Part shown: one piece after another, positions 1 through 64,000 of the stretch
How the letters are laid out: the number at the start of each line of letters is the position of its first letter
Position numbering within the stretch: position 1 is the first letter of the stretch
Made by a program: the position numbers and the translations under genes
Notes under the pieces: model-generated
The model's database searches: none
What the model saw: only the letters and a program-made list of their open reading frames with translations
Told to the model about the DNA's origin: nothing
Assembly: GCA_030834905.1 (NCBI GenBank)
Contig: JAUQWZ010000004.1
Span: 1-64,000 of the forward strand
Length of the DNA stretch: 64,000 nt
From: Aggregatilineales bacterium
Lineage (GTDB): Bacteria > Chloroflexota > Anaerolineae > Aggregatilineales > Phototrophicaceae
Direction of reading: 5' to 3'

Positions 1-2
1 AG

Positions 3-365
3 GTCGTCATCGGTAACGTCGCCGACCCGGAACAGATGCAGCGGCATATCGACGGCAGGGACGGAAAATATGCCTATCTGCCGAAAGAAGGACTGCTGTT
101 TCCGGCGCTGCTTGAACCTGAAGCACCTACGTCTGAAGCGCGGCCCGATCTATCCTGCGCTGAACTGGTGCTGCGCGGCGAGCAGGATGTTTTAGTGAAT
201 GACTGGATGGCGTGCGCAGTCGGGCAGTACGTCTTCGCGCTGCTGCGGCGTCAACCGATTCGCAGCTTCGTCAGTTTCATCAGTCTCGACGGAATGAGCG
301 TCCGCAGCCTGTCGATTTGCCGCGACGAACTGCTGGCGTATCTGCCACAGCCGGCCAACGGCTGA
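3..365 (+). CDS. hypothetical protein, probably 5'-truncated by the window edge
   Basis: Open frame from the window start to a stop at 365; terminator-like hairpin follows at 398-414. Confidence 0.5.
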   Translation, partial: VVIGNVADPEQMQRHIDGRDGKYAYLPKEGLLFPALLEPEAPTSEARPDLSCAELVLRGEQDVLVNDWMACAVGQYVFALLRRQPIRSFVSFISLDGMSVRSLSICRDELLAYLPQPANG

Positions 366-397
366 TTCATCGCTTCAACCGATTGTCTGACAGCAGG

Positions 398-420
398 CTC
401 CGCTCGCAGCGGAGTTTTTG
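398..420 (+). terminator. terminator-like hairpin CTCCGC-tcgca-GCGGAG followed by TTTTTGCTTTTT
   Basis: 6-bp arms 398-403/409-414 plus T-rich tract; lies just upstream of the RBS of the next CDS. Confidence 0.6.
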
Positions 421-454
421 CTTTTTATCCGCAGGGATTAAAAGGAGCAGTGCC

Positions 455-1312
455 ATGCGTTACTGGGGCGACATGCGAACCAAATACGGCTTCAATGACG
501 GCGGAGCCGTGCCGGACGGCGCGGAAGTCTACCGCGCCGTTTACATCCGAGCCGTCAATAAACTGGCGGAGCAGTTAGGCAGCGGCGTGCACGCCACAGC
601 TTACGACCGCGCCGGAGTGCATAACTGGTGTCTCATCCTGTTTTACGACGTGAACGACTTGGCAGGTCGCACGTCTGATGAACTGGCGGAGCCGCTCGAT
701 CTCTCAGCAGCGGAAGTTCTCGACCCGGATGAGGCGATGGACGAAGCCATCCGGCAGGCGTACCTGCTCGACCTGGACAGCTTCGTGCCGGTGTCCGTAG
801 ACCTGTCCGAAGACTTTGAGGACTTCGTGACGGCGCTCTATCCGGTGAACGAAGGCGACCCGGTGGTGGCTGAAGTCAATGGACAGCCGCAGCACATTTA
901 TCCCGGCGGACGGGTGCGGTTGGTGCGCGACGTCAAAGCCTTCGATGGGACGATGCTGTCCGTCGGTGGTGAATACGCGGTAACGTGGATTGACCATCAC
1001 CCGCCCTTGGTTGGGCTGGCAGCGCAGTCCCACGATCCCGTCTTCGCCATGACTTCTCCCGACGCGCTGATGATGGTTGAAATCCTATCCGAGATCCGCG
1101 CCGAAAGCGCGAACTGCGACCCGATCCCGCCGTTTTACCTGCGCGACATGGACGATGAGACGCTCGATGGGTACGGCATATTCTACGACTGGAACGCCGC
1201 GCAGATCGCAATGCGTCAAGCGGTGGATGAACTAGGACAAGCCGTCCAGATCGTCAACAGCTACAGCAATACTGTGACGTCCTGCGACCCGGATGAGGAT
1301 AGCCATGCTTAA
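455..1312 (+). CDS. hypothetical protein
   Basis: ORF with ATG at 455 preceded by AAAGGAG. Confidence 0.65.
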   Translation: MRYWGDMRTKYGFNDGGAVPDGAEVYRAVYIRAVNKLAEQLGSGVHATAYDRAGVHNWCLILFYDVNDLAGRTSDELAEPLDLSAAEVLDPDEAMDEAIRQAYLLDLDSFVPVSVDLSEDFEDFVTALYPVNEGDPVVAEVNGQPQHIYPGGRVRLVRDVKAFDGTMLSVGGEYAVTWIDHHPPLVGLAAQSHDPVFAMTSPDALMMVEILSEIRAESANCDPIPPFYLRDMDDETLDGYGIFYDWNAAQIAMRQAVDELGQAVQIVNSYSNTVTSCDPDEDSHA

Positions 1313-1541
1313 CTGCAAGCGCCAGAACATGCACCACTCGAAGATGCCGCCGCCCGGCGCAGTCGGGCATATTGTCGGGTTGTCTACGGTTGATCCGCGC
1401 CGTAAGTGCATTGTCAGCTACTACCCTCTATGCGATAATGTGCAGCCCTACAGTCGGGGTATCCATACGGTATTCATCCGTTTTCTCGACAACGGCGAGA
1501 TCGACCGCTTCAGCGGCATCTGGTTCGAGGCGCTGCCATGA
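1305..1541 (+). CDS. hypothetical small protein
   Basis: ORF overlapping the preceding stop and the following start (operon-like). Confidence 0.5.
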   Translation: MLNCKRQNMHHSKMPPPGAVGHIVGLSTVDPRRKCIVSYYPLCDNVQPYSRGIHTVFIRFLDNGEIDRFSGIWFEALP

Positions 1542-1945
1542 CCACACTCACGCATCTCGACTGGCAGCCGGCGATCCTGCTCAAGGTCGTGCATTTGCCG
1601 TTTGGTGGATGGGGTGGCTTGTCGCTCAAACGCGCCTATCTTGCGCTGCGTGATGAGCGGCTGCTTTATGCCGATTGGACGCTCGAAGCAGATGAGCGCG
1701 CCGAAGCTGTTGTGTGTGTGACCGGCTGGATGCTCACCGCGATGCCAGATGCCACTTTCAGGCTGTATGGAAAAGGCGCGAAGCTTCTCCCATCCGGGAC
1801 GTGGGTGCTGCCCTATATCGACGGCGTATTCTCCCTTTACGGCGTCGCCAACGCCATCCTGATCCGTCTGATCCGGCACATCGACCAGCAGCCGACCGAT
1901 CCGCTGACACTCTCGCTTCTCTCCCGTTTAACGCAGCTGCTTTAG
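1538..1945 (+). CDS. hypothetical protein
   Basis: ORF with 4-nt overlap to the upstream gene. Confidence 0.6.
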   Translation: MTTLTHLDWQPAILLKVVHLPFGGWGGLSLKRAYLALRDERLLYADWTLEADERAEAVVCVTGWMLTAMPDATFRLYGKGAKLLPSGTWVLPYIDGVFSLYGVANAILIRLIRHIDQQPTDPLTLSLLSRLTQLL

Positions 1946-1960
1946 CCAAAGGACAACCTC

Positions 1961-2593
1961 ATGACGCAAGCCATGAATGCCACTGCAATGCAGCGGTATT
2001 ATGACCGTTTTGATTCCACGCTCTACAACGCCATCGCCGAGTTCTTGACATCCAATTTCCACACCGAGCGTGACGACCAGCGCGTCGTAGACGGCATGAT
2101 CGCCGTGCAGAATGCCGCCTTCGAGCTGTGCGAGCATCCCGATTTCGACGGGGCATGGCATAAACTCGCGGTGTTCTGCGGACAGAATCCGATCTCAGTT
2201 CACACTGTCGATGCGATGCGGGAATTTTTGCGTCGATTCGTATCAGAAGACGAAGATGCAAAACATCTCCGCATTGACGATTTCGAGGCGACCGCCAAAG
2301 GGATGCTGCGGGTATACAGTGGTCTGGACGATCTCAAGACCGCGACGGCTCACGCGAATGGCGTTCACGGTTGGCGCGGACGCATGGCATACGAGCTGCT
2401 CGCTGCTGTCGAGTATCTCACAATGACGTCAGTTCAACTGCTGGCGCACGGCGACGAGGCGTACATCCGCGAAAAGCTGAGGAATGGACTGCATCGCATC
2501 ACCGGCGCGCTCTACGAGGGCGTGCGTCACAGCGAACAGCCATCGCTGTACAACTTCCGCAGCACCTACTTCCCCAATGAGGGCGATGCCTGA
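1961..2593 (+). CDS. hypothetical protein
   Basis: Longest non-overlapping ORF, collinear with upstream genes. Confidence 0.6.
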   Translation: MTQAMNATAMQRYYDRFDSTLYNAIAEFLTSNFHTERDDQRVVDGMIAVQNAAFELCEHPDFDGAWHKLAVFCGQNPISVHTVDAMREFLRRFVSEDEDAKHLRIDDFEATAKGMLRVYSGLDDLKTATAHANGVHGWRGRMAYELLAAVEYLTMTSVQLLAHGDEAYIREKLRNGLHRITGALYEGVRHSEQPSLYNFRSTYFPNEGDA

Positions 2594-3147
2594 CCACCTT
2601 CCCTGCTGCCTACTCTCGCTCTGAATATCCCCCATCACCGTGACCAAACCGTTCTCGCGTCCGAGCATTCCAGTCTGCATTGATGTGGACGCTTGCAGTG
2701 TGCCCGGCTTCCCACGTTGGCGCAATCCATATCACCTCCCGTCACTGCGGAATTGCCGCCATCGTTGCAGTTCCTCACGCGCACAACCATCTTTGCCCGC
2801 GTTGTGCTGAGCCTGCCGAGTGCCGCTTGTATTCCCCTCTGGCACGCGGGCTTGTCGATCCAGTCATCTGCTGCTCGTTCACCCTGTTTCTCCTGCGGCG
2901 CGGCGCTTTCCCATCAGACCTAGTGCGTGCCGATTTGTTTTCTGACCATCCTAGCAGGCGCGCCGCCCGTCAAAATCCTGTGGATTTCGCTTGACCTGTT
3001 TTTGTCTGGCTTGTGCCGTTTCACTCAACAAAAACAGGTAGCGCCCTACGGGTGACGGTTCGGCTTCATCGCCTGCTTAAGGCAGGTCAGAAATCGGCAC
3101 AGGGTCGATGGAAAACAAAAGCGCTCAGGCGCGAGGAGAAATACATC

Positions 3148-3513
3148 ATGGGAACTTCACTGAATGTGCAATTGACCGGATTTGTCGGCAGCGATCCGCA
3201 GGTGCGTCAGGTGGGTGAGCAGAGTGTCGCGTCGTTCTCGGTGGCGGTCAGCCGCAAGAACCGCGCAGGCGAAAAGCAGACGGTCTGGGTGCGCGTCAAC
3301 TGCTGGAACAAGCTGTCCGATGTGGCGTCACAGTACGTCCGCAAGGGATCGCTGGTGCAGGTGATGGCGGAATGGCTACGCCCGTCGGCGTGGGTTGATC
3401 AGAGCGGCACCGCGCAGCCAAGCCTCGACATCGATGCCAACCGCCTCGTCCTGCTAGATCGCGCGGAGAACGGTGACAACGGTCACAGCGATGAAGCCGA
3501 CATTCCTTTTTAG
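3148..3513 (+). CDS. ssb: single-stranded DNA-binding protein (SSB, OB-fold)
   Basis: MGTSLNVQLTGFVGSDPQVRQVG...ASFSVAVSRK...WVRVNCWNKLSDVASQYVRKGSLVQV, acidic tail DEADIPF; typical SSB. Confidence 0.93.
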   Translation: MGTSLNVQLTGFVGSDPQVRQVGEQSVASFSVAVSRKNRAGEKQTVWVRVNCWNKLSDVASQYVRKGSLVQVMAEWLRPSAWVDQSGTAQPSLDIDANRLVLLDRAENGDNGHSDEADIPF

Positions 3514-3530
3514 CTTCGCCAAGTTCTAGC

Positions 3531-3570
3531 AGAGAGGCGGTGCAGGAAATGCACCGCCTCTCTGATTTTT
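3531..3570 (+). terminator. Rho-independent terminator after ssb
   Basis: AGAGAGGCGGTGCA (3531-3544) / TGCACCGCCTCTCT (3550-3563), perfect 14-bp stem, then gaTTTTT. Confidence 0.9.
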
Positions 3571-3663
3571 AGTCGTCTTGATATCACATATTGAACGGCA
3601 CCTTGGTTGTGATTACTCCCAGTTAGTAGGGCTTCATAGTCTTAGTACCGTTACTGCCTGTTA

Positions 3664-6600
3664 CTAAATATACTCTCCTGGACGCCGCAGTACCCGGAAT
3701 GGATTTAGCAGCTTGATCTCGTTATTTGGTTTCCAGTTCTTTGCTTCATCAACAGAAGCCAATACATCTGGGTGATTGCCCGTCCAAAGCGGATGGACTT
3801 CAATCAGGGTGCGCGCTTGGTGCTGAGTATTCTTTGTATATCCCCATAGGTTCCCAAATTGCTGTCTATCGGTATACCCGAGCTTGCGAAGGACAGGTGG
3901 AATGGTCACTTCAACCAATCGCCTCCACGGATTAGGCTGTTTTCCCCAATCGCTCGTTAAATCAACTGCCATACGACCAGCCGCCAGAAGCGCCATATCA
4001 AGTGCCAAACGCCAATCAAGCAAGGAGTGATAACTCATATTGCCGTAGTCGCGCAGGCACAGGTTGCAGGACACATCGCAAGCATCTTGATGCGCGATCC
4101 ACTTCTCAGCAATGCTTTCCTGAGTGTCAGGATCGGCATGTTTAAGCAGGTCAATGAAGTTCTCCGATGTACCTAAATGACGGCAATAGCCCGCACCATT
4201 TTCGAGTTGATCGCATAAGAATGCTTCTCCCGCGGGACGAGCTTGATCGTAATGTGTGCGGAAGCCTGCCTGAAGTTCATTGGTATCGACATCAAGTGTT
4301 ATACAAGCTACCGTTCGCAACCAGAAAGCGAATGAGTACCACGCAGCCCGTCCTTCAACCGTTTGAGGATCAGCGTAGATACCTTCAGGAAACTGATTGA
4401 TGCCCACCAACAGAATATCGGTGGGACGCTTGGAGAGAAGAGCAATTCGCCACACCTCATTTTCCCTAACCTGCACAACTTCATCAGTCTCTGGTCGGAT
4501 AGAGTATGCACCATCGTTGAAGGTTGCTCTCGGTCTGGAATCTGAGCGTACACCGGCTACTCTGGCCGAGTAAAATTCAAATCCACTTTTGCCGCCATTG
4601 TCATTCAGGGTCACTATCTTGTCGTTGAAGGATGCAATACGTGTGTTCGCCACGAATTGGGGAGTAGGTCTTGCATCGAAGTAAATCGAAGGGCGGGTCG
4701 AACGTGGTGCCCACTCGAACTGTCCTTCGAAATCCTTTGGTGATTGGTCGGTAAAGAAACCGCGAGGTTCTCGGGCATCAATCGAACGCAAGGAAATGTT
4801 GTGGCATACTCTGCATTCCTGAAGCGGTTCTTGTCCGCGGAACGGTTCATTTGATGTCCCCAGATCTACCACGGCATTGCAAGCCTCACATATTCCAATA
4901 ATTTGCGGATTGCCATGTCCCAGATCGGGAGTAAATCCCGAAGCCACCTGTACCCGATTCCCAGCAGCATAAAGTTCAACAACGCCGCAAGCGGTATGCA
5001 CGGCTTTATCTTTCACTGTTTCGGACCCAGGCGCAAATTGGGTGATCGCAATGTCTAGATCCCGGTCTACCGTTCCATTTTCCGGTGGCCAGGAGCGAGC
5101 CTCAAAAGGCCAAGATGTATATAGTAACCTTACCCGCGTTGGGAAACCGAACATGGGTAAGAGACCTGCGTTTGCCAGTCGTTCGCTGAGCGCAGCTTGG
5201 ACATAAGAGTCATCTGCTGCGATTTCGGAAATCTTGGGTACAAGTTCCATCTGTACGTAGCGTAGATACTTCTCAACAAACGCCGGGTATTCTGATTCAG
5301 CGCGCCATGCAGTACGAACACTTAAGGCTTCGATCACGCCCACGAGCGCGGCTGTGTTTAAAGGATCTGTGAGCCAATTGGTAACGACACCTTCATAGTT
5401 ACTCCAATCGGTCGCTTTGCCGAATTCTCCGTGGACATTCTCTTTGCCATCCTCAGCTTCAATGATTTGCTTCGCCAATCCGGTATGTTTGTAGGCGAGG
5501 CGAAGGACTTCTTTACATAGAACTCGCTTAAATATAGCTTCGGCTTCCTTGGTCACATCGATGTATGGCGACGGAGGCGCATCTCCCGTAATGTTTTCAG
5601 GACGCTGGAAATAGAAATCGTCATGGGTACGACCCCGGCAAAACGTCACGGCAAGTGAGATGCCAGTACCGCGTCGTCCCGCACGTCCCACGCGTTGTTG
5701 GTAATTGAACCGGCGTGGGGGCATGTTGGAGAGCATCACTGCCAATAGGGAACCAATATCTACCCCAGCTTCCATCGTTGTTGTTACGCTGAGTAGGTCA
5801 ACCGCCTGAACCAGCCTGTTTTCGCCTTCATTCACCATGTCTTGGAACCAGCGTTGACGGCGCACTCGTTCGCGGCGGTCTGTCTGTCCAGTCAGTTCCT
5901 CACAGTTAAGTCGGAATGGGTCGCCAGATTCTGCTGAAAGATACGTGTAATAATCAAAATCCGAAGACTGCGTATCTTCTTCAAGAGGGATAAGACAATC
6001 CGGGCAAACCCCCGTAGCGCGGTGAAGATAAAACGCGCGACAAGTTGGGCATCTCCATCCCCGGATCGATTCATTCGAATTGGTAAGAGGCAAGATAAAC
6101 AACCGATTAGGACTGAGAACAATACCAGGTTGGGAGGGTTCTGCAGCTCCCGAGGTGAGAAGTTGATTGCGAACATCCGTGGAGTCAAGGCCAATGTGAT
6201 TAAGGTATGCTTCTACTAATCTCGGAAAGCTCTCATCAGTGCCCGGTGCGTAGAAGAAAGCCTGCGTGTGGCGTCTTCGGATCCCAAGCACACGGATAAT
6301 CACGTCAGTAGCTTGTGCAAGCGTTGCAGAGATTGAACTTGTTGGCGGACGATAAGTGACTTGACCCTGTCCTAACCCTTCAATTGTTCGCGCTTTGTGA
6401 GGAAACAGCGCATACATAAGTTCACCGCGAAGCGTCATATTGATGAGACGAACATGTTGGTCGCGACTTGTGTCACTCGGTTCAGTGATCGGTTGAATTG
6501 TGCCTTCTAATCCCCATTCGTAAGCCGAATACCAAGGCTTCAGTTGTCCGCTGTCAGTCTCATAGTTTAAGAGGCTAATTGTGACGCCACCGGGGTTTAT

Positions 6601-9423
6601 TCCCAATCCAAGCAAGTGCGACCCAACAGCTTTACCCAAACGGTCGAGTGACATTCGACCGGGATACTCTGACAATAACGCCAACCAAGCTTCCCGGTTA
6701 CTCCTGTTTGCTGGAGACGCACCCATCCACCACAAAAGTGCCTCGGTCGTCAAGTCATCATGCCGCGCCATAAATCGATTGCGCCGAACTATATCCTCCG
6801 TTCTGCGCGCTGCCTCAACTTGAGCAGCTAATGTGGGGTTAGTCGCTTGAAGTTCGCGCGGCACGGTTCCACCAGACATTGCCTTCTGTTCACGCAAAAA
6901 TGCAACTAAATCCCTCCAATATTCATCGATGACACGAATAAGCGCCATGCGAACCAAGTCTCTATAGTGATCACGCTGCATCCCAGCGGCGAGCTTTGCT
7001 GCGTCTTGTCTGCTATCAGAGAAGATGACCAACTTGCGAGATGAGCGTGCGTCGGGCTTTTCTGGTTTTGGCATCTCGCGCAGAAGTCCAGCCGCAATTA
7101 CCTGCGAAGATTTCTGAAATCCTGTGCGATGGTTACGCAGTGGGGTGGGGTTGTTATCGCGACGGGAGAAATCTGCATCGCAGCAGGGACAGCGTGTAGG
7201 AAAGGCAGGTTCATTGGCCCCTTCGTCTGCGACTACATAAAGTCTACCTAAGATTTCGCTTGGTGTAGGCGGCTTGCGATCATTCGCCTTGCGAACCAAA
7301 ACACCTGTGGTTGTATCGAGTTTGGCTTCCACCCAACGACGACGTTTGCGTTTGTGTGACCAGTCCGTAGTTTGTGGGATGGTCTCGGAAGGCCAAAACA
7401 GCGCGTATTGTCCATGATTGCGATCAAGTGAAACCCGATCCGGGATTCCTTCTAGGTTAGGCTGGTCCGCTGTAATTACTTCCGCGCCTGCTGACAATAT
7501 TCGCCGGTAGCCTCCCAAAAATACATCGCCGCAAACTTCGCAGACGATTAAATCAAGAACACGTGAGCCGCAAGAGTCGCATGTCAGACGGTGTGAGGCA
7601 AACAATGCACCAACCGGTGGTTTGGGATCACTCCGATCCGCACAGCTTGGGGATGTGCAGTTGGGGTTGCTGCACACCCATAAGTTTTGAAGGTTATGGT
7701 AAAAGAGGTGTCCACGTAGGGGTTGCGGAGAGGTCTTATCTGCTTGCTGCGCTAAACCCACAGCAAGTAGGAAACCACGGAGGGCAGGTGAGACAATATT
7801 CTCTGTGACATCGCTGGGAAGTTTAGTACCAAAGATCTCCTCATCGATCCTGGTGACCTGTGTCGGTCGAACCGTTTTATTTGTCGCTAGGGTTATAGCC
7901 GCATCTCGCAATACGTCTGAGGCAGAAATCGTTCCGTCTATCGACGTACCCAAATTCGTGAGTGCGTCGGCAAGCTTCTGCTCGTCCGGCTTGTTTTCGC
8001 CCCCCGAATAGCCAAGCTGTAAAGCTAAATCCTTCATTGCTTGACGAACTTCGGTGGAATTCTCCGCAGCCGGATGCATTGGCTCGACCGGGTTTTGCTG
8101 CACCGCATTCGCAAATGCCTCAAAGGAGGAACGGTGAGTTTCCAGAACAAACCTTGCGTTTTTCTTTGGTGCAACTTCTGGCGTGTTGATGAATGGGGCA
8201 AAATTGTCGCGTCCGAAAAACTCTTCCAGAAACTGGTGTCCGACAGAGGTATCGCTTAGACTCGCGGACGTTGTCAAAATTCGAAGCTGGCGCGATTCGG
8301 AATGGAGTCCCAAGCGACTGAGCAGCAATCGAAGAATGTAGGCGACTTCCGTTCCGGGCGTCCCCCGGTAAGCATGGAGCTCATCAATGATGAGGTGGAA
8401 GACCCGTTCTGGTCGATCAGATTCACGGGTGGGATCGGATGCCAACCAATCCCGTGTCTTATCAAAGATCGAGTCTTCAACAGTACGCATCATCATAATA
8501 TTCAGCATGGAATAGTTCGTAATGAGAATGTCTGGTGGAGTTTCCTGAATATCCCAGCGTGACCACATTTCGCCACTGTCAGGATCGGCAGAGTACCAGC
8601 GTCTATCTTGGAGGACTTCATCCTCCGGGTTGGCTTCGACTGCTTGCCTTATTGGATCGAATTCCTCCGACATTTCGCGCAATTCATCACGCAGGTGGTC
8701 AAGTTTGTCTTTTTTTTGCTGACCGGGAACAGGAGTAAGTGAGGTGTAGCGTCCAAAGGTGATCCGGTTACCACCTCGATTTCGATCCATCCAGGTAGTG
8801 ACGCGCTCTGAAGTCAGAGCGCGTCTTAAGCGGCGAAGTTGATCTTCAACAAGGGCATTGAGCGGATAGAGAATTAATGCGCGCAACGCCATGGGGCGTT
8901 GAACATGCCCCCATTGAGAAACGCGCGTCGTGCCCTTCTTCCACCAGTGACGATCTTTCGGTGGATTAGGACAGTTATCCCATCTTGCGGATTCTGCTGC
9001 AAGTTGAGCGAGTAAAGGGAGTAAAAAGGTTTCGGTTTTGCCTGATCCTGTACCCGTTGTGACAACGATATCCTTGCCGTTAATTAGGGTTTCCTGCATT
9101 GCACGCCACTGATGTTCGTATAAGGAACGCGACGACATGAGTTCTGCGGCGAGATGCTGTACGTCAGCATAGCTGTCTGGCAACTTGACTCTCACAAGTT
9201 CCTCTCCGGCATCGCGCAAGAACATATCTTTGCCGGAGTGTGTCTGTGCCTTGGGATATACAGGAACGGTTTCTAGTAACGGTGGTTGGCTTAGGATACC
9301 GATTTGTCTCAGCAAAGTGTCACGTTCTTGTGAAAGTGCTTCGCTACGTAATGGAAACGCACTTTTTATGTACATCCGATAAATGCGTTCAAGCCGGAGG
9401 TAGGAACCAATGAGATCATACAT
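3664..9423 (-). CDS. Very large SF2 DEAD/DEAH-box helicase with Zn-finger cysteines and DUF1998-like C-terminus (DruE/DrmA/MrfA superfamily)
   Basis: 1919 aa; motif I VVTTGTGSGKTE, motif II LIIDELHAYRG, motif VI QQRVGRAGRRGTG, cysteine clusters CSNPNC/CDSCG/CEVCGD, C-terminal DACDVSCNLCLRDYGN typical of DUF1998. Confidence 0.85.
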   Translation of the reverse strand: MYDLIGSYLRLERIYRMYIKSAFPLRSEALSQERDTLLRQIGILSQPPLLETVPVYPKAQTHSGKDMFLRDAGEELVRVKLPDSYADVQHLAAELMSSRSLYEHQWRAMQETLINGKDIVVTTGTGSGKTETFLLPLLAQLAAESARWDNCPNPPKDRHWWKKGTTRVSQWGHVQRPMALRALILYPLNALVEDQLRRLRRALTSERVTTWMDRNRGGNRITFGRYTSLTPVPGQQKKDKLDHLRDELREMSEEFDPIRQAVEANPEDEVLQDRRWYSADPDSGEMWSRWDIQETPPDILITNYSMLNIMMMRTVEDSIFDKTRDWLASDPTRESDRPERVFHLIIDELHAYRGTPGTEVAYILRLLLSRLGLHSESRQLRILTTSASLSDTSVGHQFLEEFFGRDNFAPFINTPEVAPKKNARFVLETHRSSFEAFANAVQQNPVEPMHPAAENSTEVRQAMKDLALQLGYSGGENKPDEQKLADALTNLGTSIDGTISASDVLRDAAITLATNKTVRPTQVTRIDEEIFGTKLPSDVTENIVSPALRGFLLAVGLAQQADKTSPQPLRGHLFYHNLQNLWVCSNPNCTSPSCADRSDPKPPVGALFASHRLTCDSCGSRVLDLIVCEVCGDVFLGGYRRILSAGAEVITADQPNLEGIPDRVSLDRNHGQYALFWPSETIPQTTDWSHKRKRRRWVEAKLDTTTGVLVRKANDRKPPTPSEILGRLYVVADEGANEPAFPTRCPCCDADFSRRDNNPTPLRNHRTGFQKSSQVIAAGLLREMPKPEKPDARSSRKLVIFSDSRQDAAKLAAGMQRDHYRDLVRMALIRVIDEYWRDLVAFLREQKAMSGGTVPRELQATNPTLAAQVEAARRTEDIVRRNRFMARHDDLTTEALLWWMGASPANRSNREAWLALLSEYPGRMSLDRLGKAVGSHLLGLGINPGGVTISLLNYETDSGQLKPWYSAYEWGLEGTIQPITEPSDTSRDQHVRLINMTLRGELMYALFPHKARTIEGLGQGQVTYRPPTSSISATLAQATDVIIRVLGIRRRHTQAFFYAPGTDESFPRLVEAYLNHIGLDSTDVRNQLLTSGAAEPSQPGIVLSPNRLFILPLTNSNESIRGWRCPTCRAFYLHRATGVCPDCLIPLEEDTQSSDFDYYTYLSAESGDPFRLNCEELTGQTDRRERVRRQRWFQDMVNEGENRLVQAVDLLSVTTTMEAGVDIGSLLAVMLSNMPPRRFNYQQRVGRAGRRGTGISLAVTFCRGRTHDDFYFQRPENITGDAPPSPYIDVTKEAEAIFKRVLCKEVLRLAYKHTGLAKQIIEAEDGKENVHGEFGKATDWSNYEGVVTNWLTDPLNTAALVGVIEALSVRTAWRAESEYPAFVEKYLRYVQMELVPKISEIAADDSYVQAALSERLANAGLLPMFGFPTRVRLLYTSWPFEARSWPPENGTVDRDLDIAITQFAPGSETVKDKAVHTACGVVELYAAGNRVQVASGFTPDLGHGNPQIIGICEACNAVVDLGTSNEPFRGQEPLQECRVCHNISLRSIDAREPRGFFTDQSPKDFEGQFEWAPRSTRPSIYFDARPTPQFVANTRIASFNDKIVTLNDNGGKSGFEFYSARVAGVRSDSRPRATFNDGAYSIRPETDEVVQVRENEVWRIALLSKRPTDILLVGINQFPEGIYADPQTVEGRAAWYSFAFWLRTVACITLDVDTNELQAGFRTHYDQARPAGEAFLCDQLENGAGYCRHLGTSENFIDLLKHADPDTQESIAEKWIAHQDACDVSCNLCLRDYGNMSYHSLLDWRLALDMALLAAGRMAVDLTSDWGKQPNPWRRLVEVTIPPVLRKLGYTDRQQFGNLWGYTKNTQHQARTLIEVHPLWTGNHPDVLASVDEAKNWKPNNEIKLLNPFRVLRRPGEYI

Positions 9424-9425
9424 AT

Positions 9426-10754
9426 CTAGCGGCCTTTGATAAGTTGCGCGTAAAGTTTTGTGCGGATAGTTTCTGCGAGGGGTGGATTAATGGTCTCATA
9501 GACGAGTCCACCGGGTACTACCGATGGCAGCTTTCCAGCAGCTAGTACAAGGGTGCGTTCATAAAGGTCTGGTAGGTGATATCGCTTAGGCACAAATAGC
9601 TGCTCCAAGGTGGGTTCATAGGTAAGTTCAGCCTGAATCCCAAGATGATAATTTGCCAGAAAACGCAATCCGTACCAATCCCCTTGAAGCCATTGATTAC
9701 GCTCCGGTGCGAAATAATAATAGTAATATAGCTCTTGGTCCCTTTTCTCCAAGCTCTTGAGTCGGTACATTCCCTCGCCCAAAGGTTCAGCAACGGAAGC
9801 TACGAAATCTTCGCCGTTCCATTTCTCTAGCCAGTAGCGGTCACTAGCGACACCGATAGGGCTTAGTATATCCCTATACCAACCATTCAACTCAGGTAAA
9901 ACATCGGCAAGTTTCGTGCCTGCCGGTCCAGCGTCTCGGAAGTGAGTGTACATTTCACGTAGCACGGTCAAAAGCTCCTGGACATCTGTATCGGAATTGA
10001 ACTTGAGGAAAACCGATTCAGGTCCACCATGGTTGCTTTCAACTTCCACTTTGACATTGCCGAAATCTTGAATTTCTCTTATCAATACAGGTACTTGTGC
10101 GCCGGACAAAAAATATCGCGAACCTTGGCGTTCGGAGACTTTTACCAAGCATGGAGGGCAGATAGTCCAATGTGACCCACTATTCAGGTATTCGACATGA
10201 CCGAGTAAGCGAAAGCGTCGAAATATATGACGTGCCTCTGTATTGGTACTGAGGCGCAAGGACCTACAAGCCTCTCGGAATGTCTGCCATGTTCCTTTAC
10301 CAACTGCGGACATCCAATACAGCAGATAATTGTTGGACTCTTGTGCTGTATCGTTTAGTTCAGATGCTATGGCAAAGTCAAAGGGATTATCTGGGTGGAC
10401 TATTTCGGGCGGACGATATCCAATTCGACGAGCGTATTTGATTGACTCGAGATCAACCTCACGACTTGTCATCGATTTGATCTGATCATAGGTAAAGGGT
10501 TGTTCTTCTATGGGTCTTGCAATATTTTGCAACTCGGGCCGGTGTAGAACATCGTATGGGATGTCATCATCGTCGCATTCAATGTTGAGAAAGAAGTAGA
10601 ATTCGCGTATTCCACGCTGCACAGTGGTTTTCTCACAGTACATGCTTGGGATTCGCTCACGCAAATTGTTTTGCTCAACAAATTGTGCAATGCGTAGTTT
10701 AATCGTATCGGGTGAGCTACGAACACGAAATGCCCAATATCTTTTTTCATCCAT
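9426..10754 (-). CDS. protein of unknown family in the helicase operon
   Basis: ~443 aa from MDEKRYWAFRVR; stop 3 nt from the start of the 1919-aa helicase gene. Confidence 0.75.
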   Translation of the reverse strand: MDEKRYWAFRVRSSPDTIKLRIAQFVEQNNLRERIPSMYCEKTTVQRGIREFYFFLNIECDDDDIPYDVLHRPELQNIARPIEEQPFTYDQIKSMTSREVDLESIKYARRIGYRPPEIVHPDNPFDFAIASELNDTAQESNNYLLYWMSAVGKGTWQTFREACRSLRLSTNTEARHIFRRFRLLGHVEYLNSGSHWTICPPCLVKVSERQGSRYFLSGAQVPVLIREIQDFGNVKVEVESNHGGPESVFLKFNSDTDVQELLTVLREMYTHFRDAGPAGTKLADVLPELNGWYRDILSPIGVASDRYWLEKWNGEDFVASVAEPLGEGMYRLKSLEKRDQELYYYYYFAPERNQWLQGDWYGLRFLANYHLGIQAELTYEPTLEQLFVPKRYHLPDLYERTLVLAAGKLPSVVPGGLVYETINPPLAETIRTKLYAQLIKGR

Positions 10755-10758
10755 ATAG

Positions 10759-12450
10759 CTAGTTACCCGTATCGATGAATGCGCCAAAGACAGCACTGCC
10801 AGCAATTTTTAAGCCAACATGATCAGCGACTGAACTTAGCCGCACATTCGACCAATCAGCTATGCGAACAAAGCGCTCATATTGTTGGCCTTCTGCTTGC
10901 ACACGGAGCAAGTAATCACCCGATTGAGACCATTCAATTGGCAGACTATCGCCGGATTTTGATAAATCCAAGTTGATAATTGCAGCGTTGGTACTCAAAT
11001 CACTGAGCGTTACGTTGAACCGCTTTGCAAATGCGTGTACGATGACTTCTGGTCCATAGCCGACCAACCACGCTCCCGATTTTATGTCTCGTAATCCACC
11101 GCGCAACGCGATACCTATATGGCTCCTTGGCCGAAGCTGATTCACTAACTCTTTATGTTCGACCCTGACCTCCGACCACACATCGCTGAGGACCATCACA
11201 CTTGTATACTCGATCCAACCGTCAAGTTCGGTTTCTTGGTTCCAGCCGATCAAGGACTCACTCCGAAGACGCTCGACATCATTTCTAAGATTTGGACTGC
11301 ATAACAACACGAAGGGTACACCCAATTCAGGACGATCTGTCCAAGAGGCGTATACACCAGATGCAACATCATCGGGATCGGGTGGGAGAATCCAAAATTC
11401 TGACGGGCTGAGTACGAGACTTTTGATACGCTCTATTCCCTGAACGGGTAAGGTCAAACCGTGTTTTATATCGGAAAATGATAAGGGGAGTGATAAAAAC
11501 GGCTCAAACCAACCCGCGCGACTCGTAACTAAGGGCGAAGACTCGTTTTGATAGAGAACAGACGCTTCATTCGCTTGAATGTGGCGCGGTTGGCGGGGTA
11601 GCAAATAAAAGTTAGTCCCAGTCAGGTAGTGTTCAGTACGGTATAATCCTGTACGTAGGGTCGAGGATGCCGCAATTTGATGGGCTTTGGATCGGTCTAT
11701 GGGCCTGCCGCTGTCTACCCAAATATCAAACGTCTCATAGAGGGCATCGGACAAATCATCGTAGCGCGTAGCGCCTATCTTGCCCTCTGTGTCGAGTAAA
11801 TCTCGAAGGTGTTTAGGGAAGCGGGTGGTTGTGAGCTTGGCATCAGCACGCACCTGTGCGGTAAGCTCACCTTTTCCAAATCGTCCTGAATATTTGTCAT
11901 TGTTTAGACCAAAATGTCGCCAGAGACGAGTTTTGTCAAGTCCCCGTAAAAGTGCCTGTGATCGGGCGTATGTGTAGTACTGTTCCCCAGTTTTTGTAGC
12001 AGTCGGCTGAAAGCCATTGTAACGAAGCCAAAGCGCCCAATCCTCCCACAACTCCTGCTCAGCTCCACCTTTTAATCCAGCAGATCGACCGTCAACTTGA
12101 AGTCCTAAGATGTTATTGAAATGGGTAAAATAAGCTAGTGGGCTATGTGTTTCCTCATTTTCTCCCATGCGATGTGCAGCAAGTACCATCGCACATAGAA
12201 ATGCAAAATACCGTGGCGGCGTATCGTAATCCTTGTGTCCAGCGGCAAATATCCGATCTAGGTCGACAGCACTGTTACTCAAGCAACGCAAGCGTATGAC
12301 TTCGAGAAAGTCGTCTGCTGAGGTTCTTAGCTCATCAGCGACCCATGCGATTGCCTCGTCGTCGATGGCAAGATAGATACGGATGCCTTTGGGCATCCCA
12401 ACCAACGTGTAGTCAAATAGGGCTTGGTTCCATTCCTCGTACGTTGCCAT
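10759..12450 (-). CDS. protein of unknown family in the helicase operon
   Basis: ~563 aa from MATYEEWNQALFDY; 4-nt spacing to the downstream gene. Confidence 0.75.
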   Translation of the reverse strand: MATYEEWNQALFDYTLVGMPKGIRIYLAIDDEAIAWVADELRTSADDFLEVIRLRCLSNSAVDLDRIFAAGHKDYDTPPRYFAFLCAMVLAAHRMGENEETHSPLAYFTHFNNILGLQVDGRSAGLKGGAEQELWEDWALWLRYNGFQPTATKTGEQYYTYARSQALLRGLDKTRLWRHFGLNNDKYSGRFGKGELTAQVRADAKLTTTRFPKHLRDLLDTEGKIGATRYDDLSDALYETFDIWVDSGRPIDRSKAHQIAASSTLRTGLYRTEHYLTGTNFYLLPRQPRHIQANEASVLYQNESSPLVTSRAGWFEPFLSLPLSFSDIKHGLTLPVQGIERIKSLVLSPSEFWILPPDPDDVASGVYASWTDRPELGVPFVLLCSPNLRNDVERLRSESLIGWNQETELDGWIEYTSVMVLSDVWSEVRVEHKELVNQLRPRSHIGIALRGGLRDIKSGAWLVGYGPEVIVHAFAKRFNVTLSDLSTNAAIINLDLSKSGDSLPIEWSQSGDYLLRVQAEGQQYERFVRIADWSNVRLSSVADHVGLKIAGSAVFGAFIDTGN

Positions 12451-12454
12451 ATTG

Positions 12455-14428
12455 TTATGCCCTGTGCCACTCCACAATGTCGCTGAATTGCGATGCGACC
12501 GTTTTCAAAGCATCACGCACAGGTGACCCTTGCTCCGTAATATGAATAACAAGGGTATCCATTGCCCGGGTGAGCGGTATTAACAACCATCGTGCAGCCT
12601 GGATTTTAGGTTGATCTCCCGCAGTGGCGGAAGTGGTCAGTTGCTTTAGTTTGTAATCATAAAACTCGTCCAGTTCTAAAAGAACAACCGTCCAGCCTTC
12701 TAGACCACGGCAAGAATCGTATTGCACAATCCGCAACTCATCATTTTCTGTTGGGTAGGTGCCTCGGATTGCGAAGGATGCGCCATCCCAGGCTTTCCAT
12801 CCCCAATCACGAAATTGCTTTGCAACTTCAGAGTAGGCAGCGTCATCTTGACTGGGATTCGGCTTAACCATATTGGGAGGGACACAAAAAAGCATATCCA
12901 CTGGCTCGTTTCCAGCTTGCTTGGTTTGATTTATCCAAGACTCGAATTGCTGCTTGTCCGCTAGCGACTTAGAGCCTTCAACGATAATAATTCGTCCTCC
13001 GGGTACAAACTCATTTGCTATCCACTCCGACTCCTGTAGTCCGAATTCGCCAGCCAGTGCTCCAATGAAACGAGTCAACCCGGCTTTCATCCGTAAACAG
13101 GTTTTTAGCGACACAGTATGTAAATCGCGAGCCTGGAGATTCCCACGCCAATCCGCGGGAGACTGGCTACGGATCAGCTGATCGATACCATCTGCTACAG
13201 CAAAAATACGGTGTGAATAGAGGTGGAACAAAATATCGCGTTCGTCATCGGGAAAGTCTTGCGCTTCATCAATAAATATGAAATCCCATGAAAACTTCAG
13301 CCGATGTGACAGCATCAATCCTTTAATATCGTCTTCTTGGACAGCACCAGCCGATAGCATCAACAAGGCTTCGCTCTTGAATGCACTATACTTTTCCAAA
13401 AAATTGTCCTCGGTGTCAGACAGTATGCCAAGACCGTGCAGTACAGAGTAAAAAAACGACTGTACAGTTTGTATTTGAATGCTGCGATTAGCCACACCAT
13501 CGCTGATACCCATGATGGTTAACAGACGACGGAGGTCAGCTACTAGCGCCCTGTTATAAGTCAAAATAAGGATACGCTGAGCAGAGTCATCGTATAGGTG
13601 CTTGGCAAGCTGAAGCAAACGAACTGTCTTTCCTGACCCACCGCGTCCCCGTAAGATAAGAAGTTTTTGACCAACCAAATTTTGAAGATGTAGTTCGTCA
13701 GCGACACGCTGGTTGATCTGTTCCATTCTCCGGCGATCTATGGCCGTCGGAGTGATTACTTTCGTCAATGCCTGAATAACTTTGTTAATGCTGGCAGCGT
13801 TATCGTAATTCGCCGATAGACGCCATTGCCGTTCCATTGAGCGCGGCGGACTCACTTGGGTGATCACATTCAGAAATAGCGACCAACGGGCATCTGATCC
13901 CAGAATGTTGTGTGGTCGTGGTGGTAAGTCGGAACCGGGGACGTTTATTAGCCATATCAGGGGTGTTATCCATGGGACAGGGCTTATGCCAAGTAGCCGG
14001 AGGTAATTAATAAGCGATTGTTTCTGCATTTCGTTCTGGTGGCTGGCGTCATGCCATTCGTGACGATTTGCATAAAATACCCCTACCTGTGATCCAGTAA
14101 ATCGGACCCGCTCGGCGGAATGGGATTTAACTTCAATTACTAAACAAAAGCTATCAACAACAATACTGTCAGGTCGCTCAACATCGCCGGCGCGCGTTGT
14201 GAATGGGAGAAACGGCCTAAACGTGACCGGGGAAGCAAAATTACCGATTACGATAATATCGATGTCTCTTACCATCTGACCGTGGCATTTAGCGCCGACA
14301 ATAATACTAATGCTTTCGCTAGCGCTATTCTCGATTTGCGGGTATTCCTGAAGGATTTTGTCTTTCAAAGAGAGTGCCGCCGTATATTCGCTCGTATTGG
14401 GTTGGGCTAATCCAGAAATGGTTAGCAT
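12455..14428 (-). CDS. nuclease/NERD-like N-terminal domain fused to UvrD-like SF1 helicase/ATPase
   Basis: N-term DSIVVDSFCLVIEVKSHS (D...ExK-type nuclease motif), Walker A LRGRGGSGKTVRLLQLAKHL, Walker B FIFIDEAQDFP, C-terminal VQYDSCRGLEGWTVVLLELDEF and ARWLLIPLTRAMDTLVIH. Confidence 0.8.
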   Translation of the reverse strand: MLTISGLAQPNTSEYTAALSLKDKILQEYPQIENSASESISIIVGAKCHGQMVRDIDIIVIGNFASPVTFRPFLPFTTRAGDVERPDSIVVDSFCLVIEVKSHSAERVRFTGSQVGVFYANRHEWHDASHQNEMQKQSLINYLRLLGISPVPWITPLIWLINVPGSDLPPRPHNILGSDARWSLFLNVITQVSPPRSMERQWRLSANYDNAASINKVIQALTKVITPTAIDRRRMEQINQRVADELHLQNLVGQKLLILRGRGGSGKTVRLLQLAKHLYDDSAQRILILTYNRALVADLRRLLTIMGISDGVANRSIQIQTVQSFFYSVLHGLGILSDTEDNFLEKYSAFKSEALLMLSAGAVQEDDIKGLMLSHRLKFSWDFIFIDEAQDFPDDERDILFHLYSHRIFAVADGIDQLIRSQSPADWRGNLQARDLHTVSLKTCLRMKAGLTRFIGALAGEFGLQESEWIANEFVPGGRIIIVEGSKSLADKQQFESWINQTKQAGNEPVDMLFCVPPNMVKPNPSQDDAAYSEVAKQFRDWGWKAWDGASFAIRGTYPTENDELRIVQYDSCRGLEGWTVVLLELDEFYDYKLKQLTTSATAGDQPKIQAARWLLIPLTRAMDTLVIHITEQGSPVRDALKTVASQFSDIVEWHRA

Positions 14429-14560
14429 AAGCGCTACCTGTTACACGAAAGAATTACATGTACACCAACAATATATCTATTTTGAACCGGAAACCACTGT
14501 GAGGAACAATAAGCTCGGGCAAATTAAGCAATTTTATGGTGCTAGTGGGTGTGCGGAGTG

Positions 14561-14569
14561 TGTTATAAT
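14561..14569 (+). promoter_or_regulatory. putative extended -10 promoter (TGtTATAAT) for the + strand operon
   Basis: TGTTATAAT in the divergent intergenic region, upstream of the GNAT start. Confidence 0.5.
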
Positions 14570-14632
14570 CTGGGCAGCAGACCGCCCAAACCCAGAGTGA
14601 CCTCCGTGCCACAAAAAGCAAGTTCAACATTT

Positions 14633-15061
14633 ATGAGAGCAACCATTAAGCAAGTGCCTGCAATGAAAGCCATCGCGGATGCAAATCGCGATGAGATTGG
14701 GTTCGTTAACCAAGCAAAGCTTACACAAGCGGTTTTTGAAGAACGAATTATCGTGGCGATTCTTCGTAAGAAGGTGATTGGCTTTGTTGTCTTTCGCCAT
14801 CGTAAAACTGATACTCAAACTACCCTCTCTGAAATATGCCTCGATCAGGCTTTACGCGGTCAAGGGTATGGGCGTGAATTGATTAACGCCCTTTGTCGTG
14901 ATTGCATCAAGCACGGCCATTCGTATATCAAGCTGAAATGCCCGGTTGACTTACCGGCGAACACATTTTATGAGTGCTTAGGATTCCAAAAGATCGGAAC
15001 TGAAATGGGTAAGGTGCGGAAGCTTAATATCTGGGAACTGTCGGTTGTTGAAACCAGGTGA
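14633..15061 (+). CDS. GNAT-family N-acetyltransferase-like protein (a GTG start at 14606 is possible)
   Basis: LDQALRGQGYGRELINALCRDCIKHGHSYIKLKCPVDLPANTFYECLGFQKIG: GNAT motif A (RGQGYG) and terminal FYECLGF. Confidence 0.75.
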   Translation: MRATIKQVPAMKAIADANRDEIGFVNQAKLTQAVFEERIIVAILRKKVIGFVVFRHRKTDTQTTLSEICLDQALRGQGYGRELINALCRDCIKHGHSYIKLKCPVDLPANTFYECLGFQKIGTEMGKVRKLNIWELSVVETR

Positions 15062-15064
15062 CCC

Positions 15065-16102
15065 GTGGAATTCGTTGCTTCAATGACAGCACGTGTGGAT
15101 GAATTACGCCAAATTTGGCATCTTTGGCACGCCAATGGTGATCAGCGTAATCCGTTTGCGCGAACCATCTTTACACCGTTATTTGCTCGCAAGACGGTCT
15201 TGAAATTTATGGCAGAGCACTTTCAAGGGCAAGACGGTGTGATCTTCGACTCAGGTGGGTACTATGTCCAGCAGGGCATTGTTTCGTACGAGACTCTATT
15301 TCAACGACTGCTGGCGTTTTATCGGAAAAACGATTGGGGGAGTTGGTATGTTTTGCCCGACTATGTACCCACGTCTTCTCTCACATCGGAAGAAGTTCTA
15401 AGCCGAGTGAATGCCACAATTACTATAGCTCGTCAATTTGCCCTTGAAATGCCCGTACCTTTGCGTGACCGAATGCTGCCGGTCGTCCAAGGGCATACTA
15501 GGGAGCAAATCAAGGAGTGTGTGGACAATTATGCCGATATGGGAGCGACCTACATCGGTTTCGGCAGTTTCGGTACGAGTGGTGACAACAACTCGATCAA
15601 TATGATTACGAAGCAAGCAGTACAAATGATCGAGTTCTTGAAGCTACATGCTCAGAAACACGGCTTGAAAGTCCACCTGTTCGGTGTAGGCACACCGAAT
15701 GTCTTGCCGCTGTTTTACGATCTCGGTATCGATAGCTTCGATAGCTCATGCTGGAGTCGAACCGCTGGATATGGGAATGTATATCTTCCATTCATTGGCC
15801 GTAAAAATATTACTCAACGGATGGCGCGCGAGATCGGAGGCGTAGCCTACACTCAAGCCCGTTTTAACGAGTTAAAAGAAGCAACTTCGCACAGTTGTCC
15901 GTTTTGCGCGGATTTCGAAACACTCAAATCGAGTCGTATCTATCAAATGGTTCACAACCTGTATGTGATGCTGGACACCGTCGATGCTCTAAATACCGGA
16001 AAAACCTTTGTCCCAGAGCTTATCGGGCTTGAGGAGTCGCGCTACAAAAGCTACCGTAAGCAACCTCACGTCAAGTTCAATACGGCGTCAAATGATGACT
16101 AA
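15065..16102 (+). CDS. tRNA-guanine transglycosylase-like / DpdA-like enzyme
   Basis: VIFDSGGYYVQQG (TGT DSGG), PVVQGHTREQ, YIGFGSFGTS, VHLFGVGTP, GIDSFDSSCWSRTAGYGN (nucleophile-Asp region), HSCPFC...MVHNL residual Zn site. Confidence 0.85.
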   Translation: MEFVASMTARVDELRQIWHLWHANGDQRNPFARTIFTPLFARKTVLKFMAEHFQGQDGVIFDSGGYYVQQGIVSYETLFQRLLAFYRKNDWGSWYVLPDYVPTSSLTSEEVLSRVNATITIARQFALEMPVPLRDRMLPVVQGHTREQIKECVDNYADMGATYIGFGSFGTSGDNNSINMITKQAVQMIEFLKLHAQKHGLKVHLFGVGTPNVLPLFYDLGIDSFDSSCWSRTAGYGNVYLPFIGRKNITQRMAREIGGVAYTQARFNELKEATSHSCPFCADFETLKSSRIYQMVHNLYVMLDTVDALNTGKTFVPELIGLEESRYKSYRKQPHVKFNTASNDD

Positions 16103-16916
16103 CACAAGTGGATTTCACGTCCGACATGACCTTCTCCCTTCTCATACGTATGAGATCATTATATTGCTGCGTACAATAAACGGGAGTGGAACTCTTGAGG
16201 AAATCCAGCAGGTTGCTGAACAGCACGGCTTTACTGTTCGCAATCGCAAAGATTGGAGCAAACCTCTACGATCGCTAATGGAGCTTGGAATTGTTCATTC
16301 GGATAAAAAGCGCCCCGTATTGACAGAAATTGGCAGAGTTGTTGCCCATCTTACAGCCTTTCAGCCGGATTTGCTCCCCGATTTTATCCATTTCTTGTAT
16401 TACACCTGCTACGATAGCGACCTAGAAAAGCGGTTTTCGTGGAGCTACCGCTTGATCTGTGATTCGCTGTGGAATAGTGCACCATGTGTCGTAAACCGAG
16501 ATAAGCTTGTTAATTTGGTAACAGCGCAGGCATTGGCAGCCTTCCAAGTTAACGGTATTTCATTCAGTGTAAATAGCGTTTATGGTGTTCTGAACTGGTT
16601 AAATGCCCTTGAACCAAGGTGTATTGTGCCCCAATTAGACGAGCAGAAATTCCTGCGCCGCGCTTATTGCTCTGTCGAGTTGTTTATGCTGTCTCTCTAC
16701 CATGTATTCCGCTTTCACCAGGACGCTGATACTCCATTTGTGCCTATAACACCAAATTTCCGAAAAAAGGTCTGTCAAATATGTTTGCTAGTACCAGAGT
16801 TTTTTTCGGAAATGCTCGATCAGGCAGACGCAAACTTCGACTGTTTGCAGGTTAGGCATGAACGAGGAGACCGCATTGCCATCAAAGATTTTTCCTGGTC
16901 AGTTCTAGAAAGCTGA
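16092..16916 (+). CDS. small partner protein of ATPase cassette 1 (unknown family)
   Basis: GFHVRHDLLPSHTYEI...WSYRLICDSLWN...SVNSVYGVLNWLNAL; clearly related to the protein at 20394-21200; ATG overlaps the dpdA-like stop. Confidence 0.75.
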   Translation: MMTNTSGFHVRHDLLPSHTYEIIILLRTINGSGTLEEIQQVAEQHGFTVRNRKDWSKPLRSLMELGIVHSDKKRPVLTEIGRVVAHLTAFQPDLLPDFIHFLYYTCYDSDLEKRFSWSYRLICDSLWNSAPCVVNRDKLVNLVTAQALAAFQVNGISFSVNSVYGVLNWLNALEPRCIVPQLDEQKFLRRAYCSVELFMLSLYHVFRFHQDADTPFVPITPNFRKKVCQICLLVPEFFSEMLDQADANFDCLQVRHERGDRIAIKDFSWSVLES

Positions 16917-16923
16917 AGATTCT

Positions 16924-19900
16924 ATGTCCCAAGTCATTGACAGGCTCGCAACAATCGCGGCAAAAGGTCCAGTGGTTGCCACACATGTTGGCATTTTCAA
17001 CGACACGAACACTCAACAAACATACGAGCGTTACAACCGCGAAGCACAAACCTATGTACGACCACCAGAGATAGCTACCTTTCAGCAACAGATGCTGGAC
17101 AAAATCCTTGGAAAGAACACCGCAATTGGATGCATGGTTGCTCCATTTGGCTACGGCAAGACAAGCGCAGCGATCGATACTTGGAAATTGTGCGAAACCA
17201 AAGGTATTCTGGCAATTCCGCCATTTAGTTGCAGTTCGATAGCCGAATTGGGCCGCGCAATGGCTACAGGGGTCATCGAACAATTGGATGTTGGCGACAC
17301 AGCGAAAATACGTGAGGCCTACGACGCGCTAATTGTTTCCTCTGCGCGTCGTTTAGCCGAACAAGATGTTAAACAATACAAGATCGATTTAGAAACGGCA
17401 CTACACAGCATTGAAGATAAAATTGAGCGTGGTTACCTTCAGATTGAAGCGATGAGTAACCATCTGCTCATCTTTATCGAGCAACTCACTCAAATTGTTC
17501 TCGATGCAGGTTATAACGGATTGCTGGTCATTGTCGATGAATTCCAGCAGTTTTTGGGGAATATCAATAAAGCAACAATTACAAATTTTAGGACGCTGGT
17601 CTGGGGGCTACGTACCCGTGGAGAAGTCCCTTTCGGTATATTGATCACAATGGATCCAGATACGGAACGAAACCTTAACGAGCGTGCTGGCGACATTATG
17701 CATCGGATCAAAGAAGATAGCCTCTATCTTGACTTTACTGATGCATATGATCGGGAATTTCCCCGCCTACTGTGGGCACGCTATGCAGAAACTCTGGGCT
17801 TTACCGACGAAAGCCAGCAAGTCGTGGATTACGCGACGCTTGATGCCATTGGGCAAATTGGCGAACGACATGACTTGAGCAACGGTCCTAGAACGGTTAT
17901 CGACATATTTCAGCGCATCGCAAATCTCTATACGGTCAAACGGCAGCCATATTTGCCTATCGATATGATCGATGATTTTATGACAGGCGCGATTCGGTTC
18001 GATGGAGACCAGAGCAAGATCGCCTCGCTAGTGACCGAGCTAACCAGCTATGACTATATTAAGCGCGTGCCGAAACGATTCCAAGCGCTAAAGCTTATCT
18101 CAGCTTTTCCGCGCGGTTGCCCCCGTGAAGTTGCAGAACGGTATGAATTGGGAGATGCCTACGATGAACTGGCGGATCTGCTGCGTGGGGAAGTCTTGAC
18201 TGAACTCCCAGAGGGCATGGCGCTCATCGACCTACAACGCGTCGGCAAACCCCAGAACAAGCTAAACATTATCCTCAAGAAGTACTGGTTGCAGATTACT
18301 GAAGATGAAATCATCGCGGATAGAGCGGTGCCACTATTCGCCAAGTATGCGATCGCGCCACTGTTTCCAGCAGCACATAACCCTATTTCTGGATGGTCGC
18401 CAGAAGACCCTGAATTCCAGCTTACCGCCAACGGAAGTTATGCGCAGACTTATGAAGGTACCTTTTTCGAAGAATATCCAAAACGACGAGTTCATTTTCA
18501 AGTATGCCGCACACTTGATCAGGTTACGCCCCCCGATAATTTTGCTGATGTTCACTTTGTATTCTTGTTGCAACGCGCAAGTGATATCCCTCTAGCTGCA
18601 CAGTACGAACGTGAATCAAGAACATTCATCCTGAGCATATTGATAAATCATCCCTTTGAACTGCCGATGCCACGTGACGTACGATGGATCGAAGAATACC
18701 TTCGCCCGGTAGTGATGTCTCCAGGTGTATTGCTAAGTTTGCTAGACTATATTGAGAACCAAGCGCCGAAAATTGAAGGGATTACGGCAAGCGAACTCGC
18801 TCGAATTGAGTCCCACCAGCAGAAATTGACGATGTTTTTATCTACAGCGATTTTTGGCGAAAACCTATTTAAAGGGTTAGGACTGGACGTTATCGCGCGT
18901 GGCGAACAGGCCATTCGCGAAGTTCTTTTCGGAGTATTTCATTCTGCTTACCCACAATATCACACCCTTGTCACGTCTCCCCAATGGGACGCACACTTAA
19001 AATCCTATGCGAAGGCACTAAGTTCGGTGAATGCATTGCATAGCCGTGGGATGGAGACACTTACCGATAGCAAATCTGCCATTGCATCGTTATTTGGCTT
19101 ACGCAACCATGCCGGGTTCGAGAGCCAATCCAAGCAATACGGTGAACTTCTAATCGTAGAAAAATGGACAGGTGATTCGGGCACCATACGATTCCAGCGA
19201 CATCCCGGGGAAACGTTGATCCATAACGCGATAACTCTCGGAAATAATTTGGAAATTGAAATGCTTATCCAGATTGCCCGAAAGGACGGCTATCTACCCG
19301 AAGAAGTTTATCGTCTCGCTGAATTCTTGATGCTGAGAGGATTTATTCAGTACGATGAAACGCAAGAGGCATACGTCCCTGCGCATACACTTTCGATTCC
19401 TGAATTGCAACAGCTTACGTATGAAATAAATGAAGAAGCTGAAATGCTGAGTTCGGTAGTAGATTCCCCAGCATTTGATCGAGCCTTTGAACAAGTGTCA
19501 ATGGCGAATGCCAGTTTAGAGGCTGGTGAGTTGATTGAAGTACAAGTACTTCTGCTTCAAGCCCAAAACATGATTCAGCAAGAACGTCCCAAGGTAGCAA
19601 AGAATCTCACTAATCAGCTCTTAGAGTTGCGTTCTGCAATCCATCGGCAAATTGACACACTAAAAAAGCCTTTGCCTATCTCAAATGCAGGAACTGCTCT
19701 TGACACCCATATCAATGGGGTTGGAAGAGCGCTCACCGGTCGGCGGGAATCCTATGCAGAGGCTCTGAATAGATTTTCCTCAGTTGTAACAGAAGCGCTA
19801 AATCAGCCTACATTATCCGAGGACGTACGTTCAATACGAGAGATGATTAGTTTGTCATCCAATATTCATTCTGAATATGAAGCCTTAACGAAGGAAGTCA

Positions 19901-20391
19901 ACGACATTCTAAGTTTGAGTGATCTCCATTCGGATTGGGTGAAGCTTGTTGAACAATTACAGCAAATTGCGAAATATAACGAAGTGCTGACTTCGTTTAC
20001 CGACATAACTGGATTTGAACGTGAGCAAAAAGCGATAACTCAGGAACTTATGGAGGGACTCTCCGTCGATGGCGCACGACGTTACCACGCTCTCTTTGCC
20101 GAAAATGCGCCACGGGTTTCTACCCTACTAGATGAAGTCAGCACAGCGATAAAGGCTCAACATCTTGCGACAGCCAAACCAGCAAAACCTGATGAGGTCA
20201 AGCAAACGATTCGTCCTGAAAAACGGATTTGCAAATCCGAATCTGTCATTGGACTACTACAACGGAAGCCGATTTCATTCGCCCAATTGGTAAACGCAGT
20301 TGAATTAGCACCGGATGACCTGCAAGAACTTCTGCTCGACCTCGAAAAACAAGGCGAAATCAAGATTGCAATAACTAAAGGCGGCAAATAG
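16924..20391 (+). CDS. large P-loop ATPase, BrxC/PglY-like (DUF6079-like), cassette 1
   Basis: Walker A VAPFGYGKTS, Walker B GLLVIVDEFQQFL, LSNGPRTVIDIFQRI; 1155 aa. Confidence 0.75.
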   Translation: MSQVIDRLATIAAKGPVVATHVGIFNDTNTQQTYERYNREAQTYVRPPEIATFQQQMLDKILGKNTAIGCMVAPFGYGKTSAAIDTWKLCETKGILAIPPFSCSSIAELGRAMATGVIEQLDVGDTAKIREAYDALIVSSARRLAEQDVKQYKIDLETALHSIEDKIERGYLQIEAMSNHLLIFIEQLTQIVLDAGYNGLLVIVDEFQQFLGNINKATITNFRTLVWGLRTRGEVPFGILITMDPDTERNLNERAGDIMHRIKEDSLYLDFTDAYDREFPRLLWARYAETLGFTDESQQVVDYATLDAIGQIGERHDLSNGPRTVIDIFQRIANLYTVKRQPYLPIDMIDDFMTGAIRFDGDQSKIASLVTELTSYDYIKRVPKRFQALKLISAFPRGCPREVAERYELGDAYDELADLLRGEVLTELPEGMALIDLQRVGKPQNKLNIILKKYWLQITEDEIIADRAVPLFAKYAIAPLFPAAHNPISGWSPEDPEFQLTANGSYAQTYEGTFFEEYPKRRVHFQVCRTLDQVTPPDNFADVHFVFLLQRASDIPLAAQYERESRTFILSILINHPFELPMPRDVRWIEEYLRPVVMSPGVLLSLLDYIENQAPKIEGITASELARIESHQQKLTMFLSTAIFGENLFKGLGLDVIARGEQAIREVLFGVFHSAYPQYHTLVTSPQWDAHLKSYAKALSSVNALHSRGMETLTDSKSAIASLFGLRNHAGFESQSKQYGELLIVEKWTGDSGTIRFQRHPGETLIHNAITLGNNLEIEMLIQIARKDGYLPEEVYRLAEFLMLRGFIQYDETQEAYVPAHTLSIPELQQLTYEINEEAEMLSSVVDSPAFDRAFEQVSMANASLEAGELIEVQVLLLQAQNMIQQERPKVAKNLTNQLLELRSAIHRQIDTLKKPLPISNAGTALDTHINGVGRALTGRRESYAEALNRFSSVVTEALNQPTLSEDVRSIREMISLSSNIHSEYEALTKEVNDILSLSDLHSDWVKLVEQLQQIAKYNEVLTSFTDITGFEREQKAITQELMEGLSVDGARRYHALFAENAPRVSTLLDEVSTAIKAQHLATAKPAKPDEVKQTIRPEKRICKSESVIGLLQRKPISFAQLVNAVELAPDDLQELLLDLEKQGEIKIAITKGGK

Positions 20392-20393
20392 CT

Positions 20394-21200
20394 GTGAGTG
20401 AGCTGAATTTTCATGTTCGACACGAGGTTACACCTGAGCGAACTTGGGATGTTTTGACTGCCATTATAGAAGAGTATTCCTTTGATCATATTGTTCAGGC
20501 AGATCGTCAGATAGCCAGACTTCGTCAACTGGGACTTATTCAGAAAGACAAAACGCTACCGTCTGCACTAGGAAAAGAACTTCACCGCATTGGCACCCGC
20601 AAGCGCGAAGTGGCGATGGATGTGTTCCATTATCTTCACTACAGTCTATGGGATGAAGTCCGCCGTCTTGAAAATACGCTTTCATGGAGTTATCGTGCAC
20701 ACTGCAATACGCTGTTTGCAGCCAAAGAATTTGTGTTGGATAAAGCTAGGCTAGAGCATTTAACGGCAGAGCTTAACAATAAAATCATCGAGTATTTTGG
20801 CAGTGACATATCCAAAACCAAAAAAGGTTCTGTTGCACTCAGCATAAACAGTATAAAGGGTATCCATCATTGGTTGGCGGTATTGACACCACCTGTATTC
20901 GAAGATGATGGTGAACACTTCGTGTGTCGCAACTCCTGTTCCCCTGAGATGCTGTTGCTGGGTTTAGGACATATGTCACGAACCATTGGTGCCGATCTCG
21001 ATATCGATTTGTTGTTGACCCCTGAAAATCGCGAACTTGCCTGTCGCGCCTGTTTATTGACCCCTGAGATGTTGGATCGTGAACTCGATTGGATGCTTTC
21101 TTTATATCCTTCCATTATTCAGCCAGGCACACGTACCGGCGGGTATGGTCGTTTTATACGTTTCTTGAAATTTCCTACATTGAGTGATTTGTTGCAATGA
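20394..21200 (+). CDS. small partner protein of ATPase cassette 2 (unknown family)
   Basis: LNFHVRHEVTPERTWDVL...LSWSYRAHCNTLF...SINSIKGIHHWLAVLTPP; paralogous to 16092-16916; GTG start. Confidence 0.75.
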   Translation: MSELNFHVRHEVTPERTWDVLTAIIEEYSFDHIVQADRQIARLRQLGLIQKDKTLPSALGKELHRIGTRKREVAMDVFHYLHYSLWDEVRRLENTLSWSYRAHCNTLFAAKEFVLDKARLEHLTAELNNKIIEYFGSDISKTKKGSVALSINSIKGIHHWLAVLTPPVFEDDGEHFVCRNSCSPEMLLLGLGHMSRTIGADLDIDLLLTPENRELACRACLLTPEMLDRELDWMLSLYPSIIQPGTRTGGYGRFIRFLKFPTLSDLLQ

Positions 21201-21210
21201 GGTGAGGCGC

Positions 21211-24200
21211 ATGAGCGTTGACGGACTAAACGCCATTCTCAACAAGGAAGAAGTCATTGTCACTCGACATGCGCATGATTTTATCGAGCGCCCGAAGGCC
21301 GTAGACGATATTTACCGAATGCACCTGCGTACTTATGTGCCAATGCACAGCGGCGCAAACCGGGATCAGCAAACGGTAGAAGGTTTTACAAAGAAATTCA
21401 TTGGACATGTTACAGAACGACGTGTGCCGCGCGGCTATATCACCGCCGACTTTGGCTACGGCAAGACGAGTACCGGACTGTTTTTATGGGGACAAGCCGA
21501 AGATGCTGGACAGCTTGTAGTCCCGCCTTTCCAATTAAGCACATTGTCAGATTTTTTAACGGCAACTGCTGGCTGGGTACATTATCGCTTGGGACAGACC
21601 ATACCTAGCTTACAAGAGCGTGCAGCGGAAATTTATCGAGAAGCGGTAGCTCAAAGCGTGGAAGATGTTGCTGCAAAATATGATATGACGATTGAAGCGG
21701 CACAGCGGCTCATCGAAGACAAGCCCCAGGTTCAGGAACTCAGCACAGCGGACCTTGTCAGATTCTTTAACGCCGTCACGGAGTTAAGCTTGGAAGCAGG
21801 CTTCAACGGTCTATTGGTCATTGCTGATGAAGTACAGCAATATCTAGAGCCGCAGATCAAAGCTGGTAAGGGCGATCCGATTGGCCCACTGTTTGATTTG
21901 ATTGCTGACCTAGGCGGATTGCTAGTCCCATTTGGTTTACTGCTTATTATCCCGCAAAAGGAAATCGGTGTCATCAACGATCAACGTGGCGACCTTATTG
22001 ATAGGATGCGCAACTATGTTCTAGATTTGAAGACCATTTATGATGAAGGCTTTCCGGCACGCTTATGGCAGCATCTTGGAAAAGCATTTGACTTCGTTGA
22101 AGATGCGCCCCATATCATGCGCGATGAAACCCTGCTTAGCCTTGCACAAATTGCGCTTCGCCCTGATCTTGCCAACGGGCCACGAACCGTCATTAATGCG
22201 TTTCGGCGAGCGGTTAAGCTCTATATTGATGGTGGTATGGTTTCTAATCTGCCTTACACTCCACTTACGCTAGTCGATGACTTCATCAGTGGAGACATAG
22301 CATTTGACGGCGAGAAACGCATCCAGACTGTGGTAACCCGTGCGCTGGAACATCCATTTGTCAAAGAACGGCCTGAATTCAAGGAGGCGGTGAAGTTTGC
22401 AGGCGCATTTCCCACATATGGAGCTACGGCAGACTTGCAGCAGAATTTTGGTTTGCAAGAAGCTTTCACAGAATTACGTGACAGGGTTTACGGGCAGGTT
22501 GTGCGGCATGTTGGAGATCCTGCTGATCCAGGCATAACGTTGGTTGGATTGGAGCAAGCTCAAGTAGAGCAGAATTGGCTTAATGCCGAAATACTTGAAT
22601 TCAGTCGTACTTTCTACGAGAACGCGGCCAATGTGAAAATGCGGACGCTGCGCGGCTTTCAGGCTCTTCTGAAAAACATTGTTTTCAAGGGAGGATGGCA
22701 AGCGAAGGAAAGCTACGATGTAGGCGCAGGTTACTCTGCCGGAATCTCTTTTGAAGGTGCATTCGCCAGCTTTAAACGCGAATTTCCATCTCGTCTGCTT
22801 CATGCTTATATAGTATTCGATGATGAACGTGGTCAGCCAGTCGAAGGCGAATTCGATGTACTCTTGGAATTCCGACTTTGTCGCTATTTAGATTTTGATG
22901 AAGCGGCTCGACAAAACAAAGTGACATCGCCCTCGACCGATAGCACACTCAATAGTGCATATTTGACTTTGAATCTTGCAAGGCGTGTAATCGGTGGCAT
23001 GAATCGCGCTGTTGAGCCACTGTTGACCAAGGTTGTTGCGCCTGAGCGTCTAACCCCTTTATTCCTGCTGGCAATGCATGGTTATTTCGAGAGCAGACTT
23101 GATTTAGGGCGCGTCGATAAGGCGGAGCAACCATTTTTGACGGGCAACTTTATGCCAGCCTTGCTTGATAGCGCAGCACTAATGCTTCTGGATAAGTCGG
23201 TAGCGGGTGTACTCGACGCGGCAGGAGCCAAACTAATTGAGATATTGGTATTTAGTATTCTCCAGGCGCGTTACGGTACTGAGTATCGTACTTTGATGGC
23301 AATTGCGACTTGGCGTGATTCGATGCGCACCTATGCCAATATAGTGAAGCGTCTGGAGTCCCCTATGCAGAAGCAGGGCATACTCCCTGTTGAGGGCAGC
23401 CGAGATCAAACCATGAAGCTGATTAACCTTACAGCAACAGCTTTTGACACGCTCGCCAGCAATTTTCCTGATTTGATTGAAATCGTAGCTGATTTCAAGA
23501 AGGCAAGAAATGGTTCGGTGCGCTTCAGACTACACCCCTTGGAGTCTTTGATTCTGGACTGGCTGTCCGCATCATCCAACGTCATCACAGCAAACCAGCA
23601 AGTGCTGCATCGTCTGAGTGAGGGTGAGATTTTAACCCAAGCAAAGCTACGAGGATATAAAGCTGCGGAGGCGGAGCAAATCATCACTCTATTGAGCGAA
23701 CGTGAGCTAATCTACCATGACAAGCATGGCTTTGTAGTAGAGCGCCAGCCCATTACCGTCACTGTCGAGGAAGTGGCAGCTCAGATCGAACTTCTCAATG
23801 CCCGAGTGAACCTCGTCCAGCAGACCTTCCCTGAGGAAACGGGAATTAGTTCGGTAATTGAAAATGCCGTCGCGTTGAATCAATTGATTAAACAGATTGA
23901 GAGTCAACGCAAGCAACCTGATCCGAAAACCTTGGCGTTAATGGAAAATAGAGCGCGAAATAATCTGAAATTGCTAGACGATATTCTTCATAGTCGGCTA
24001 GAGAGTGTCAAGTCTCAGACTGACCGCATTATTAAGCGTTATAATACGTTGAAGGTGCCAAATATTGAAAATCTGTCTGTTGTTGAAACCGATGCACCCT
24101 ATTTTGATAACTTAAAACAGGCAAGCTCTATACTTTTGGAGGCTTGCCTACAATCGACATCTACCGTCCATGGAAATCAAGCTCGAGTCGAGGAAGTAGC

Positions 24201-25182
24201 ACAACAGCTTGTCAGTGGAAACTATTCCCAAGATACACTTCCTGAAATTGTAAGCGAGGTGCGGACGTCAGAGGATTGGTTCGATCAGCTTTCTGCAAAT
24301 ATGGCATCGCTCTCAACATTGGTTGCAGCTTACTCATCTTGGGCGCGAATTGCATCTGAACGCAAAACCTTGCTTGAGAAAATCGCACAACTTGGACGTG
24401 ATGGGGATGATGTATCGACCGGACTTGAGCGGCTTGACAGCGAAATGCTCGCAATTCTCACCCAAGATTGGCAGGAGGGATTACTCCAAGGCAATACTTA
24501 TGAACGCCGCTTCAAATCGCTTAGCGATTCGGTTGATAACATTGAAAAGCAAGCCAACAGAAAATTCCAGCGATTACAGGAAGGCTTTCTAAATCTATTA
24601 CGTTCCGCACAATGTCCTGAAAATGATCTCTGGTCGCCTATCATTTTCAGTCAAGCGGATATCCAAGGTGTTCATGAGCAACTTTACAATTATGCGAGTC
24701 GCGCAGCAATCGCAACTGTAGACCATGCGGAGGATGCGATCCAACGACTATGCAGTGAGCTGCGGCAAAAGCTGGCATCTCCAGATCGGGAGCATGTAGC
24801 AGAACAAGCCCATAAATTACTCAGTGAACTAGCGGAACTGACCACCCGTTTGCCATATCCGACAGCAAACGACCCGAAAACCGTTCGCGATTTTGATGGG
24901 CAACTCTCAGGAGCATTCTTTTGGCTTATTTCCCAAGTTAAAAGCGCGTGGACGGAGATTCAGATTTACCAAAAGCGCGTGGCCGAGATTAATGAACCAA
25001 CTGAGGAGTTACCGCTTTCTCTTATAGAGAATGACTTCTTGGCCCAGTTAAAAAATGGCTCATTTACCGACCTTGCGACGATTTGGGAATATCTTCCGTA
25101 TGAACCGGAGCAAATATGGCTCACGGTGCGGGAGTTGTGGGAAAAAGGACTAATCCATATCGCGATCCGCAATAGCAGATAA
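21211..25182 (+). CDS. large P-loop ATPase, BrxC/PglY-like, cassette 2
   Basis: Walker A ADFGYGKTSTG, Walker B GLLVIADEVQQYL, LANGPRTVINAFRRA; ~1323 aa from ATG 21211 with RBS GAGGTGAGG. Confidence 0.75.
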   Translation: MSVDGLNAILNKEEVIVTRHAHDFIERPKAVDDIYRMHLRTYVPMHSGANRDQQTVEGFTKKFIGHVTERRVPRGYITADFGYGKTSTGLFLWGQAEDAGQLVVPPFQLSTLSDFLTATAGWVHYRLGQTIPSLQERAAEIYREAVAQSVEDVAAKYDMTIEAAQRLIEDKPQVQELSTADLVRFFNAVTELSLEAGFNGLLVIADEVQQYLEPQIKAGKGDPIGPLFDLIADLGGLLVPFGLLLIIPQKEIGVINDQRGDLIDRMRNYVLDLKTIYDEGFPARLWQHLGKAFDFVEDAPHIMRDETLLSLAQIALRPDLANGPRTVINAFRRAVKLYIDGGMVSNLPYTPLTLVDDFISGDIAFDGEKRIQTVVTRALEHPFVKERPEFKEAVKFAGAFPTYGATADLQQNFGLQEAFTELRDRVYGQVVRHVGDPADPGITLVGLEQAQVEQNWLNAEILEFSRTFYENAANVKMRTLRGFQALLKNIVFKGGWQAKESYDVGAGYSAGISFEGAFASFKREFPSRLLHAYIVFDDERGQPVEGEFDVLLEFRLCRYLDFDEAARQNKVTSPSTDSTLNSAYLTLNLARRVIGGMNRAVEPLLTKVVAPERLTPLFLLAMHGYFESRLDLGRVDKAEQPFLTGNFMPALLDSAALMLLDKSVAGVLDAAGAKLIEILVFSILQARYGTEYRTLMAIATWRDSMRTYANIVKRLESPMQKQGILPVEGSRDQTMKLINLTATAFDTLASNFPDLIEIVADFKKARNGSVRFRLHPLESLILDWLSASSNVITANQQVLHRLSEGEILTQAKLRGYKAAEAEQIITLLSERELIYHDKHGFVVERQPITVTVEEVAAQIELLNARVNLVQQTFPEETGISSVIENAVALNQLIKQIESQRKQPDPKTLALMENRARNNLKLLDDILHSRLESVKSQTDRIIKRYNTLKVPNIENLSVVETDAPYFDNLKQASSILLEACLQSTSTVHGNQARVEEVAQQLVSGNYSQDTLPEIVSEVRTSEDWFDQLSANMASLSTLVAAYSSWARIASERKTLLEKIAQLGRDGDDVSTGLERLDSEMLAILTQDWQEGLLQGNTYERRFKSLSDSVDNIEKQANRKFQRLQEGFLNLLRSAQCPENDLWSPIIFSQADIQGVHEQLYNYASRAAIATVDHAEDAIQRLCSELRQKLASPDREHVAEQAHKLLSELAELTTRLPYPTANDPKTVRDFDGQLSGAFFWLISQVKSAWTEIQIYQKRVAEINEPTEELPLSLIENDFLAQLKNGSFTDLATIWEYLPYEPEQIWLTVRELWEKGLIHIAIRNSR

Positions 25183-25576
25183 TTCTTTTTCCAATAAGGC
25201 CCGAACCGTAATTAGGGCCCGAGGATGATGAGCTGAGTATGCAGCAGACTAAAATGCCCCAGCTAGAGCGATTCATCCGCACCCTATGTAAAATTCGCTT
25301 TCAGGCCCTTTTCACTAAGTAACAGACTGTGTTGGTAAGTAAAGAAATTGCTCTTGATACCCTATGTGCAACGTACTCGGGATAACCGTCGCACCTATCC
25401 TACGCGCCTCCTGGATCAGCGAACTCCCCAGTTTGCCGCAGATTGAGACTCATGGTAACTGTTTCTCCTGCAGGGCATTTCTACGTCACGTTGTGCAAGG
25501 AGACGCTCTTAGCGGACGAGCCTACAGAGGGCGAATAGCTGCCTTGCAGCAGCGCCGCGTCGCCAAGCGACGCCGA

Positions 25577-25807
25577 CCAACCCCGCCGCAATGCAGCCGT
25601 CGCAGACGGGCGCATTGGAGGCAGCCGACGGTGTGTTCAGCGTAGCTGAATCATCGGCGGGGTTGGGCGCGAGCTAAAAGCTCGCCACCTCATACGCCGG
25701 TGGAGGCTGATGTGCGCCTCTACGTGGCGCACCCAGACAGCACCCGCAGGTGCTGTCTGGTATGTGGGCGGATACATACCCGTCCACCGAACGCACTCCG
25801 TGCGTTC
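25577..25807. repeat. array of consecutive perfect hairpins upstream of MOB module 1 (candidate oriT or structured RNA)
   Basis: Inverted repeats: 25577-25588/25655-25666 (12 bp) enclosing 25597-25601/25605-25609 and 25636-25641/25645-25650; then 25669-25675/25679-25685, 25712-25718/25726-25732, 25733-25744/25749-25760 (12 bp), 25789-25796/25800-25807. Confidence 0.85.
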
Positions 25808-25985
25808 ATGCTTGCGGTAGCCAAAATTCTGCCATCTGCTGCGCTGCCAGTCAGCCAACCAGCACTATGCTGAAATTTTGCGCACTTCGACTGTAAGTTT
25901 GGCATTCTTCCACTGAAATTTTCCAGTCGTCCATCCGACCCATTTTGCGACAATGAACGGAGCGGAAGTTAGGAAGGCGACAGGA

Positions 25986-26354
25986 ATGGCGACAAAAACG
26001 GTACGCCGCAGTATCAGCATGACTCCTGAAATGCGCGACCTGTTGGCACAGCTTGTTGCCAAACGCGGACGCGAGGTTAAAGAGGTTGACCTCATCCGCG
26101 AAGCTATTCGGAGATATTTGGACGGTGAAGCCGATGTCGTCGGCAGTCGCCGCCACTTTCAAAGAACGCTGCAGTCGCGGCTCGACCGGCTGGAAAATAC
26201 ACTCGCGTTTCAGATGAACATCGTCATCTATCTGCTCACTGCCATCCTTGCCGATGACAGCGCTATCGAAGATGCCATCATCGCTGCCAAGCGCGACGGT
26301 GAGACACTGCTGGCGCAGATCGAAGCTGTGCGCGACCTGAAGGACGAAGGATGA
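25986..26354 (+). CDS. ribbon-helix-helix-like relaxosome accessory protein (start 25953 possible)
   Basis: TKTVRRSISMTPEMRDLLAQL...DLIREAIRRYLDGEADVVGSR; 4-nt overlap with the relaxase gene. Confidence 0.65.
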   Translation: MATKTVRRSISMTPEMRDLLAQLVAKRGREVKEVDLIREAIRRYLDGEADVVGSRRHFQRTLQSRLDRLENTLAFQMNIVIYLLTAILADDSAIEDAIIAAKRDGETLLAQIEAVRDLKDEG

Positions 26355-27007
26355 GCAAAGCGATCATCGTTGTGGATTTTGCGTACAAGGGTCCCCAACG
26401 CAGTGGTCGCGGTACCGGACATCAGGGCTTGAAGGCGACGCTTAAATATCTGCAATACAGGGATAGGCGGAACAACCATCTCGCACAGTCACGTGACTAT
26501 GAGCGCTGGCAGGATCGCGGCATGGGCTTACACCACGGCGAAATATACAAACGGTGCAATGCTCTGCAAAGTAAACATGTTATGGCGTGGACGTGGGTGA
26601 TCTCGCCCGCACCCGACCTGATGGAACTGGTGCCGCAAAGCCAGCGTCGCGAGCTGCTGAATGAACTGACCGAGCGCGTGGTCGAAGACTACTACACGGC
26701 GCGCGGCTTCGACGTGCCGGAATACAGCTATCTGATGCACAGCGCGAAAACCAAGCCCAAAGACGGTGAGCCGCCACAGGATCACCTGCATACGCACGTC
26801 ATTTTGCCGGGCACTGCACCATCCACAGCCGACCGTTTGCCTGTCTACAACAACGCGACGAAGGGGCACGACCGCCTCTTTCGAGAGATCGCGGCACAGC
26901 ACTTCGCTGACATGCTTGACGAGCGCGGTATCGACTGGCGACTGCTGCGCGAAGAGCCACAGGTTGAGCGCGACGAGATCGACTTAGACGACTTTTTCTC
27001 ACGGTAG
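26351..27007 (+). CDS. relaxase-like mobilization protein (HUH-type motif III)
   Basis: LKYLQYRDRRN (candidate catalytic Tyr) and DHLHTHVILPGT (H-x-H-x-H motif). Confidence 0.75.
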   Translation: MSKAIIVVDFAYKGPQRSGRGTGHQGLKATLKYLQYRDRRNNHLAQSRDYERWQDRGMGLHHGEIYKRCNALQSKHVMAWTWVISPAPDLMELVPQSQRRELLNELTERVVEDYYTARGFDVPEYSYLMHSAKTKPKDGEPPQDHLHTHVILPGTAPSTADRLPVYNNATKGHDRLFREIAAQHFADMLDERGIDWRLLREEPQVERDEIDLDDFFSR

Positions 27008-27013
27008 AGAAGG

Positions 27014-27196
27014 ATGGCACGAATGCGCCTCGGCATTGGATTATTCGCCGTTCTAACTGCGCTGCTGGCGGGGGCAGCCATCGGGCGGTTGTTCGGTTTA
27101 TCAGTCGGTCAGGGACTCTATCTGACGGCGCTTGCGCTAGCATTGATGGGTTGGCTTATCGGACGGAACTCGCCTTGTAGAGAGAACTGTCAATGA
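27014..27196 (+). CDS. small membrane protein
   Basis: Two hydrophobic segments (LFAVLTALLAGAAIGRLF, LYLTALALALMGWLI); overlaps the next gene by 4 nt. Confidence 0.5.
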   Translation: MARMRLGIGLFAVLTALLAGAAIGRLFGLSVGQGLYLTALALALMGWLIGRNSPCRENCQ

Positions 27197-29208
27197 TCTA
27201 CTGGCTGTTTACTGACGGGCGCGACGGATTGATGAGGCTGCTTCCATCGTTCTTGTGCAGCGCGCCGCTCATCCTGCTGATCACAACGGCAGCGCTCGGC
27301 GCGGGCATCCGCCGCACGAACGATGAGCGGGCGAAACTGACTGCCTTGCAGCGCGGGCTGCTCATCCTCACCTACGCCATCCTGATACTCACGATCACGA
27401 CACTCTATCTCTCATTGTTGGGCGAGTCGGCAGTGCAGCGTGGGCGCTCAAACGCCAGCGGCATAATTAAGCTACTCGTCGGTGCGCCGCGCGGCGTGAA
27501 CACGATGCGGCTGTTCCGGTTTGGGGCGCTGCTGGTGTTTGCTTTGATGTTCACCGCCATTGGACTGCACAGCCTACTGCGGGATGGCGGCTGGCTGCGC
27601 GAACGGATCGACCGCCTGCGCGCGCCGATAGTCAAACGCGGAGCGTTAGGATCGTCGCACTTCTGCACGCTGCGCGAGTATCGGCGGTTTCGTCGTCCGG
27701 ATGATGAAGGGTTGACTCTGCTCGGCGCATTCTGGGGCGAGAATAAGCGGCGGCTGGATGTCGGAACGGGGCAGTTCTGCTTAGGTGGGGAAGATGTAGC
27801 ACGCGGCATCCTCACGCTCGGCGGTCCCGGATCAGGTAAGACGCAGGGGATCATCCTACCCGCGATTGCCGACCGGATGCTCTCTGGGCATTCGCTAGTT
27901 GTGGCTGATCCGCAGGGCGAAATCACCGCGCACGTCCTGAAATACGCTGCCGTTACCCGCCATCTCGTCGTGGTGCATGATCCGACCAGCGCCGCTGGAC
28001 CGCGCTACAACCTGGCGGAAGGTATCGACAACGTATCCGATGCGCGGGCGATTGCCGATGTGCTGGTGCCGTCAGCGCAGGGCGACAACCGCTTCTGGAC
28101 TGACAGCGCCGCCGCGCTGCTGGCCGCCTGCCTGATTCGTTTCGACAACCTCGGCGCGATCTACAACGCCATGAACGACATGAAGGCGCTGGCAAAGGCG
28201 CTCAAATCCAGGAAGGATGACGCGGCGCTGCTGGCGAACAGCTTCATCGCTTCGGTTGGATCGGATGGCAAGGTCGCATCCAACGTGATTGCGACGCTGG
28301 CGACTGCGCTTACCGGTTGGGCTTCGACCGACGTGCGTGCCAATACCGCTGCGTCCGACTTTGATGCGGAACTCATCATCGCGCAGCCGACGGTCGTGGT
28401 GCTAACCTGTCCCGGACGAATGCGTGCGGTCTATGCGTCGTACTTGGGCGCGACGCTGCGCAAGCTCATGCTCGACCTCGATACCATCGGTGAACGCAAT
28501 CGCGGTCCGCTGCCCGTCCCCGTTGGTGTGATTTTGGATGAGTTCCCGACGCTCGGCAAACTCGACAGCCTGGTGGCGGATGTCAACCTCGTCCGCAAGC
28601 GCCGCATCAGCATCCTGATTGGCGCGCAGACGAAGGGGCAGTTCGAGATGATCTACGGGCGTGAAGGCACGCAGGCATTGTTCACGGGTCTGGCAACGCA
28701 AGTCATCTACGGCGGCTGTGACGCGGACACCGCCGAGTTCTACAGCAAGGCGAGTGGCACAGCGACCACCGACGCCAATCAGGACGATCCGAACAGCCAT
28801 CTCCGGCAGCGTCCGCTGCTGACCGTCGATGAGGTCATCACGCCACAGGTGGGCAACTGTACGATTTTCGCCCGCTATGTGGAGACCGGCTTCGCCACGC
28901 AGGTCATCCTGAACGCACGGCTGACGCGCTTCTATGAGCGGAGCGACTGGAAGCAGCGGTTGAGAACCTCACACGGAAACGAGCCGCTGCTGCTGGAACG
29001 CGGCATAGGCTTCGTTGATCCCGAGCCGGAAGAGCCAGAAACGCCTGCCGCCGAACCGATTGCTGGCAGTCCATCCTCGATTGCTGTTGCGGTTGAGAAT
29101 GCCATTCAAGATAAGATTACGAAACGCACAGGCGGAAAGGTCAAAACCGTGCCGTTGAGCCAGCTTCGCGCCCGCTATCAACAGCACCGACAGGAGCAGA
29201 CACGATGA
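27193..29208 (+). CDS. VirD4/TraG-family type IV secretion coupling protein
   Basis: N-terminal TM segments, GGPGSGKTQGIILPAIADR, SLVVADPQGEI, VILDEFPTLGKLDSL, RISILIGAQTKGQFEMIYG. Confidence 0.92.
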   Translation: MIYWLFTDGRDGLMRLLPSFLCSAPLILLITTAALGAGIRRTNDERAKLTALQRGLLILTYAILILTITTLYLSLLGESAVQRGRSNASGIIKLLVGAPRGVNTMRLFRFGALLVFALMFTAIGLHSLLRDGGWLRERIDRLRAPIVKRGALGSSHFCTLREYRRFRRPDDEGLTLLGAFWGENKRRLDVGTGQFCLGGEDVARGILTLGGPGSGKTQGIILPAIADRMLSGHSLVVADPQGEITAHVLKYAAVTRHLVVVHDPTSAAGPRYNLAEGIDNVSDARAIADVLVPSAQGDNRFWTDSAAALLAACLIRFDNLGAIYNAMNDMKALAKALKSRKDDAALLANSFIASVGSDGKVASNVIATLATALTGWASTDVRANTAASDFDAELIIAQPTVVVLTCPGRMRAVYASYLGATLRKLMLDLDTIGERNRGPLPVPVGVILDEFPTLGKLDSLVADVNLVRKRRISILIGAQTKGQFEMIYGREGTQALFTGLATQVIYGGCDADTAEFYSKASGTATTDANQDDPNSHLRQRPLLTVDEVITPQVGNCTIFARYVETGFATQVILNARLTRFYERSDWKQRLRTSHGNEPLLLERGIGFVDPEPEEPETPAAEPIAGSPSSIAVAVENAIQDKITKRTGGKVKTVPLSQLRARYQQHRQEQTR

Positions 29209-29501
29209 GTCTGAACAAGAAGAAGATGGTACGTGAGATCGGACGGCGCACGCGCTTGAGCAACCGCGACGTGGAGCAGGTGATCGAGACTCTGGTGGAC
29301 GTGTGGACAGAAGAACTGGTCAGCGGCGGAAGGATTGAATTAGAGAATTTTCTTGTACTGGAAGTCAATGCCATTGATCGTCGTGATAAAACGGGGATGC
29401 TGCTAGTTGGCGGGAAGCTGAGGAGGACATCAGAATATACACGGCGACTGATGGTCAAACCGAGTAAGCGACTGAAATTTATGGTACGAGGTAAAGCATA
29501 A
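29205..29501 (+). CDS. HU/IHF-like DNA-binding protein
   Basis: MSLNKKKMVREIGRRTRLSNRDVEQVIETLVDVWTEELVSGGRIELENFLVLEV; HU fold pattern. Confidence 0.7.
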   Translation: MSLNKKKMVREIGRRTRLSNRDVEQVIETLVDVWTEELVSGGRIELENFLVLEVNAIDRRDKTGMLLVGGKLRRTSEYTRRLMVKPSKRLKFMVRGKA

Positions 29502-29505
29502 TGAT

Positions 29506-30225
29506 TCAAGTCTTATGTAAACGTTCTTCTATCCCTTTGATTAAACGATCCATATCAGGGTGAAAGTCGGGGTCTCTCCTGACGGCTACAGCGTTTTTGT
29601 AAGTCAAAGTGCTTATCGTCGTCGGTAGCTCCTTATCAGAGGGCATTGCCGCTCCTTGAACAAGAATCGGGAAAACCGGTAAATTCCTACGAATAGCAGT
29701 TTCGATTTCTATGCGAACGAAATCGTGAGGGTCGTCTAACCGTCGTACCCCCATTTCGTCGCGAATGGTCAACCACTTATCACCGATTACAGCGATCAGC
29801 AATTGACATTGAGCAAGAACACCTTCTAAGTAGGCTGGAAAATCAACCCCGATAGGGATCGAGTTAACATCTTTAAACACATAATCTGGCCCAAAGTGCT
29901 CTACCAATTTGTCGTAAATTCGTCCAACGGTATCGGCGCTATCTAAACGACGGTAAGAGATGAAAATACGAGGCGAGTCGGATTGAACGGGTTCTGAAAA
30001 TCTTCTCGTTTGAGTTATGCCAGTCGGTTGTGAGAAAGAGTCCGAAGACGTAGTTGGAATTGCTGTTGGTCCGCGCCTTTCCATCTCAGCAGCCATGCGA
30101 ACCATTTCCGCTATACGATTAATTCTAAATTCCACCGATCTTTTATGCAGAATGTCAAAGCGGGGCGTTTCCACTCTTCCCTCAAATTTTGCTGACGTAC
30201 CCTTCGACGTCTTTTCAAATATCAC
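29506..30225 (-). CDS. TIR-domain protein
   Basis: RIFISYRRLDSADTVGRIYDKL, VFKDVNSIPIGVDF, FVRIEIETAIRRNLPVFPILV (candidate catalytic Glu region). Confidence 0.85.
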   Translation of the reverse strand: MIFEKTSKGTSAKFEGRVETPRFDILHKRSVEFRINRIAEMVRMAAEMERRGPTAIPTTSSDSFSQPTGITQTRRFSEPVQSDSPRIFISYRRLDSADTVGRIYDKLVEHFGPDYVFKDVNSIPIGVDFPAYLEGVLAQCQLLIAVIGDKWLTIRDEMGVRRLDDPHDFVRIEIETAIRRNLPVFPILVQGAAMPSDKELPTTISTLTYKNAVAVRRDPDFHPDMDRLIKGIEERLHKT

Positions 30226-30488
30226 CTCGATTTCAAAAGGTTTGTCAGCGTCTTTGGGTGGTCGTCGGCATCTAATACTTTTCCCCTTATTTTCAGTGAT
30301 TTCCCAGCCAAGTTTGAGGAGGCTATATACACATAATTCGTTTGCCCGTTGGGGGGAGTATCATTTAGAAAAACAGATTTTGATAATTGAACCAAAGTGA
30401 TTCTATTTACCGCCTCAGTGTTGACTAACAAAACATTAGTTTTCAGTATAGCGCTTCTAGATTTATAAAACAAAAATGCCCAGCGCAT
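30222..30488 (-). CDS. small protein overlapping the TIR gene start
   Basis: 88-aa ORF with 4-nt overlap to the TIR CDS. Confidence 0.45.
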   Translation of the reverse strand: MRWAFLFYKSRSAILKTNVLLVNTEAVNRITLVQLSKSVFLNDTPPNGQTNYVYIASSNLAGKSLKIRGKVLDADDHPKTLTNLLKSR

Positions 30489-30506
30489 CAGCTAGGCATT
30501 TTGATA

Positions 30507-32648
30507 TTACAACTCCATATCTGGAGAAGCTTGTTCATTCATGTTAGTAGCTATAGACCGCTGACCAAGATCGGCATACAAACCTTCAGCGGTAATATGT
30601 GCATCACGCTCCGCGTTCGGATTATGCAAATGCCATTCACTCTCCTCACGCACAATCTTCCTGTCACCGCTCATGTAATCGACAATCTGGTTGTAATTCA
30701 TGTCCTCCCACTCACCAGACAGTCCTTCGAGCTTTGCCACTTCTGGCGCAAGTTCTGGACCGTCGAGCAGATCCGGCACCAGATACGAGCGAAACTCCGC
30801 ATCGAACTTGCGTGCTTCTTCTTCATTGGCGAAGTGCGCCATCTCCAGCGTTCGCGCTTCCGTCGGATAGACGCTGTCGTCTATGCCATTTTCTGCAACG
30901 TAGTCGTCGAAGTCAGGCGGAAGCTGCGGAAAGTCTGTCACGAACAGCGCCGTTCCGAGACGTTCACCTTCGGGTGTTTCCACCGGTCGGTAATGCATCT
31001 GCCAGTAGTGGCGCTCCGGTTCAGGTTCGTCACCGGTTTGCGCGGCGATCAGCGCCTCCCAACTATCTGGTTCAGGCGTGAGTACAGCCGGCATCTCCTG
31101 CGTCTCATCATTGGTTATATCCCGAATCGATTCATCGACTGACACGCTTTCTAAGCCCAGCAATTCCACCTCACGTGCCGTCGTGAAGCGGTCAGGCGGT
31201 CCCTGCCGGAACAGGCGTCCATCGGTGCGATCCGCGTCCAGTTCATCGTTTGCCACCGCCATTCCTTCCGCCTGCCGCATGGCAACTTCCAGCCCTTCCT
31301 CCTGATAGGTGCGGTATAAGTCCTCCCGATCCATTTCGGCGATTTCACGCTCGGCTTCGCGTTCCCATTCATACGATTCCATCGGGTAGGTCTTGAGCGT
31401 TTGAGTTTGATTACCGATATGCCTATCTTCTTCTAGCCACCATTTATCGGCAGCCAGTTCCAGCGTCCAGGGATCGACTGCAACCACCTCAAACGAGTAG
31501 TTGACAGTCGGATCGACCGGTTCGAGCAGATGATAATTCGAGTCGGCAAACTGCTTCCGGAATTGTTCAGCGCGCGCTTCTGGCGCAAGTATCTGCGCGT
31601 TGTCATCCTGATGTTCACGGATGATTGCTGCCTCCGCACGCTCGCGTTCCAGATTGGTCGTGAACGGATCGGGTGGTCCTTGAGTGAATAAGCGCGGGTC
31701 ATCGTGCTGCGGGTCAACGACTCCCGCTTCAATCCCCGCCAGTTCGACCAGATTCATTGCGCCTTGCAGATCGCCATTGGCTTGCAGGGCGAACGCCATA
31801 GTCGCCTGGAGATGCGCTTCTTCCCAACTCGGTTGTGGAATCGTGAGGCGTTCGTATTCGCCATCGCCCCATGATTTCACGACCTCAATGAATGATTCCC
31901 CGTTGGCACTTATTGCTCCAATGCCGTAGTCGGGTATCTCACGCTCGCGCACCGTCGTGAATGGGTCAGCCGGTCCGTCCTCAACAAAGAGGCGCGGGTC
32001 ATCGCGGATGGGATCAAGATAACCACCCGTGACCGCCATCCGTTCAGCCAGATTCATCGCCGCTTCCAAACCCTGCGTTTCACGCAACTGGTTCAGTTCG
32101 CGTTCGTCAATTCGCGCCTCTTCGTACATGCCATATTCGGCAATGGTGAGGGTATCGAAGCGCCGTTCGCTGCCGTACATCCACGTTTTCACCGCTTCCA
32201 GTGACGGCTCATTGTTCGGTCCCACGCCGTAGCCAAAGTAGTACTCCGGCTGCGGGTTGAGCGCAGGCAAATCCGGCGGATCGGGGAATTCCTGCCCACA
32301 GTTGTCGGCGATATCGCGCGCGAGCTGCTGTGCCATGTAGACATCGCCTGCCGCCAGATACTTCTCTAAGTCCGGTAACGGCCAAGCGGAACCGGGATCA
32401 TCATCCGGCAGCGGCATCACGGGATACGAGTCGTGAAGGACGTGTCCCCCGTCTGCACGCGCTGCCCGGAAATAGCGCAGTTCATAAGGTTCTGCCTCTG
32501 GTTCAGTGTTATCGACCACCGCGAACCAGTGAGTAGTGCCACCACCGTCGAGATGATGCGGTATGATCTGTCCCTCCTCATCCAGCGGCAGAAGATCGTC
32601 GCTGAGCGTTACTTGCGGTGGTAGATCGCGTTTGCTATCCTGCGTCAT
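30507..32648 (-). CDS. large acidic hypothetical protein with internal repeats
   Basis: 713 aa; three copies of D-x-RLFxxGPPDPFTTxREhE-like motif. Confidence 0.75.
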   Translation of the reverse strand: MTQDSKRDLPPQVTLSDDLLPLDEEGQIIPHHLDGGGTTHWFAVVDNTEPEAEPYELRYFRAARADGGHVLHDSYPVMPLPDDDPGSAWPLPDLEKYLAAGDVYMAQQLARDIADNCGQEFPDPPDLPALNPQPEYYFGYGVGPNNEPSLEAVKTWMYGSERRFDTLTIAEYGMYEEARIDERELNQLRETQGLEAAMNLAERMAVTGGYLDPIRDDPRLFVEDGPADPFTTVREREIPDYGIGAISANGESFIEVVKSWGDGEYERLTIPQPSWEEAHLQATMAFALQANGDLQGAMNLVELAGIEAGVVDPQHDDPRLFTQGPPDPFTTNLERERAEAAIIREHQDDNAQILAPEARAEQFRKQFADSNYHLLEPVDPTVNYSFEVVAVDPWTLELAADKWWLEEDRHIGNQTQTLKTYPMESYEWEREAEREIAEMDREDLYRTYQEEGLEVAMRQAEGMAVANDELDADRTDGRLFRQGPPDRFTTAREVELLGLESVSVDESIRDITNDETQEMPAVLTPEPDSWEALIAAQTGDEPEPERHYWQMHYRPVETPEGERLGTALFVTDFPQLPPDFDDYVAENGIDDSVYPTEARTLEMAHFANEEEARKFDAEFRSYLVPDLLDGPELAPEVAKLEGLSGEWEDMNYNQIVDYMSGDRKIVREESEWHLHNPNAERDAHITAEGLYADLGQRSIATNMNEQASPDMEL

Positions 32649-32871
32649 GAATCCCCCTTACGCGGTTCAGGCGCACCGGAAAATCACGTCCGGCGCGACC
32701 GCGCTCAACGACAGTGAACTGTCCGTTTGCGACGAGCGCGACCGCAGCCCGTCGGATGAGCATCCGCAGCGCGCCGGTGCGATCTACCTCAAGCCGCTGC
32801 GACAACTGTTCGAGACGCGCCTGATCAGCGGCGGATAGACGCAGCGAAAAGTTCTTTGATCCGTCGCTCAT
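32635..32871 (-). CDS. small RHH-like protein
   Basis: KNFSLRLSAADQARLEQLSQRLEVDRTGALRMLIRRA; operon overlaps at both ends. Confidence 0.6.
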   Translation of the reverse strand: MSDGSKNFSLRLSAADQARLEQLSQRLEVDRTGALRMLIRRAAVALVANGQFTVVERGRAGRDFPVRLNRVRGIHDAG

Positions 32872-33968
32872 AGGTCAATCTCCCACTGGTCATGGGTATA
32901 GTCCGCCAGATCCTGGGCAGCATCCGGTTCCAGCGGAATACCGCGCTCACCCTCCCACAGCCCGCGTTGATCGGCGGCAAGTGCCATGCCTTCGGCTGCC
33001 TCAAATGCCCGCTCGATGCCGTCACGCTCAACCACGTTGAGCAGATATTCCGCAGCACCGTATGCTTTGTCCCACTCGCCCGGCACACATGGGGCAAGCT
33101 GCGCTTCGACCTCATCTGTCTCTGGGTCACGCCCAAGCGAGAGGATGCTGGTCACGCAATTCGACGGATCATCCTTGTCTGGCTGAAACACACCGATCCA
33201 GTATGCGGTCCCTGTTTCGGGATCAACGAATGGCGGCGGGTCGGCTTCCGGGTCGAAACCATTGGCATCGATGCCGATGTCGCGCAGCGCCTTAAACGCC
33301 GGTGTATCAATCTCCACGGTTGGGGCAGGTTCGTTCTCCAGGTTGAACAGGTCCTCAAACTCGAAATCGGCTGGTGGTCGATCGAGCGGAGCGCCAGCGT
33401 CCAAGGACCGCATCGCATCATAGGCGGCATATTCAGCGGGTCCTGCCACGCCCCATGCCGGTGCTGGCTCACGCAGTTCAGCAGCGCGTTCCGCTGCACG
33501 CTCATGGGCGAAGTCCGTCAATTGAAACGGCAGCAGTCGCTGATCGTGAATCTCGTTCTGCAGCCCGTGGTAGAAGGCAGCGGCTTCGTCAAGATCGTCG
33601 AACGTGCCGATCTCCAGATAGCTGCCGCCGAGATCGCCGGTGTAAGCGTTGGCGTACAGGTCAATTGCGCCGATGCTGTACCGTTCGCCTTCATGGTCTG
33701 ATGCGGTACGCTCGACGGCAATGATCCCGGCATCGTGCCAGCCCCATCCCTCATCCGCATTGAAGACAGGTTGAGCAGCCGCCGCAGGTGCATCTGGTTC
33801 AACAGGTTCTGGCATCCATAACGGATTGAAGGCGTTATCGTCGGGCAGGTAATCGAACGCGTTGTCCGCAAACAGGTCGACGGGAAACGGATCGTCCGGC
33901 ATCGAGAAATCAGGTTTGGGCGATTCGGATATTTCATCCCAGTCGATAGGCGGTGGCATAGTACTCAT
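32868..33968 (-). CDS. acidic hypothetical protein
   Basis: 366 aa, 4-nt overlap with downstream gene. Confidence 0.7.
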   Translation of the reverse strand: MSTMPPPIDWDEISESPKPDFSMPDDPFPVDLFADNAFDYLPDDNAFNPLWMPEPVEPDAPAAAAQPVFNADEGWGWHDAGIIAVERTASDHEGERYSIGAIDLYANAYTGDLGGSYLEIGTFDDLDEAAAFYHGLQNEIHDQRLLPFQLTDFAHERAAERAAELREPAPAWGVAGPAEYAAYDAMRSLDAGAPLDRPPADFEFEDLFNLENEPAPTVEIDTPAFKALRDIGIDANGFDPEADPPPFVDPETGTAYWIGVFQPDKDDPSNCVTSILSLGRDPETDEVEAQLAPCVPGEWDKAYGAAEYLLNVVERDGIERAFEAAEGMALAADQRGLWEGERGIPLEPDAAQDLADYTHDQWEIDL

Positions 33969-33971
33969 CGT

Positions 33972-35639
33972 TTACACCTCCTCTGCAGGACGCAGCACGA
34001 CCGGTTTGTGTTCGTCAACCGTATGAGAAGACGGCGCAGGCGTTGGGCGCAGCGCCCTCTCAAAGCGTGTCCAGAAGGTGCGCAGCATGTCGAGACGCGA
34101 TTCTTCGCCTGACGCGATCCGGGTGATATCGGCGTGTAGGTCGGCGGCGCAGGTCGGTGATGTGAGGTCGTCGAATGATGCTTTGAGATACGCCGCCAGT
34201 GCGCTCCCGTATTCGGTCAGCACCAGAAAACTGTCGTCAGCGGTCACGCAGCCCGCCGTTTGCAGCCCACCGACTGCCCACACCGCGCTTGACGCATCCA
34301 ATCCGAGATTCACCAGCTCGTTCACCAACATCCCTTCAGTGAAGCGTGCCGGAAGCTCGCTGGTCACGGCATCGAAGGCGATCTGTGTCGGATGCAGTTC
34401 GTCGCCCTGACGCAGGATAGGCAGCACCTCATCTCTGGCGGTGGTCGGCAGGATGCGCCGCCAACCGTCGGCGTAAAACAGCTTCGCCGTCGCGCGGAGT
34501 TCGAGCGGATACGTTTTGCCCTCGGCGGTGCCAACAAGAATCCGCGCCCCCAAGATCCGATCCTTCGCTGGCGGCATGTGCGCGGCAATGAAGTGTTTCC
34601 AGATCATCGTATATAACGCCGCGCCATCACTGGGCAGGTTTTCAGGGATACGGCTGATGTTGGTCGGCGCGATCCCGCTACTGACCACCGCATCAGGAAC
34701 GGCGTAATCCGTCCCGTATTCGCGACGGATATACGCTCGCGCTGCCTCACCTGCCTCAAGCGGCGGCGCGCTGTCGGAATGGGAGATCCAGCCCGCTTCA
34801 TACAGGGTTTCAACGAGCGTTAACACCCGTTCCGGAGACAGCGCGAGGTCGCGCTCAGCCGTCTCGATGAGCGTTGGCAGCGTGAGCGCATCCGGGGCGG
34901 GATGCGCCTTCATCGCCTGCCCGGTTCCATCCACCCAGAACATGCCTTGCTTGAGCAGCATCTTTAACTGTGCCGCCTGCGCTTCATTCCGCAGCGCTAG
35001 CGGTGCGCACTTGGTATTCACGATTTGGGCGGTGAACAGCGCGCCCCCCTGCTCGAAAGTTACTGAGGCGTGCCAGCGCGTTTTTGGAATGTGAGCGGCA
35101 AGCTGCGCTTGGTGTGCTGCCAGCAGTCGCAGCGCGACCATACCGTGATATGTGAGCGCCGTCTTGATGCCGACCGCTTTCCGCGCAGCGGCATTGACAC
35201 TCCAACCGACCAGGCGGTTCACGGTGCGCTGCGTGATTTCTGCTTCGACCTGATTCATATCGAGCGGACGCGCCGCAGCGAAGGCGGCACGAATAGCGTC
35301 TGGCATGAGCGCGTGCAGCATCACTCGATAGAGTGGCTTGTCCTTCGCGTCCGGTGAGAGTGCCAGCACCTGCCACGCTATCGCTTCACCGGCGCGACTC
35401 GGCGGTGTGGCAGCATAGACCGCTTCGCACTCGCGCACTGCTTTCATCAGCCGGCGCACGAGATTGCCTTTGCCCGGCACGACGGCGAAGGTCGGACGGA
35501 AGTCGTCCACGTCGATGCCGAGTTTGTCGGCGGGCAGGTCACGTACAAAGCCGCAGCACGGCTCGACGCGCCAACCCTCGCCGAGTATGTCCGTCAGTGT
35601 CTTCGCCTGTGCAGGCGTTTCTACGATCACAAGTTTCAT
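33972..35639 (-). CDS. type IA topoisomerase homologue, predicted catalytically inactive
   Basis: MKLVIVETPAQAKTLTDILG and ATPPSRAGEAIAWQVL (TOPRIM), VEAEITQRTVNRLVGWSVN, LTLVETLYEAGWISHSDSAPPLEAGEAARAYIRREYG. Confidence 0.8.
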   Translation of the reverse strand: MKLVIVETPAQAKTLTDILGEGWRVEPCCGFVRDLPADKLGIDVDDFRPTFAVVPGKGNLVRRLMKAVRECEAVYAATPPSRAGEAIAWQVLALSPDAKDKPLYRVMLHALMPDAIRAAFAAARPLDMNQVEAEITQRTVNRLVGWSVNAAARKAVGIKTALTYHGMVALRLLAAHQAQLAAHIPKTRWHASVTFEQGGALFTAQIVNTKCAPLALRNEAQAAQLKMLLKQGMFWVDGTGQAMKAHPAPDALTLPTLIETAERDLALSPERVLTLVETLYEAGWISHSDSAPPLEAGEAARAYIRREYGTDYAVPDAVVSSGIAPTNISRIPENLPSDGAALYTMIWKHFIAAHMPPAKDRILGARILVGTAEGKTYPLELRATAKLFYADGWRRILPTTARDEVLPILRQGDELHPTQIAFDAVTSELPARFTEGMLVNELVNLGLDASSAVWAVGGLQTAGCVTADDSFLVLTEYGSALAAYLKASFDDLTSPTCAADLHADITRIASGEESRLDMLRTFWTRFERALRPTPAPSSHTVDEHKPVVLRPAEEV

Positions 35640-35848
35640 GTCAAGTCTCCTTTTGGAGGCGTTTTGCGTTCAGGTCTTTCAGCAGCAGTCGCAGCGTCCG
35701 GCGTGCGTTTGTCCGGTCGTCCAGCAGCGAGACGGTCGCCAAGCTCTCGCTCACGCAGGGCAAGCCAGAGATGCCACTCTCGATAGGCGTGGTATGCCTG
35801 CGTTTCCAATTCCTGCCACGGCGCGGTCGCCGTCGCTTTGGGCGGCAT
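35636..35848 (-). CDS. small hypothetical protein upstream of the topoisomerase-like gene
   Basis: 70 aa, 4-nt overlap with 33972-35639. Confidence 0.5.
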   Translation of the reverse strand: MPPKATATAPWQELETQAYHAYREWHLWLALRERELGDRLAAGRPDKRTPDAATAAERPERKTPPKGDLT

Positions 35849-35903
35849 GACATTGCTCCTTCTCTTTCACTCAAGTGGTGTGACCACTTACGTGGTCGGA
35901 CGA

Positions 35904-36155
35904 CTATGTCGTCTTGAAGCGCGCCAGTTCACCTGGCGTTGCCTTACCGAACAAATACCAGAGTCCTTCATCCTGAATATCCAGCACGAAATGGAAGCGC
36001 GGCAGCTGCGCGATGATGTCGCGGTGCTGCTGGTTGAAGTGGGCGAAGGCGGCATCATCACGGAAGACGTTCATGCCCTGCCGCTGCGAGAAAATCACGC
36101 GGATCGGGCAGTTCTCGAAGATCAGCCGCGCTTTCCCCTCCAAAAAGACACTCAT
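35904..36155 (-). CDS. hypothetical protein
   Basis: Internal ATG of a 135-aa ORF chosen because the longer version would run through the hairpin at 36257-36288. Confidence 0.4.
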   Translation of the reverse strand: MSVFLEGKARLIFENCPIRVIFSQRQGMNVFRDDAAFAHFNQQHRDIIAQLPRFHFVLDIQDEGLWYLFGKATPGELARFKTT

Positions 36156-36309
36156 CTGCTGATGGAGCAGTAACTCGACAAGACTTACGTCCCTTTGACC
36201 TGAGCGAAGTCGCCCGCGCATTCGAGAACCGTTCGCTCCCCAAATTTGTTCGTCCTGAAGCCGATCCCAATAACGGGGAGTCGGCTTCTTCGCATTCAGG
36301 AGATACCCC

Positions 36310-36783
36310 ATGAAACAGGAAAGTTTGTCGATTTACGTGGTCGAAGCGCTCCCCACCGAGGAGCGGTGGCAGGTCAGACGATGGCAGCGATCTTCCGCGC
36401 TGCTCCCGCTCGGCTTGATCCTGCACACGGTCAGCACCGAAGCGGGCGACGTGGAGATGCACATACCTTACGGTGCTTCGCGTGACCGTGACGTGCTGTT
36501 GTGGGCATTTGCTGAGGTCAAGCGACTGCATCCAGCACCGACCGATCTGGAAACGCTGAACTCGCTCCCTCTGGTGGAGCAGTTCCGGCTGTCGCTCGAG
36601 TTGGCGCTGGAATACATCCAGCTTGCCGAGGATGGACGCGGACACAACGACCGCTCGCGCTACCTTGCCCGCTGTCTGCGCCAGATCGCCAGCACCCTCC
36701 CCAATTCCGTTGGTTCTACAGCCGCTTCCGGCGAATCGTTGGATGAACAGGCTGTTGTCGATTCAGGAGATCAAGATGAGTAA
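36310..36783 (+). CDS. hypothetical protein upstream of parM-like gene
   Basis: 157 aa; stop overlaps the next start. Confidence 0.6.
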   Translation: MKQESLSIYVVEALPTEERWQVRRWQRSSALLPLGLILHTVSTEAGDVEMHIPYGASRDRDVLLWAFAEVKRLHPAPTDLETLNSLPLVEQFRLSLELALEYIQLAEDGRGHNDRSRYLARCLRQIASTLPNSVGSTAASGESLDEQAVVDSGDQDE

Positions 36784-37831
36784 GCGGCGAAACACCCTCA
36801 ATCCGGTCGCGCCGAACGGCGTGATCACCATCGGGCTGGACATCGGCTATGGCGTCGTCAAAGCCGTCACCAGCGACACCGTCATCACCTTCCCGTCGGT
36901 CGCGGGTCATGCCCGTGAGATCAAATTCCAGCAGGCGGAGATCGCGCAGCGGCATCCAGGCGACCAAATCACCGACGACGAAGGCATGTGGTTTGTCGGT
37001 GATCTCGCATTGGCGCAGCTTCCGCCGGGTGAACTGCTTCGGTTGCGCGGACGCACTGCCAACGAAGCGACGATGGGCAATGCCTTCCGCCTGCGCTTGG
37101 CAAAGGTCGCCATCGGGAAACTGTTCAACGGCGTTCACAACCGCGATGCTGTCCACATCCGACTTGCGACGGGACTCCCGTGTGATCACATGCGCGATGC
37201 CGCCGAACTCAAGAAAACACTCTTAGGGACGCATCTTGTCCAGACCGACTCGGCGGAGGTGATCGCCAACGTCACCGAGGTCATGGTCATGCCGCAGCCT
37301 TACGGGACAATTTATTCGCGCACGCTCACCCCGGCAGGTGATCTTAATCCGACGTACACCTTCATGCGGACGGGTGTGTGCGATGTCGGGACGTACACGG
37401 TGGATGTGGCGCTGGATGACGACGGCGAGTACATCGACTCCGAGAGCGGGAGTGTGGAAAGCGGCGTGTTCACGGCGCAGGAACGGATCGCGGAATCGCT
37501 TGAACGGGACTACCGGCAGAAGATGCCCTACAAGATCGTGGAGGACGTGCTGCGGACGGGGCGTTTCCGCGCCAGCGGCGATCTCGTTGATTACAGTGCC
37601 GAGGTTGAGGAAGCCCTCGCACCGCTGCGGAGCGCCACCTTGAATTTGCTCAGTGAAAAGTGGAAAGCAGGGACGACCGTCGATGTGGTCTACCTGTCGG
37701 GTGGTGGAGCCGAACTGGTACTGCGCGAGGTGATATCCGCCTATCCGCAGACGCAGTTGGTCAAACAGGCGCAGATCGCCAACGCACAGGGCTACCTGAA
37801 CTATGCCCGGTTCGCGGAGACGGCACGATGA
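36776..37831 (+). CDS. ParM/Alp-like actin-family plasmid segregation protein
   Basis: GVITIGLDIGYGVVKAVT (phosphate 1), HIRLATGLP, TGVCDVGTYTVDVAL (phosphate 2), VVYLSGGGAELV (adenosine motif). Confidence 0.85.
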   Translation: MSKRRNTLNPVAPNGVITIGLDIGYGVVKAVTSDTVITFPSVAGHAREIKFQQAEIAQRHPGDQITDDEGMWFVGDLALAQLPPGELLRLRGRTANEATMGNAFRLRLAKVAIGKLFNGVHNRDAVHIRLATGLPCDHMRDAAELKKTLLGTHLVQTDSAEVIANVTEVMVMPQPYGTIYSRTLTPAGDLNPTYTFMRTGVCDVGTYTVDVALDDDGEYIDSESGSVESGVFTAQERIAESLERDYRQKMPYKIVEDVLRTGRFRASGDLVDYSAEVEEALAPLRSATLNLLSEKWKAGTTVDVVYLSGGGAELVLREVISAYPQTQLVKQAQIANAQGYLNYARFAETAR

Positions 37832-38304
37832 GCGGGTTTTACCAGTTAGACCAGCGGTTTGACGGCGGTAAAACCGGAAAACGAGGGGGGATGAGCAGCA
37901 AACGACCGCCCAAACGGGAACACAAGCTGATCGCGTTCAAAGCCTTCTTCGATACCGACCGCGACATCTTGGAATGGTGGGAGGGGATGCAGGACGGCGA
38001 ACGCAGTGAGGTGATCCGCGAACTGCTGCGCGGCTATGTACGGGGACTGCCGCTCTATGAAGCGACTCGTCGACCTGCCGTCGCCGTAGATGGAAGTGTC
38101 GTGCTGCAACTTCGAGACGACACGGCATGGATACGCGGGGCGTTGAACGAGATGCCTGCTTATCTGGAAGGGCTGCTTGGTCGGATCAGTGTCTATACGC
38201 CGCCTGCCGTGCAGTCAGAACTGAGTGCAGCGCCGTCCAAAGACAACCTCAGTCACGATGCGCTGGCGCGCCGCAAAGCAAAGATGGGGAAAGTTGGATG
38301 GTGA
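37828..38304 (+). CDS. ParR-like adaptor, predicted DNA-binding
   Basis: 158 aa, 4-nt overlap with parM-like gene; HKLIAFKAFFDTDRDILEWWEGMQDGERSEVIRELLRGYV. Confidence 0.6.
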   Translation: MSGFYQLDQRFDGGKTGKRGGMSSKRPPKREHKLIAFKAFFDTDRDILEWWEGMQDGERSEVIRELLRGYVRGLPLYEATRRPAVAVDGSVVLQLRDDTAWIRGALNEMPAYLEGLLGRISVYTPPAVQSELSAAPSKDNLSHDALARRKAKMGKVGW

Positions 38305-38380
38305 GAGCGTTCGCCATGCAGCAGCAAAAGCCGTTCGACGCCGTCCGCAATGCGGGGACTGTCCGCTTGGCGGCGTCGGC

Positions 38381-38638
38381 GTTCCGGTTCGAGGCGGGGG
38401 CGCGTTCGCTTGTCGTCGTCCATTGTTTGGACGCGCCCCCTGTGCCTCTCCCGGAACACAGCCAGCTAAAACGCTGGCTGCTCAATCGCCGCAGGGCTTC
38501 GGTGCAGCGCCTCACGGCGGCAGCACCGGTTCGACGGTGCGGAGCACCCGCCGAACGTGTAGACGGTACCCGTACCGTCTACACGCCACACCCCGCGCCG
38601 ATTTCGCGGGGCAAAGCGCACCGGTTCGTTTGCGAACC
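38381..38638. repeat. second hairpin array, between parR-like and the HU/relaxase module 2 (candidate oriT, parC or structured RNA)
   Basis: 38381-38387/38451-38457 enclosing 38396-38405/38431-38440 (10 bp); 38460-38466/38473-38479; 38523-38528/38535-38540; 38556-38569/38572-38585 (14 bp); 38591-38597/38605-38611; 38623-38628/38633-38638. Confidence 0.85.
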
Positions 38639-38653
38639 AGAAAGGCAGAAGAC

Positions 38654-38959
38654 ATGAACCATCGCGAGGTGATTAAGCAGGTTGCGCGGCGCTTTCCTGA
38701 CCTCACGCAGCAGCAGATTGCAGAGGTGTTGGACGTGTTGGTCGAGGTGTGGAGCACGGCGCTGGCGCAGTCCGACGACGTGGTGATTCACGACTTCGGC
38801 AGGCTGACGGTTGAAGTCCAGCGCATGAAGACCAGCGGCGCGATCCGGGCACAGATGGGCAGCAGCGCACCGGAGCGTCTGACGCGCCTGTATTTCCGTT
38901 TCTACCCGGTCGGCAGTCTGCGCCGTCGAATTGAAGGGCAGTTCAAGGAGCGTGCATGA
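38654..38959 (+). CDS. HU/IHF-like DNA-binding protein
   Basis: MNHREVIKQVARRFPDLTQQQIAEVLDVLVEVWSTALAQSDDVVIHDFGRLTVEVQRMK. Confidence 0.75.
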   Translation: MNHREVIKQVARRFPDLTQQQIAEVLDVLVEVWSTALAQSDDVVIHDFGRLTVEVQRMKTSGAIRAQMGSSAPERLTRLYFRFYPVGSLRRRIEGQFKERA

Positions 38960-39258
38960 AAAGCAGAGACAAGAACAAAGTCCGCTTCACCGTCGGGTTT
39001 ACCCCCGATCAAGCGAGTAAGCTGGATGAACTCAACCGGACGCGCAGCCGCAAGGGCGACACGACCAACCGCGCCGCGCTCGTGCGTGAGGCGGTCGGTT
39101 TCTACCTCCAGCATCAGCCCGATTTGGTCGGGTCGCGCAAAGCCATCGCCAAAGACCTCGAAGGCAAGATCGACGCGCTCGACGCGAAGGTCGAAGACCT
39201 GCGGGCGCAGTTCGCCGCGTTTGTCGAGAGTATGACCCGTCGCCGGACGGGAGGCTGA
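38956..39258 (+). CDS. RHH-like relaxosome accessory protein
   Basis: RFTVGFTPDQASKLDELNRTR...LVREAVGFYLQHQPDLVGSRK; related to 25986-26354. Confidence 0.65.
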   Translation: MKSRDKNKVRFTVGFTPDQASKLDELNRTRSRKGDTTNRAALVREAVGFYLQHQPDLVGSRKAIAKDLEGKIDALDAKVEDLRAQFAAFVESMTRRRTGG

Positions 39259-39261
39259 TGG

Positions 39262-40260
39262 ATGGATCGCAAGCAAATGTGCGTTGCCAATGTACAGTAC
39301 AAAAAGCCGACCGCGAACGAGGCAAAGCGGGCGAAGGGGCTGCTGCGCTATCTAACCTACCGCGAGAGCCGCGACGAAGGGGCGCGTTACGCCGCCGGGC
39401 GCGAACGTTGGGAGGATCACGGGATGGGTGGGTCGGTCGCAGAGATCGCGGGGCGCTGTGAGGCATTGCAGAGCCAGCATGTGCTGCTGTTCAGCCTCGT
39501 CTACAACGTGAATCCCGACCTGATGGCGATGGTCGCGCCGGAGCGCCGGGAGCAGTTCGTCCGCGAACTAACCGTGCAGACGACCGAGACGTTCTTCGAG
39601 CGGCGCGGCATTGACGGCGGACTCGAATACTCGTTCGTCACGCATCACCGCCAGACCGACGATCCACAGTCACCGGGACGGCATGATCCGCACACCCACG
39701 TCGTGCTGCCCGGCACCTACTACGACGACGGCTTGGGGGAGCGCGTGCCGCTGTATTTCAACCGGAACAAGTCCGTCGATCATATCGCCATGCTGCACGA
39801 CCTGACCGAAGCACAAATGGCGACGCAGATGGATCGCTATGTCGGTCCCGACTGGGAGCGGCGTTATGACGATCTTGAAGCTGCCCGCGCCGCGCAGATG
39901 GCGATCACTGAGCAGCCCGGTCACGGCACATTCGAAACGGATGAGGGGGCGATCAACTTCTGGGTGGGCGCGCGGCGCACCGACGAACAGATCAGCGCGA
40001 CGGGTTACTACCGGACGGTGGAGGATGGCGGCGTGGAGTTTCGTCCGTTGATCGGCGGACTGAAGCACAACGAGGCGGAACTATTGGCACGGCTCTTGCA
40101 CAGTGAAATTGGCGGCGATTTCGTCGCACTGCGCCAGCTTGCCGAGGGTATCAATGAGATGAGCGGGGCGGAGAGGGAAGCCTTCTTTACCGATGTGCGC
40201 CGGTTGGACTTTTCACCGCCGGAGCGTGACCAAACACCGGATTTCGACATCGACTTTTAG
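39262..40260 (+). CDS. relaxase-like mobilization protein
   Basis: LLRYLTYRESRDEG, HDPHTHVVLPGTYYDDG; homologous layout to 26351-27007 plus a C-terminal extension. Confidence 0.75.
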   Translation: MDRKQMCVANVQYKKPTANEAKRAKGLLRYLTYRESRDEGARYAAGRERWEDHGMGGSVAEIAGRCEALQSQHVLLFSLVYNVNPDLMAMVAPERREQFVRELTVQTTETFFERRGIDGGLEYSFVTHHRQTDDPQSPGRHDPHTHVVLPGTYYDDGLGERVPLYFNRNKSVDHIAMLHDLTEAQMATQMDRYVGPDWERRYDDLEAARAAQMAITEQPGHGTFETDEGAINFWVGARRTDEQISATGYYRTVEDGGVEFRPLIGGLKHNEAELLARLLHSEIGGDFVALRQLAEGINEMSGAEREAFFTDVRRLDFSPPERDQTPDFDIDF

Positions 40261-40338
40261 CCGACATACACACAGGGGAATGGAGCGCCTTCCGTCGCCA
40301 AACGTTGCGCTGCAAACCCCTGTGTGATATCCGAAGGA

Positions 40339-43284
40339 ATGAACATGAGTATTGCACAAACTGACGCCTCCGGCAACAGACCGGAGTGGCGTGATTTCCT
40401 CCGCGCCCTGTACAGTGGCGCACCGGACGACCTGTATTTTGAGCTGCGCTGCATCCATCCGACGAACGGGGATGCCCGCTCGTTTTGGGGCAAAGTCGGG
40501 GACAAGCGCACGCTGACCAACGCGCTCAATCGTGGAACGGCACTCAACCACGAGAGCGGCTACGGGCTGTACTTCGCGCCATGCTTGCGGCGAGAGAAGC
40601 AGGGCAAAGCCGAAGCGGCGGCGCTGCTCCCCGCGCTGTGGGTCGATCTCGACTGTGACGACGATGCGGCGCGCCGAGCGGTGGCACTGACGAAGCTGCA
40701 CACTTTCGATCTGCCACCCTCCGCGATTATCGACAGCGGCGGCGGCTTGCACGCCTACTGGTTGCTTTCCGAGCCTGTGATGCTCGATGAGAACAGCCGA
40801 AAACAGGCAGCAGGGATCCTGCGCAGGTTGTTCAGCGCGCTCGGCGGCGATCCGCAGTATGTCAAGTCGGTCGCATCTGTAATGAGGCTGCCTAACAGCC
40901 TGAATACCAAGCCTGAACGCGGTGGTGTGATCGTGACGCTGGTCGAACTGCACCCGGATCGCCGCTATCCGCTGAGTGATTTCGCCTGGTTGGAGAGTCA
41001 ACCGCAGGTCGAGCGGATCGGCGGTTTGAACGTCGTCACGCTCAACGGAAACGGGCAGCATCCGCTGCCCAAGCGCACCGAGGACTATCTCGCAGTGGGC
41101 GCGACGGAAGGCAGCCGGAATACTGAACTGTTTCAAGCGGCGTGCCAACTGCGCGACGCAGGCTATTCGCAATCAGCTACCGAGGCGCAGCTTATCCCGC
41201 GTTACGTTGCGGACGGGTGCAGCGAGCGTGAAGCGCAGGCAACCATCCGCAGCGCCTACAGCCGCCCGCCGCGTGATCCACTTGTGAATCTGCGTGCTCA
41301 GGTCGAGCAGTTGGCCAATCGCTACCGTCAGCGCGACGAGCAGGGAACACGCCCGACGGTAGACGAAATCCGTGAGGCTGTAAAAGCCTGTGCGACGCTC
41401 GATCCGCTGGCATGGGCGGAGACACGCAAGCAGCTTCGCGCCATTGTCGGGGATACCTTCCGTGTGCAAGACCTGAATCAGATGTACCAGCAAGCGCGCC
41501 GTGAGGCGAATCGCAGCCAGATGACGGAGTCGCTGTCTGCTGCCGGGCATTATCTGGAAACCAAAACGGGCATCGTCTACGAGAAGATGACCGAGCGCGG
41601 GTTAGTCCGGCAGCCCGTCACCGACTGGACGGGGCGCATCGTCGAGTGGATCACGCGCGTCGATGATGACGGACAGGAAGAACACATCATGCGGACGCAG
41701 GTGCAGCACCCGATGCACACGACCACGCTCGACATCCCCGGCGAATTGTTCGGTGATAGCAATGGTTTTGGGCGTTTCATCACGGGGCGCGCGAGCGGCA
41801 TTTTCACGGTGTATCCGGCGATGCACCGCCATTTGCCGCACGCCATCCAGAGTCTATCGGGGACAGTCCCACGCAAGACCACCTATCGCTTTCTCGGTTG
41901 GGCGGAGCATGAGGGTCAGCGAACATTCCTCACACCGGGAATGAGCATCAGCGCGGCAGGTGCACTGGCGGAGCCACCCGAAGTCGAACTCGAAAATCGG
42001 CTGAGCGGGTACGGCTTAGTCGATACCTCATGGGAAGACAGCCTTGCCGCCTTCAACGCGGCGGTCGCCGTGTTTCCACCGCACATGGCGAGCGCGCTGA
42101 CCGCTTTCGCGCTGCTCCCGCTCGTGCAGCGCTTTTTTCCACCCGCCGCCATGCGTCCGGCCCTGCACCTCGTGGGCACGACCGGCAGCGGCAAAAGTGA
42201 GATCGCCGCGCTCATGACCAGCTTCTACGGACAGTTCAGCCGCGACACGCCGCCCGCGCAGTGGGGCGACACGGTAAACACGGTCGAAGTTTTGGGTTAT
42301 GCACTCGCGGACGCGCTGTTCTGGGTCGATGACTGGAAGCCGTGCTACTCCGACGAAAAGACGTTCACGCGATTTCTGCACGCCTACTCACGCGGCATGG
42401 GACGCGGTCGGCTGACCAAAGACTCGAAAGTGCGGCAGGATCGCCCCTGTCGTGGACTGCTGCTCTCGACCGGTGAGACCACCATCGAGGGCGAAGCCTC
42501 AATCCTTGCCCGTATGCTGGTGCTGGAAGTGCCGCCATGGGAGAAGCGTGATCCAGGTGGCAGACGGTTGGCACTGGTTGATGCATACCGATCAGCGCTC
42601 CCCGGTTTCACCGCGCACTTTGCCCGCTGGATCGCCGCACAGGTCGAAGCGGGTACACTGCAAAGTCATCTGGCACGCGAGTACGAACTGAGCGTCAAAG
42701 GCTACCGCGACAAGCTGACCGCGCAGCTTGGTAGGCAGGCGAACACCGGGCGTGTGATCGGCAACTGGGCGACGCTGATCACCGTCTACCGGCTGCTGCG
42801 CCAGTTCTTGGAGGAACGCGATGCGGATGACAAACTGCCCGCATGGCAGGACAGCATCGTCCAGACGGCGAAAGCCGTGCAGGAGGAGCGTGCCGGTCAG
42901 GTGTTCATCGACACACTTGGGCAGCTGCTCGCCAGCGGCGATGTGCGCCTTGTCGATCTCGATAGTGAAGACGAAGTGAAGCCCGGGGCACCGATCATCG
43001 GCTATCAGGATCGGCGCTTCATCTACTTGCTGCCAGAAATCTCGCTGCGCGAGGTCAAACCCACGCAATCGCTCAACTTCACCACCAAATCGATTGGCGA
43101 TCAATTGATCGAGGACGGTTGGTTGATTCCGAACACTACTGACGGTCGCCTAACCATCCAGAAGCGATTACGAGGGAACAGGACGTGGGTTTGGTGCCTC
43201 AAACGCGAAATGCTTGGTGATGACACCGGTGACAGCGGTGACGCTGAAGCGCATAAAACCTATCGAGCCGCTGTTCAAGTATGA
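40339..43284 (+). CDS. primase-helicase replication protein (AEP-like primase + P-loop helicase domain)
   Basis: LPALWVDLDCDDDAARRA, IIDSGGGLHAYWLLSEP, RLPNSLNTKP (AEP-type), LHLVGTTGSGKSEIAALM Walker A. Confidence 0.8.
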   Translation: MNMSIAQTDASGNRPEWRDFLRALYSGAPDDLYFELRCIHPTNGDARSFWGKVGDKRTLTNALNRGTALNHESGYGLYFAPCLRREKQGKAEAAALLPALWVDLDCDDDAARRAVALTKLHTFDLPPSAIIDSGGGLHAYWLLSEPVMLDENSRKQAAGILRRLFSALGGDPQYVKSVASVMRLPNSLNTKPERGGVIVTLVELHPDRRYPLSDFAWLESQPQVERIGGLNVVTLNGNGQHPLPKRTEDYLAVGATEGSRNTELFQAACQLRDAGYSQSATEAQLIPRYVADGCSEREAQATIRSAYSRPPRDPLVNLRAQVEQLANRYRQRDEQGTRPTVDEIREAVKACATLDPLAWAETRKQLRAIVGDTFRVQDLNQMYQQARREANRSQMTESLSAAGHYLETKTGIVYEKMTERGLVRQPVTDWTGRIVEWITRVDDDGQEEHIMRTQVQHPMHTTTLDIPGELFGDSNGFGRFITGRASGIFTVYPAMHRHLPHAIQSLSGTVPRKTTYRFLGWAEHEGQRTFLTPGMSISAAGALAEPPEVELENRLSGYGLVDTSWEDSLAAFNAAVAVFPPHMASALTAFALLPLVQRFFPPAAMRPALHLVGTTGSGKSEIAALMTSFYGQFSRDTPPAQWGDTVNTVEVLGYALADALFWVDDWKPCYSDEKTFTRFLHAYSRGMGRGRLTKDSKVRQDRPCRGLLLSTGETTIEGEASILARMLVLEVPPWEKRDPGGRRLALVDAYRSALPGFTAHFARWIAAQVEAGTLQSHLAREYELSVKGYRDKLTAQLGRQANTGRVIGNWATLITVYRLLRQFLEERDADDKLPAWQDSIVQTAKAVQEERAGQVFIDTLGQLLASGDVRLVDLDSEDEVKPGAPIIGYQDRRFIYLLPEISLREVKPTQSLNFTTKSIGDQLIEDGWLIPNTTDGRLTIQKRLRGNRTWVWCLKREMLGDDTGDSGDAEAHKTYRAAVQV

Positions 43285-43462
43285 TTCTTGATTTGATGAC
43301 TTCGGTGACAGTGATGACATCTCTCTTTCGGGGTGTCATCGCTGTCACCATGTCACCGCATTTGAAAATGCATTTCGACACGATTCTGGAAAATACCCCC
43401 GCCCACTAAAGTCGCTCATGAACGGGTGATTTGCAACTGATGACAGTGGTGACAGTGATGCC
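43228..43462. repeat. iteron-like 15-mers G(G/A)TGACAG(C/T)G(G/A)TGAC, including an inverted pair
   Basis: 43228-43242, 43304-43318, inverted copy 43335-43349, 43439-43453 and 43448-43462 (last ends GCC). Confidence 0.65.
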
Positions 43463-43473
43463 ATTGCTACCTT

Positions 43474-44718
43474 TTAGAGAATGGGGACTCGGAAACGAAG
43501 CAGTAGAATGATAAACATCACGCCATAAATGATCATACGATCGATGCGACGACAGCGCCAAGCATTGTAGATTGCCCGACGCAGCATATCGGACATTTGA
43601 CCGGGGTCATTCACCTCACGCTGAAAAGCAACAGCGCTCTCAAATTTGCGTAGAGCGGCGCAAAACTGCTTTTGATATTCGAGTATCAGCCCTTCGACAT
43701 GCAGACAGGCAGCCTTCATTGGGTAGGCTAGTGCTGGGGTTTGAATACCGTCTGCATCCGCGTCTGGACGCAGTTCTTCAAAAAAGAAGTGTTTTGCTCG
43801 TTTCAGTCGTTCACTCGATGCCGAATAAGCTGGATCATCATGCAGACGGAAGCACGCGTAGGCTTCAGCGTAGATGCAGCGTGCGGCATCATAGTAGAGT
43901 CCCTGATACTCCTTGAGAGCGTATGCGCGTTGAAATCGAGCGATTGCCTTATCAAAATTCTCAAACCCTCCTTGCCCAATCAGCACCCAACCACGTGTGA
44001 AATCCGTCGTCAGCATTCCCCCCTGTAAGTTGGCGCGTGATAAATCATCTGCCTGCTGATGCCAGTGGGTGGCAGCATCATATTGACGCGCCGTATATTC
44101 GAGCGTACCCATCATGTCGAGCGCTTTGAAGCAGTAATACGGGCTGCCCGTTTGCTCAAACAGCTTGAGCGCCTCTTGACCGTGTTTACGTGCTTTCTGA
44201 AACCGAAATGCCAGTGTGTAGGCAAAGCACAATACCAAATGATGCCCGGCAATCGTGAATAGGTCTGCCTGTCGCTGCTGCCGCCATTCTTGTAAACAAT
44301 GCTGCTGCTGGCGAATAACGCCGTTGAGCGTAAACCCCTTACGTTTGAAAGCGGACCATCCGCGCAGAACCATCAAACGTGCGCGCATTGGAAACGGCAA
44401 TGAGTGCCACACGGAGTCATTAAATAGCGGTGCAGCCAAAATCGACCACGCCTGCCAGCGGTTTTCAAGTCCATAGAACTCCCCGATCAAGCAGCACGCT
44501 GCTGATAGCGAAGGATGTCCCTCTGTTTCACTGGACGCAACCGTCCATGATGATTGGGGTGTCGTGAGAAACGCCACAACTTCGCGCTGTACGTCGTGGT
44601 AAACATCGAGTGCTTCTCCAAGCGTTCCGCTAAACAACAGGCGGTCGGCACGTTTCAGCGCATTCCAGACGCGCTGGGAAGCAGTACTGGCAGGAAACGT
44701 CATCGTCATCATAAACAC
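43474..44718 (-). CDS. TPR-like helical repeat protein (candidate STAND partner)
   Basis: Repeated helical motifs (ALKRADRLLFSGTLGEALDVYHDV; AFRFQKARKHGQEALKLFEQTG; FDKAIARFQRAYALKEYQ); overlaps 3' end of the NB-ARC gene. Confidence 0.65.
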   Translation of the reverse strand: MFMMTMTFPASTASQRVWNALKRADRLLFSGTLGEALDVYHDVQREVVAFLTTPQSSWTVASSETEGHPSLSAACCLIGEFYGLENRWQAWSILAAPLFNDSVWHSLPFPMRARLMVLRGWSAFKRKGFTLNGVIRQQQHCLQEWRQQRQADLFTIAGHHLVLCFAYTLAFRFQKARKHGQEALKLFEQTGSPYYCFKALDMMGTLEYTARQYDAATHWHQQADDLSRANLQGGMLTTDFTRGWVLIGQGGFENFDKAIARFQRAYALKEYQGLYYDAARCIYAEAYACFRLHDDPAYSASSERLKRAKHFFFEELRPDADADGIQTPALAYPMKAACLHVEGLILEYQKQFCAALRKFESAVAFQREVNDPGQMSDMLRRAIYNAWRCRRIDRMIIYGVMFIILLLRFRVPIL

Positions 44719-46199
44719 TCACAACGGCGCTGCTGCAAATAGGCGCGAATGAGCGGGTGCATGGTGTAAATCGTTCCTGTTGTTTGGTCACCATTTGCAC
44801 TTGGATACAGGATATTCATACGCACTAGCACTTTCAGTGTGTCCAGAAAAGTTTCCTCGTCAGCATCGGGAAACTTTTCCACCCAATCTTCTGCCAGCTT
44901 TGCATAAGTGATGGGCTCAGCGAACGCGGCATTGACCGCCATGCATCTTGCGAAATTATTCAGACCGTCACATAAACCATCGAAGAGGTTTTTGAACATG
45001 GCATAGAAGCCGCTGCCGGTATTAAGCTGATCAATGATCGTATCGAAAGAAGAAGCGCCATCGAAGTAACGGGCAACGGCGATTTGCAGGCAGAGTGGGT
45101 TGCCTTCTGTCACCTGATATAACCTGCTGCGCTGAACAGGATCAAGCGGTGCCTGTCGCTGATTTTGATGTCGTTTTTCCAAAATTGTGATGTACTGATC
45201 TGTTTCGGTCTGATCTAAACCGTGAATATCGACACGCGCGCAACCATCAAACGGCAGCGCCACCCGCGACGTGATCAATATATGGCTGAGCTGCAAAGCA
45301 GACCGTTTCGGACGAATAAGAGCGGCGAGATTACGCAGCATATCCTCATAGCCCGTGACAGTCTCAATATTGTCGAGAACAATCAGGCACAGCTCTTTGC
45401 GAAGATGTTGACTGCATAGATCTTCAATTCGACGCATATTGCGATCTGGTGTCTCTAGGACATCCATCCAGCCAAAGCGATTCGCCATGCTAAGCAGCAC
45501 GGACAGGTAATTCAGCGCGGGCTGATGCGTCTGGCGTTCCTTTCCGTCAATGTCGATCATCATGCGCTTGTCCGTGTTCCAGTCTAGCTGGGCGATAAAC
45601 TCGCTGTCACGTGCGTGCAGCGCCGTGTGCCACGCGAGGCTGGTCTTGCCCGCACCTGGATTCGCGTCAATTACTACAATTGGAGAGTCGCGCAGCGCAA
45701 ACATCACCCGGTCGAAATCGAGCTTCCGTCCAGTGAGTTTATGCGGCGGTGGCGGAAATACGCGTTCGAGAAGTTCCGTGTCGGTATCTTCAGGAGATTC
45801 TTCGACCTCTCCGTTACAGTAATTGGTGATCACCTGTGCGATGCGTGCGACTTCATCACCTGTGAGATCCATAAAATCACTGGTACAGATAGGTCGGCGT
45901 AAGAACAGGCGAGAATGCAACCGCAAATCACGCCCGTTCATGAGTCGAATACCATTTTTACGGGCGCATGCGCCCAAAGCCATGATGATAGCGACTGCAT
46001 AGTCACGGTCAGCGATACCATCTTTGTTCAACCCGCTAAAACGCGTGACCCCAATTAATTCGATTCCCTCATCACTCCATAAACTGTTTGCAAGCGCAAG
46101 AAATTTCTCTCGTTTGACTTCTTCACGGGTTGCCGAGATATACCAGTCCTCCAACTTCCATGTTTTATCCGGTACAGGGTTACGCGCACTTGGCAGCAT
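44709..46199 (-). CDS. NB-ARC/STAND-like P-loop NTPase
   Basis: IVVIDANPGAGKTSLAWHTALHA, ELCLIVLDNIETV, SHILITSRVALPF, GLDQTETDQYI, GNPLCLQIAVARY; GGAGGT RBS before ATG 46199. Confidence 0.75.
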   Translation of the reverse strand: MLPSARNPVPDKTWKLEDWYISATREEVKREKFLALANSLWSDEGIELIGVTRFSGLNKDGIADRDYAVAIIMALGACARKNGIRLMNGRDLRLHSRLFLRRPICTSDFMDLTGDEVARIAQVITNYCNGEVEESPEDTDTELLERVFPPPPHKLTGRKLDFDRVMFALRDSPIVVIDANPGAGKTSLAWHTALHARDSEFIAQLDWNTDKRMMIDIDGKERQTHQPALNYLSVLLSMANRFGWMDVLETPDRNMRRIEDLCSQHLRKELCLIVLDNIETVTGYEDMLRNLAALIRPKRSALQLSHILITSRVALPFDGCARVDIHGLDQTETDQYITILEKRHQNQRQAPLDPVQRSRLYQVTEGNPLCLQIAVARYFDGASSFDTIIDQLNTGSGFYAMFKNLFDGLCDGLNNFARCMAVNAAFAEPITYAKLAEDWVEKFPDADEETFLDTLKVLVRMNILYPSANGDQTTGTIYTMHPLIRAYLQQRRCECL

Positions 46200-46361
46200 T
46201 GAATACCTCCAGAAAACTTTGAGCTTTTCGCGCATTTTACTTGATCTATTTGAGTAGCACCCCAATTTTTTCTTGGGGACTTCACAACAAAAGACATTGG
46301 ATACTCGTCCGTCAAGGGCTTAAGCTGAGGTCATGGTTCGATACAAACAGAAGAGGTCGTT

Positions 46362-46640
46362 ATGACAATCTTGCAGTTCTTCAAGAATGGTCGGTCGGTG
46401 AAAGCGGGTCTGGAGGTTTCGCTGCATTGGTCGGGTGCGCTGAGCGGGTTCTCGAAATACCGCACGGATGCCAGCGGGCGCATCTATGTCGAGGATGACC
46501 GCATTAGCGGACGTGAGCGCAAGACGGACAACATCTACATCGAAAACCCGGATGGTGGCTACAGCTTGAAATATCCCAACTATGTCGTCACCAAAGGGGT
46601 GGAGCATCAGCTGCATCTTGAGCAGGCAACCCGTCAGTAG
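46362..46640 (+). CDS. small hypothetical protein
   Basis: 92-aa ORF collinear with the downstream cluster. Confidence 0.5.
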   Translation: MTILQFFKNGRSVKAGLEVSLHWSGALSGFSKYRTDASGRIYVEDDRISGRERKTDNIYIENPDGGYSLKYPNYVVTKGVEHQLHLEQATRQ

Positions 46641-46683
46641 GCTTCAGGTTTTTTGCTTCGATATAAACAGGGGGGAAAGTAAC

Positions 46684-47091
46684 ATGCTCAGCGGGCTGCG
46701 CGGCGAGGATAAGGAAAAACGCGGTTATATCGAAACCATGCTGATCGTCTCATTCAGCGATGGTGAACTGGAGGATGACGAAATTGATGTTCTGGTTCAG
46801 CGCGCCAGCCGACATCCGAAGATGGCGGGGATGAACCACAATGAATTCATGCGCTACATCAAACGCAGCTTGAGCGCCATGGACAGGCAGGGTCTCGAAA
46901 AGCGCGTCGAGGAAGTGTGCAAGCTGCTGACGACGAAGGAAATGCGGCTGACCGGGATTGATCTGGCGCTTTCGGTGGCGATGGCGGATGGTGAACTGGA
47001 ACCAGACGAAGACCGGCTTATCAATCGCATGATCCAGTTAATGGGTCTGACACAGAGCGACGTGCAGCCGATCATCGACCGCTACAGCTAA
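46684..47091 (+). CDS. TerB-like protein
   Basis: MLIVSFSDGELEDDEIDVL...DLALSVAMADGELEPDEDRLINRM: duplicated DGELxxxE motif. Confidence 0.65.
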   Translation: MLSGLRGEDKEKRGYIETMLIVSFSDGELEDDEIDVLVQRASRHPKMAGMNHNEFMRYIKRSLSAMDRQGLEKRVEEVCKLLTTKEMRLTGIDLALSVAMADGELEPDEDRLINRMIQLMGLTQSDVQPIIDRYS

Positions 47092-47448
47092 ACAAGTACG
47101 TCCACAAAGATAAGCCATCTCATTTGAGAAGAGAAGTGTCTGGCATGGCGAACAATCTCGGGCAGACTGTCGGCAGGATCATCATCGGGGGAATGAGCGT
47201 GATTAGCGGCATTGCGCCTGTGCAACCGGAGCAGCTTCCGATCCATAAACCTATGACATAGATCAACAGTGTCGTGAACCGTGAGAATAAGCAGCGGTGT
47301 GAATGCAACCAACCGAGGCGATACACGGAGGACAAGGCGCAAAAGAAGTAGCGCTGTTGAATTAGATCGGAGGATGGTGAAGTTCAGCACCTCACCGCCC
47401 GTGCAGATCACCTCAGTTTCAAACTTTACTGGTTCAAACAAGAGAGGA

Positions 47449-47625
47449 ATGAACGTGGCTGCCAAAGACGAATACTTCTGCGGGTCGTGCAATGCGTACC
47501 GCCTGAACATGAAATGCGAGAAGTGCGGTAAACCTACGGTCACCGTGGGCTACAGCGCTCCGGGGAAGAAAGAAACATCGCAGGAACTGCTCGCACGCTG
47601 GAAAAAACTATACGGTGGACGCTGA
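47449..47625 (+). CDS. small zinc-ribbon protein
   Basis: EYFCGSCNAYRLNMKCEKCGKPTVTVGY: two CxxC knuckles. Confidence 0.6.
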   Translation: MNVAAKDEYFCGSCNAYRLNMKCEKCGKPTVTVGYSAPGKKETSQELLARWKKLYGGR

Positions 47626-47638
47626 AAGGATGCACGGG

Positions 47639-48043
47639 ATGACTTCAGAGAACTTCTACGCACACTACTGGCGTGCCTTTCTATGGATTGCGCTCGCCGT
47701 ATATACTCTGTTCGCTGCCACAGTCACCTTCATCCTGTACGCGGTCAACCACCAGTGGGACAGTAACGCCATTACGCTGTTGCTCATCGGCGCATGTTTT
47801 GCGATTGCACGTTTTTTCATCAACGGCGGTCGCTTTCAGAGTGAATCGCGTTCTCGTGACGGGCTTGACCGTGCGGCTGAGAATGTGATTATCTGGGTTA
47901 TTCAGGCTGTGATTTATACGCTTGTCTGGCCTTTCATCGAGATCTTCGCACAGATACGTTTCCTGTCCCGTGCGCGAAGCGGATGGAGTCGTGGCGAAAT
48001 TCTGGTGAATGAGAAGAATGGGCGACCGCTGCGAGCAGCATAA
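47639..48043 (+). CDS. membrane protein
   Basis: Several hydrophobic segments; 4+ nt gap after zinc-ribbon gene. Confidence 0.6.
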   Translation: MTSENFYAHYWRAFLWIALAVYTLFAATVTFILYAVNHQWDSNAITLLLIGACFAIARFFINGGRFQSESRSRDGLDRAAENVIIWVIQAVIYTLVWPFIEIFAQIRFLSRARSGWSRGEILVNEKNGRPLRAA

Positions 48044-48051
48044 TACTTGGC

Positions 48052-48083
48052 GCAAAGCACCAAAAACATTTGTGGTGCTTTGC
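48052..48083 (+). terminator. terminator-like hairpin
   Basis: GCAAAGCACCA (48052-48062) / TGGTGCTTTGC (48073-48083), 11-bp stem. Confidence 0.55.
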
Positions 48084-48113
48084 CTCTCTTACTCGTTACA
48101 ATATGGATAGTGT

Positions 48114-48980
48114 GTGAGGAGAATGAGCATGTCGCGCAAGTCGCCGCTGGTCATGGAAGCAGCACAAGTCACTGGTTGGCAGGATTTTGTTACAACCAGT
48201 TCTGAAACGGCGATTGTTCCGGTTGGCGGGCAATCGATTCAACCTCATCGTGATGCCTTGAATGGTCTGAGCATGACGGAAATGCCCAGCGATTTGAAAG
48301 CAGATCATTGCCGATTGATGCACGCAGTCGAACGGCATAACCTTCCTGTGAAGTTTGCTGCTTATGCTCCAATGGTAAACCACCCTATTATCTTCCGATG
48401 TGGTGAGCGCTTCGGATTTGACATGGTGCTGATACCGATTGAGCTTGACCCTACCTATGATGTGCAGACACGAACCCTGCAAATGCCTGTCGAGGCGCAG
48501 CGTGATTTGGTAGCTATTCGCAAGGCGAAAATCGACTTTGACGAACTATTTATCGCGCACGAAGTGCGTCCGTACACCATCCAAGCTGGCGAACCTGTTC
48601 CAGCGCATCTCGTTCGTCCAGACGTGAGTGATATTCGCGCCAAAGCCCAATCTATCGCTGATGGGGCTTCTGATCCGGCAGGATCGTTCTGGAGTCTCGT
48701 TCGCGGAACATGGGATGTTGTGGATTCGGTTGGATCGGCTGGTTTGCGTGCGGGTAGCGCAGCCGCAAACACAATGGGACGCATCGCAGGAGATGTCATG
48801 AATTCTTTGAATCCGCCGCGCCCTATGCGCACGCCGACCATGTCGGTCAGCAGCTCGACCAGCTACGACCCTATTCTTTTTGGCGTGATTGCCAACAAGC
48901 GCCATAAGATGAATGGAAGCGTTTACGGTCGTTTTTATCGGCTGACGCACTGGTACTGGACAGTCGAAGGCGGTTGGTAG
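48114..48980 (+). CDS. hypothetical protein
   Basis: 288-aa ORF collinear with the T7SS-like cluster. Confidence 0.6.
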   Translation: MRRMSMSRKSPLVMEAAQVTGWQDFVTTSSETAIVPVGGQSIQPHRDALNGLSMTEMPSDLKADHCRLMHAVERHNLPVKFAAYAPMVNHPIIFRCGERFGFDMVLIPIELDPTYDVQTRTLQMPVEAQRDLVAIRKAKIDFDELFIAHEVRPYTIQAGEPVPAHLVRPDVSDIRAKAQSIADGASDPAGSFWSLVRGTWDVVDSVGSAGLRAGSAAANTMGRIAGDVMNSLNPPRPMRTPTMSVSSSTSYDPILFGVIANKRHKMNGSVYGRFYRLTHWYWTVEGGW

Positions 48981-48998
48981 TTCAGGCTTTTTGGCGAA

Positions 48999-49694
48999 AT
49001 GGACGCATTGATGGGACGTCGTGGAGCCCTGCGTGGACTGAATACTGTCGATCCGACGCAGTTCATCGAATTTGATTCTCGCTTGCGTGGCAAGTTGTTC
49101 GGCGCAGTGGTGCTGCTCGCACTCATCATCGGTGTACTGATGGGTGGGGATGTTTTGTTTCCATACATCCCTGCCTCAATTCAACTTCCAGAGAAGATTT
49201 CATTCTCTCCAGATGGCGCATTCACGTACACGGCGTTTCACCTGAACAATGCGATTGTGCTGTTTGAGACAGTGATACGTCCACTAGTCGTTGTTGCGTC
49301 TTGGTTTGGACTGTTGCTGCTGCTTTGTGTATTGATGGTGACTGGGTTTGGACGGCTGCGTGTACGTCTCAGTACGTTTCGCTTCGCATCCTTGTCCTTG
49401 AGTATCGCATCACTTCCATCACTCATCCTGACGTTGTGGCTCGGTTTTTGCCTCACTTTGATCGGAGTCGGGGTTACACTTTGGGGGATAGACTCTTCGC
49501 GGGAGTCATCTTATCTTGTTTTGGGCGTAAGCCTTGCGCTCTTCATGTTCTTCACTTGGATGCGAGGACGAACGAGCGGATTAACCGGAATGCTTTTTCT
49601 TTCGTTTGCATTTATAAGTTTGTTGGTAGCTTTATTTGCAGGTGTGTTTGGGATTCTTGACTGGTTAGGTTCGCGCGCAAGTTTCAGCTTGTAA
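48999..49694 (+). CDS. multi-pass membrane protein
   Basis: About five hydrophobic segments (LFGAVVLLALIIGVLMG, LVVVASWFGLLLLLCVLMV, etc.). Confidence 0.65.
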   Translation: MDALMGRRGALRGLNTVDPTQFIEFDSRLRGKLFGAVVLLALIIGVLMGGDVLFPYIPASIQLPEKISFSPDGAFTYTAFHLNNAIVLFETVIRPLVVVASWFGLLLLLCVLMVTGFGRLRVRLSTFRFASLSLSIASLPSLILTLWLGFCLTLIGVGVTLWGIDSSRESSYLVLGVSLALFMFFTWMRGRTSGLTGMLFLSFAFISLLVALFAGVFGILDWLGSRASFSL

Positions 49695-49778
49695 AGTGTA
49701 CAATTTGCTGCTTGCTTTTCTAAATTCACCATACTCGTGAGATCAATCAACAGCATCTCACTTCACAGGAGACGATAA

Positions 49779-52700
49779 ATGTTTCGTAGAAACAAACAGA
49801 AGCAAACCGGAAACACTAATGACGTCAACAATACCAACTATGCGGTAGAAGATGACTATGGAACGTACATTCAATCCATACATGCCATCGTAGAAGCGAG
49901 GCGCAGGTACGATGACCAACGTGCTGTGCTGGCAACATGTGATAGGTTCGTCGCACAATCTAACGCATACGGAAACGATCAGCGTCTTACAATCGATGGC
50001 GCTTTCTCTAGTGGCATTGAAAACGCCTCGTCGAGTGCGACTTTGAGTCGAGTTCAGCAAGTGCAATTGAATGAGTGGGAAATTCGTCAAGCGAATGAGT
50101 CAAATCAAAATCTTGATGTTCTACGAATGGAAAGGTTTCTGCAGTCGATCATTCAGGAAATTGAGCAGGAGCTTCAACAGCATTATTCTTTGAAGGATCA
50201 ACTTGAGAAAGTGAACGCAACCATCCAACGCGCTCGCCTTTGGATTATTTTCTGGATCATTGGGGGCGCTCTTGGTTTCTTTTTTATCAGTGGGTATGAC
50301 AGGTTTTCAAGACCAGTCATTCTTGGAGCGATAGGATTATTTCTACTTATCTGTATTGGGCGGTTCATCGGTCGCTCCAGCGAACGTGGGCGTATCGTAA
50401 GTAATATTCACCGTATGCGCGATAAAGTTTATCGCTTGGTGGCAGACGTTCGGGCGATTCAGGGTCAACAGTCCGTCAGAGTGGGTGAATTCGCAAGCCA
50501 ATTTGAGTCTGTACGCAAATCCTCTGTGAAAACCGTCGAGGATGTGCTGCGTCGATATGACGGACCCGAAGAAGCGAATGGTGTTGAACGCCAATTGGCT
50601 CAGCCTTGGTCACGACTCGAAACCAATTCAGACTACAAACCGCGTACTGCTGGCTTGGGTGCACCGGTTATCCGTGTCGGAACATTTCAAATTCCCACGC
50701 TGTCAGAGACTCAGGTGCTTCCAGCGATGGTGCCGCTGCTGTCAAAAACAAATGAGGACGCATTAAACGACGGTCATCTGATCATGGTAGCTGGAAAGGC
50801 AACTCGTGAAATTGCAATATCCACACTGCAAAGTGAAGCGCTGCGCATTCTAGCAGGTTTTCCAGCCCGAAAGGCACGTTTCACTTTTATCGATCCTATT
50901 GGGATGGGCAACGCATTTCCATTCAAGCGTCTACCTGACTTCATTACCGGTCCGAAATCATACACACGTGAAGATGACATAAAAGAGCAGCTCCGAGCGC
51001 TTGTAAATCATCTGGAGTTGGTAGTTCAAAAGTATCTCGCAGCCGACTTCAAGCACATCGAGGAATTTAACGAAGCCTCGAACTATATCAAGGAAGCTTA
51101 CCGCTTCCTCTTCGTCGCCGACTTTCCGTACGGCTTTGACCGCAGCGCAATCGAGGATATCAAAAAGCTGATCGCAAATGGACCTCGTGCGGGCATTTAT
51201 GTTGTAATGCATGTTGATCCATCCCTAGATAAGCCAAGAGATCTCAATTTTGAGACGATGTTCTTCCCGCACTCCACTGTGCTTCAGGAACAAAACGGCG
51301 CTTTTGTGCTAACTTTCCCGAAGTCTATACAGACCGCCTACAAGCTCAATGCACTTCAAGTTGTGCCTGATCGTTCGCCCGCAACAGAATGGATCAACCG
51401 CTTTGCAGCGAATTTGATCGAATCATCACGCTCTGTTACAGCGAGTGGCGTTCCATTTAGTGAACTCGCGCCACCACCAGAGGAAGTCTGGACAGGTGAC
51501 GCAAGGCGCGATATTCATGTCCCATTCGGATTGAGCGGGGCTTTAGATCGTCTTGACTTCCGTTTGGGCGAATGGGAAGACTCAAGTGGGCAAAAGGTAA
51601 CAGTAAATCAGGCACTCTTGACAGGTAAACCTGGCTCGGGCAAAAGCTTCACATTGCACGCGATTATCTGTAACTTGGCGCTTCACTATCCCCCCACCGA
51701 ACTCCATATGTACCTACTCGATTACAAAGAGGGTGTGGAATTCCGAATGTACACCGACAAGAAAGTGGGCGTATCTGGAGGAAGCGCCAGTAATGGTTCG
51801 TCAGATGGCACTGACGACACAACTGTTCCTCGCCCACTTCCCCATGCTCAAGTTGTCGCGATTGAAAGTGAGCGAGAGTTTGGTCTAAGTGTACTGCGAA
51901 AACTGCAGGCTGAAATCGCCTCTCGTGGTCAGCTATTCAAAGAAGCTGGTGTAAGTGAACTTGCTGATTACCGGCGCGTTCGCCCCACTGAGACGCTCCC
52001 ACGCATCCTTTTGGTGATTGATGAATTCCAAGTGCTGTTCGTTGAGAATGACACGATTGCAGCAGAAGCAAATCGTTTGTTAGATGATATTGCTCGGCGC
52101 GGACGATCATTCGGCTTGCACATGCTGCTGTCTTCACAATCGCCGAATGTGGCAAATATGAGCCGTGACATCTATTCACGTGTCGATCTGCGGCTTGTAC
52201 TTCAGCTAGACAAAAATTCGGCTGCTGTCGCGCTCGCAGATGGAAATGCTGATGCAGTTGATATGCTGGACCGCCCCGGCGAAATCATCGTAAATGCACA
52301 AGCAGGGCGTAAAGACGCGAACATACTGGGTCAAGTGGCAAATATGACCGGTGCTGCTCGCGAACAGGTATTGGATGATCTGCAAGCAATTGCACAATCT
52401 AAGCAGTGGCGACGAACAACAAATTTAGTTGTGTTTCGCGGAAATGAGCCATCGAGTGTTCGTGAAAACACCAAGTTGAATACACTTCTGGAACGTCGCA
52501 GTTGGGGCGAAGCAATTACTCATCAAGGTACAGCGATCCGCTGGCGCGACTACTTTGGCGACCCAGACTGGGTTGATAACGAAAAACCCCTTGTGGCGTG
52601 GATTGGAGAAGCAATCAGAATTGGTTCACACGCTTCAATAACCCTGCGGCGTCGAGCGCGATCCAACGCATTAATTGTCGGTTCTGACGAAGCAAGTGTG

Positions 52701-53411
52701 TTTGGTATGCTTGGCGGATTGGTTTTGAGTACAGTTGCTATGTACTCACCAGAACAAGCAGAATTTGCATTTATTGATCTTAGCCAACCAGATGAAAGTT
52801 GGTCGGATGTTGCTGAGGATTTTGCTCGATACTTCCCCTACCGTTTCACTATTGGTGAACGAGGAGCGGCATCGAAAGAAGGCGGTATAGAAGTTGTGCG
52901 TGCGATTGAGGTACTTGACCGGGTGAACGAAGTTTTGGTTGAGCGTAAACGCCGCCGGGATGAGGGTGAAGATGAAAGTACTTTCCCAACGCTGATCTTC
53001 ATTATCGGCGGATTGCATAAACTTCAGCAGCTTCGACCAGTTATGGGGACAGTACGAGAAGAAGCGTCCGAAAAAGCCAAAGTTTTGAACTCGATTGTAG
53101 CTCAAGGACCCGAACTCGGTATTCACACAGTGGTGTGGGTAGATAGTATGCAGGTCTTTGAACGCACAATGCAAAGCCGTGCATGGCTGACTCACTTCGA
53201 CCTGCGAATTGCATTAACTATTCCGGCTAACGATTCACAAATGCTTTTCGGCGATTCATCGGCAAGCAAATTGCCTAGACTTCGCGGTTATACGCGTGAC
53301 GAGTCCTCGCCGCAAGGTCTGGAGAAATTCAAACCGTACTCCCTGCCACCAGTTGATCTCATTCAAAGAATTGGCAGGTCATTGAAGTCACGTGCGTCAG
53401 AAAAAGCCTAG
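49779..53411 (+). CDS. FtsK/SpoIIIE-family ATPase, EccC/YukB-like (T7SS-like)
   Basis: Coiled coil + two TM segments (LWIIFWIIGGALGFFFISG; ILGAIGLFLLICIG), central LLTGKPGSGKSFTLHAIICNLAL, ILLVIDEFQVLF, flanking degenerate FtsK domains. Confidence 0.8.
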   Translation: MFRRNKQKQTGNTNDVNNTNYAVEDDYGTYIQSIHAIVEARRRYDDQRAVLATCDRFVAQSNAYGNDQRLTIDGAFSSGIENASSSATLSRVQQVQLNEWEIRQANESNQNLDVLRMERFLQSIIQEIEQELQQHYSLKDQLEKVNATIQRARLWIIFWIIGGALGFFFISGYDRFSRPVILGAIGLFLLICIGRFIGRSSERGRIVSNIHRMRDKVYRLVADVRAIQGQQSVRVGEFASQFESVRKSSVKTVEDVLRRYDGPEEANGVERQLAQPWSRLETNSDYKPRTAGLGAPVIRVGTFQIPTLSETQVLPAMVPLLSKTNEDALNDGHLIMVAGKATREIAISTLQSEALRILAGFPARKARFTFIDPIGMGNAFPFKRLPDFITGPKSYTREDDIKEQLRALVNHLELVVQKYLAADFKHIEEFNEASNYIKEAYRFLFVADFPYGFDRSAIEDIKKLIANGPRAGIYVVMHVDPSLDKPRDLNFETMFFPHSTVLQEQNGAFVLTFPKSIQTAYKLNALQVVPDRSPATEWINRFAANLIESSRSVTASGVPFSELAPPPEEVWTGDARRDIHVPFGLSGALDRLDFRLGEWEDSSGQKVTVNQALLTGKPGSGKSFTLHAIICNLALHYPPTELHMYLLDYKEGVEFRMYTDKKVGVSGGSASNGSSDGTDDTTVPRPLPHAQVVAIESEREFGLSVLRKLQAEIASRGQLFKEAGVSELADYRRVRPTETLPRILLVIDEFQVLFVENDTIAAEANRLLDDIARRGRSFGLHMLLSSQSPNVANMSRDIYSRVDLRLVLQLDKNSAAVALADGNADAVDMLDRPGEIIVNAQAGRKDANILGQVANMTGAAREQVLDDLQAIAQSKQWRRTTNLVVFRGNEPSSVRENTKLNTLLERRSWGEAITHQGTAIRWRDYFGDPDWVDNEKPLVAWIGEAIRIGSHASITLRRRARSNALIVGSDEASVFGMLGGLVLSTVAMYSPEQAEFAFIDLSQPDESWSDVAEDFARYFPYRFTIGERGAASKEGGIEVVRAIEVLDRVNEVLVERKRRRDEGEDESTFPTLIFIIGGLHKLQQLRPVMGTVREEASEKAKVLNSIVAQGPELGIHTVVWVDSMQVFERTMQSRAWLTHFDLRIALTIPANDSQMLFGDSSASKLPRLRGYTRDESSPQGLEKFKPYSLPPVDLIQRIGRSLKSRASEKA

Positions 53412-53455
53412 TTTATATCTAGAGATTTTCGTCTACCTATGAAAAGAGGAGTCTC

Positions 53456-53731
53456 ATGAGCGACATTGAAGTTGACCGCAATCAACTTTCTCGGTTTATT
53501 GATACGCTGGCAAGTTTTCAGCGTGTGGTAATTGATGATTGGGCGTTGGTAGAGACAGCTGTAGGAAACGCACAAGAGTCTTGGAAAGGAATGGCATGGG
53601 AACAATTTCACCGAGAATACACAGACATGAAATCAGATGTTGATGCTGCTATCGGCTCAATCAATGATGCGTATAAGTGGTTACTTGACTTCGATGCAAT
53701 TATCCGTGATATAGAAGATAGTCGCCTCTAG
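53456..53731 (+). CDS. WXG100-like small protein
   Basis: 91 aa, helix-turn-helix with AQESWKGMAWEQFHREY (W-x-G). Confidence 0.7.
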   Translation: MSDIEVDRNQLSRFIDTLASFQRVVIDDWALVETAVGNAQESWKGMAWEQFHREYTDMKSDVDAAIGSINDAYKWLLDFDAIIRDIEDSRL

Positions 53732-53738
53732 GGGAGAA

Positions 53739-54032
53739 ATGTTTATGTTTGATCTCGTGAAAGTTGATGCAGAAGCGATCAAAGACATCGTAGCGTCGCT
53801 GCAAAAATACCTTGAGGACCTGCGACGAGACTGGAATCAGGTGCGAAGCAGTTGGAGCGATCTGTCTCTAGCTTGGAACGATCCACAGAGACAGAAGTTT
53901 GAGCCAGTCTACATGCGTATTCTGGCAACTTTTGCAGAAAGTGAACGGCAGACTGAAAGCTTTATCAGCTTTCTGAATAATCAATTGACCTTGATTGAGC
54001 AGCGCAAGAGCCGCCTGAACAACCTGCAATAA
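53739..54032 (+). CDS. WXG100-like small protein
   Basis: 97 aa, WSDLSLAWNDPQRQKFEPVY (W-x-D). Confidence 0.65.
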   Translation: MFMFDLVKVDAEAIKDIVASLQKYLEDLRRDWNQVRSSWSDLSLAWNDPQRQKFEPVYMRILATFAESERQTESFISFLNNQLTLIEQRKSRLNNLQ

Positions 54033-54057
54033 GTGCTTTAAAGGAGCAACTCTAGCA

Positions 54058-54498
54058 ATGGGGATTGTGCGAATCAGTTTAGACCCGATGAGGAGTCTGA
54101 GCGAGAGAGTTGCTCAAGTTAATGAGCAGACTCATGTTACCCTGTTGGAAGTACTTAGAACCATCGAAACGGTCGAAGTGAAATTACAAGTTCATGTCAA
54201 CGAATGTGAAGCAATCCTAAACAGCGCTCGTGACAGTTTATCATCTTGCTTAGGGCGCGAGAATGCAGAATGTAGTTACGAAGAAGCGCAGGTTCGCGAA
54301 GCAGAGAATCGATTAGAGAATGCGCGCCAAATACTTCGGACTTTCCAAGAGGCAGTTGAAAAATATCAATCAATCGAACCTAATGGGAGACGCTTAGCTG
54401 ACCAAGGGCTTCCCCAAATTACAAGTTATATAGATCGAATATTCGCAACCCTAGATCGACTTCGTGGATTGCAAACTGGACTTGCCAAATCGGATTAA
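54058..54498 (+). CDS. coiled-coil protein of the WXG100 cluster
   Basis: 146-aa helical protein in the same operon. Confidence 0.6.
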   Translation: MGIVRISLDPMRSLSERVAQVNEQTHVTLLEVLRTIETVEVKLQVHVNECEAILNSARDSLSSCLGRENAECSYEEAQVREAENRLENARQILRTFQEAVEKYQSIEPNGRRLADQGLPQITSYIDRIFATLDRLRGLQTGLAKSD

Positions 54499-54509
54499 GG
54501 CTAACAGCA

Positions 54510-54749
54510 TTGAACAATTTTTATCAAGAGATTGATCGTTTGTATGAATTATGGCGCTCGATGCAGCATGAGTTCCTTAATGTCTCAAACGAATGGCACG
54601 GTGATGGTATGCGTTCTTTTACGATCAATTTGTGGGAACCGTGTGAACAAGATGGAACTCGTTACCTCGACGGACTGCGAGATCTAGAGCTTGCCGTTTC
54701 ATATGTGGAAGATTACCTGAATTCCCAACCACATCAATCACTTCACTGA
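54510..54749 (+). CDS. WXG100-like small protein
   Basis: 79 aa, LNVSNEWHGDGMRSFTINLWEP (W-x-G); alternative start codon. Confidence 0.55.
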   Translation: MNNFYQEIDRLYELWRSMQHEFLNVSNEWHGDGMRSFTINLWEPCEQDGTRYLDGLRDLELAVSYVEDYLNSQPHQSLH

Positions 54750-54914
54750 ATATCTGCTCTTAACATGTCCTCGCACAACCGCCGACGCGGCGACTCTACA
54801 GCGCGTGATCCCTTCCTCTCAAACACCGGCAGGTAGTACGCTGCCCCCATCCCTGCGGGACGTGACCACCGAACCACCTACCTAAAAAGCCTCCCCTATA
54901 ACCGCAATCGACAA

Positions 54915-54943
54915 AGCGCCGACCTCACGGGGTCGGCTTTTTT
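54915..54943 (+). terminator. Rho-independent terminator
   Basis: GCCGACC-tcacgg-GGTCGGC followed by TTTTTT. Confidence 0.75.
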
Positions 54944-55036
54944 GTTTGACAGGCTCCTTCCCTGCGCTGTTCCTGCGTGCTTGAGCGGTTGCGCTCAACG
55001 CGCTGGCAGATTCCAGCATGAGAGGGAGTATTCACC

Positions 55037-55969
55037 ATGACTTCTGAGTTCCGCAGCAAGATTCGCCCGTATCCGCGTGCTGCTGTGTACCCAACTGGCT
55101 GGACAGGCGATCTGACGTTCCAGCAAATCTACGACGATCTCACCCATTACGCCTCGAACGTGATGAAGAACTTCGGTGTGTTCGAGGATGAGTTACCCGA
55201 CTGCTTGCAGTTCGGCTTCATGGCGCTGTGGGAAACGCTCGTTGAGCAGCGTGATTTCCTCGCGGAGAAAACGCGCAAGCAGACGGTGTTCTTCATCTTG
55301 GCACGCTGCAAAATCTCAACGATCCGCTACCAAGCGAACCAGTACGACAGCCTCGACGCGCTGATCAAGAGTGACCGTCGTGATACCGCCGACGAGAATG
55401 TGATCGATGGCTTGCAGCACCAACAGGGCGAACGGTGGGCAGTTTGGGCAACCGAAATCGACATGCGGATCGACATCGAGCGGATCATGCACAAACTGGC
55501 GAACAAGTACCTGTCGTCAACGAAACACTTGGTCGCGCTGTATTACCACACAACGCAGGTGGGCAAAGAAGCCGCCGCGAATATCGTCACGACCGACGTG
55601 TGGCGTTGGTATCAGCGCTACGGGTTGTACGTTCAGCAGGAACTCCAGTATGAGTTTGCAGAAGTGTTCTTGGAAACGCACACCTACCCCCCTCCGGGGT
55701 TGTTCGAACAGCCGGTCGAGCATCCGAGTCATGGAAGATTCACTTCGCCTTACCACTGGCGCGAACAGTACAAGCACGGGAATACGGCTCCTGCCGAGGC
55801 ACTGCTGGAGCAGTATCGGCACACGAAATGTGTCTCGGCGGCACTGCGGGCACAGTTGGAAGGGAAAACGTACCGGCAGGCTGCAATCGACAACGGATAC
55901 AGTCCGGCATCCTTTCCGAAATACATGAAGCGGGCGGCGCGATTGCTTAGGGATGCTTATGCCGCGTGA
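55037..55969 (+). CDS. sigma-70-like/HTH regulatory protein
   Basis: DELPDCLQFGFMALWETLVEQ (sigma region 2-like) and C-terminal GKTYRQAAIDNGYSPASFPKYMKRAARLLRDAY. Confidence 0.5.
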   Translation: MTSEFRSKIRPYPRAAVYPTGWTGDLTFQQIYDDLTHYASNVMKNFGVFEDELPDCLQFGFMALWETLVEQRDFLAEKTRKQTVFFILARCKISTIRYQANQYDSLDALIKSDRRDTADENVIDGLQHQQGERWAVWATEIDMRIDIERIMHKLANKYLSSTKHLVALYYHTTQVGKEAAANIVTTDVWRWYQRYGLYVQQELQYEFAEVFLETHTYPPPGLFEQPVEHPSHGRFTSPYHWREQYKHGNTAPAEALLEQYRHTKCVSAALRAQLEGKTYRQAAIDNGYSPASFPKYMKRAARLLRDAYAA

Positions 55970-56031
55970 GCGCGAAATCATCTTGGCTGGGGACGCTAAC
56001 TCCAGCCATTCTTCGATTCTCGGCAAATACC

Positions 56032-56970
56032 TCACGAATGTGGCCCCAAGAATCGATCCCCGTTGAAGTGAATCAGATGTTCGGGTACTTCGGCGATCCA
56101 GACCTCGGTTTCCCAAGCGATATTCCGCATATGCCGCCGAAACTCTGCAAACGTCGGAAATGCCGTGACGAAGATTTTCCCCGCCGAGCAGTCTTTCAGC
56201 ATGGCGTTGAGTTCAACGATGCGCTTGGGTGTCATGGGTCCGTGCGAAGTGACCACTTCAATCAAGTACAGCCACTTCTTTTCATGCAGATAGAGGATGA
56301 TATCTGGCAGCTTGTCATGCTCGGTGACTGGAACGCCGAGTTCGACAAGCTGTTGGGCGGCGATATACAGGTCTTTATCGGCGGTATCCCCCAGATAGAG
56401 CAGCAGTGCTCCCGACGCAAACTGAGGCGCGAACAACCGGATCACCTGCGCTTGAAGTTGATTATGTTCACCGGGCGAGAGCATGAGCGCCGAACCATCG
56501 GGGACTGTCACTGCTACGCCGACCGCCTGCCGTGAAGCAGCGTACAAGGTGATCAAACTCCCCTGTGTTGTCTTGAAGCGCTCAACTGTACTGTCCCATT
56601 CCGCGCTGCCGTAGGTTCGCACCGCTGCAAGCGCCGCCTCGCTGATCGCATAATGTGCCTTGGGGCTGTTAGTGGGCAGCGAAGGCGCATCCGGGTTGTA
56701 ATCGGCGATCCGTCCCTGCACGAACTGGTGAAGCACCTGACGCCGGAATGTTTCGCGGGTGTTGGGAGCATAAGCGCGATCATAGGCATCACGGATAAAG
56801 TTCATGATTCCTTTGGTCACGGTCAAACTTTGGCGCTGCGCCGATGACCAGCGATCCTCCGGTTTCAGACCGCACAGGGCGAGTAATGTCAGTGCCGCCA
56901 TCTCGTTGTGCTGTGAAGGGGGCATTCCGAGAGCGGCAAGAATTTCTTGAGCTTCGATGATTTCAGGCAT
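56032..56970 (-). CDS. BsuBI/PstI-family type II restriction endonuclease
   Basis: LPDIILYLHEKKWLYLIEVVTSHGPMTPKRIVELN...KIFVTAFPTFAEF...IAWETEVWIAEVPEHLIHFNGDRFLGP. Confidence 0.88.
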   Translation of the reverse strand: MPEIIEAQEILAALGMPPSQHNEMAALTLLALCGLKPEDRWSSAQRQSLTVTKGIMNFIRDAYDRAYAPNTRETFRRQVLHQFVQGRIADYNPDAPSLPTNSPKAHYAISEAALAAVRTYGSAEWDSTVERFKTTQGSLITLYAASRQAVGVAVTVPDGSALMLSPGEHNQLQAQVIRLFAPQFASGALLLYLGDTADKDLYIAAQQLVELGVPVTEHDKLPDIILYLHEKKWLYLIEVVTSHGPMTPKRIVELNAMLKDCSAGKIFVTAFPTFAEFRRHMRNIAWETEVWIAEVPEHLIHFNGDRFLGPHS

Positions 56971-58513
56971 ACAGACCTAACAATTCGGTGATGAAGGTAT
57001 CAACAGGGGCATCTGAGCGAGCAGATAACCGTCCCAATTCAATGATCAATTCAAGCGGCGGCAGCGGCAGCGCGCGCAGTTCGGTCGCGCTCACCTGTGT
57101 GTTGCCGCTGAATCTGCGAAAGTAAGTATCCATCAGGTTGCTGTTGAGCAGCACCGCCAGCCCGCGCGTTTCCTCAGTCGATAAATCACCACCCGGTCGG
57201 TAAATGTAATTCAGGTGGTTCTCAATCCCGATAACAGGAGTGTCGAAATCAGTGAGGTATGGCGCTGCGGTCAACCGCTGACGCTCTTCTTTGGCGCTGA
57301 ATCGGCGCAGTAGGACGTAGTTTTTATTCGGGAGCAGCAGTTTATCCGCGCCAGCCGTTCGGATGTATTGTGATTTTTGCCGCACCGGCCACGCACAGCG
57401 CATCGGCTGGACATTCTGCATCCACAGCAAGGGTGCATGTGTAAACGGTACATCGCCGTTCGCACTGACAAACTCGGTTGCCCTGAAAGGGACGACGGGA
57501 CCTGTCGAGATTTCCATGCCATAGGCACGCAAACTGCCCGACCACGCGCGCACGATCTCACCGATAGCATCGTCTTCATCTGTCAGAGAAAGATGCAAGA
57601 TATTGTCCGCTCCAAGCACTTCATCTATTGATTTTCGCCTCTGCACAACCTGAGCGAAATCTGCACTGCTGGCACTGGTTGACAGAATTACGTCACTATC
57701 GCGGTCAGAACGCTCCGCTAACAGAATCAGGCTCTCTTGCAATACCTCATCGAATACATCGCGCCGTGACTCGAACAGATGCACCATGCGAGGACGCATT
57801 TTGCCGAAGAAGTATTCACGGAAGCGGCTGAAATACTGCCCGGCGGCATAGCTGCGCGGCGTGATGAACATCCCATGTCCGCCGGGACGGAGCAGCGCGG
57901 CGCTCACCGCCATGAACAGGGCATAAATATTGGGCTGTCCATGAACAACACGTTCCGCTGCCCGCGCGCGTGAATCAGCCTTCGACAGCTTGAAGTAGGG
58001 CGGATTGGCGATCACGGCATCGAAGGGCTGTGGCGTTGTCCAGTAGAGCGCATCCGCATAAGTCAGGACAAAATCCTCTCGCCGGATCATATACGCCAGT
58101 GAATAACCTCGCTTAGCCATCCACTGCTGCGCGTAGCTTAAGCAGCCTTCCAAGCACTGCGCGAGTTCACCGTCGATCTCGAACGCTTCCAACTCGATGT
58201 CTACAGAGGCGATTTCACAGACTGCACACGCGAGTATCCCCAGTCCGGCACCCGGATCGAGTAGGCGGACAGGTTGACCAGCGAGCGGCAGATGCTCTGC
58301 CATGAATCTGGCGGTTGCCAGAGGCGTGAAATACTGTCCGAGCGCTTTGTCTGATCGATTCCAAGAGAGATACCATTGCCTGACGCGGTGCGCGTAAGCC
58401 GCAGGTAGTTCATCAGGAAATGCGTGTGGGAGATTAATCGCCATTACTTTCAAACCGCTGTCATTGAACAGATTTGCTAAAGTCTCATTGTAGCCGAATT
58501 CGCCAGAAATCAT
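56963..58513 (-). CDS. N6-adenine DNA methyltransferase (Eco57I-like)
   Basis: LLDPGAGLGILACAV (motif I), DAVIANPPYFKLSK (motif IV NPPY), PGGHGMFITPRSY; overlaps the endonuclease gene. Confidence 0.88.
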   Translation of the reverse strand: MISGEFGYNETLANLFNDSGLKVMAINLPHAFPDELPAAYAHRVRQWYLSWNRSDKALGQYFTPLATARFMAEHLPLAGQPVRLLDPGAGLGILACAVCEIASVDIELEAFEIDGELAQCLEGCLSYAQQWMAKRGYSLAYMIRREDFVLTYADALYWTTPQPFDAVIANPPYFKLSKADSRARAAERVVHGQPNIYALFMAVSAALLRPGGHGMFITPRSYAAGQYFSRFREYFFGKMRPRMVHLFESRRDVFDEVLQESLILLAERSDRDSDVILSTSASSADFAQVVQRRKSIDEVLGADNILHLSLTDEDDAIGEIVRAWSGSLRAYGMEISTGPVVPFRATEFVSANGDVPFTHAPLLWMQNVQPMRCAWPVRQKSQYIRTAGADKLLLPNKNYVLLRRFSAKEERQRLTAAPYLTDFDTPVIGIENHLNYIYRPGGDLSTEETRGLAVLLNSNLMDTYFRRFSGNTQVSATELRALPLPPLELIIELGRLSARSDAPVDTFITELLGLYA

Positions 58514-58551
58514 AGAATCGTGAGTAGAAGTAACGTGATGAGGAGCAAAAC

Positions 58552-59139
58552 ATGTCCAAAACCACAGCGCCTGTGTTCCAGATCAAGATCACACTTCGGG
58601 ATAGTAATCCACCCATTTGGCGGCGCGTTCTCGTCTCTAGCGAAACGAACCTGTCCCAACTGCACGACATCATACAGACAGCGATGGGCTGGAAAGACAG
58701 TCATCTGCACAAGTTCACCATCGGAATAGTTACTTTCTCTGCCTATTATGAACCCGGCAATCTGGAGGAACTCGTCGCGATCGATGAGCGCTATGTGAAA
58801 CTGCTGCAATTGGTCGCCCCATTTCGACCGTTTCATGGTGATTTCCACTTCGCCTTTGAATACGAATACGACTTTGGCGATACCTGGACGCATGACGTGG
58901 TATTTGAGGATATCCTTGATCCCGATCCTAAGCACAAAGTGCCGATTTGCATTGGGGGAGAGCGTGCCTGCCCGCCAGAGGATGTCGGCGGGATATACGG
59001 TTACGAAACCTTTGTCGAAGCGATCAAGAACCCGGATCATCCCGAACACGAAACCTACACCGAATGGATGGGACGTGAGTTCGATCCCGCAGTGTTTGAT
59101 GTGAATGCAGTCAACGAGGCGCTGCGCGGGCTGAAGTAA
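58552..59139 (+). CDS. plasmid pRiA4b ORF-3 family protein
   Basis: FQIKITLRDSNPPIWRRVLVSSETNLSQLHDIIQTAMGWKDSHLHKF...FEYEYDFGDTWTHDV. Confidence 0.88.
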   Translation: MSKTTAPVFQIKITLRDSNPPIWRRVLVSSETNLSQLHDIIQTAMGWKDSHLHKFTIGIVTFSAYYEPGNLEELVAIDERYVKLLQLVAPFRPFHGDFHFAFEYEYDFGDTWTHDVVFEDILDPDPKHKVPICIGGERACPPEDVGGIYGYETFVEAIKNPDHPEHETYTEWMGREFDPAVFDVNAVNEALRGLK

Positions 59140-59153
59140 GTGAGGATAACCAG

Positions 59154-59675
59154 ATGCAAAAGGTGAAAATCAAACGCAGTGATTTTGAACTCTCATTTGA
59201 ACTTGGCAGCGACGAAACGACAGCCTATCTGGACACGGAAGACGGCAATGTAGTGATGATTGAAGACTACGCTGAGCATCGTCTCGACGATATCATCACC
59301 GAGGAGGAGACGCTTGAAGCGATAGAAGCGGCCATCCAAACCCATGCAGAGCTGTCAGATTGGGAACGTGAGCAGATGCTGGCAGCCATTCGGATAGAGT
59401 GGGATGATGCCAAACGATATCGCCTTATTCCCAAACAAGACTCGCAGCAGGGTTATCGTGATATGCAAGAGTTCATCTGGTCGCTTGAAGATGATCATCT
59501 GCGTGAACTTCTTGAGATTGCTATTCAGGGATCGGGAGCGTTCCGGCGGTTTAAGGACGCACTGTACCGCTATCCAGAAGCCCAAGCCGAGTGGTTCAAG
59601 TTTCGAGATGCGCACCAGCATGAGCGATTGCTTGAATGGTTTGCCCATGAAGAGATTGAACCTGAGTTTGAGTAA
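59154..59675 (+). CDS. UPF0158 family protein
   Basis: YRDMQEFIWSLEDDHLRELLEIAIQGSGAFRRFKDALYRYPEAQAEWFKFRD. Confidence 0.75.
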   Translation: MQKVKIKRSDFELSFELGSDETTAYLDTEDGNVVMIEDYAEHRLDDIITEEETLEAIEAAIQTHAELSDWEREQMLAAIRIEWDDAKRYRLIPKQDSQQGYRDMQEFIWSLEDDHLRELLEIAIQGSGAFRRFKDALYRYPEAQAEWFKFRDAHQHERLLEWFAHEEIEPEFE

Positions 59676-59883
59676 CTCACAATGCGTATCTATAACATGA
59701 ACTTTTGTTCTTCTGGAAGTTTACATCGCGATCCCGGAATCTTCCAGCGCTCAACTGGAATATTTCAGTAGTTTGCCGATCCCACTTTGATAAGCTGAGT
59801 TCATCGGTAAAACCCGGAGCAAACGATGAACCGGCAGCACAGTTTTTCTCAACAACTGAATAGCACAACAGGGGTGAAAATCG

Positions 59884-60081
59884 ATGCACGATGAACTGCG
59901 CGATACGCCCCTACATCCTGAAGAACGCATCAATCTGGTGGACGTGTGCCGCCAGATCATGCGGATTGTTGCGCGTTTGGAAACTCAGTCTTATACTGAC
60001 GATATTGAACGCCAGACCGCCGAGCGCCAACCCGACGATCTGGCTGACCCCGCGAGTGATTGTGACTCACCGCAGGGCTAG
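59884..60081 (+). CDS. small hypothetical protein
   Basis: 65-aa ORF immediately upstream of the recombinase. Confidence 0.4.
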   Translation: MHDELRDTPLHPEERINLVDVCRQIMRIVARLETQSYTDDIERQTAERQPDDLADPASDCDSPQG

Positions 60082-60179
60082 ACGCATTGTATATCAAGCG
60101 CCTTGCTCTTGCCGTATTTTCACTCACGGGAGCAGGGCGTTTTGTATTGGAGGCAAACAATGAAAAGGACAACCGAATC

Positions 60180-62288
60180 ATGCCGCGTCCGTTGAAACGC
60201 CCTGAACAGCCGATTGACCCGTACAAGGCACAGCCCTTGCCGTTGGGTCGTCCGGCAGCCGTCTACTACCGCCAGTCGTCCGAGGGGCAAATTGGCAATA
60301 TCATGACGACGCTGCAAACCATCGACATGATCGAGCATCTGCTGCATCAAGGCTATGTGCGCGAGAATGTCGCCATGATTGACGCGGATGCGGCGGTCAG
60401 CGGAACCAAGAAAATCCGTGAGCGCAAAGGCATGTCTCAGCTTTACGATCTGATCGAGGCGGGTCAGATTGGCTTGGTCGCCGCGCAGGACGTAGACCGC
60501 TTCTTCCGTGACGTGACGATGATCGAAACGAATCTGTTCATTGATGCCTGCAAACGCAATAACGTGCAGGTGATGACCCCGCGCATGGTCTATGACTTCG
60601 CTCATCCGGTGATGGGATCGTCGCATATCAAGATGTTCCGCGAGGAAGCGCAGCGCGCCGCTGATTACCTCGAATACCAGATTCGGGGGCGTTTGGTGAA
60701 GGCGCGGCACAGCCGGAGCGCCGGGGGTATGTGGACAGGGCGCAAGATTCTTCCCGGTTTCATAGTGGACTGCCGCGCCAAAGTGGACGAGCAGCGCAAT
60801 CCCGACTTTCGCAAGTACAAGCGTTTCGACTTGTATGCTGACGTAATCCTGCGCTACTTCGAGATTTTCCGCGAGAACAATGGCAATTTGCATCAGACGT
60901 GGCATCAGATCAACGAACATGGACCGTACTTCCCAGATATTCCAGAGGGCGCAGTGCCCGAAGGGTTCAAGGCAACGGATCATCTCAAGCGGCGTTCGCC
61001 TTTCACCAATGGGCTAACTCCTTCTCACACCGGCTTGACCTACATGTTGGTCAACGTCGCCTACATCGGGCATTGGATTCACATGGGGGCGGTGGTGCAG
61101 TGGAACAATCACGAGGCAATCATCCCGCTCGACCTCTTCATGTACGCCTACAACCGCCTGTCACCGACCGATTTTCACGGCGATCCCAATCCGCAGTATG
61201 TCCCCTATCGCCCATGGACGCGGCACGACAAAGCCGAGCGCCGTACCGTTACGCCGCCCACCTATTCCGGACTGATCTTCACCGATGATATTCCGCATCT
61301 TCCCCACAAGCGGTTGGCATCGGTGTGGAAAACCGATACGGGCAAATATCAATATCAGTTGTACGAGTATCATGTGCGCTCGAACGTCTGGAACATCAAA
61401 ACGTTCATCGTCGATGGGCTGATCGACGAGATGCTGCTCGAACGGCTGCGGGCGACGACGATTGACGAGGCGGCATGGGCAGTAGCGCTGGCGAGTTTCG
61501 AGAACGTCGATCAAGCCGAGGTGCGGCGGCTGAAGGCGGCGATCCGGCAGGCGGAAACGGCGAAAGACAACATCATCGCCAGCTTGGGTCTGCTTTCCAA
61601 TGCCGAGATGGTCGCCCGCGCTCAAGCACATTTCGAGAAGGCGGATTACGAGATCACCAATCTGCGGATTGAACTGGCGCAGATCGAGTCTGGCAAACAG
61701 CGTTTGCGTTCATTGGTTGAGGCTCGTCCAGCGCTAGAACTGGTCATCGCTCGCTGGGACGATGTACCGAGCGAAGAGAAGCGGGCGCTGTTTGAGGCAT
61801 TCGCGCATTACGTGAAAGTGAGCAAGATCAGCCGACATACCAAACAGGTAGTCGTCTACTGGCGTGATGGCACCACCTCGCAGCGCAGCAGCACGCACAA
61901 GAGTCTCGGTTATTTCTGGGAAGACCCTGACTTGGAAAGATTGCGGGGGATGGTCGAAGGGGATGTCGATCAATGGGAGATTCTGCGCGCCTTCCCGGAT
62001 TACACGTGGAAAGCGCTGCAAGAGCGCTACGCCTACAACTTTGGGAACGGACACTGGCGTAACGAGTACGCCGGACACAAACCCTACGGACGCTACACGC
62101 GCTGGCGCGGCACCGAGGAATTCAAAGACCCCACCCTTCAGGCGGCACAACTGGTGACGAGTGACGGCTCGATTGATCGACCATCAGCGCCTTCTTACGC
62201 CGGGTGCGGAATGTCTTTGCGGCTTCGATCAGGAAGTCGAGCAGCGACGGATGCCGCATCAGGCGGTAGACCTCATCGACAGCGATGA
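60180..62288 (+). CDS. large serine recombinase (C-terminus probably chimeric with the integration target)
   Basis: AAVYYRQSSEGQIGNI (catalytic Ser region), DADAAVSGTKKIRERKGMSQLYDLIEAGQIGLVAAQDVDRFFRD, Recombinase domain, coiled-coil. Confidence 0.88.
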   Translation: MPRPLKRPEQPIDPYKAQPLPLGRPAAVYYRQSSEGQIGNIMTTLQTIDMIEHLLHQGYVRENVAMIDADAAVSGTKKIRERKGMSQLYDLIEAGQIGLVAAQDVDRFFRDVTMIETNLFIDACKRNNVQVMTPRMVYDFAHPVMGSSHIKMFREEAQRAADYLEYQIRGRLVKARHSRSAGGMWTGRKILPGFIVDCRAKVDEQRNPDFRKYKRFDLYADVILRYFEIFRENNGNLHQTWHQINEHGPYFPDIPEGAVPEGFKATDHLKRRSPFTNGLTPSHTGLTYMLVNVAYIGHWIHMGAVVQWNNHEAIIPLDLFMYAYNRLSPTDFHGDPNPQYVPYRPWTRHDKAERRTVTPPTYSGLIFTDDIPHLPHKRLASVWKTDTGKYQYQLYEYHVRSNVWNIKTFIVDGLIDEMLLERLRATTIDEAAWAVALASFENVDQAEVRRLKAAIRQAETAKDNIIASLGLLSNAEMVARAQAHFEKADYEITNLRIELAQIESGKQRLRSLVEARPALELVIARWDDVPSEEKRALFEAFAHYVKVSKISRHTKQVVVYWRDGTTSQRSSTHKSLGYFWEDPDLERLRGMVEGDVDQWEILRAFPDYTWKALQERYAYNFGNGHWRNEYAGHKPYGRYTRWRGTEEFKDPTLQAAQLVTSDGSIDRPSAPSYAGCGMSLRLRSGSRAATDAASGGRPHRQR

Positions 62289-63990
62289 TGCGTGGCTGCT
62301 CGTCTACCAGTGCGTCACGCCGGATGGCGCTCAAGACCTGCGTGTACGCGAGCGCCTGTAGGATTGGGTCACCCTCCAACTCGTGGAATGAGAAAACACG
62401 GGGACTGATCCAGTCGCGCCCGCCGCGTGTCAGGTCGATGTTGGTCGTCCCGTTCAGGAAGGATGACCACGGTCCCGATCCGGTACACAGCCCAGCGATT
62501 TCGTCGGCAAGGTCGCGGGAGATGGACTGAATGGCGGGTTTGTCACCCAACTGCGACAGCACATCGCAGACCGTTTCGCACGTCGGCGCGAGATCGGGAG
62601 AAACGCGGCTCAGGTCGGGGAAACCGCGATAGAGCATCTCCAGTGCCTCACCGAGCAGACCGCGTTCCAGATTTTCGCGCTGCCCGCCGGAAAGCTGCCG
62701 CCCCAGCACCGTTTCGTACAAGCGCGTCGTGTGCGATACCTGCTCCAGCAGCGTTGGGAACATCACGTCCTGTGGATTGAGGCGGGTCGCCTTGGCGCTC
62801 AGGACATACCAAGGCAAGCCGAAGGCTTCCGCCAGATGTCGTCCGTGTCCCATCGGTTCGAGCAGGTCGAATGGAATGCCGTTCTCGGCGTATTCACGGG
62901 TCAGGTAGCAGTTGACGCCAAACGTCTTGCCAAACCCGGACACGCCGACCCAGATTTCGTGCGTAGCGCGTTTGTCCCGCCACGAGTTGTGGAAAACGGG
63001 GTATGCCGCGCCAACCGCTTCCCCGCGCATCACGCCGTCAGTCGTCGAGAGCTTGCGGTAGCCAAGCGGCGCCAGCATCAGCGCCAGCTCACGCGATGTG
63101 ACCGGCCAAGTCGTGGTTGGCAGGTTGATGTCCTTTGTCCGGCGGGCAGTGAACAAGCCAACTGCTCGCGACAGCAGTTCCCCAACCTCCTGGCGAAGAC
63201 TGAACCACGCCCGTGTCTCGTTGATCACTGCCTGGATTCGCTCCTTGAGCGTGTCGAGATCGTCGGCAGCGACGGCGATGGCGATCTGCACCAGATGCAG
63301 TGCGTCGCCGTTGTTGATCTCCTGCAAGGCACGGCGGCAGTCGGTCACACGCTGCACTGAACGGCTGTCTTCGCCGCGCACGCCTGCCAGATGCACCTGA
63401 TACGCCTGAATGATGTTCTCAATCGCGTCAATCGCGGCGTTCCGGTCGTAGGTCTTGGGGATGTCCACCGCCAGCGCCAGCGGGAAGTTGAGGCGCAGCA
63501 GCGGCGGCAGCGGACGAAAGAAATTCCAGGTGGACGGCGCAAACTCGTAGCTCGTTAGTACCGCCCAGTACGGACGACCGCCAGGACGACCAGACGGCGC
63601 GAGATGCCAGTAGGGGCGGTCGCGCAGTTCGTAGCGTCCCTCAAACAATGCTGGGAACGCCGCTTCAGTTACCGGCGTGTCGAAAGCGGACATCAGACCG
63701 CCTGCCAGTGCGCGGGGATTGCCGTCACTCCACAGCGCCATCCCGCACAGCGCCCGCTGATACTCTGCGCTGAGGTTCATACGCTCGTAGTCACGGCGAT
63801 ACTCGACCAACAGCTCATGTCGCTGTTCATCGTCGCTGGACTGTGCGGTTTCGTTTAACGCTGCAATTTTGGCATCCAGCGTAGCGGGCATCTGCCAGCA
63901 CAGAAAACGTGCTTCCCCTGAAAGCGTCCGCAGCCAGGTTGAGAAACGGGCTTGCAGGGCGTTCACGCCATCTTCGGTCGCGTGCAGCAT
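62122..63990 (-). pseudogene. VirB4/TraE-family conjugation ATPase, 3'-truncated (N-terminus reaches or crosses the window edge)
   Basis: WVGVSGFGKTFGVNCYLTREY (Walker A), PRIIAVDEVYRLMRHPSLLDFLIEAAKTFRTRRKKALMVDQSS (Walker B and start of the TQ region), then an unrelated tail RHSSPVVPPEGWGL. Confidence 0.75.
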
Positions 63991-64000
63991 GATGTCGAAC

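Follow-up and report, generated by a model that had tools for sequence, protein, structure and literature searches.

BRC (BREX-Related Capture) systems, described in January 2026, include a core of GNAT, TGT, DUF4007 and BrxC (PMC12839542, Nucleic Acids Res.), and the gene set of Druantia type IV has been known since the PADLOC report of 2021 (PMC8565338). Among the phosphorothioation (PT) systems of the Ssp type, SspE is a PT-stimulated effector and SspFGH damages unmarked DNA (PMC8092258). BRIGADE has been reported solely in halophilic archaea, where a Que cluster is combined with PLD nucleases and a pair of YprA helicases (PMC12458937). We found no published description in which a BRC-type TGT core is joined to Druantia genes in place of PglZ, HerA and STAND. 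A sequence-only reading of the locus analyzed here had regarded it as previously undescribed or highly divergent. The first of these is not supported for its parts, since the Druantia type IV set and the GNAT-TGT-DUF4007-BrxC core were each known before; as far as the literature shows, what is new is their coupling.

The window, that is, the whole stretch of 64,000 nucleotides that was analyzed (Aggregatilineales bacterium, contig JAUQWZ010000004.1), contains an island of 10 uninterrupted ORFs. As the sequence-only reading had proposed, they form two divergent, tightly packed operons, with four genes on the minus strand (3664-14428) and six on the plus strand (14549 or 14633 to 25182), and the inter-gene spacing within both operons is -95 to +7 bp. 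The features are as follows.

3664..9423, minus strand: DruE, YprA-family (DUF1998-type) SF2 helicase, 1919 aa (PADLOC DruE4/DruE2)
9426..10805, minus strand: DruL-like protein, 459 aa (PADLOC DruL4, E=1.6e-20)
10759..12477, minus strand: DruF-like protein, 572 aa (PADLOC DruF2, E=1.3e-15; DruF4, E=2.5e-10)
12455..14428, minus strand: fusion of a NERD (PD-(D/E)XK-type) nuclease and a UvrD-like SF1 helicase (P0004), 657 aa (Pfam)
14429..14548 with the GTG start of the GNAT gene, or 14429..14632 with its internal ATG, no strand: divergent intergenic region
14549..15061, plus strand: GNAT acetyltransferase (P0005; Pfam Acetyltransf_7, 7e-12)
15065..16102, plus strand: TGT/DpdA-like base-exchange enzyme (P0006), 345 aa (Pfam TGT, 2.7e-12)
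16008..16916 (likely true start 16092), plus strand: wH1, SspB/DUF4007/BrxA-like multi-winged-helix protein (A2/A6 family)
16924..20391, plus strand: ATP1, BrxC/SspC-like ATPase, 1155 aa (motifs GYGKT, DEFQ, NGPR)
20394..21200, plus strand: wH2, second SspB/BrxA-like protein (BRC-type lineage)
21184..25182, plus strand: ATP2, second BrxC-like ATPase, 1332 aa (motifs GYGKT, DEVQ, NGPR)

The shared intergenic region had been given as 14429-14632, which is right only if the internal ATG of the GNAT gene is used. Neither a sigma-70 consensus nor a terminator pattern was found in this region, and an Rfam scan of positions 1-32000 gave no match. The GC content of the island is 46-51%, against 56-61% in the adjoining contig stretches. 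The island had also been placed between ssb and a relaxase module; ssb does lie on its left flank (3013-3513), while the relaxase was not confirmed and a T4SS coupling protein (27193-29208) lies on the right. The FtsK protein at 49779-53411 is part of a distant mobile-element region outside the island. The sequence-only reading took the locus for mobile cargo with a defence function linked to nucleobase modification, and this view is supported.

Homologues of the 10 genes co-occur in other genomes, where those of each gene keep the same order. Against the nearest relative (L030), pN was 0.08-0.24 and pS 0.75-0.84, meaning that amino-acid changes are rare and silent sites are saturated. The same gene order elsewhere and a pN far below the saturated silent sites thus indicate that the 10 genes are not chance ORFs. 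The relatives were identified computationally, and many of them are MAGs.

By its profile matches, the minus-strand operon is a Druantia type IV-like DruF-DruL-DruE set with a NERD-nuclease/UvrD helicase. The DruE models of PADLOC (DruE4/DruE2) matched across residues 2-1917 with 1520 bits and E=0, the motifs of the helicase (Walker A GTGSGKT, DELH, QRVGRAGR) are intact, and over most of its length it is 42% identical to its counterpart in a Druantia IV locus of Deinococcus. The two middle genes, earlier called unrecognised, are the DruF-like and DruL-like genes. The similarity of the former to DruF2/DruF4 is clear only in the N-terminal third (about 190 aa), and the DruF models were matched by 13 of its 13 relatives (best 2.4e-24); homologues of the latter adjoin DruE in 12 loci. 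The DruM and DruG models matched none of the 10 island proteins. In the NERD-UvrD protein (Pfam NERD 4e-4, UvrD 1.4e-6), the ExK residues (E99, K101), Walker A and DEAQD are present, and these residues are invariant across five relatives. This protein was found in six Dru-type loci and is absent from several others; that of L030 carries an internal deletion, and G013 and G005 have a RelE/ParE-like and UvrD fusion in its place. A Deinococcus NERD protein was rejected as its orthologue, because the identity was 27% and covered 145 aa of the helicase core only.

The plus-strand operon is composed of GNAT, TGT and two cassettes, each of an SspB/BrxA-like winged-helix protein and a BrxC-like ATPase. 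The TGT retains the invariant residues D62 (DSGGY), D99 and D226 and the HxCxxC...H zinc site. The NCBIfam DpdA model matched it at 7e-9 with 35 bits, below the cut-off of 200. In many relatives, e.g., L043, L047, L073 and Oscillatoria, GNAT forms the N-terminal part of a fusion protein with TGT. One tailed phage has only the TGT-GNAT pair, as expected if the pair serves self-marking; such viral TGT loci were recovered by an alignment query only, and P0006 as a single sequence had no match in INPHARED or in the viral scan.

In the PDB, the AlphaFold2 model of ATP1 (pLDDT 85) was closest to the BrxC protein of an Acinetobacter BREX system (E 5.7e-6, prob 1.0), and its fold matches BrxC 9zll/9zdx with prob 1.0. 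ATP2 is homologous to ATP1 (A3/A7 families), and Pfam BrxC_BrxD was matched by 8 of 29 ATPase-family relatives. The model of wH2 (pLDDT 95.5) had SspB 6lb9 as its top PDB match (prob 0.93, TM 0.49), with a weak E of 0.084; Pfam DUF4007 matched none of 44 winged-helix relatives. In the winged-helix tree, wH1 groups with Dru-linked relatives, in the Druantia-type lineage, and wH2 is nested among the BRC-type proteins with a support of 99/98. This tree rules out a tandem duplication of the winged-helix/ATPase pair, and the second cassette is derived from the BRC lineage. These analyses bear out the families that had been named from the letters, namely, the TGT-like enzyme, the BrxC-like ATPases, the DruE-like helicase and the nuclease-helicase.

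With regard to the supply of 7-deazaguanine, no Que genes lie near the locus in the window. The genome itself has no QueF and no QueC except for a partial match of 21 bits, and de novo preQ0 supply was rejected on this ground. Since the host is unable to make preQ0, the substrate must be salvaged. The genome does possess a separate full-length housekeeping Tgt, QueA and a preQ transporter family, and this set, without QueC and QueF, is consistent with preQ1 salvage. In L047, queD is the first gene of the operon and lies 37 bp upstream of the GNAT-TGT gene, with remnants of queC and queE, and queD/E/C adjoin a BRC-type locus of Haloplanus.

Of the TGT-core loci compared across many phyla, 20 had BRC partners (PglZ/HerA/STAND), 17 had Druantia genes and none had both. 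The comparison of STAND with DruF gave a Fisher p=7e-6, a value not corrected for kinship, and the HMM-based TGT tree requires at least five switches between the two types. HerA/FtsK was found neither among the 10 genes nor in the 17 Dru-type loci, and it is present in BRC-type relatives; PglZ and STAND-NTPase were found neither in the window nor in any Dru-type locus. Dru genes adjoin the TGT core in Chloroflexota, Poribacteria, Planctomycetota, Acidobacteriota, Pseudomonadota and Cyanobacteriota. In the TGT tree this coupling turns up repeatedly, on branches that are separate from one another; cyanobacterial plasmids and loci with a c1093/DruE pair are among the cases. Dru genes are otherwise scarce (7 of 400 Chloroflexota genomes). 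In seven loci (L039, L043-045, L047, L055, L073) the TGT core and Dru genes lie on the same strand, with mostly very short gaps, and we therefore think that the two operons of the window are one system. The coupling of the TGT core to Druantia is well supported.

DruF-L-E also occurs without TGT on Calothrix and Deinococcus plasmids, so that it can function with other partners. In G362 the set comes after a type I HsdM/S/R operon, with no TGT core there, as if it takes another marking module. That each half is found without the other, that defence islands accumulate systems and that the window has the two sets on opposite strands could also mean that two independent defence systems, the remnant of a BRC-like one and a Druantia IV, share the island by chance. 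We consider this unlikely, because the two sets are collinear with short gaps in the seven loci and the coupling is repeated on separate branches. Moreover, BRC effectors and Dru genes never occur together around the TGT core, and side-by-side accumulation would not yield such exclusion.

Our preferred reading, which we hold to be rather probable, is that the 10 genes together make up a single mobile defence system akin to restriction-modification, in which TGT(-GNAT) writes a 7-deazaguanine mark as self and Druantia attacks unmarked DNA. The mark might instead be needed or sensed by the restriction side of this one system, and the marking side has its closest architectural counterpart in the Ssp-type systems, which possess the PT-stimulated SspE besides SspFGH (PMC8092258). 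We give such activation little credence, however, because the phage with TGT-GNAT only is simpler to explain if the mark protects DNA, and Druantia sets without TGT show that the mark is unnecessary for the retention of Dru genes. It is still more doubtful that the TGT modifies tRNA or phage RNA for translation control or abortive infection, regulated by the winged-helix and ATPase proteins. Its best Pfam match is indeed the queuine tRNA-ribosyltransferase domain, and its closest profile-to-PDB match is the archaeosine TGT 1iq8, but the DNA transglycosylase DpdA 7ui4 matches almost as well, the proteins that accompany the TGT (SspB/BrxA-like, BrxC-like, Druantia) are of a DNA-related type and the host has its separate housekeeping Tgt.

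For the self-marking system, the analysis shows the gene content, the conserved coupling, the intact catalytic motifs, the likeness to BrxC and (weakly) to SspB, and the links to the preQ0 pathway. From these we infer DNA as the substrate, the identity of the base, the role of GNAT and protection by the mark. TGT with GNAT would replace selected guanines in the DNA of the cell itself with a 7-deazaguanine base. In the present host this base is probably salvaged preQ1, the free amine of which GNAT could acylate. By analogy with SspB and SspC in phosphorothioation, the SspB/BrxA-like proteins may locate the site and the BrxC/SspC-like ATPases may power assembly, and the second cassette may be an additional specificity captured from a BRC system. 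DruE, DruF, DruL and NERD-UvrD would translocate on unmarked DNA and destroy it. We suggest only tentatively that the mark is a new DNA base, acyl-preQ1, made by TGT insertion of salvaged preQ1 and GNAT acylation, and that Druantia type IV spares DNA bearing it. If so, the two cassettes would mean two recognition sequences, and phages with TGT-GNAT would evade the system by bearing the same mark. Against our explanation stand the lack of local Que genes in a host unable to make preQ0, the lack of a DpdB/DpdC-type helper, the TGT score below the DpdA cut-off, the weak SspB match, the DruF-L-E sets without TGT, the loci in which NERD-UvrD is missing or internally deleted, and the archaeal relatives, which probably have no amine-bearing base. 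If the explanation is correct, an unusual base should be present in the DNA of several phyla, and phages should have a strategy to counter the system.

Comparing the island with named systems, profile scans of the 10 proteins gave no gene-for-gene match, and canonical Dpd, BREX, DISARM and other named systems were rejected. The hallmarks of BREX, namely PglZ, PglX (or PT enzymes) and BrxL, matched none of the 10 proteins, and the absence of PglX, PglZ, BrxL and local QueC/D/E that had been claimed was upheld. The island resembles Dpd in that a TGT-family enzyme adjoins a YprA-family helicase and in the proposed 7-deazaguanine mark. However, its TGT falls short of the DpdA cut-off, its helicase is DruE and not DpdJ (45 bits with the DpdJ model, cut-off 800), and DpdB, DpdC and other Dpd proteins had no match among the 10 proteins. 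As in BRIGADE, base hypermodification genes are tied to an ARMADA/Druantia-branch helicase (PMC12458937), but the GNAT-TGT-BrxC core has not been reported in BRIGADE, and the island has no local 7-deazaguanine biosynthesis cluster, PLD nuclease or pair of YprA helicases.

In common with BRC, where GNAT and TGT are sometimes fused, the island has one operon with GNAT, TGT, a BrxC-like (DUF6079) ATPase and a winged-helix protein that may be of the DUF4007/BrxA-like kind. It differs in having two winged-helix/ATPase cassettes, and Druantia genes instead of HerA/FtsK (universal in BRC), PglZ and STAND-NTPase; a plain BRC system was rejected because HerA, PglZ and STAND are absent. From Druantia type IV it has DruF, DruL and DruE and neither DruM nor DruG, but its DruF and DruL are divergent, and NERD-UvrD and a full TGT/GNAT/SspB-like/BrxC-like operon are attached. 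Druantia type IV was defined without a modification enzyme, and the TGT core is one recurrent candidate for a marking module that would spare host DNA. In SspABCD with SspE or SspFGH and in type 4 BREX (phosphorothioation), a marking complex with an SspB-like DNA-binding protein and a BrxC/SspC-like ATPase likewise pairs with exchangeable restriction modules, whereas the island has TGT/GNAT chemistry rather than the PAPS-reductase-like SspD, and Druantia on the restriction side. We thus regard the TGT-GNAT-SspB-BrxC core as a portable unit that exchanges its whole effector set, PglZ/HerA/STAND or Druantia, just as SspBCD is combined with SspE or SspFGH.

The island consists of ten uninterrupted ORFs in two divergent operons, at exactly the coordinates given in the sequence-only reading. 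The GC content of the island is 46-51%, versus 56-61% in the neighbouring stretches, and the closest relatives of the locus are Chloroflexota, mainly Anaerolineae. A T4SS coupling protein is encoded on the same contig, together with the following genes (window positions).

40324-43284, DUF927/PriCT primase-like protein
49779-53411, FtsK-domain protein
60087-62288, serine recombinase

These three genes are in keeping with an integrative or conjugative element. The low GC content of the island and the mobile-element genes on its contig fit the view, already put forward, that the island is mobile cargo.

On the minus strand, P0001 is DruE (PADLOC E=0), in line with the DruE-like call of the sequence-only reading. 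The two middle genes, which had gone unrecognised there, could be identified: P0002 is DruL-like (PADLOC 1.6e-20), and P0003 is DruF-like (PADLOC DruF2 1.3e-15, DruF4 2.5e-10), with similarity in the N-terminal third only. The DruF models were matched by 13/13 P0003 homologues. P0004 joins a NERD nuclease to a UvrD-like helicase and has the ExK, Walker A and DEAQD motifs, in agreement with the proposed nuclease-helicase. In two genomes (G013 and G005) there is no P0004-type gene, and a RelE/ParE-like and UvrD fusion lies downstream of DruE instead, so that a similar role is taken by a nuclease-helicase whose type varies between loci. Some loci have none; locus L044 stops at DruE. In L030 (8455-9540), the NERD-UvrD gene has lost most of the helicase core through an internal deletion that keeps the frame, and its neighbours are intact. 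In L078 (genome G317; 14075-16459) and L077 (G325; 8085-10910), DruF has an extra N-terminal extension of 230-380 aa with no match in Pfam, and both loci are without a NERD-UvrD gene. In the related locus L032, a gene for a restriction endonuclease of the Mrr type (8245-9510; Pfam Mrr_cat 2.9e-19) has been inserted between the two divergent operons. DruF-L-E itself is a portable set: it lies downstream of HsdM/HsdS/HsdR in genome G362 (HsdM had a weak Pfam match, and HsdR and HsdS were called by eye), and plasmids of Calothrix and Deinococcus carry it with no TGT.

On the plus strand, a GNAT (P0005) precedes P0006, the expected TGT/DpdA-like enzyme, in which D62, D99, D226 and an HxCxxC...H zinc site are invariant among relatives; compared with known TGTs, D62 and D226 are the counterparts of the catalytic aspartates. 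P0007 and P0009 are winged-helix proteins (wH1 and wH2). The model of P0009 (pLDDT 95.5) matched SspB best in the PDB (prob 0.93, TM 0.49), but with an E value of 0.084. As for the BrxC-like ATPases of the sequence-only reading, structural comparison gave P0008 a BrxC-like fold (E 5.7e-6, prob 1.0), and 8/29 relatives in the ATPase family matched Pfam BrxC_BrxD.

Searching with an alignment of TGT relatives (A1) recovered 43 loci from genome contigs and another 4 from viral ones, and clear homologues of the window TGT occurred in 10/98 genomes of its family. Gene clustering revealed two architectures. Type I, ordered sigma/HTH-TGT-wH-STAND-ATPase-PglZ-HerA-GNAT, is the BREX-Related Capture (BRC) system of PMC12839542. 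BRC-type loci (e.g. L054, 7300-9927) usually open with a gene having sigma-70 regions 2 and 4 and more HTH-like sequence, which the seven-component list of that paper omits. Type II, that of the window, has GNAT/TGT-wH-ATPase (the TGT core) with DruF-DruL-DruE, NERD-UvrD being present or absent. In the TGT tree, 20 rows were BRC-type, 17 Dru-type and 0 both, and the labels require at least 5 changes; STAND and DruF excluded each other (Fisher p=7e-6, kinship ignored). The main Dru clade (support 97/97) holds 12 Dru rows and one contig-truncated row, from Chloroflexota, Poribacteria, Planctomycetota, Acidobacteriota, Pseudomonadota and one viral contig. Cyanobacterial loci (an Oscillatoria plasmid and L059) branch outside it, as do three loci from Chloroflexota in which DruE is paired with gene cluster c1093. 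In the winged-helix tree, wH1 grouped with Dru-linked relatives, and wH2, with its counterparts in L032-L034 and G317, fell inside a clade holding Chloroflexota BRC-type proteins (support 99/98). This nesting indicates that the double wH-ATPase cassette was acquired from the BRC lineage, and such a second cassette suggests added specificity.

Seven loci (L039, L043, L044, L045, L047, L055 and L073) have the TGT core and the Dru genes in a single orientation, mostly less than 90 bp apart or overlapping; the exception is L047, where the DruL gene is nearby on the opposite strand. A DruF-based search added two Chloroflexota loci (G317 and G325) in which the core adjoins DruF-L-E. DruF relatives occurred in only 7/400 Chloroflexota genomes, and DruF was close by in at least 5/22 Chloroflexota TGT loci (binomial p about 3e-5 against this per-genome background, kinship ignored). 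Gene content and order show the parts and their coupling, and we read the TGT core and the Druantia genes as one system.

We infer DNA as the substrate, the identity of the base, the role of the GNAT and the protective logic. In SspBCD, modification requires the nickase SspB, and the marking proteins can be combined with either SspE or SspFGH (PMC8092258). By analogy, the winged-helix protein and ATPase would bring the TGT, perhaps with the GNAT, to DNA sites, and Druantia and NERD-UvrD would attack unmarked DNA.

Regarding the supply of the base, an intact queD lies 37 bp ahead of GNAT-TGT in L047, preceded by QueC and QueE remnants read by eye in translation, and queD/queE/queC adjoin a BRC-type locus in Haloplanus. 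QueC and QueF were not found in the window's host genome (95.75% complete), but the host does encode Tgt, QueA and a transporter of the YhhQ/Vut_1 type, so the base probably comes from salvaged preQ1. Other Chloroflexota hosts likewise had no full QueC; QueC was present (E<1e-68) in Dru-type hosts outside Chloroflexota. PreQ1 has a primary amine, and we speculate that the GNAT may acylate it.

Among viral loci, L074/L075 (IMGVR_UViG_3300002920_000014) is a circular 73.75-kb contig with a tape-measure protein, carrying TGT then GNAT; winged-helix, ATPase and Dru genes were not found within 10 kb either side. Its closest TGTs are those of Chloroflexota loci. This arrangement fits self-marking by a tailed phage, whose DNA would thereby pass as self. 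A 32-kb contig classed as viral (L073, IMGVR_UViG_3300045922_000840) has a GNAT-TGT/wH/ATPase/NERD-UvrD/DruF/DruL operon, explained either by a virus or plasmid carrying defence cargo or by misassignment of the contig. On a 100-kb viral contig (L076, IMGVR_UViG_3300032173_000002), queD-queE-queC (5375-8095) lies beside a very remote TGT match, possibly as a phage 7-deazaguanine pathway.

The sequence-only reading had proposed an undescribed or highly divergent system. This did not stand for the minus strand, whose gene content is that of Druantia type IV, defined in PADLOC as DruF, DruL and DruE without DruM and DruG (PMC8565338). The window system falls outside BRC (HerA, PglZ and STAND were not found in it), outside Dpd (its TGT is below the DpdA cut-off, and there is no DpdB/C) and outside BREX. 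No paper linking Druantia to a transglycosylase or DUF4007 was found in non-subscription journals and a minority of preprints. The window system is a variant built from known kinds of system.
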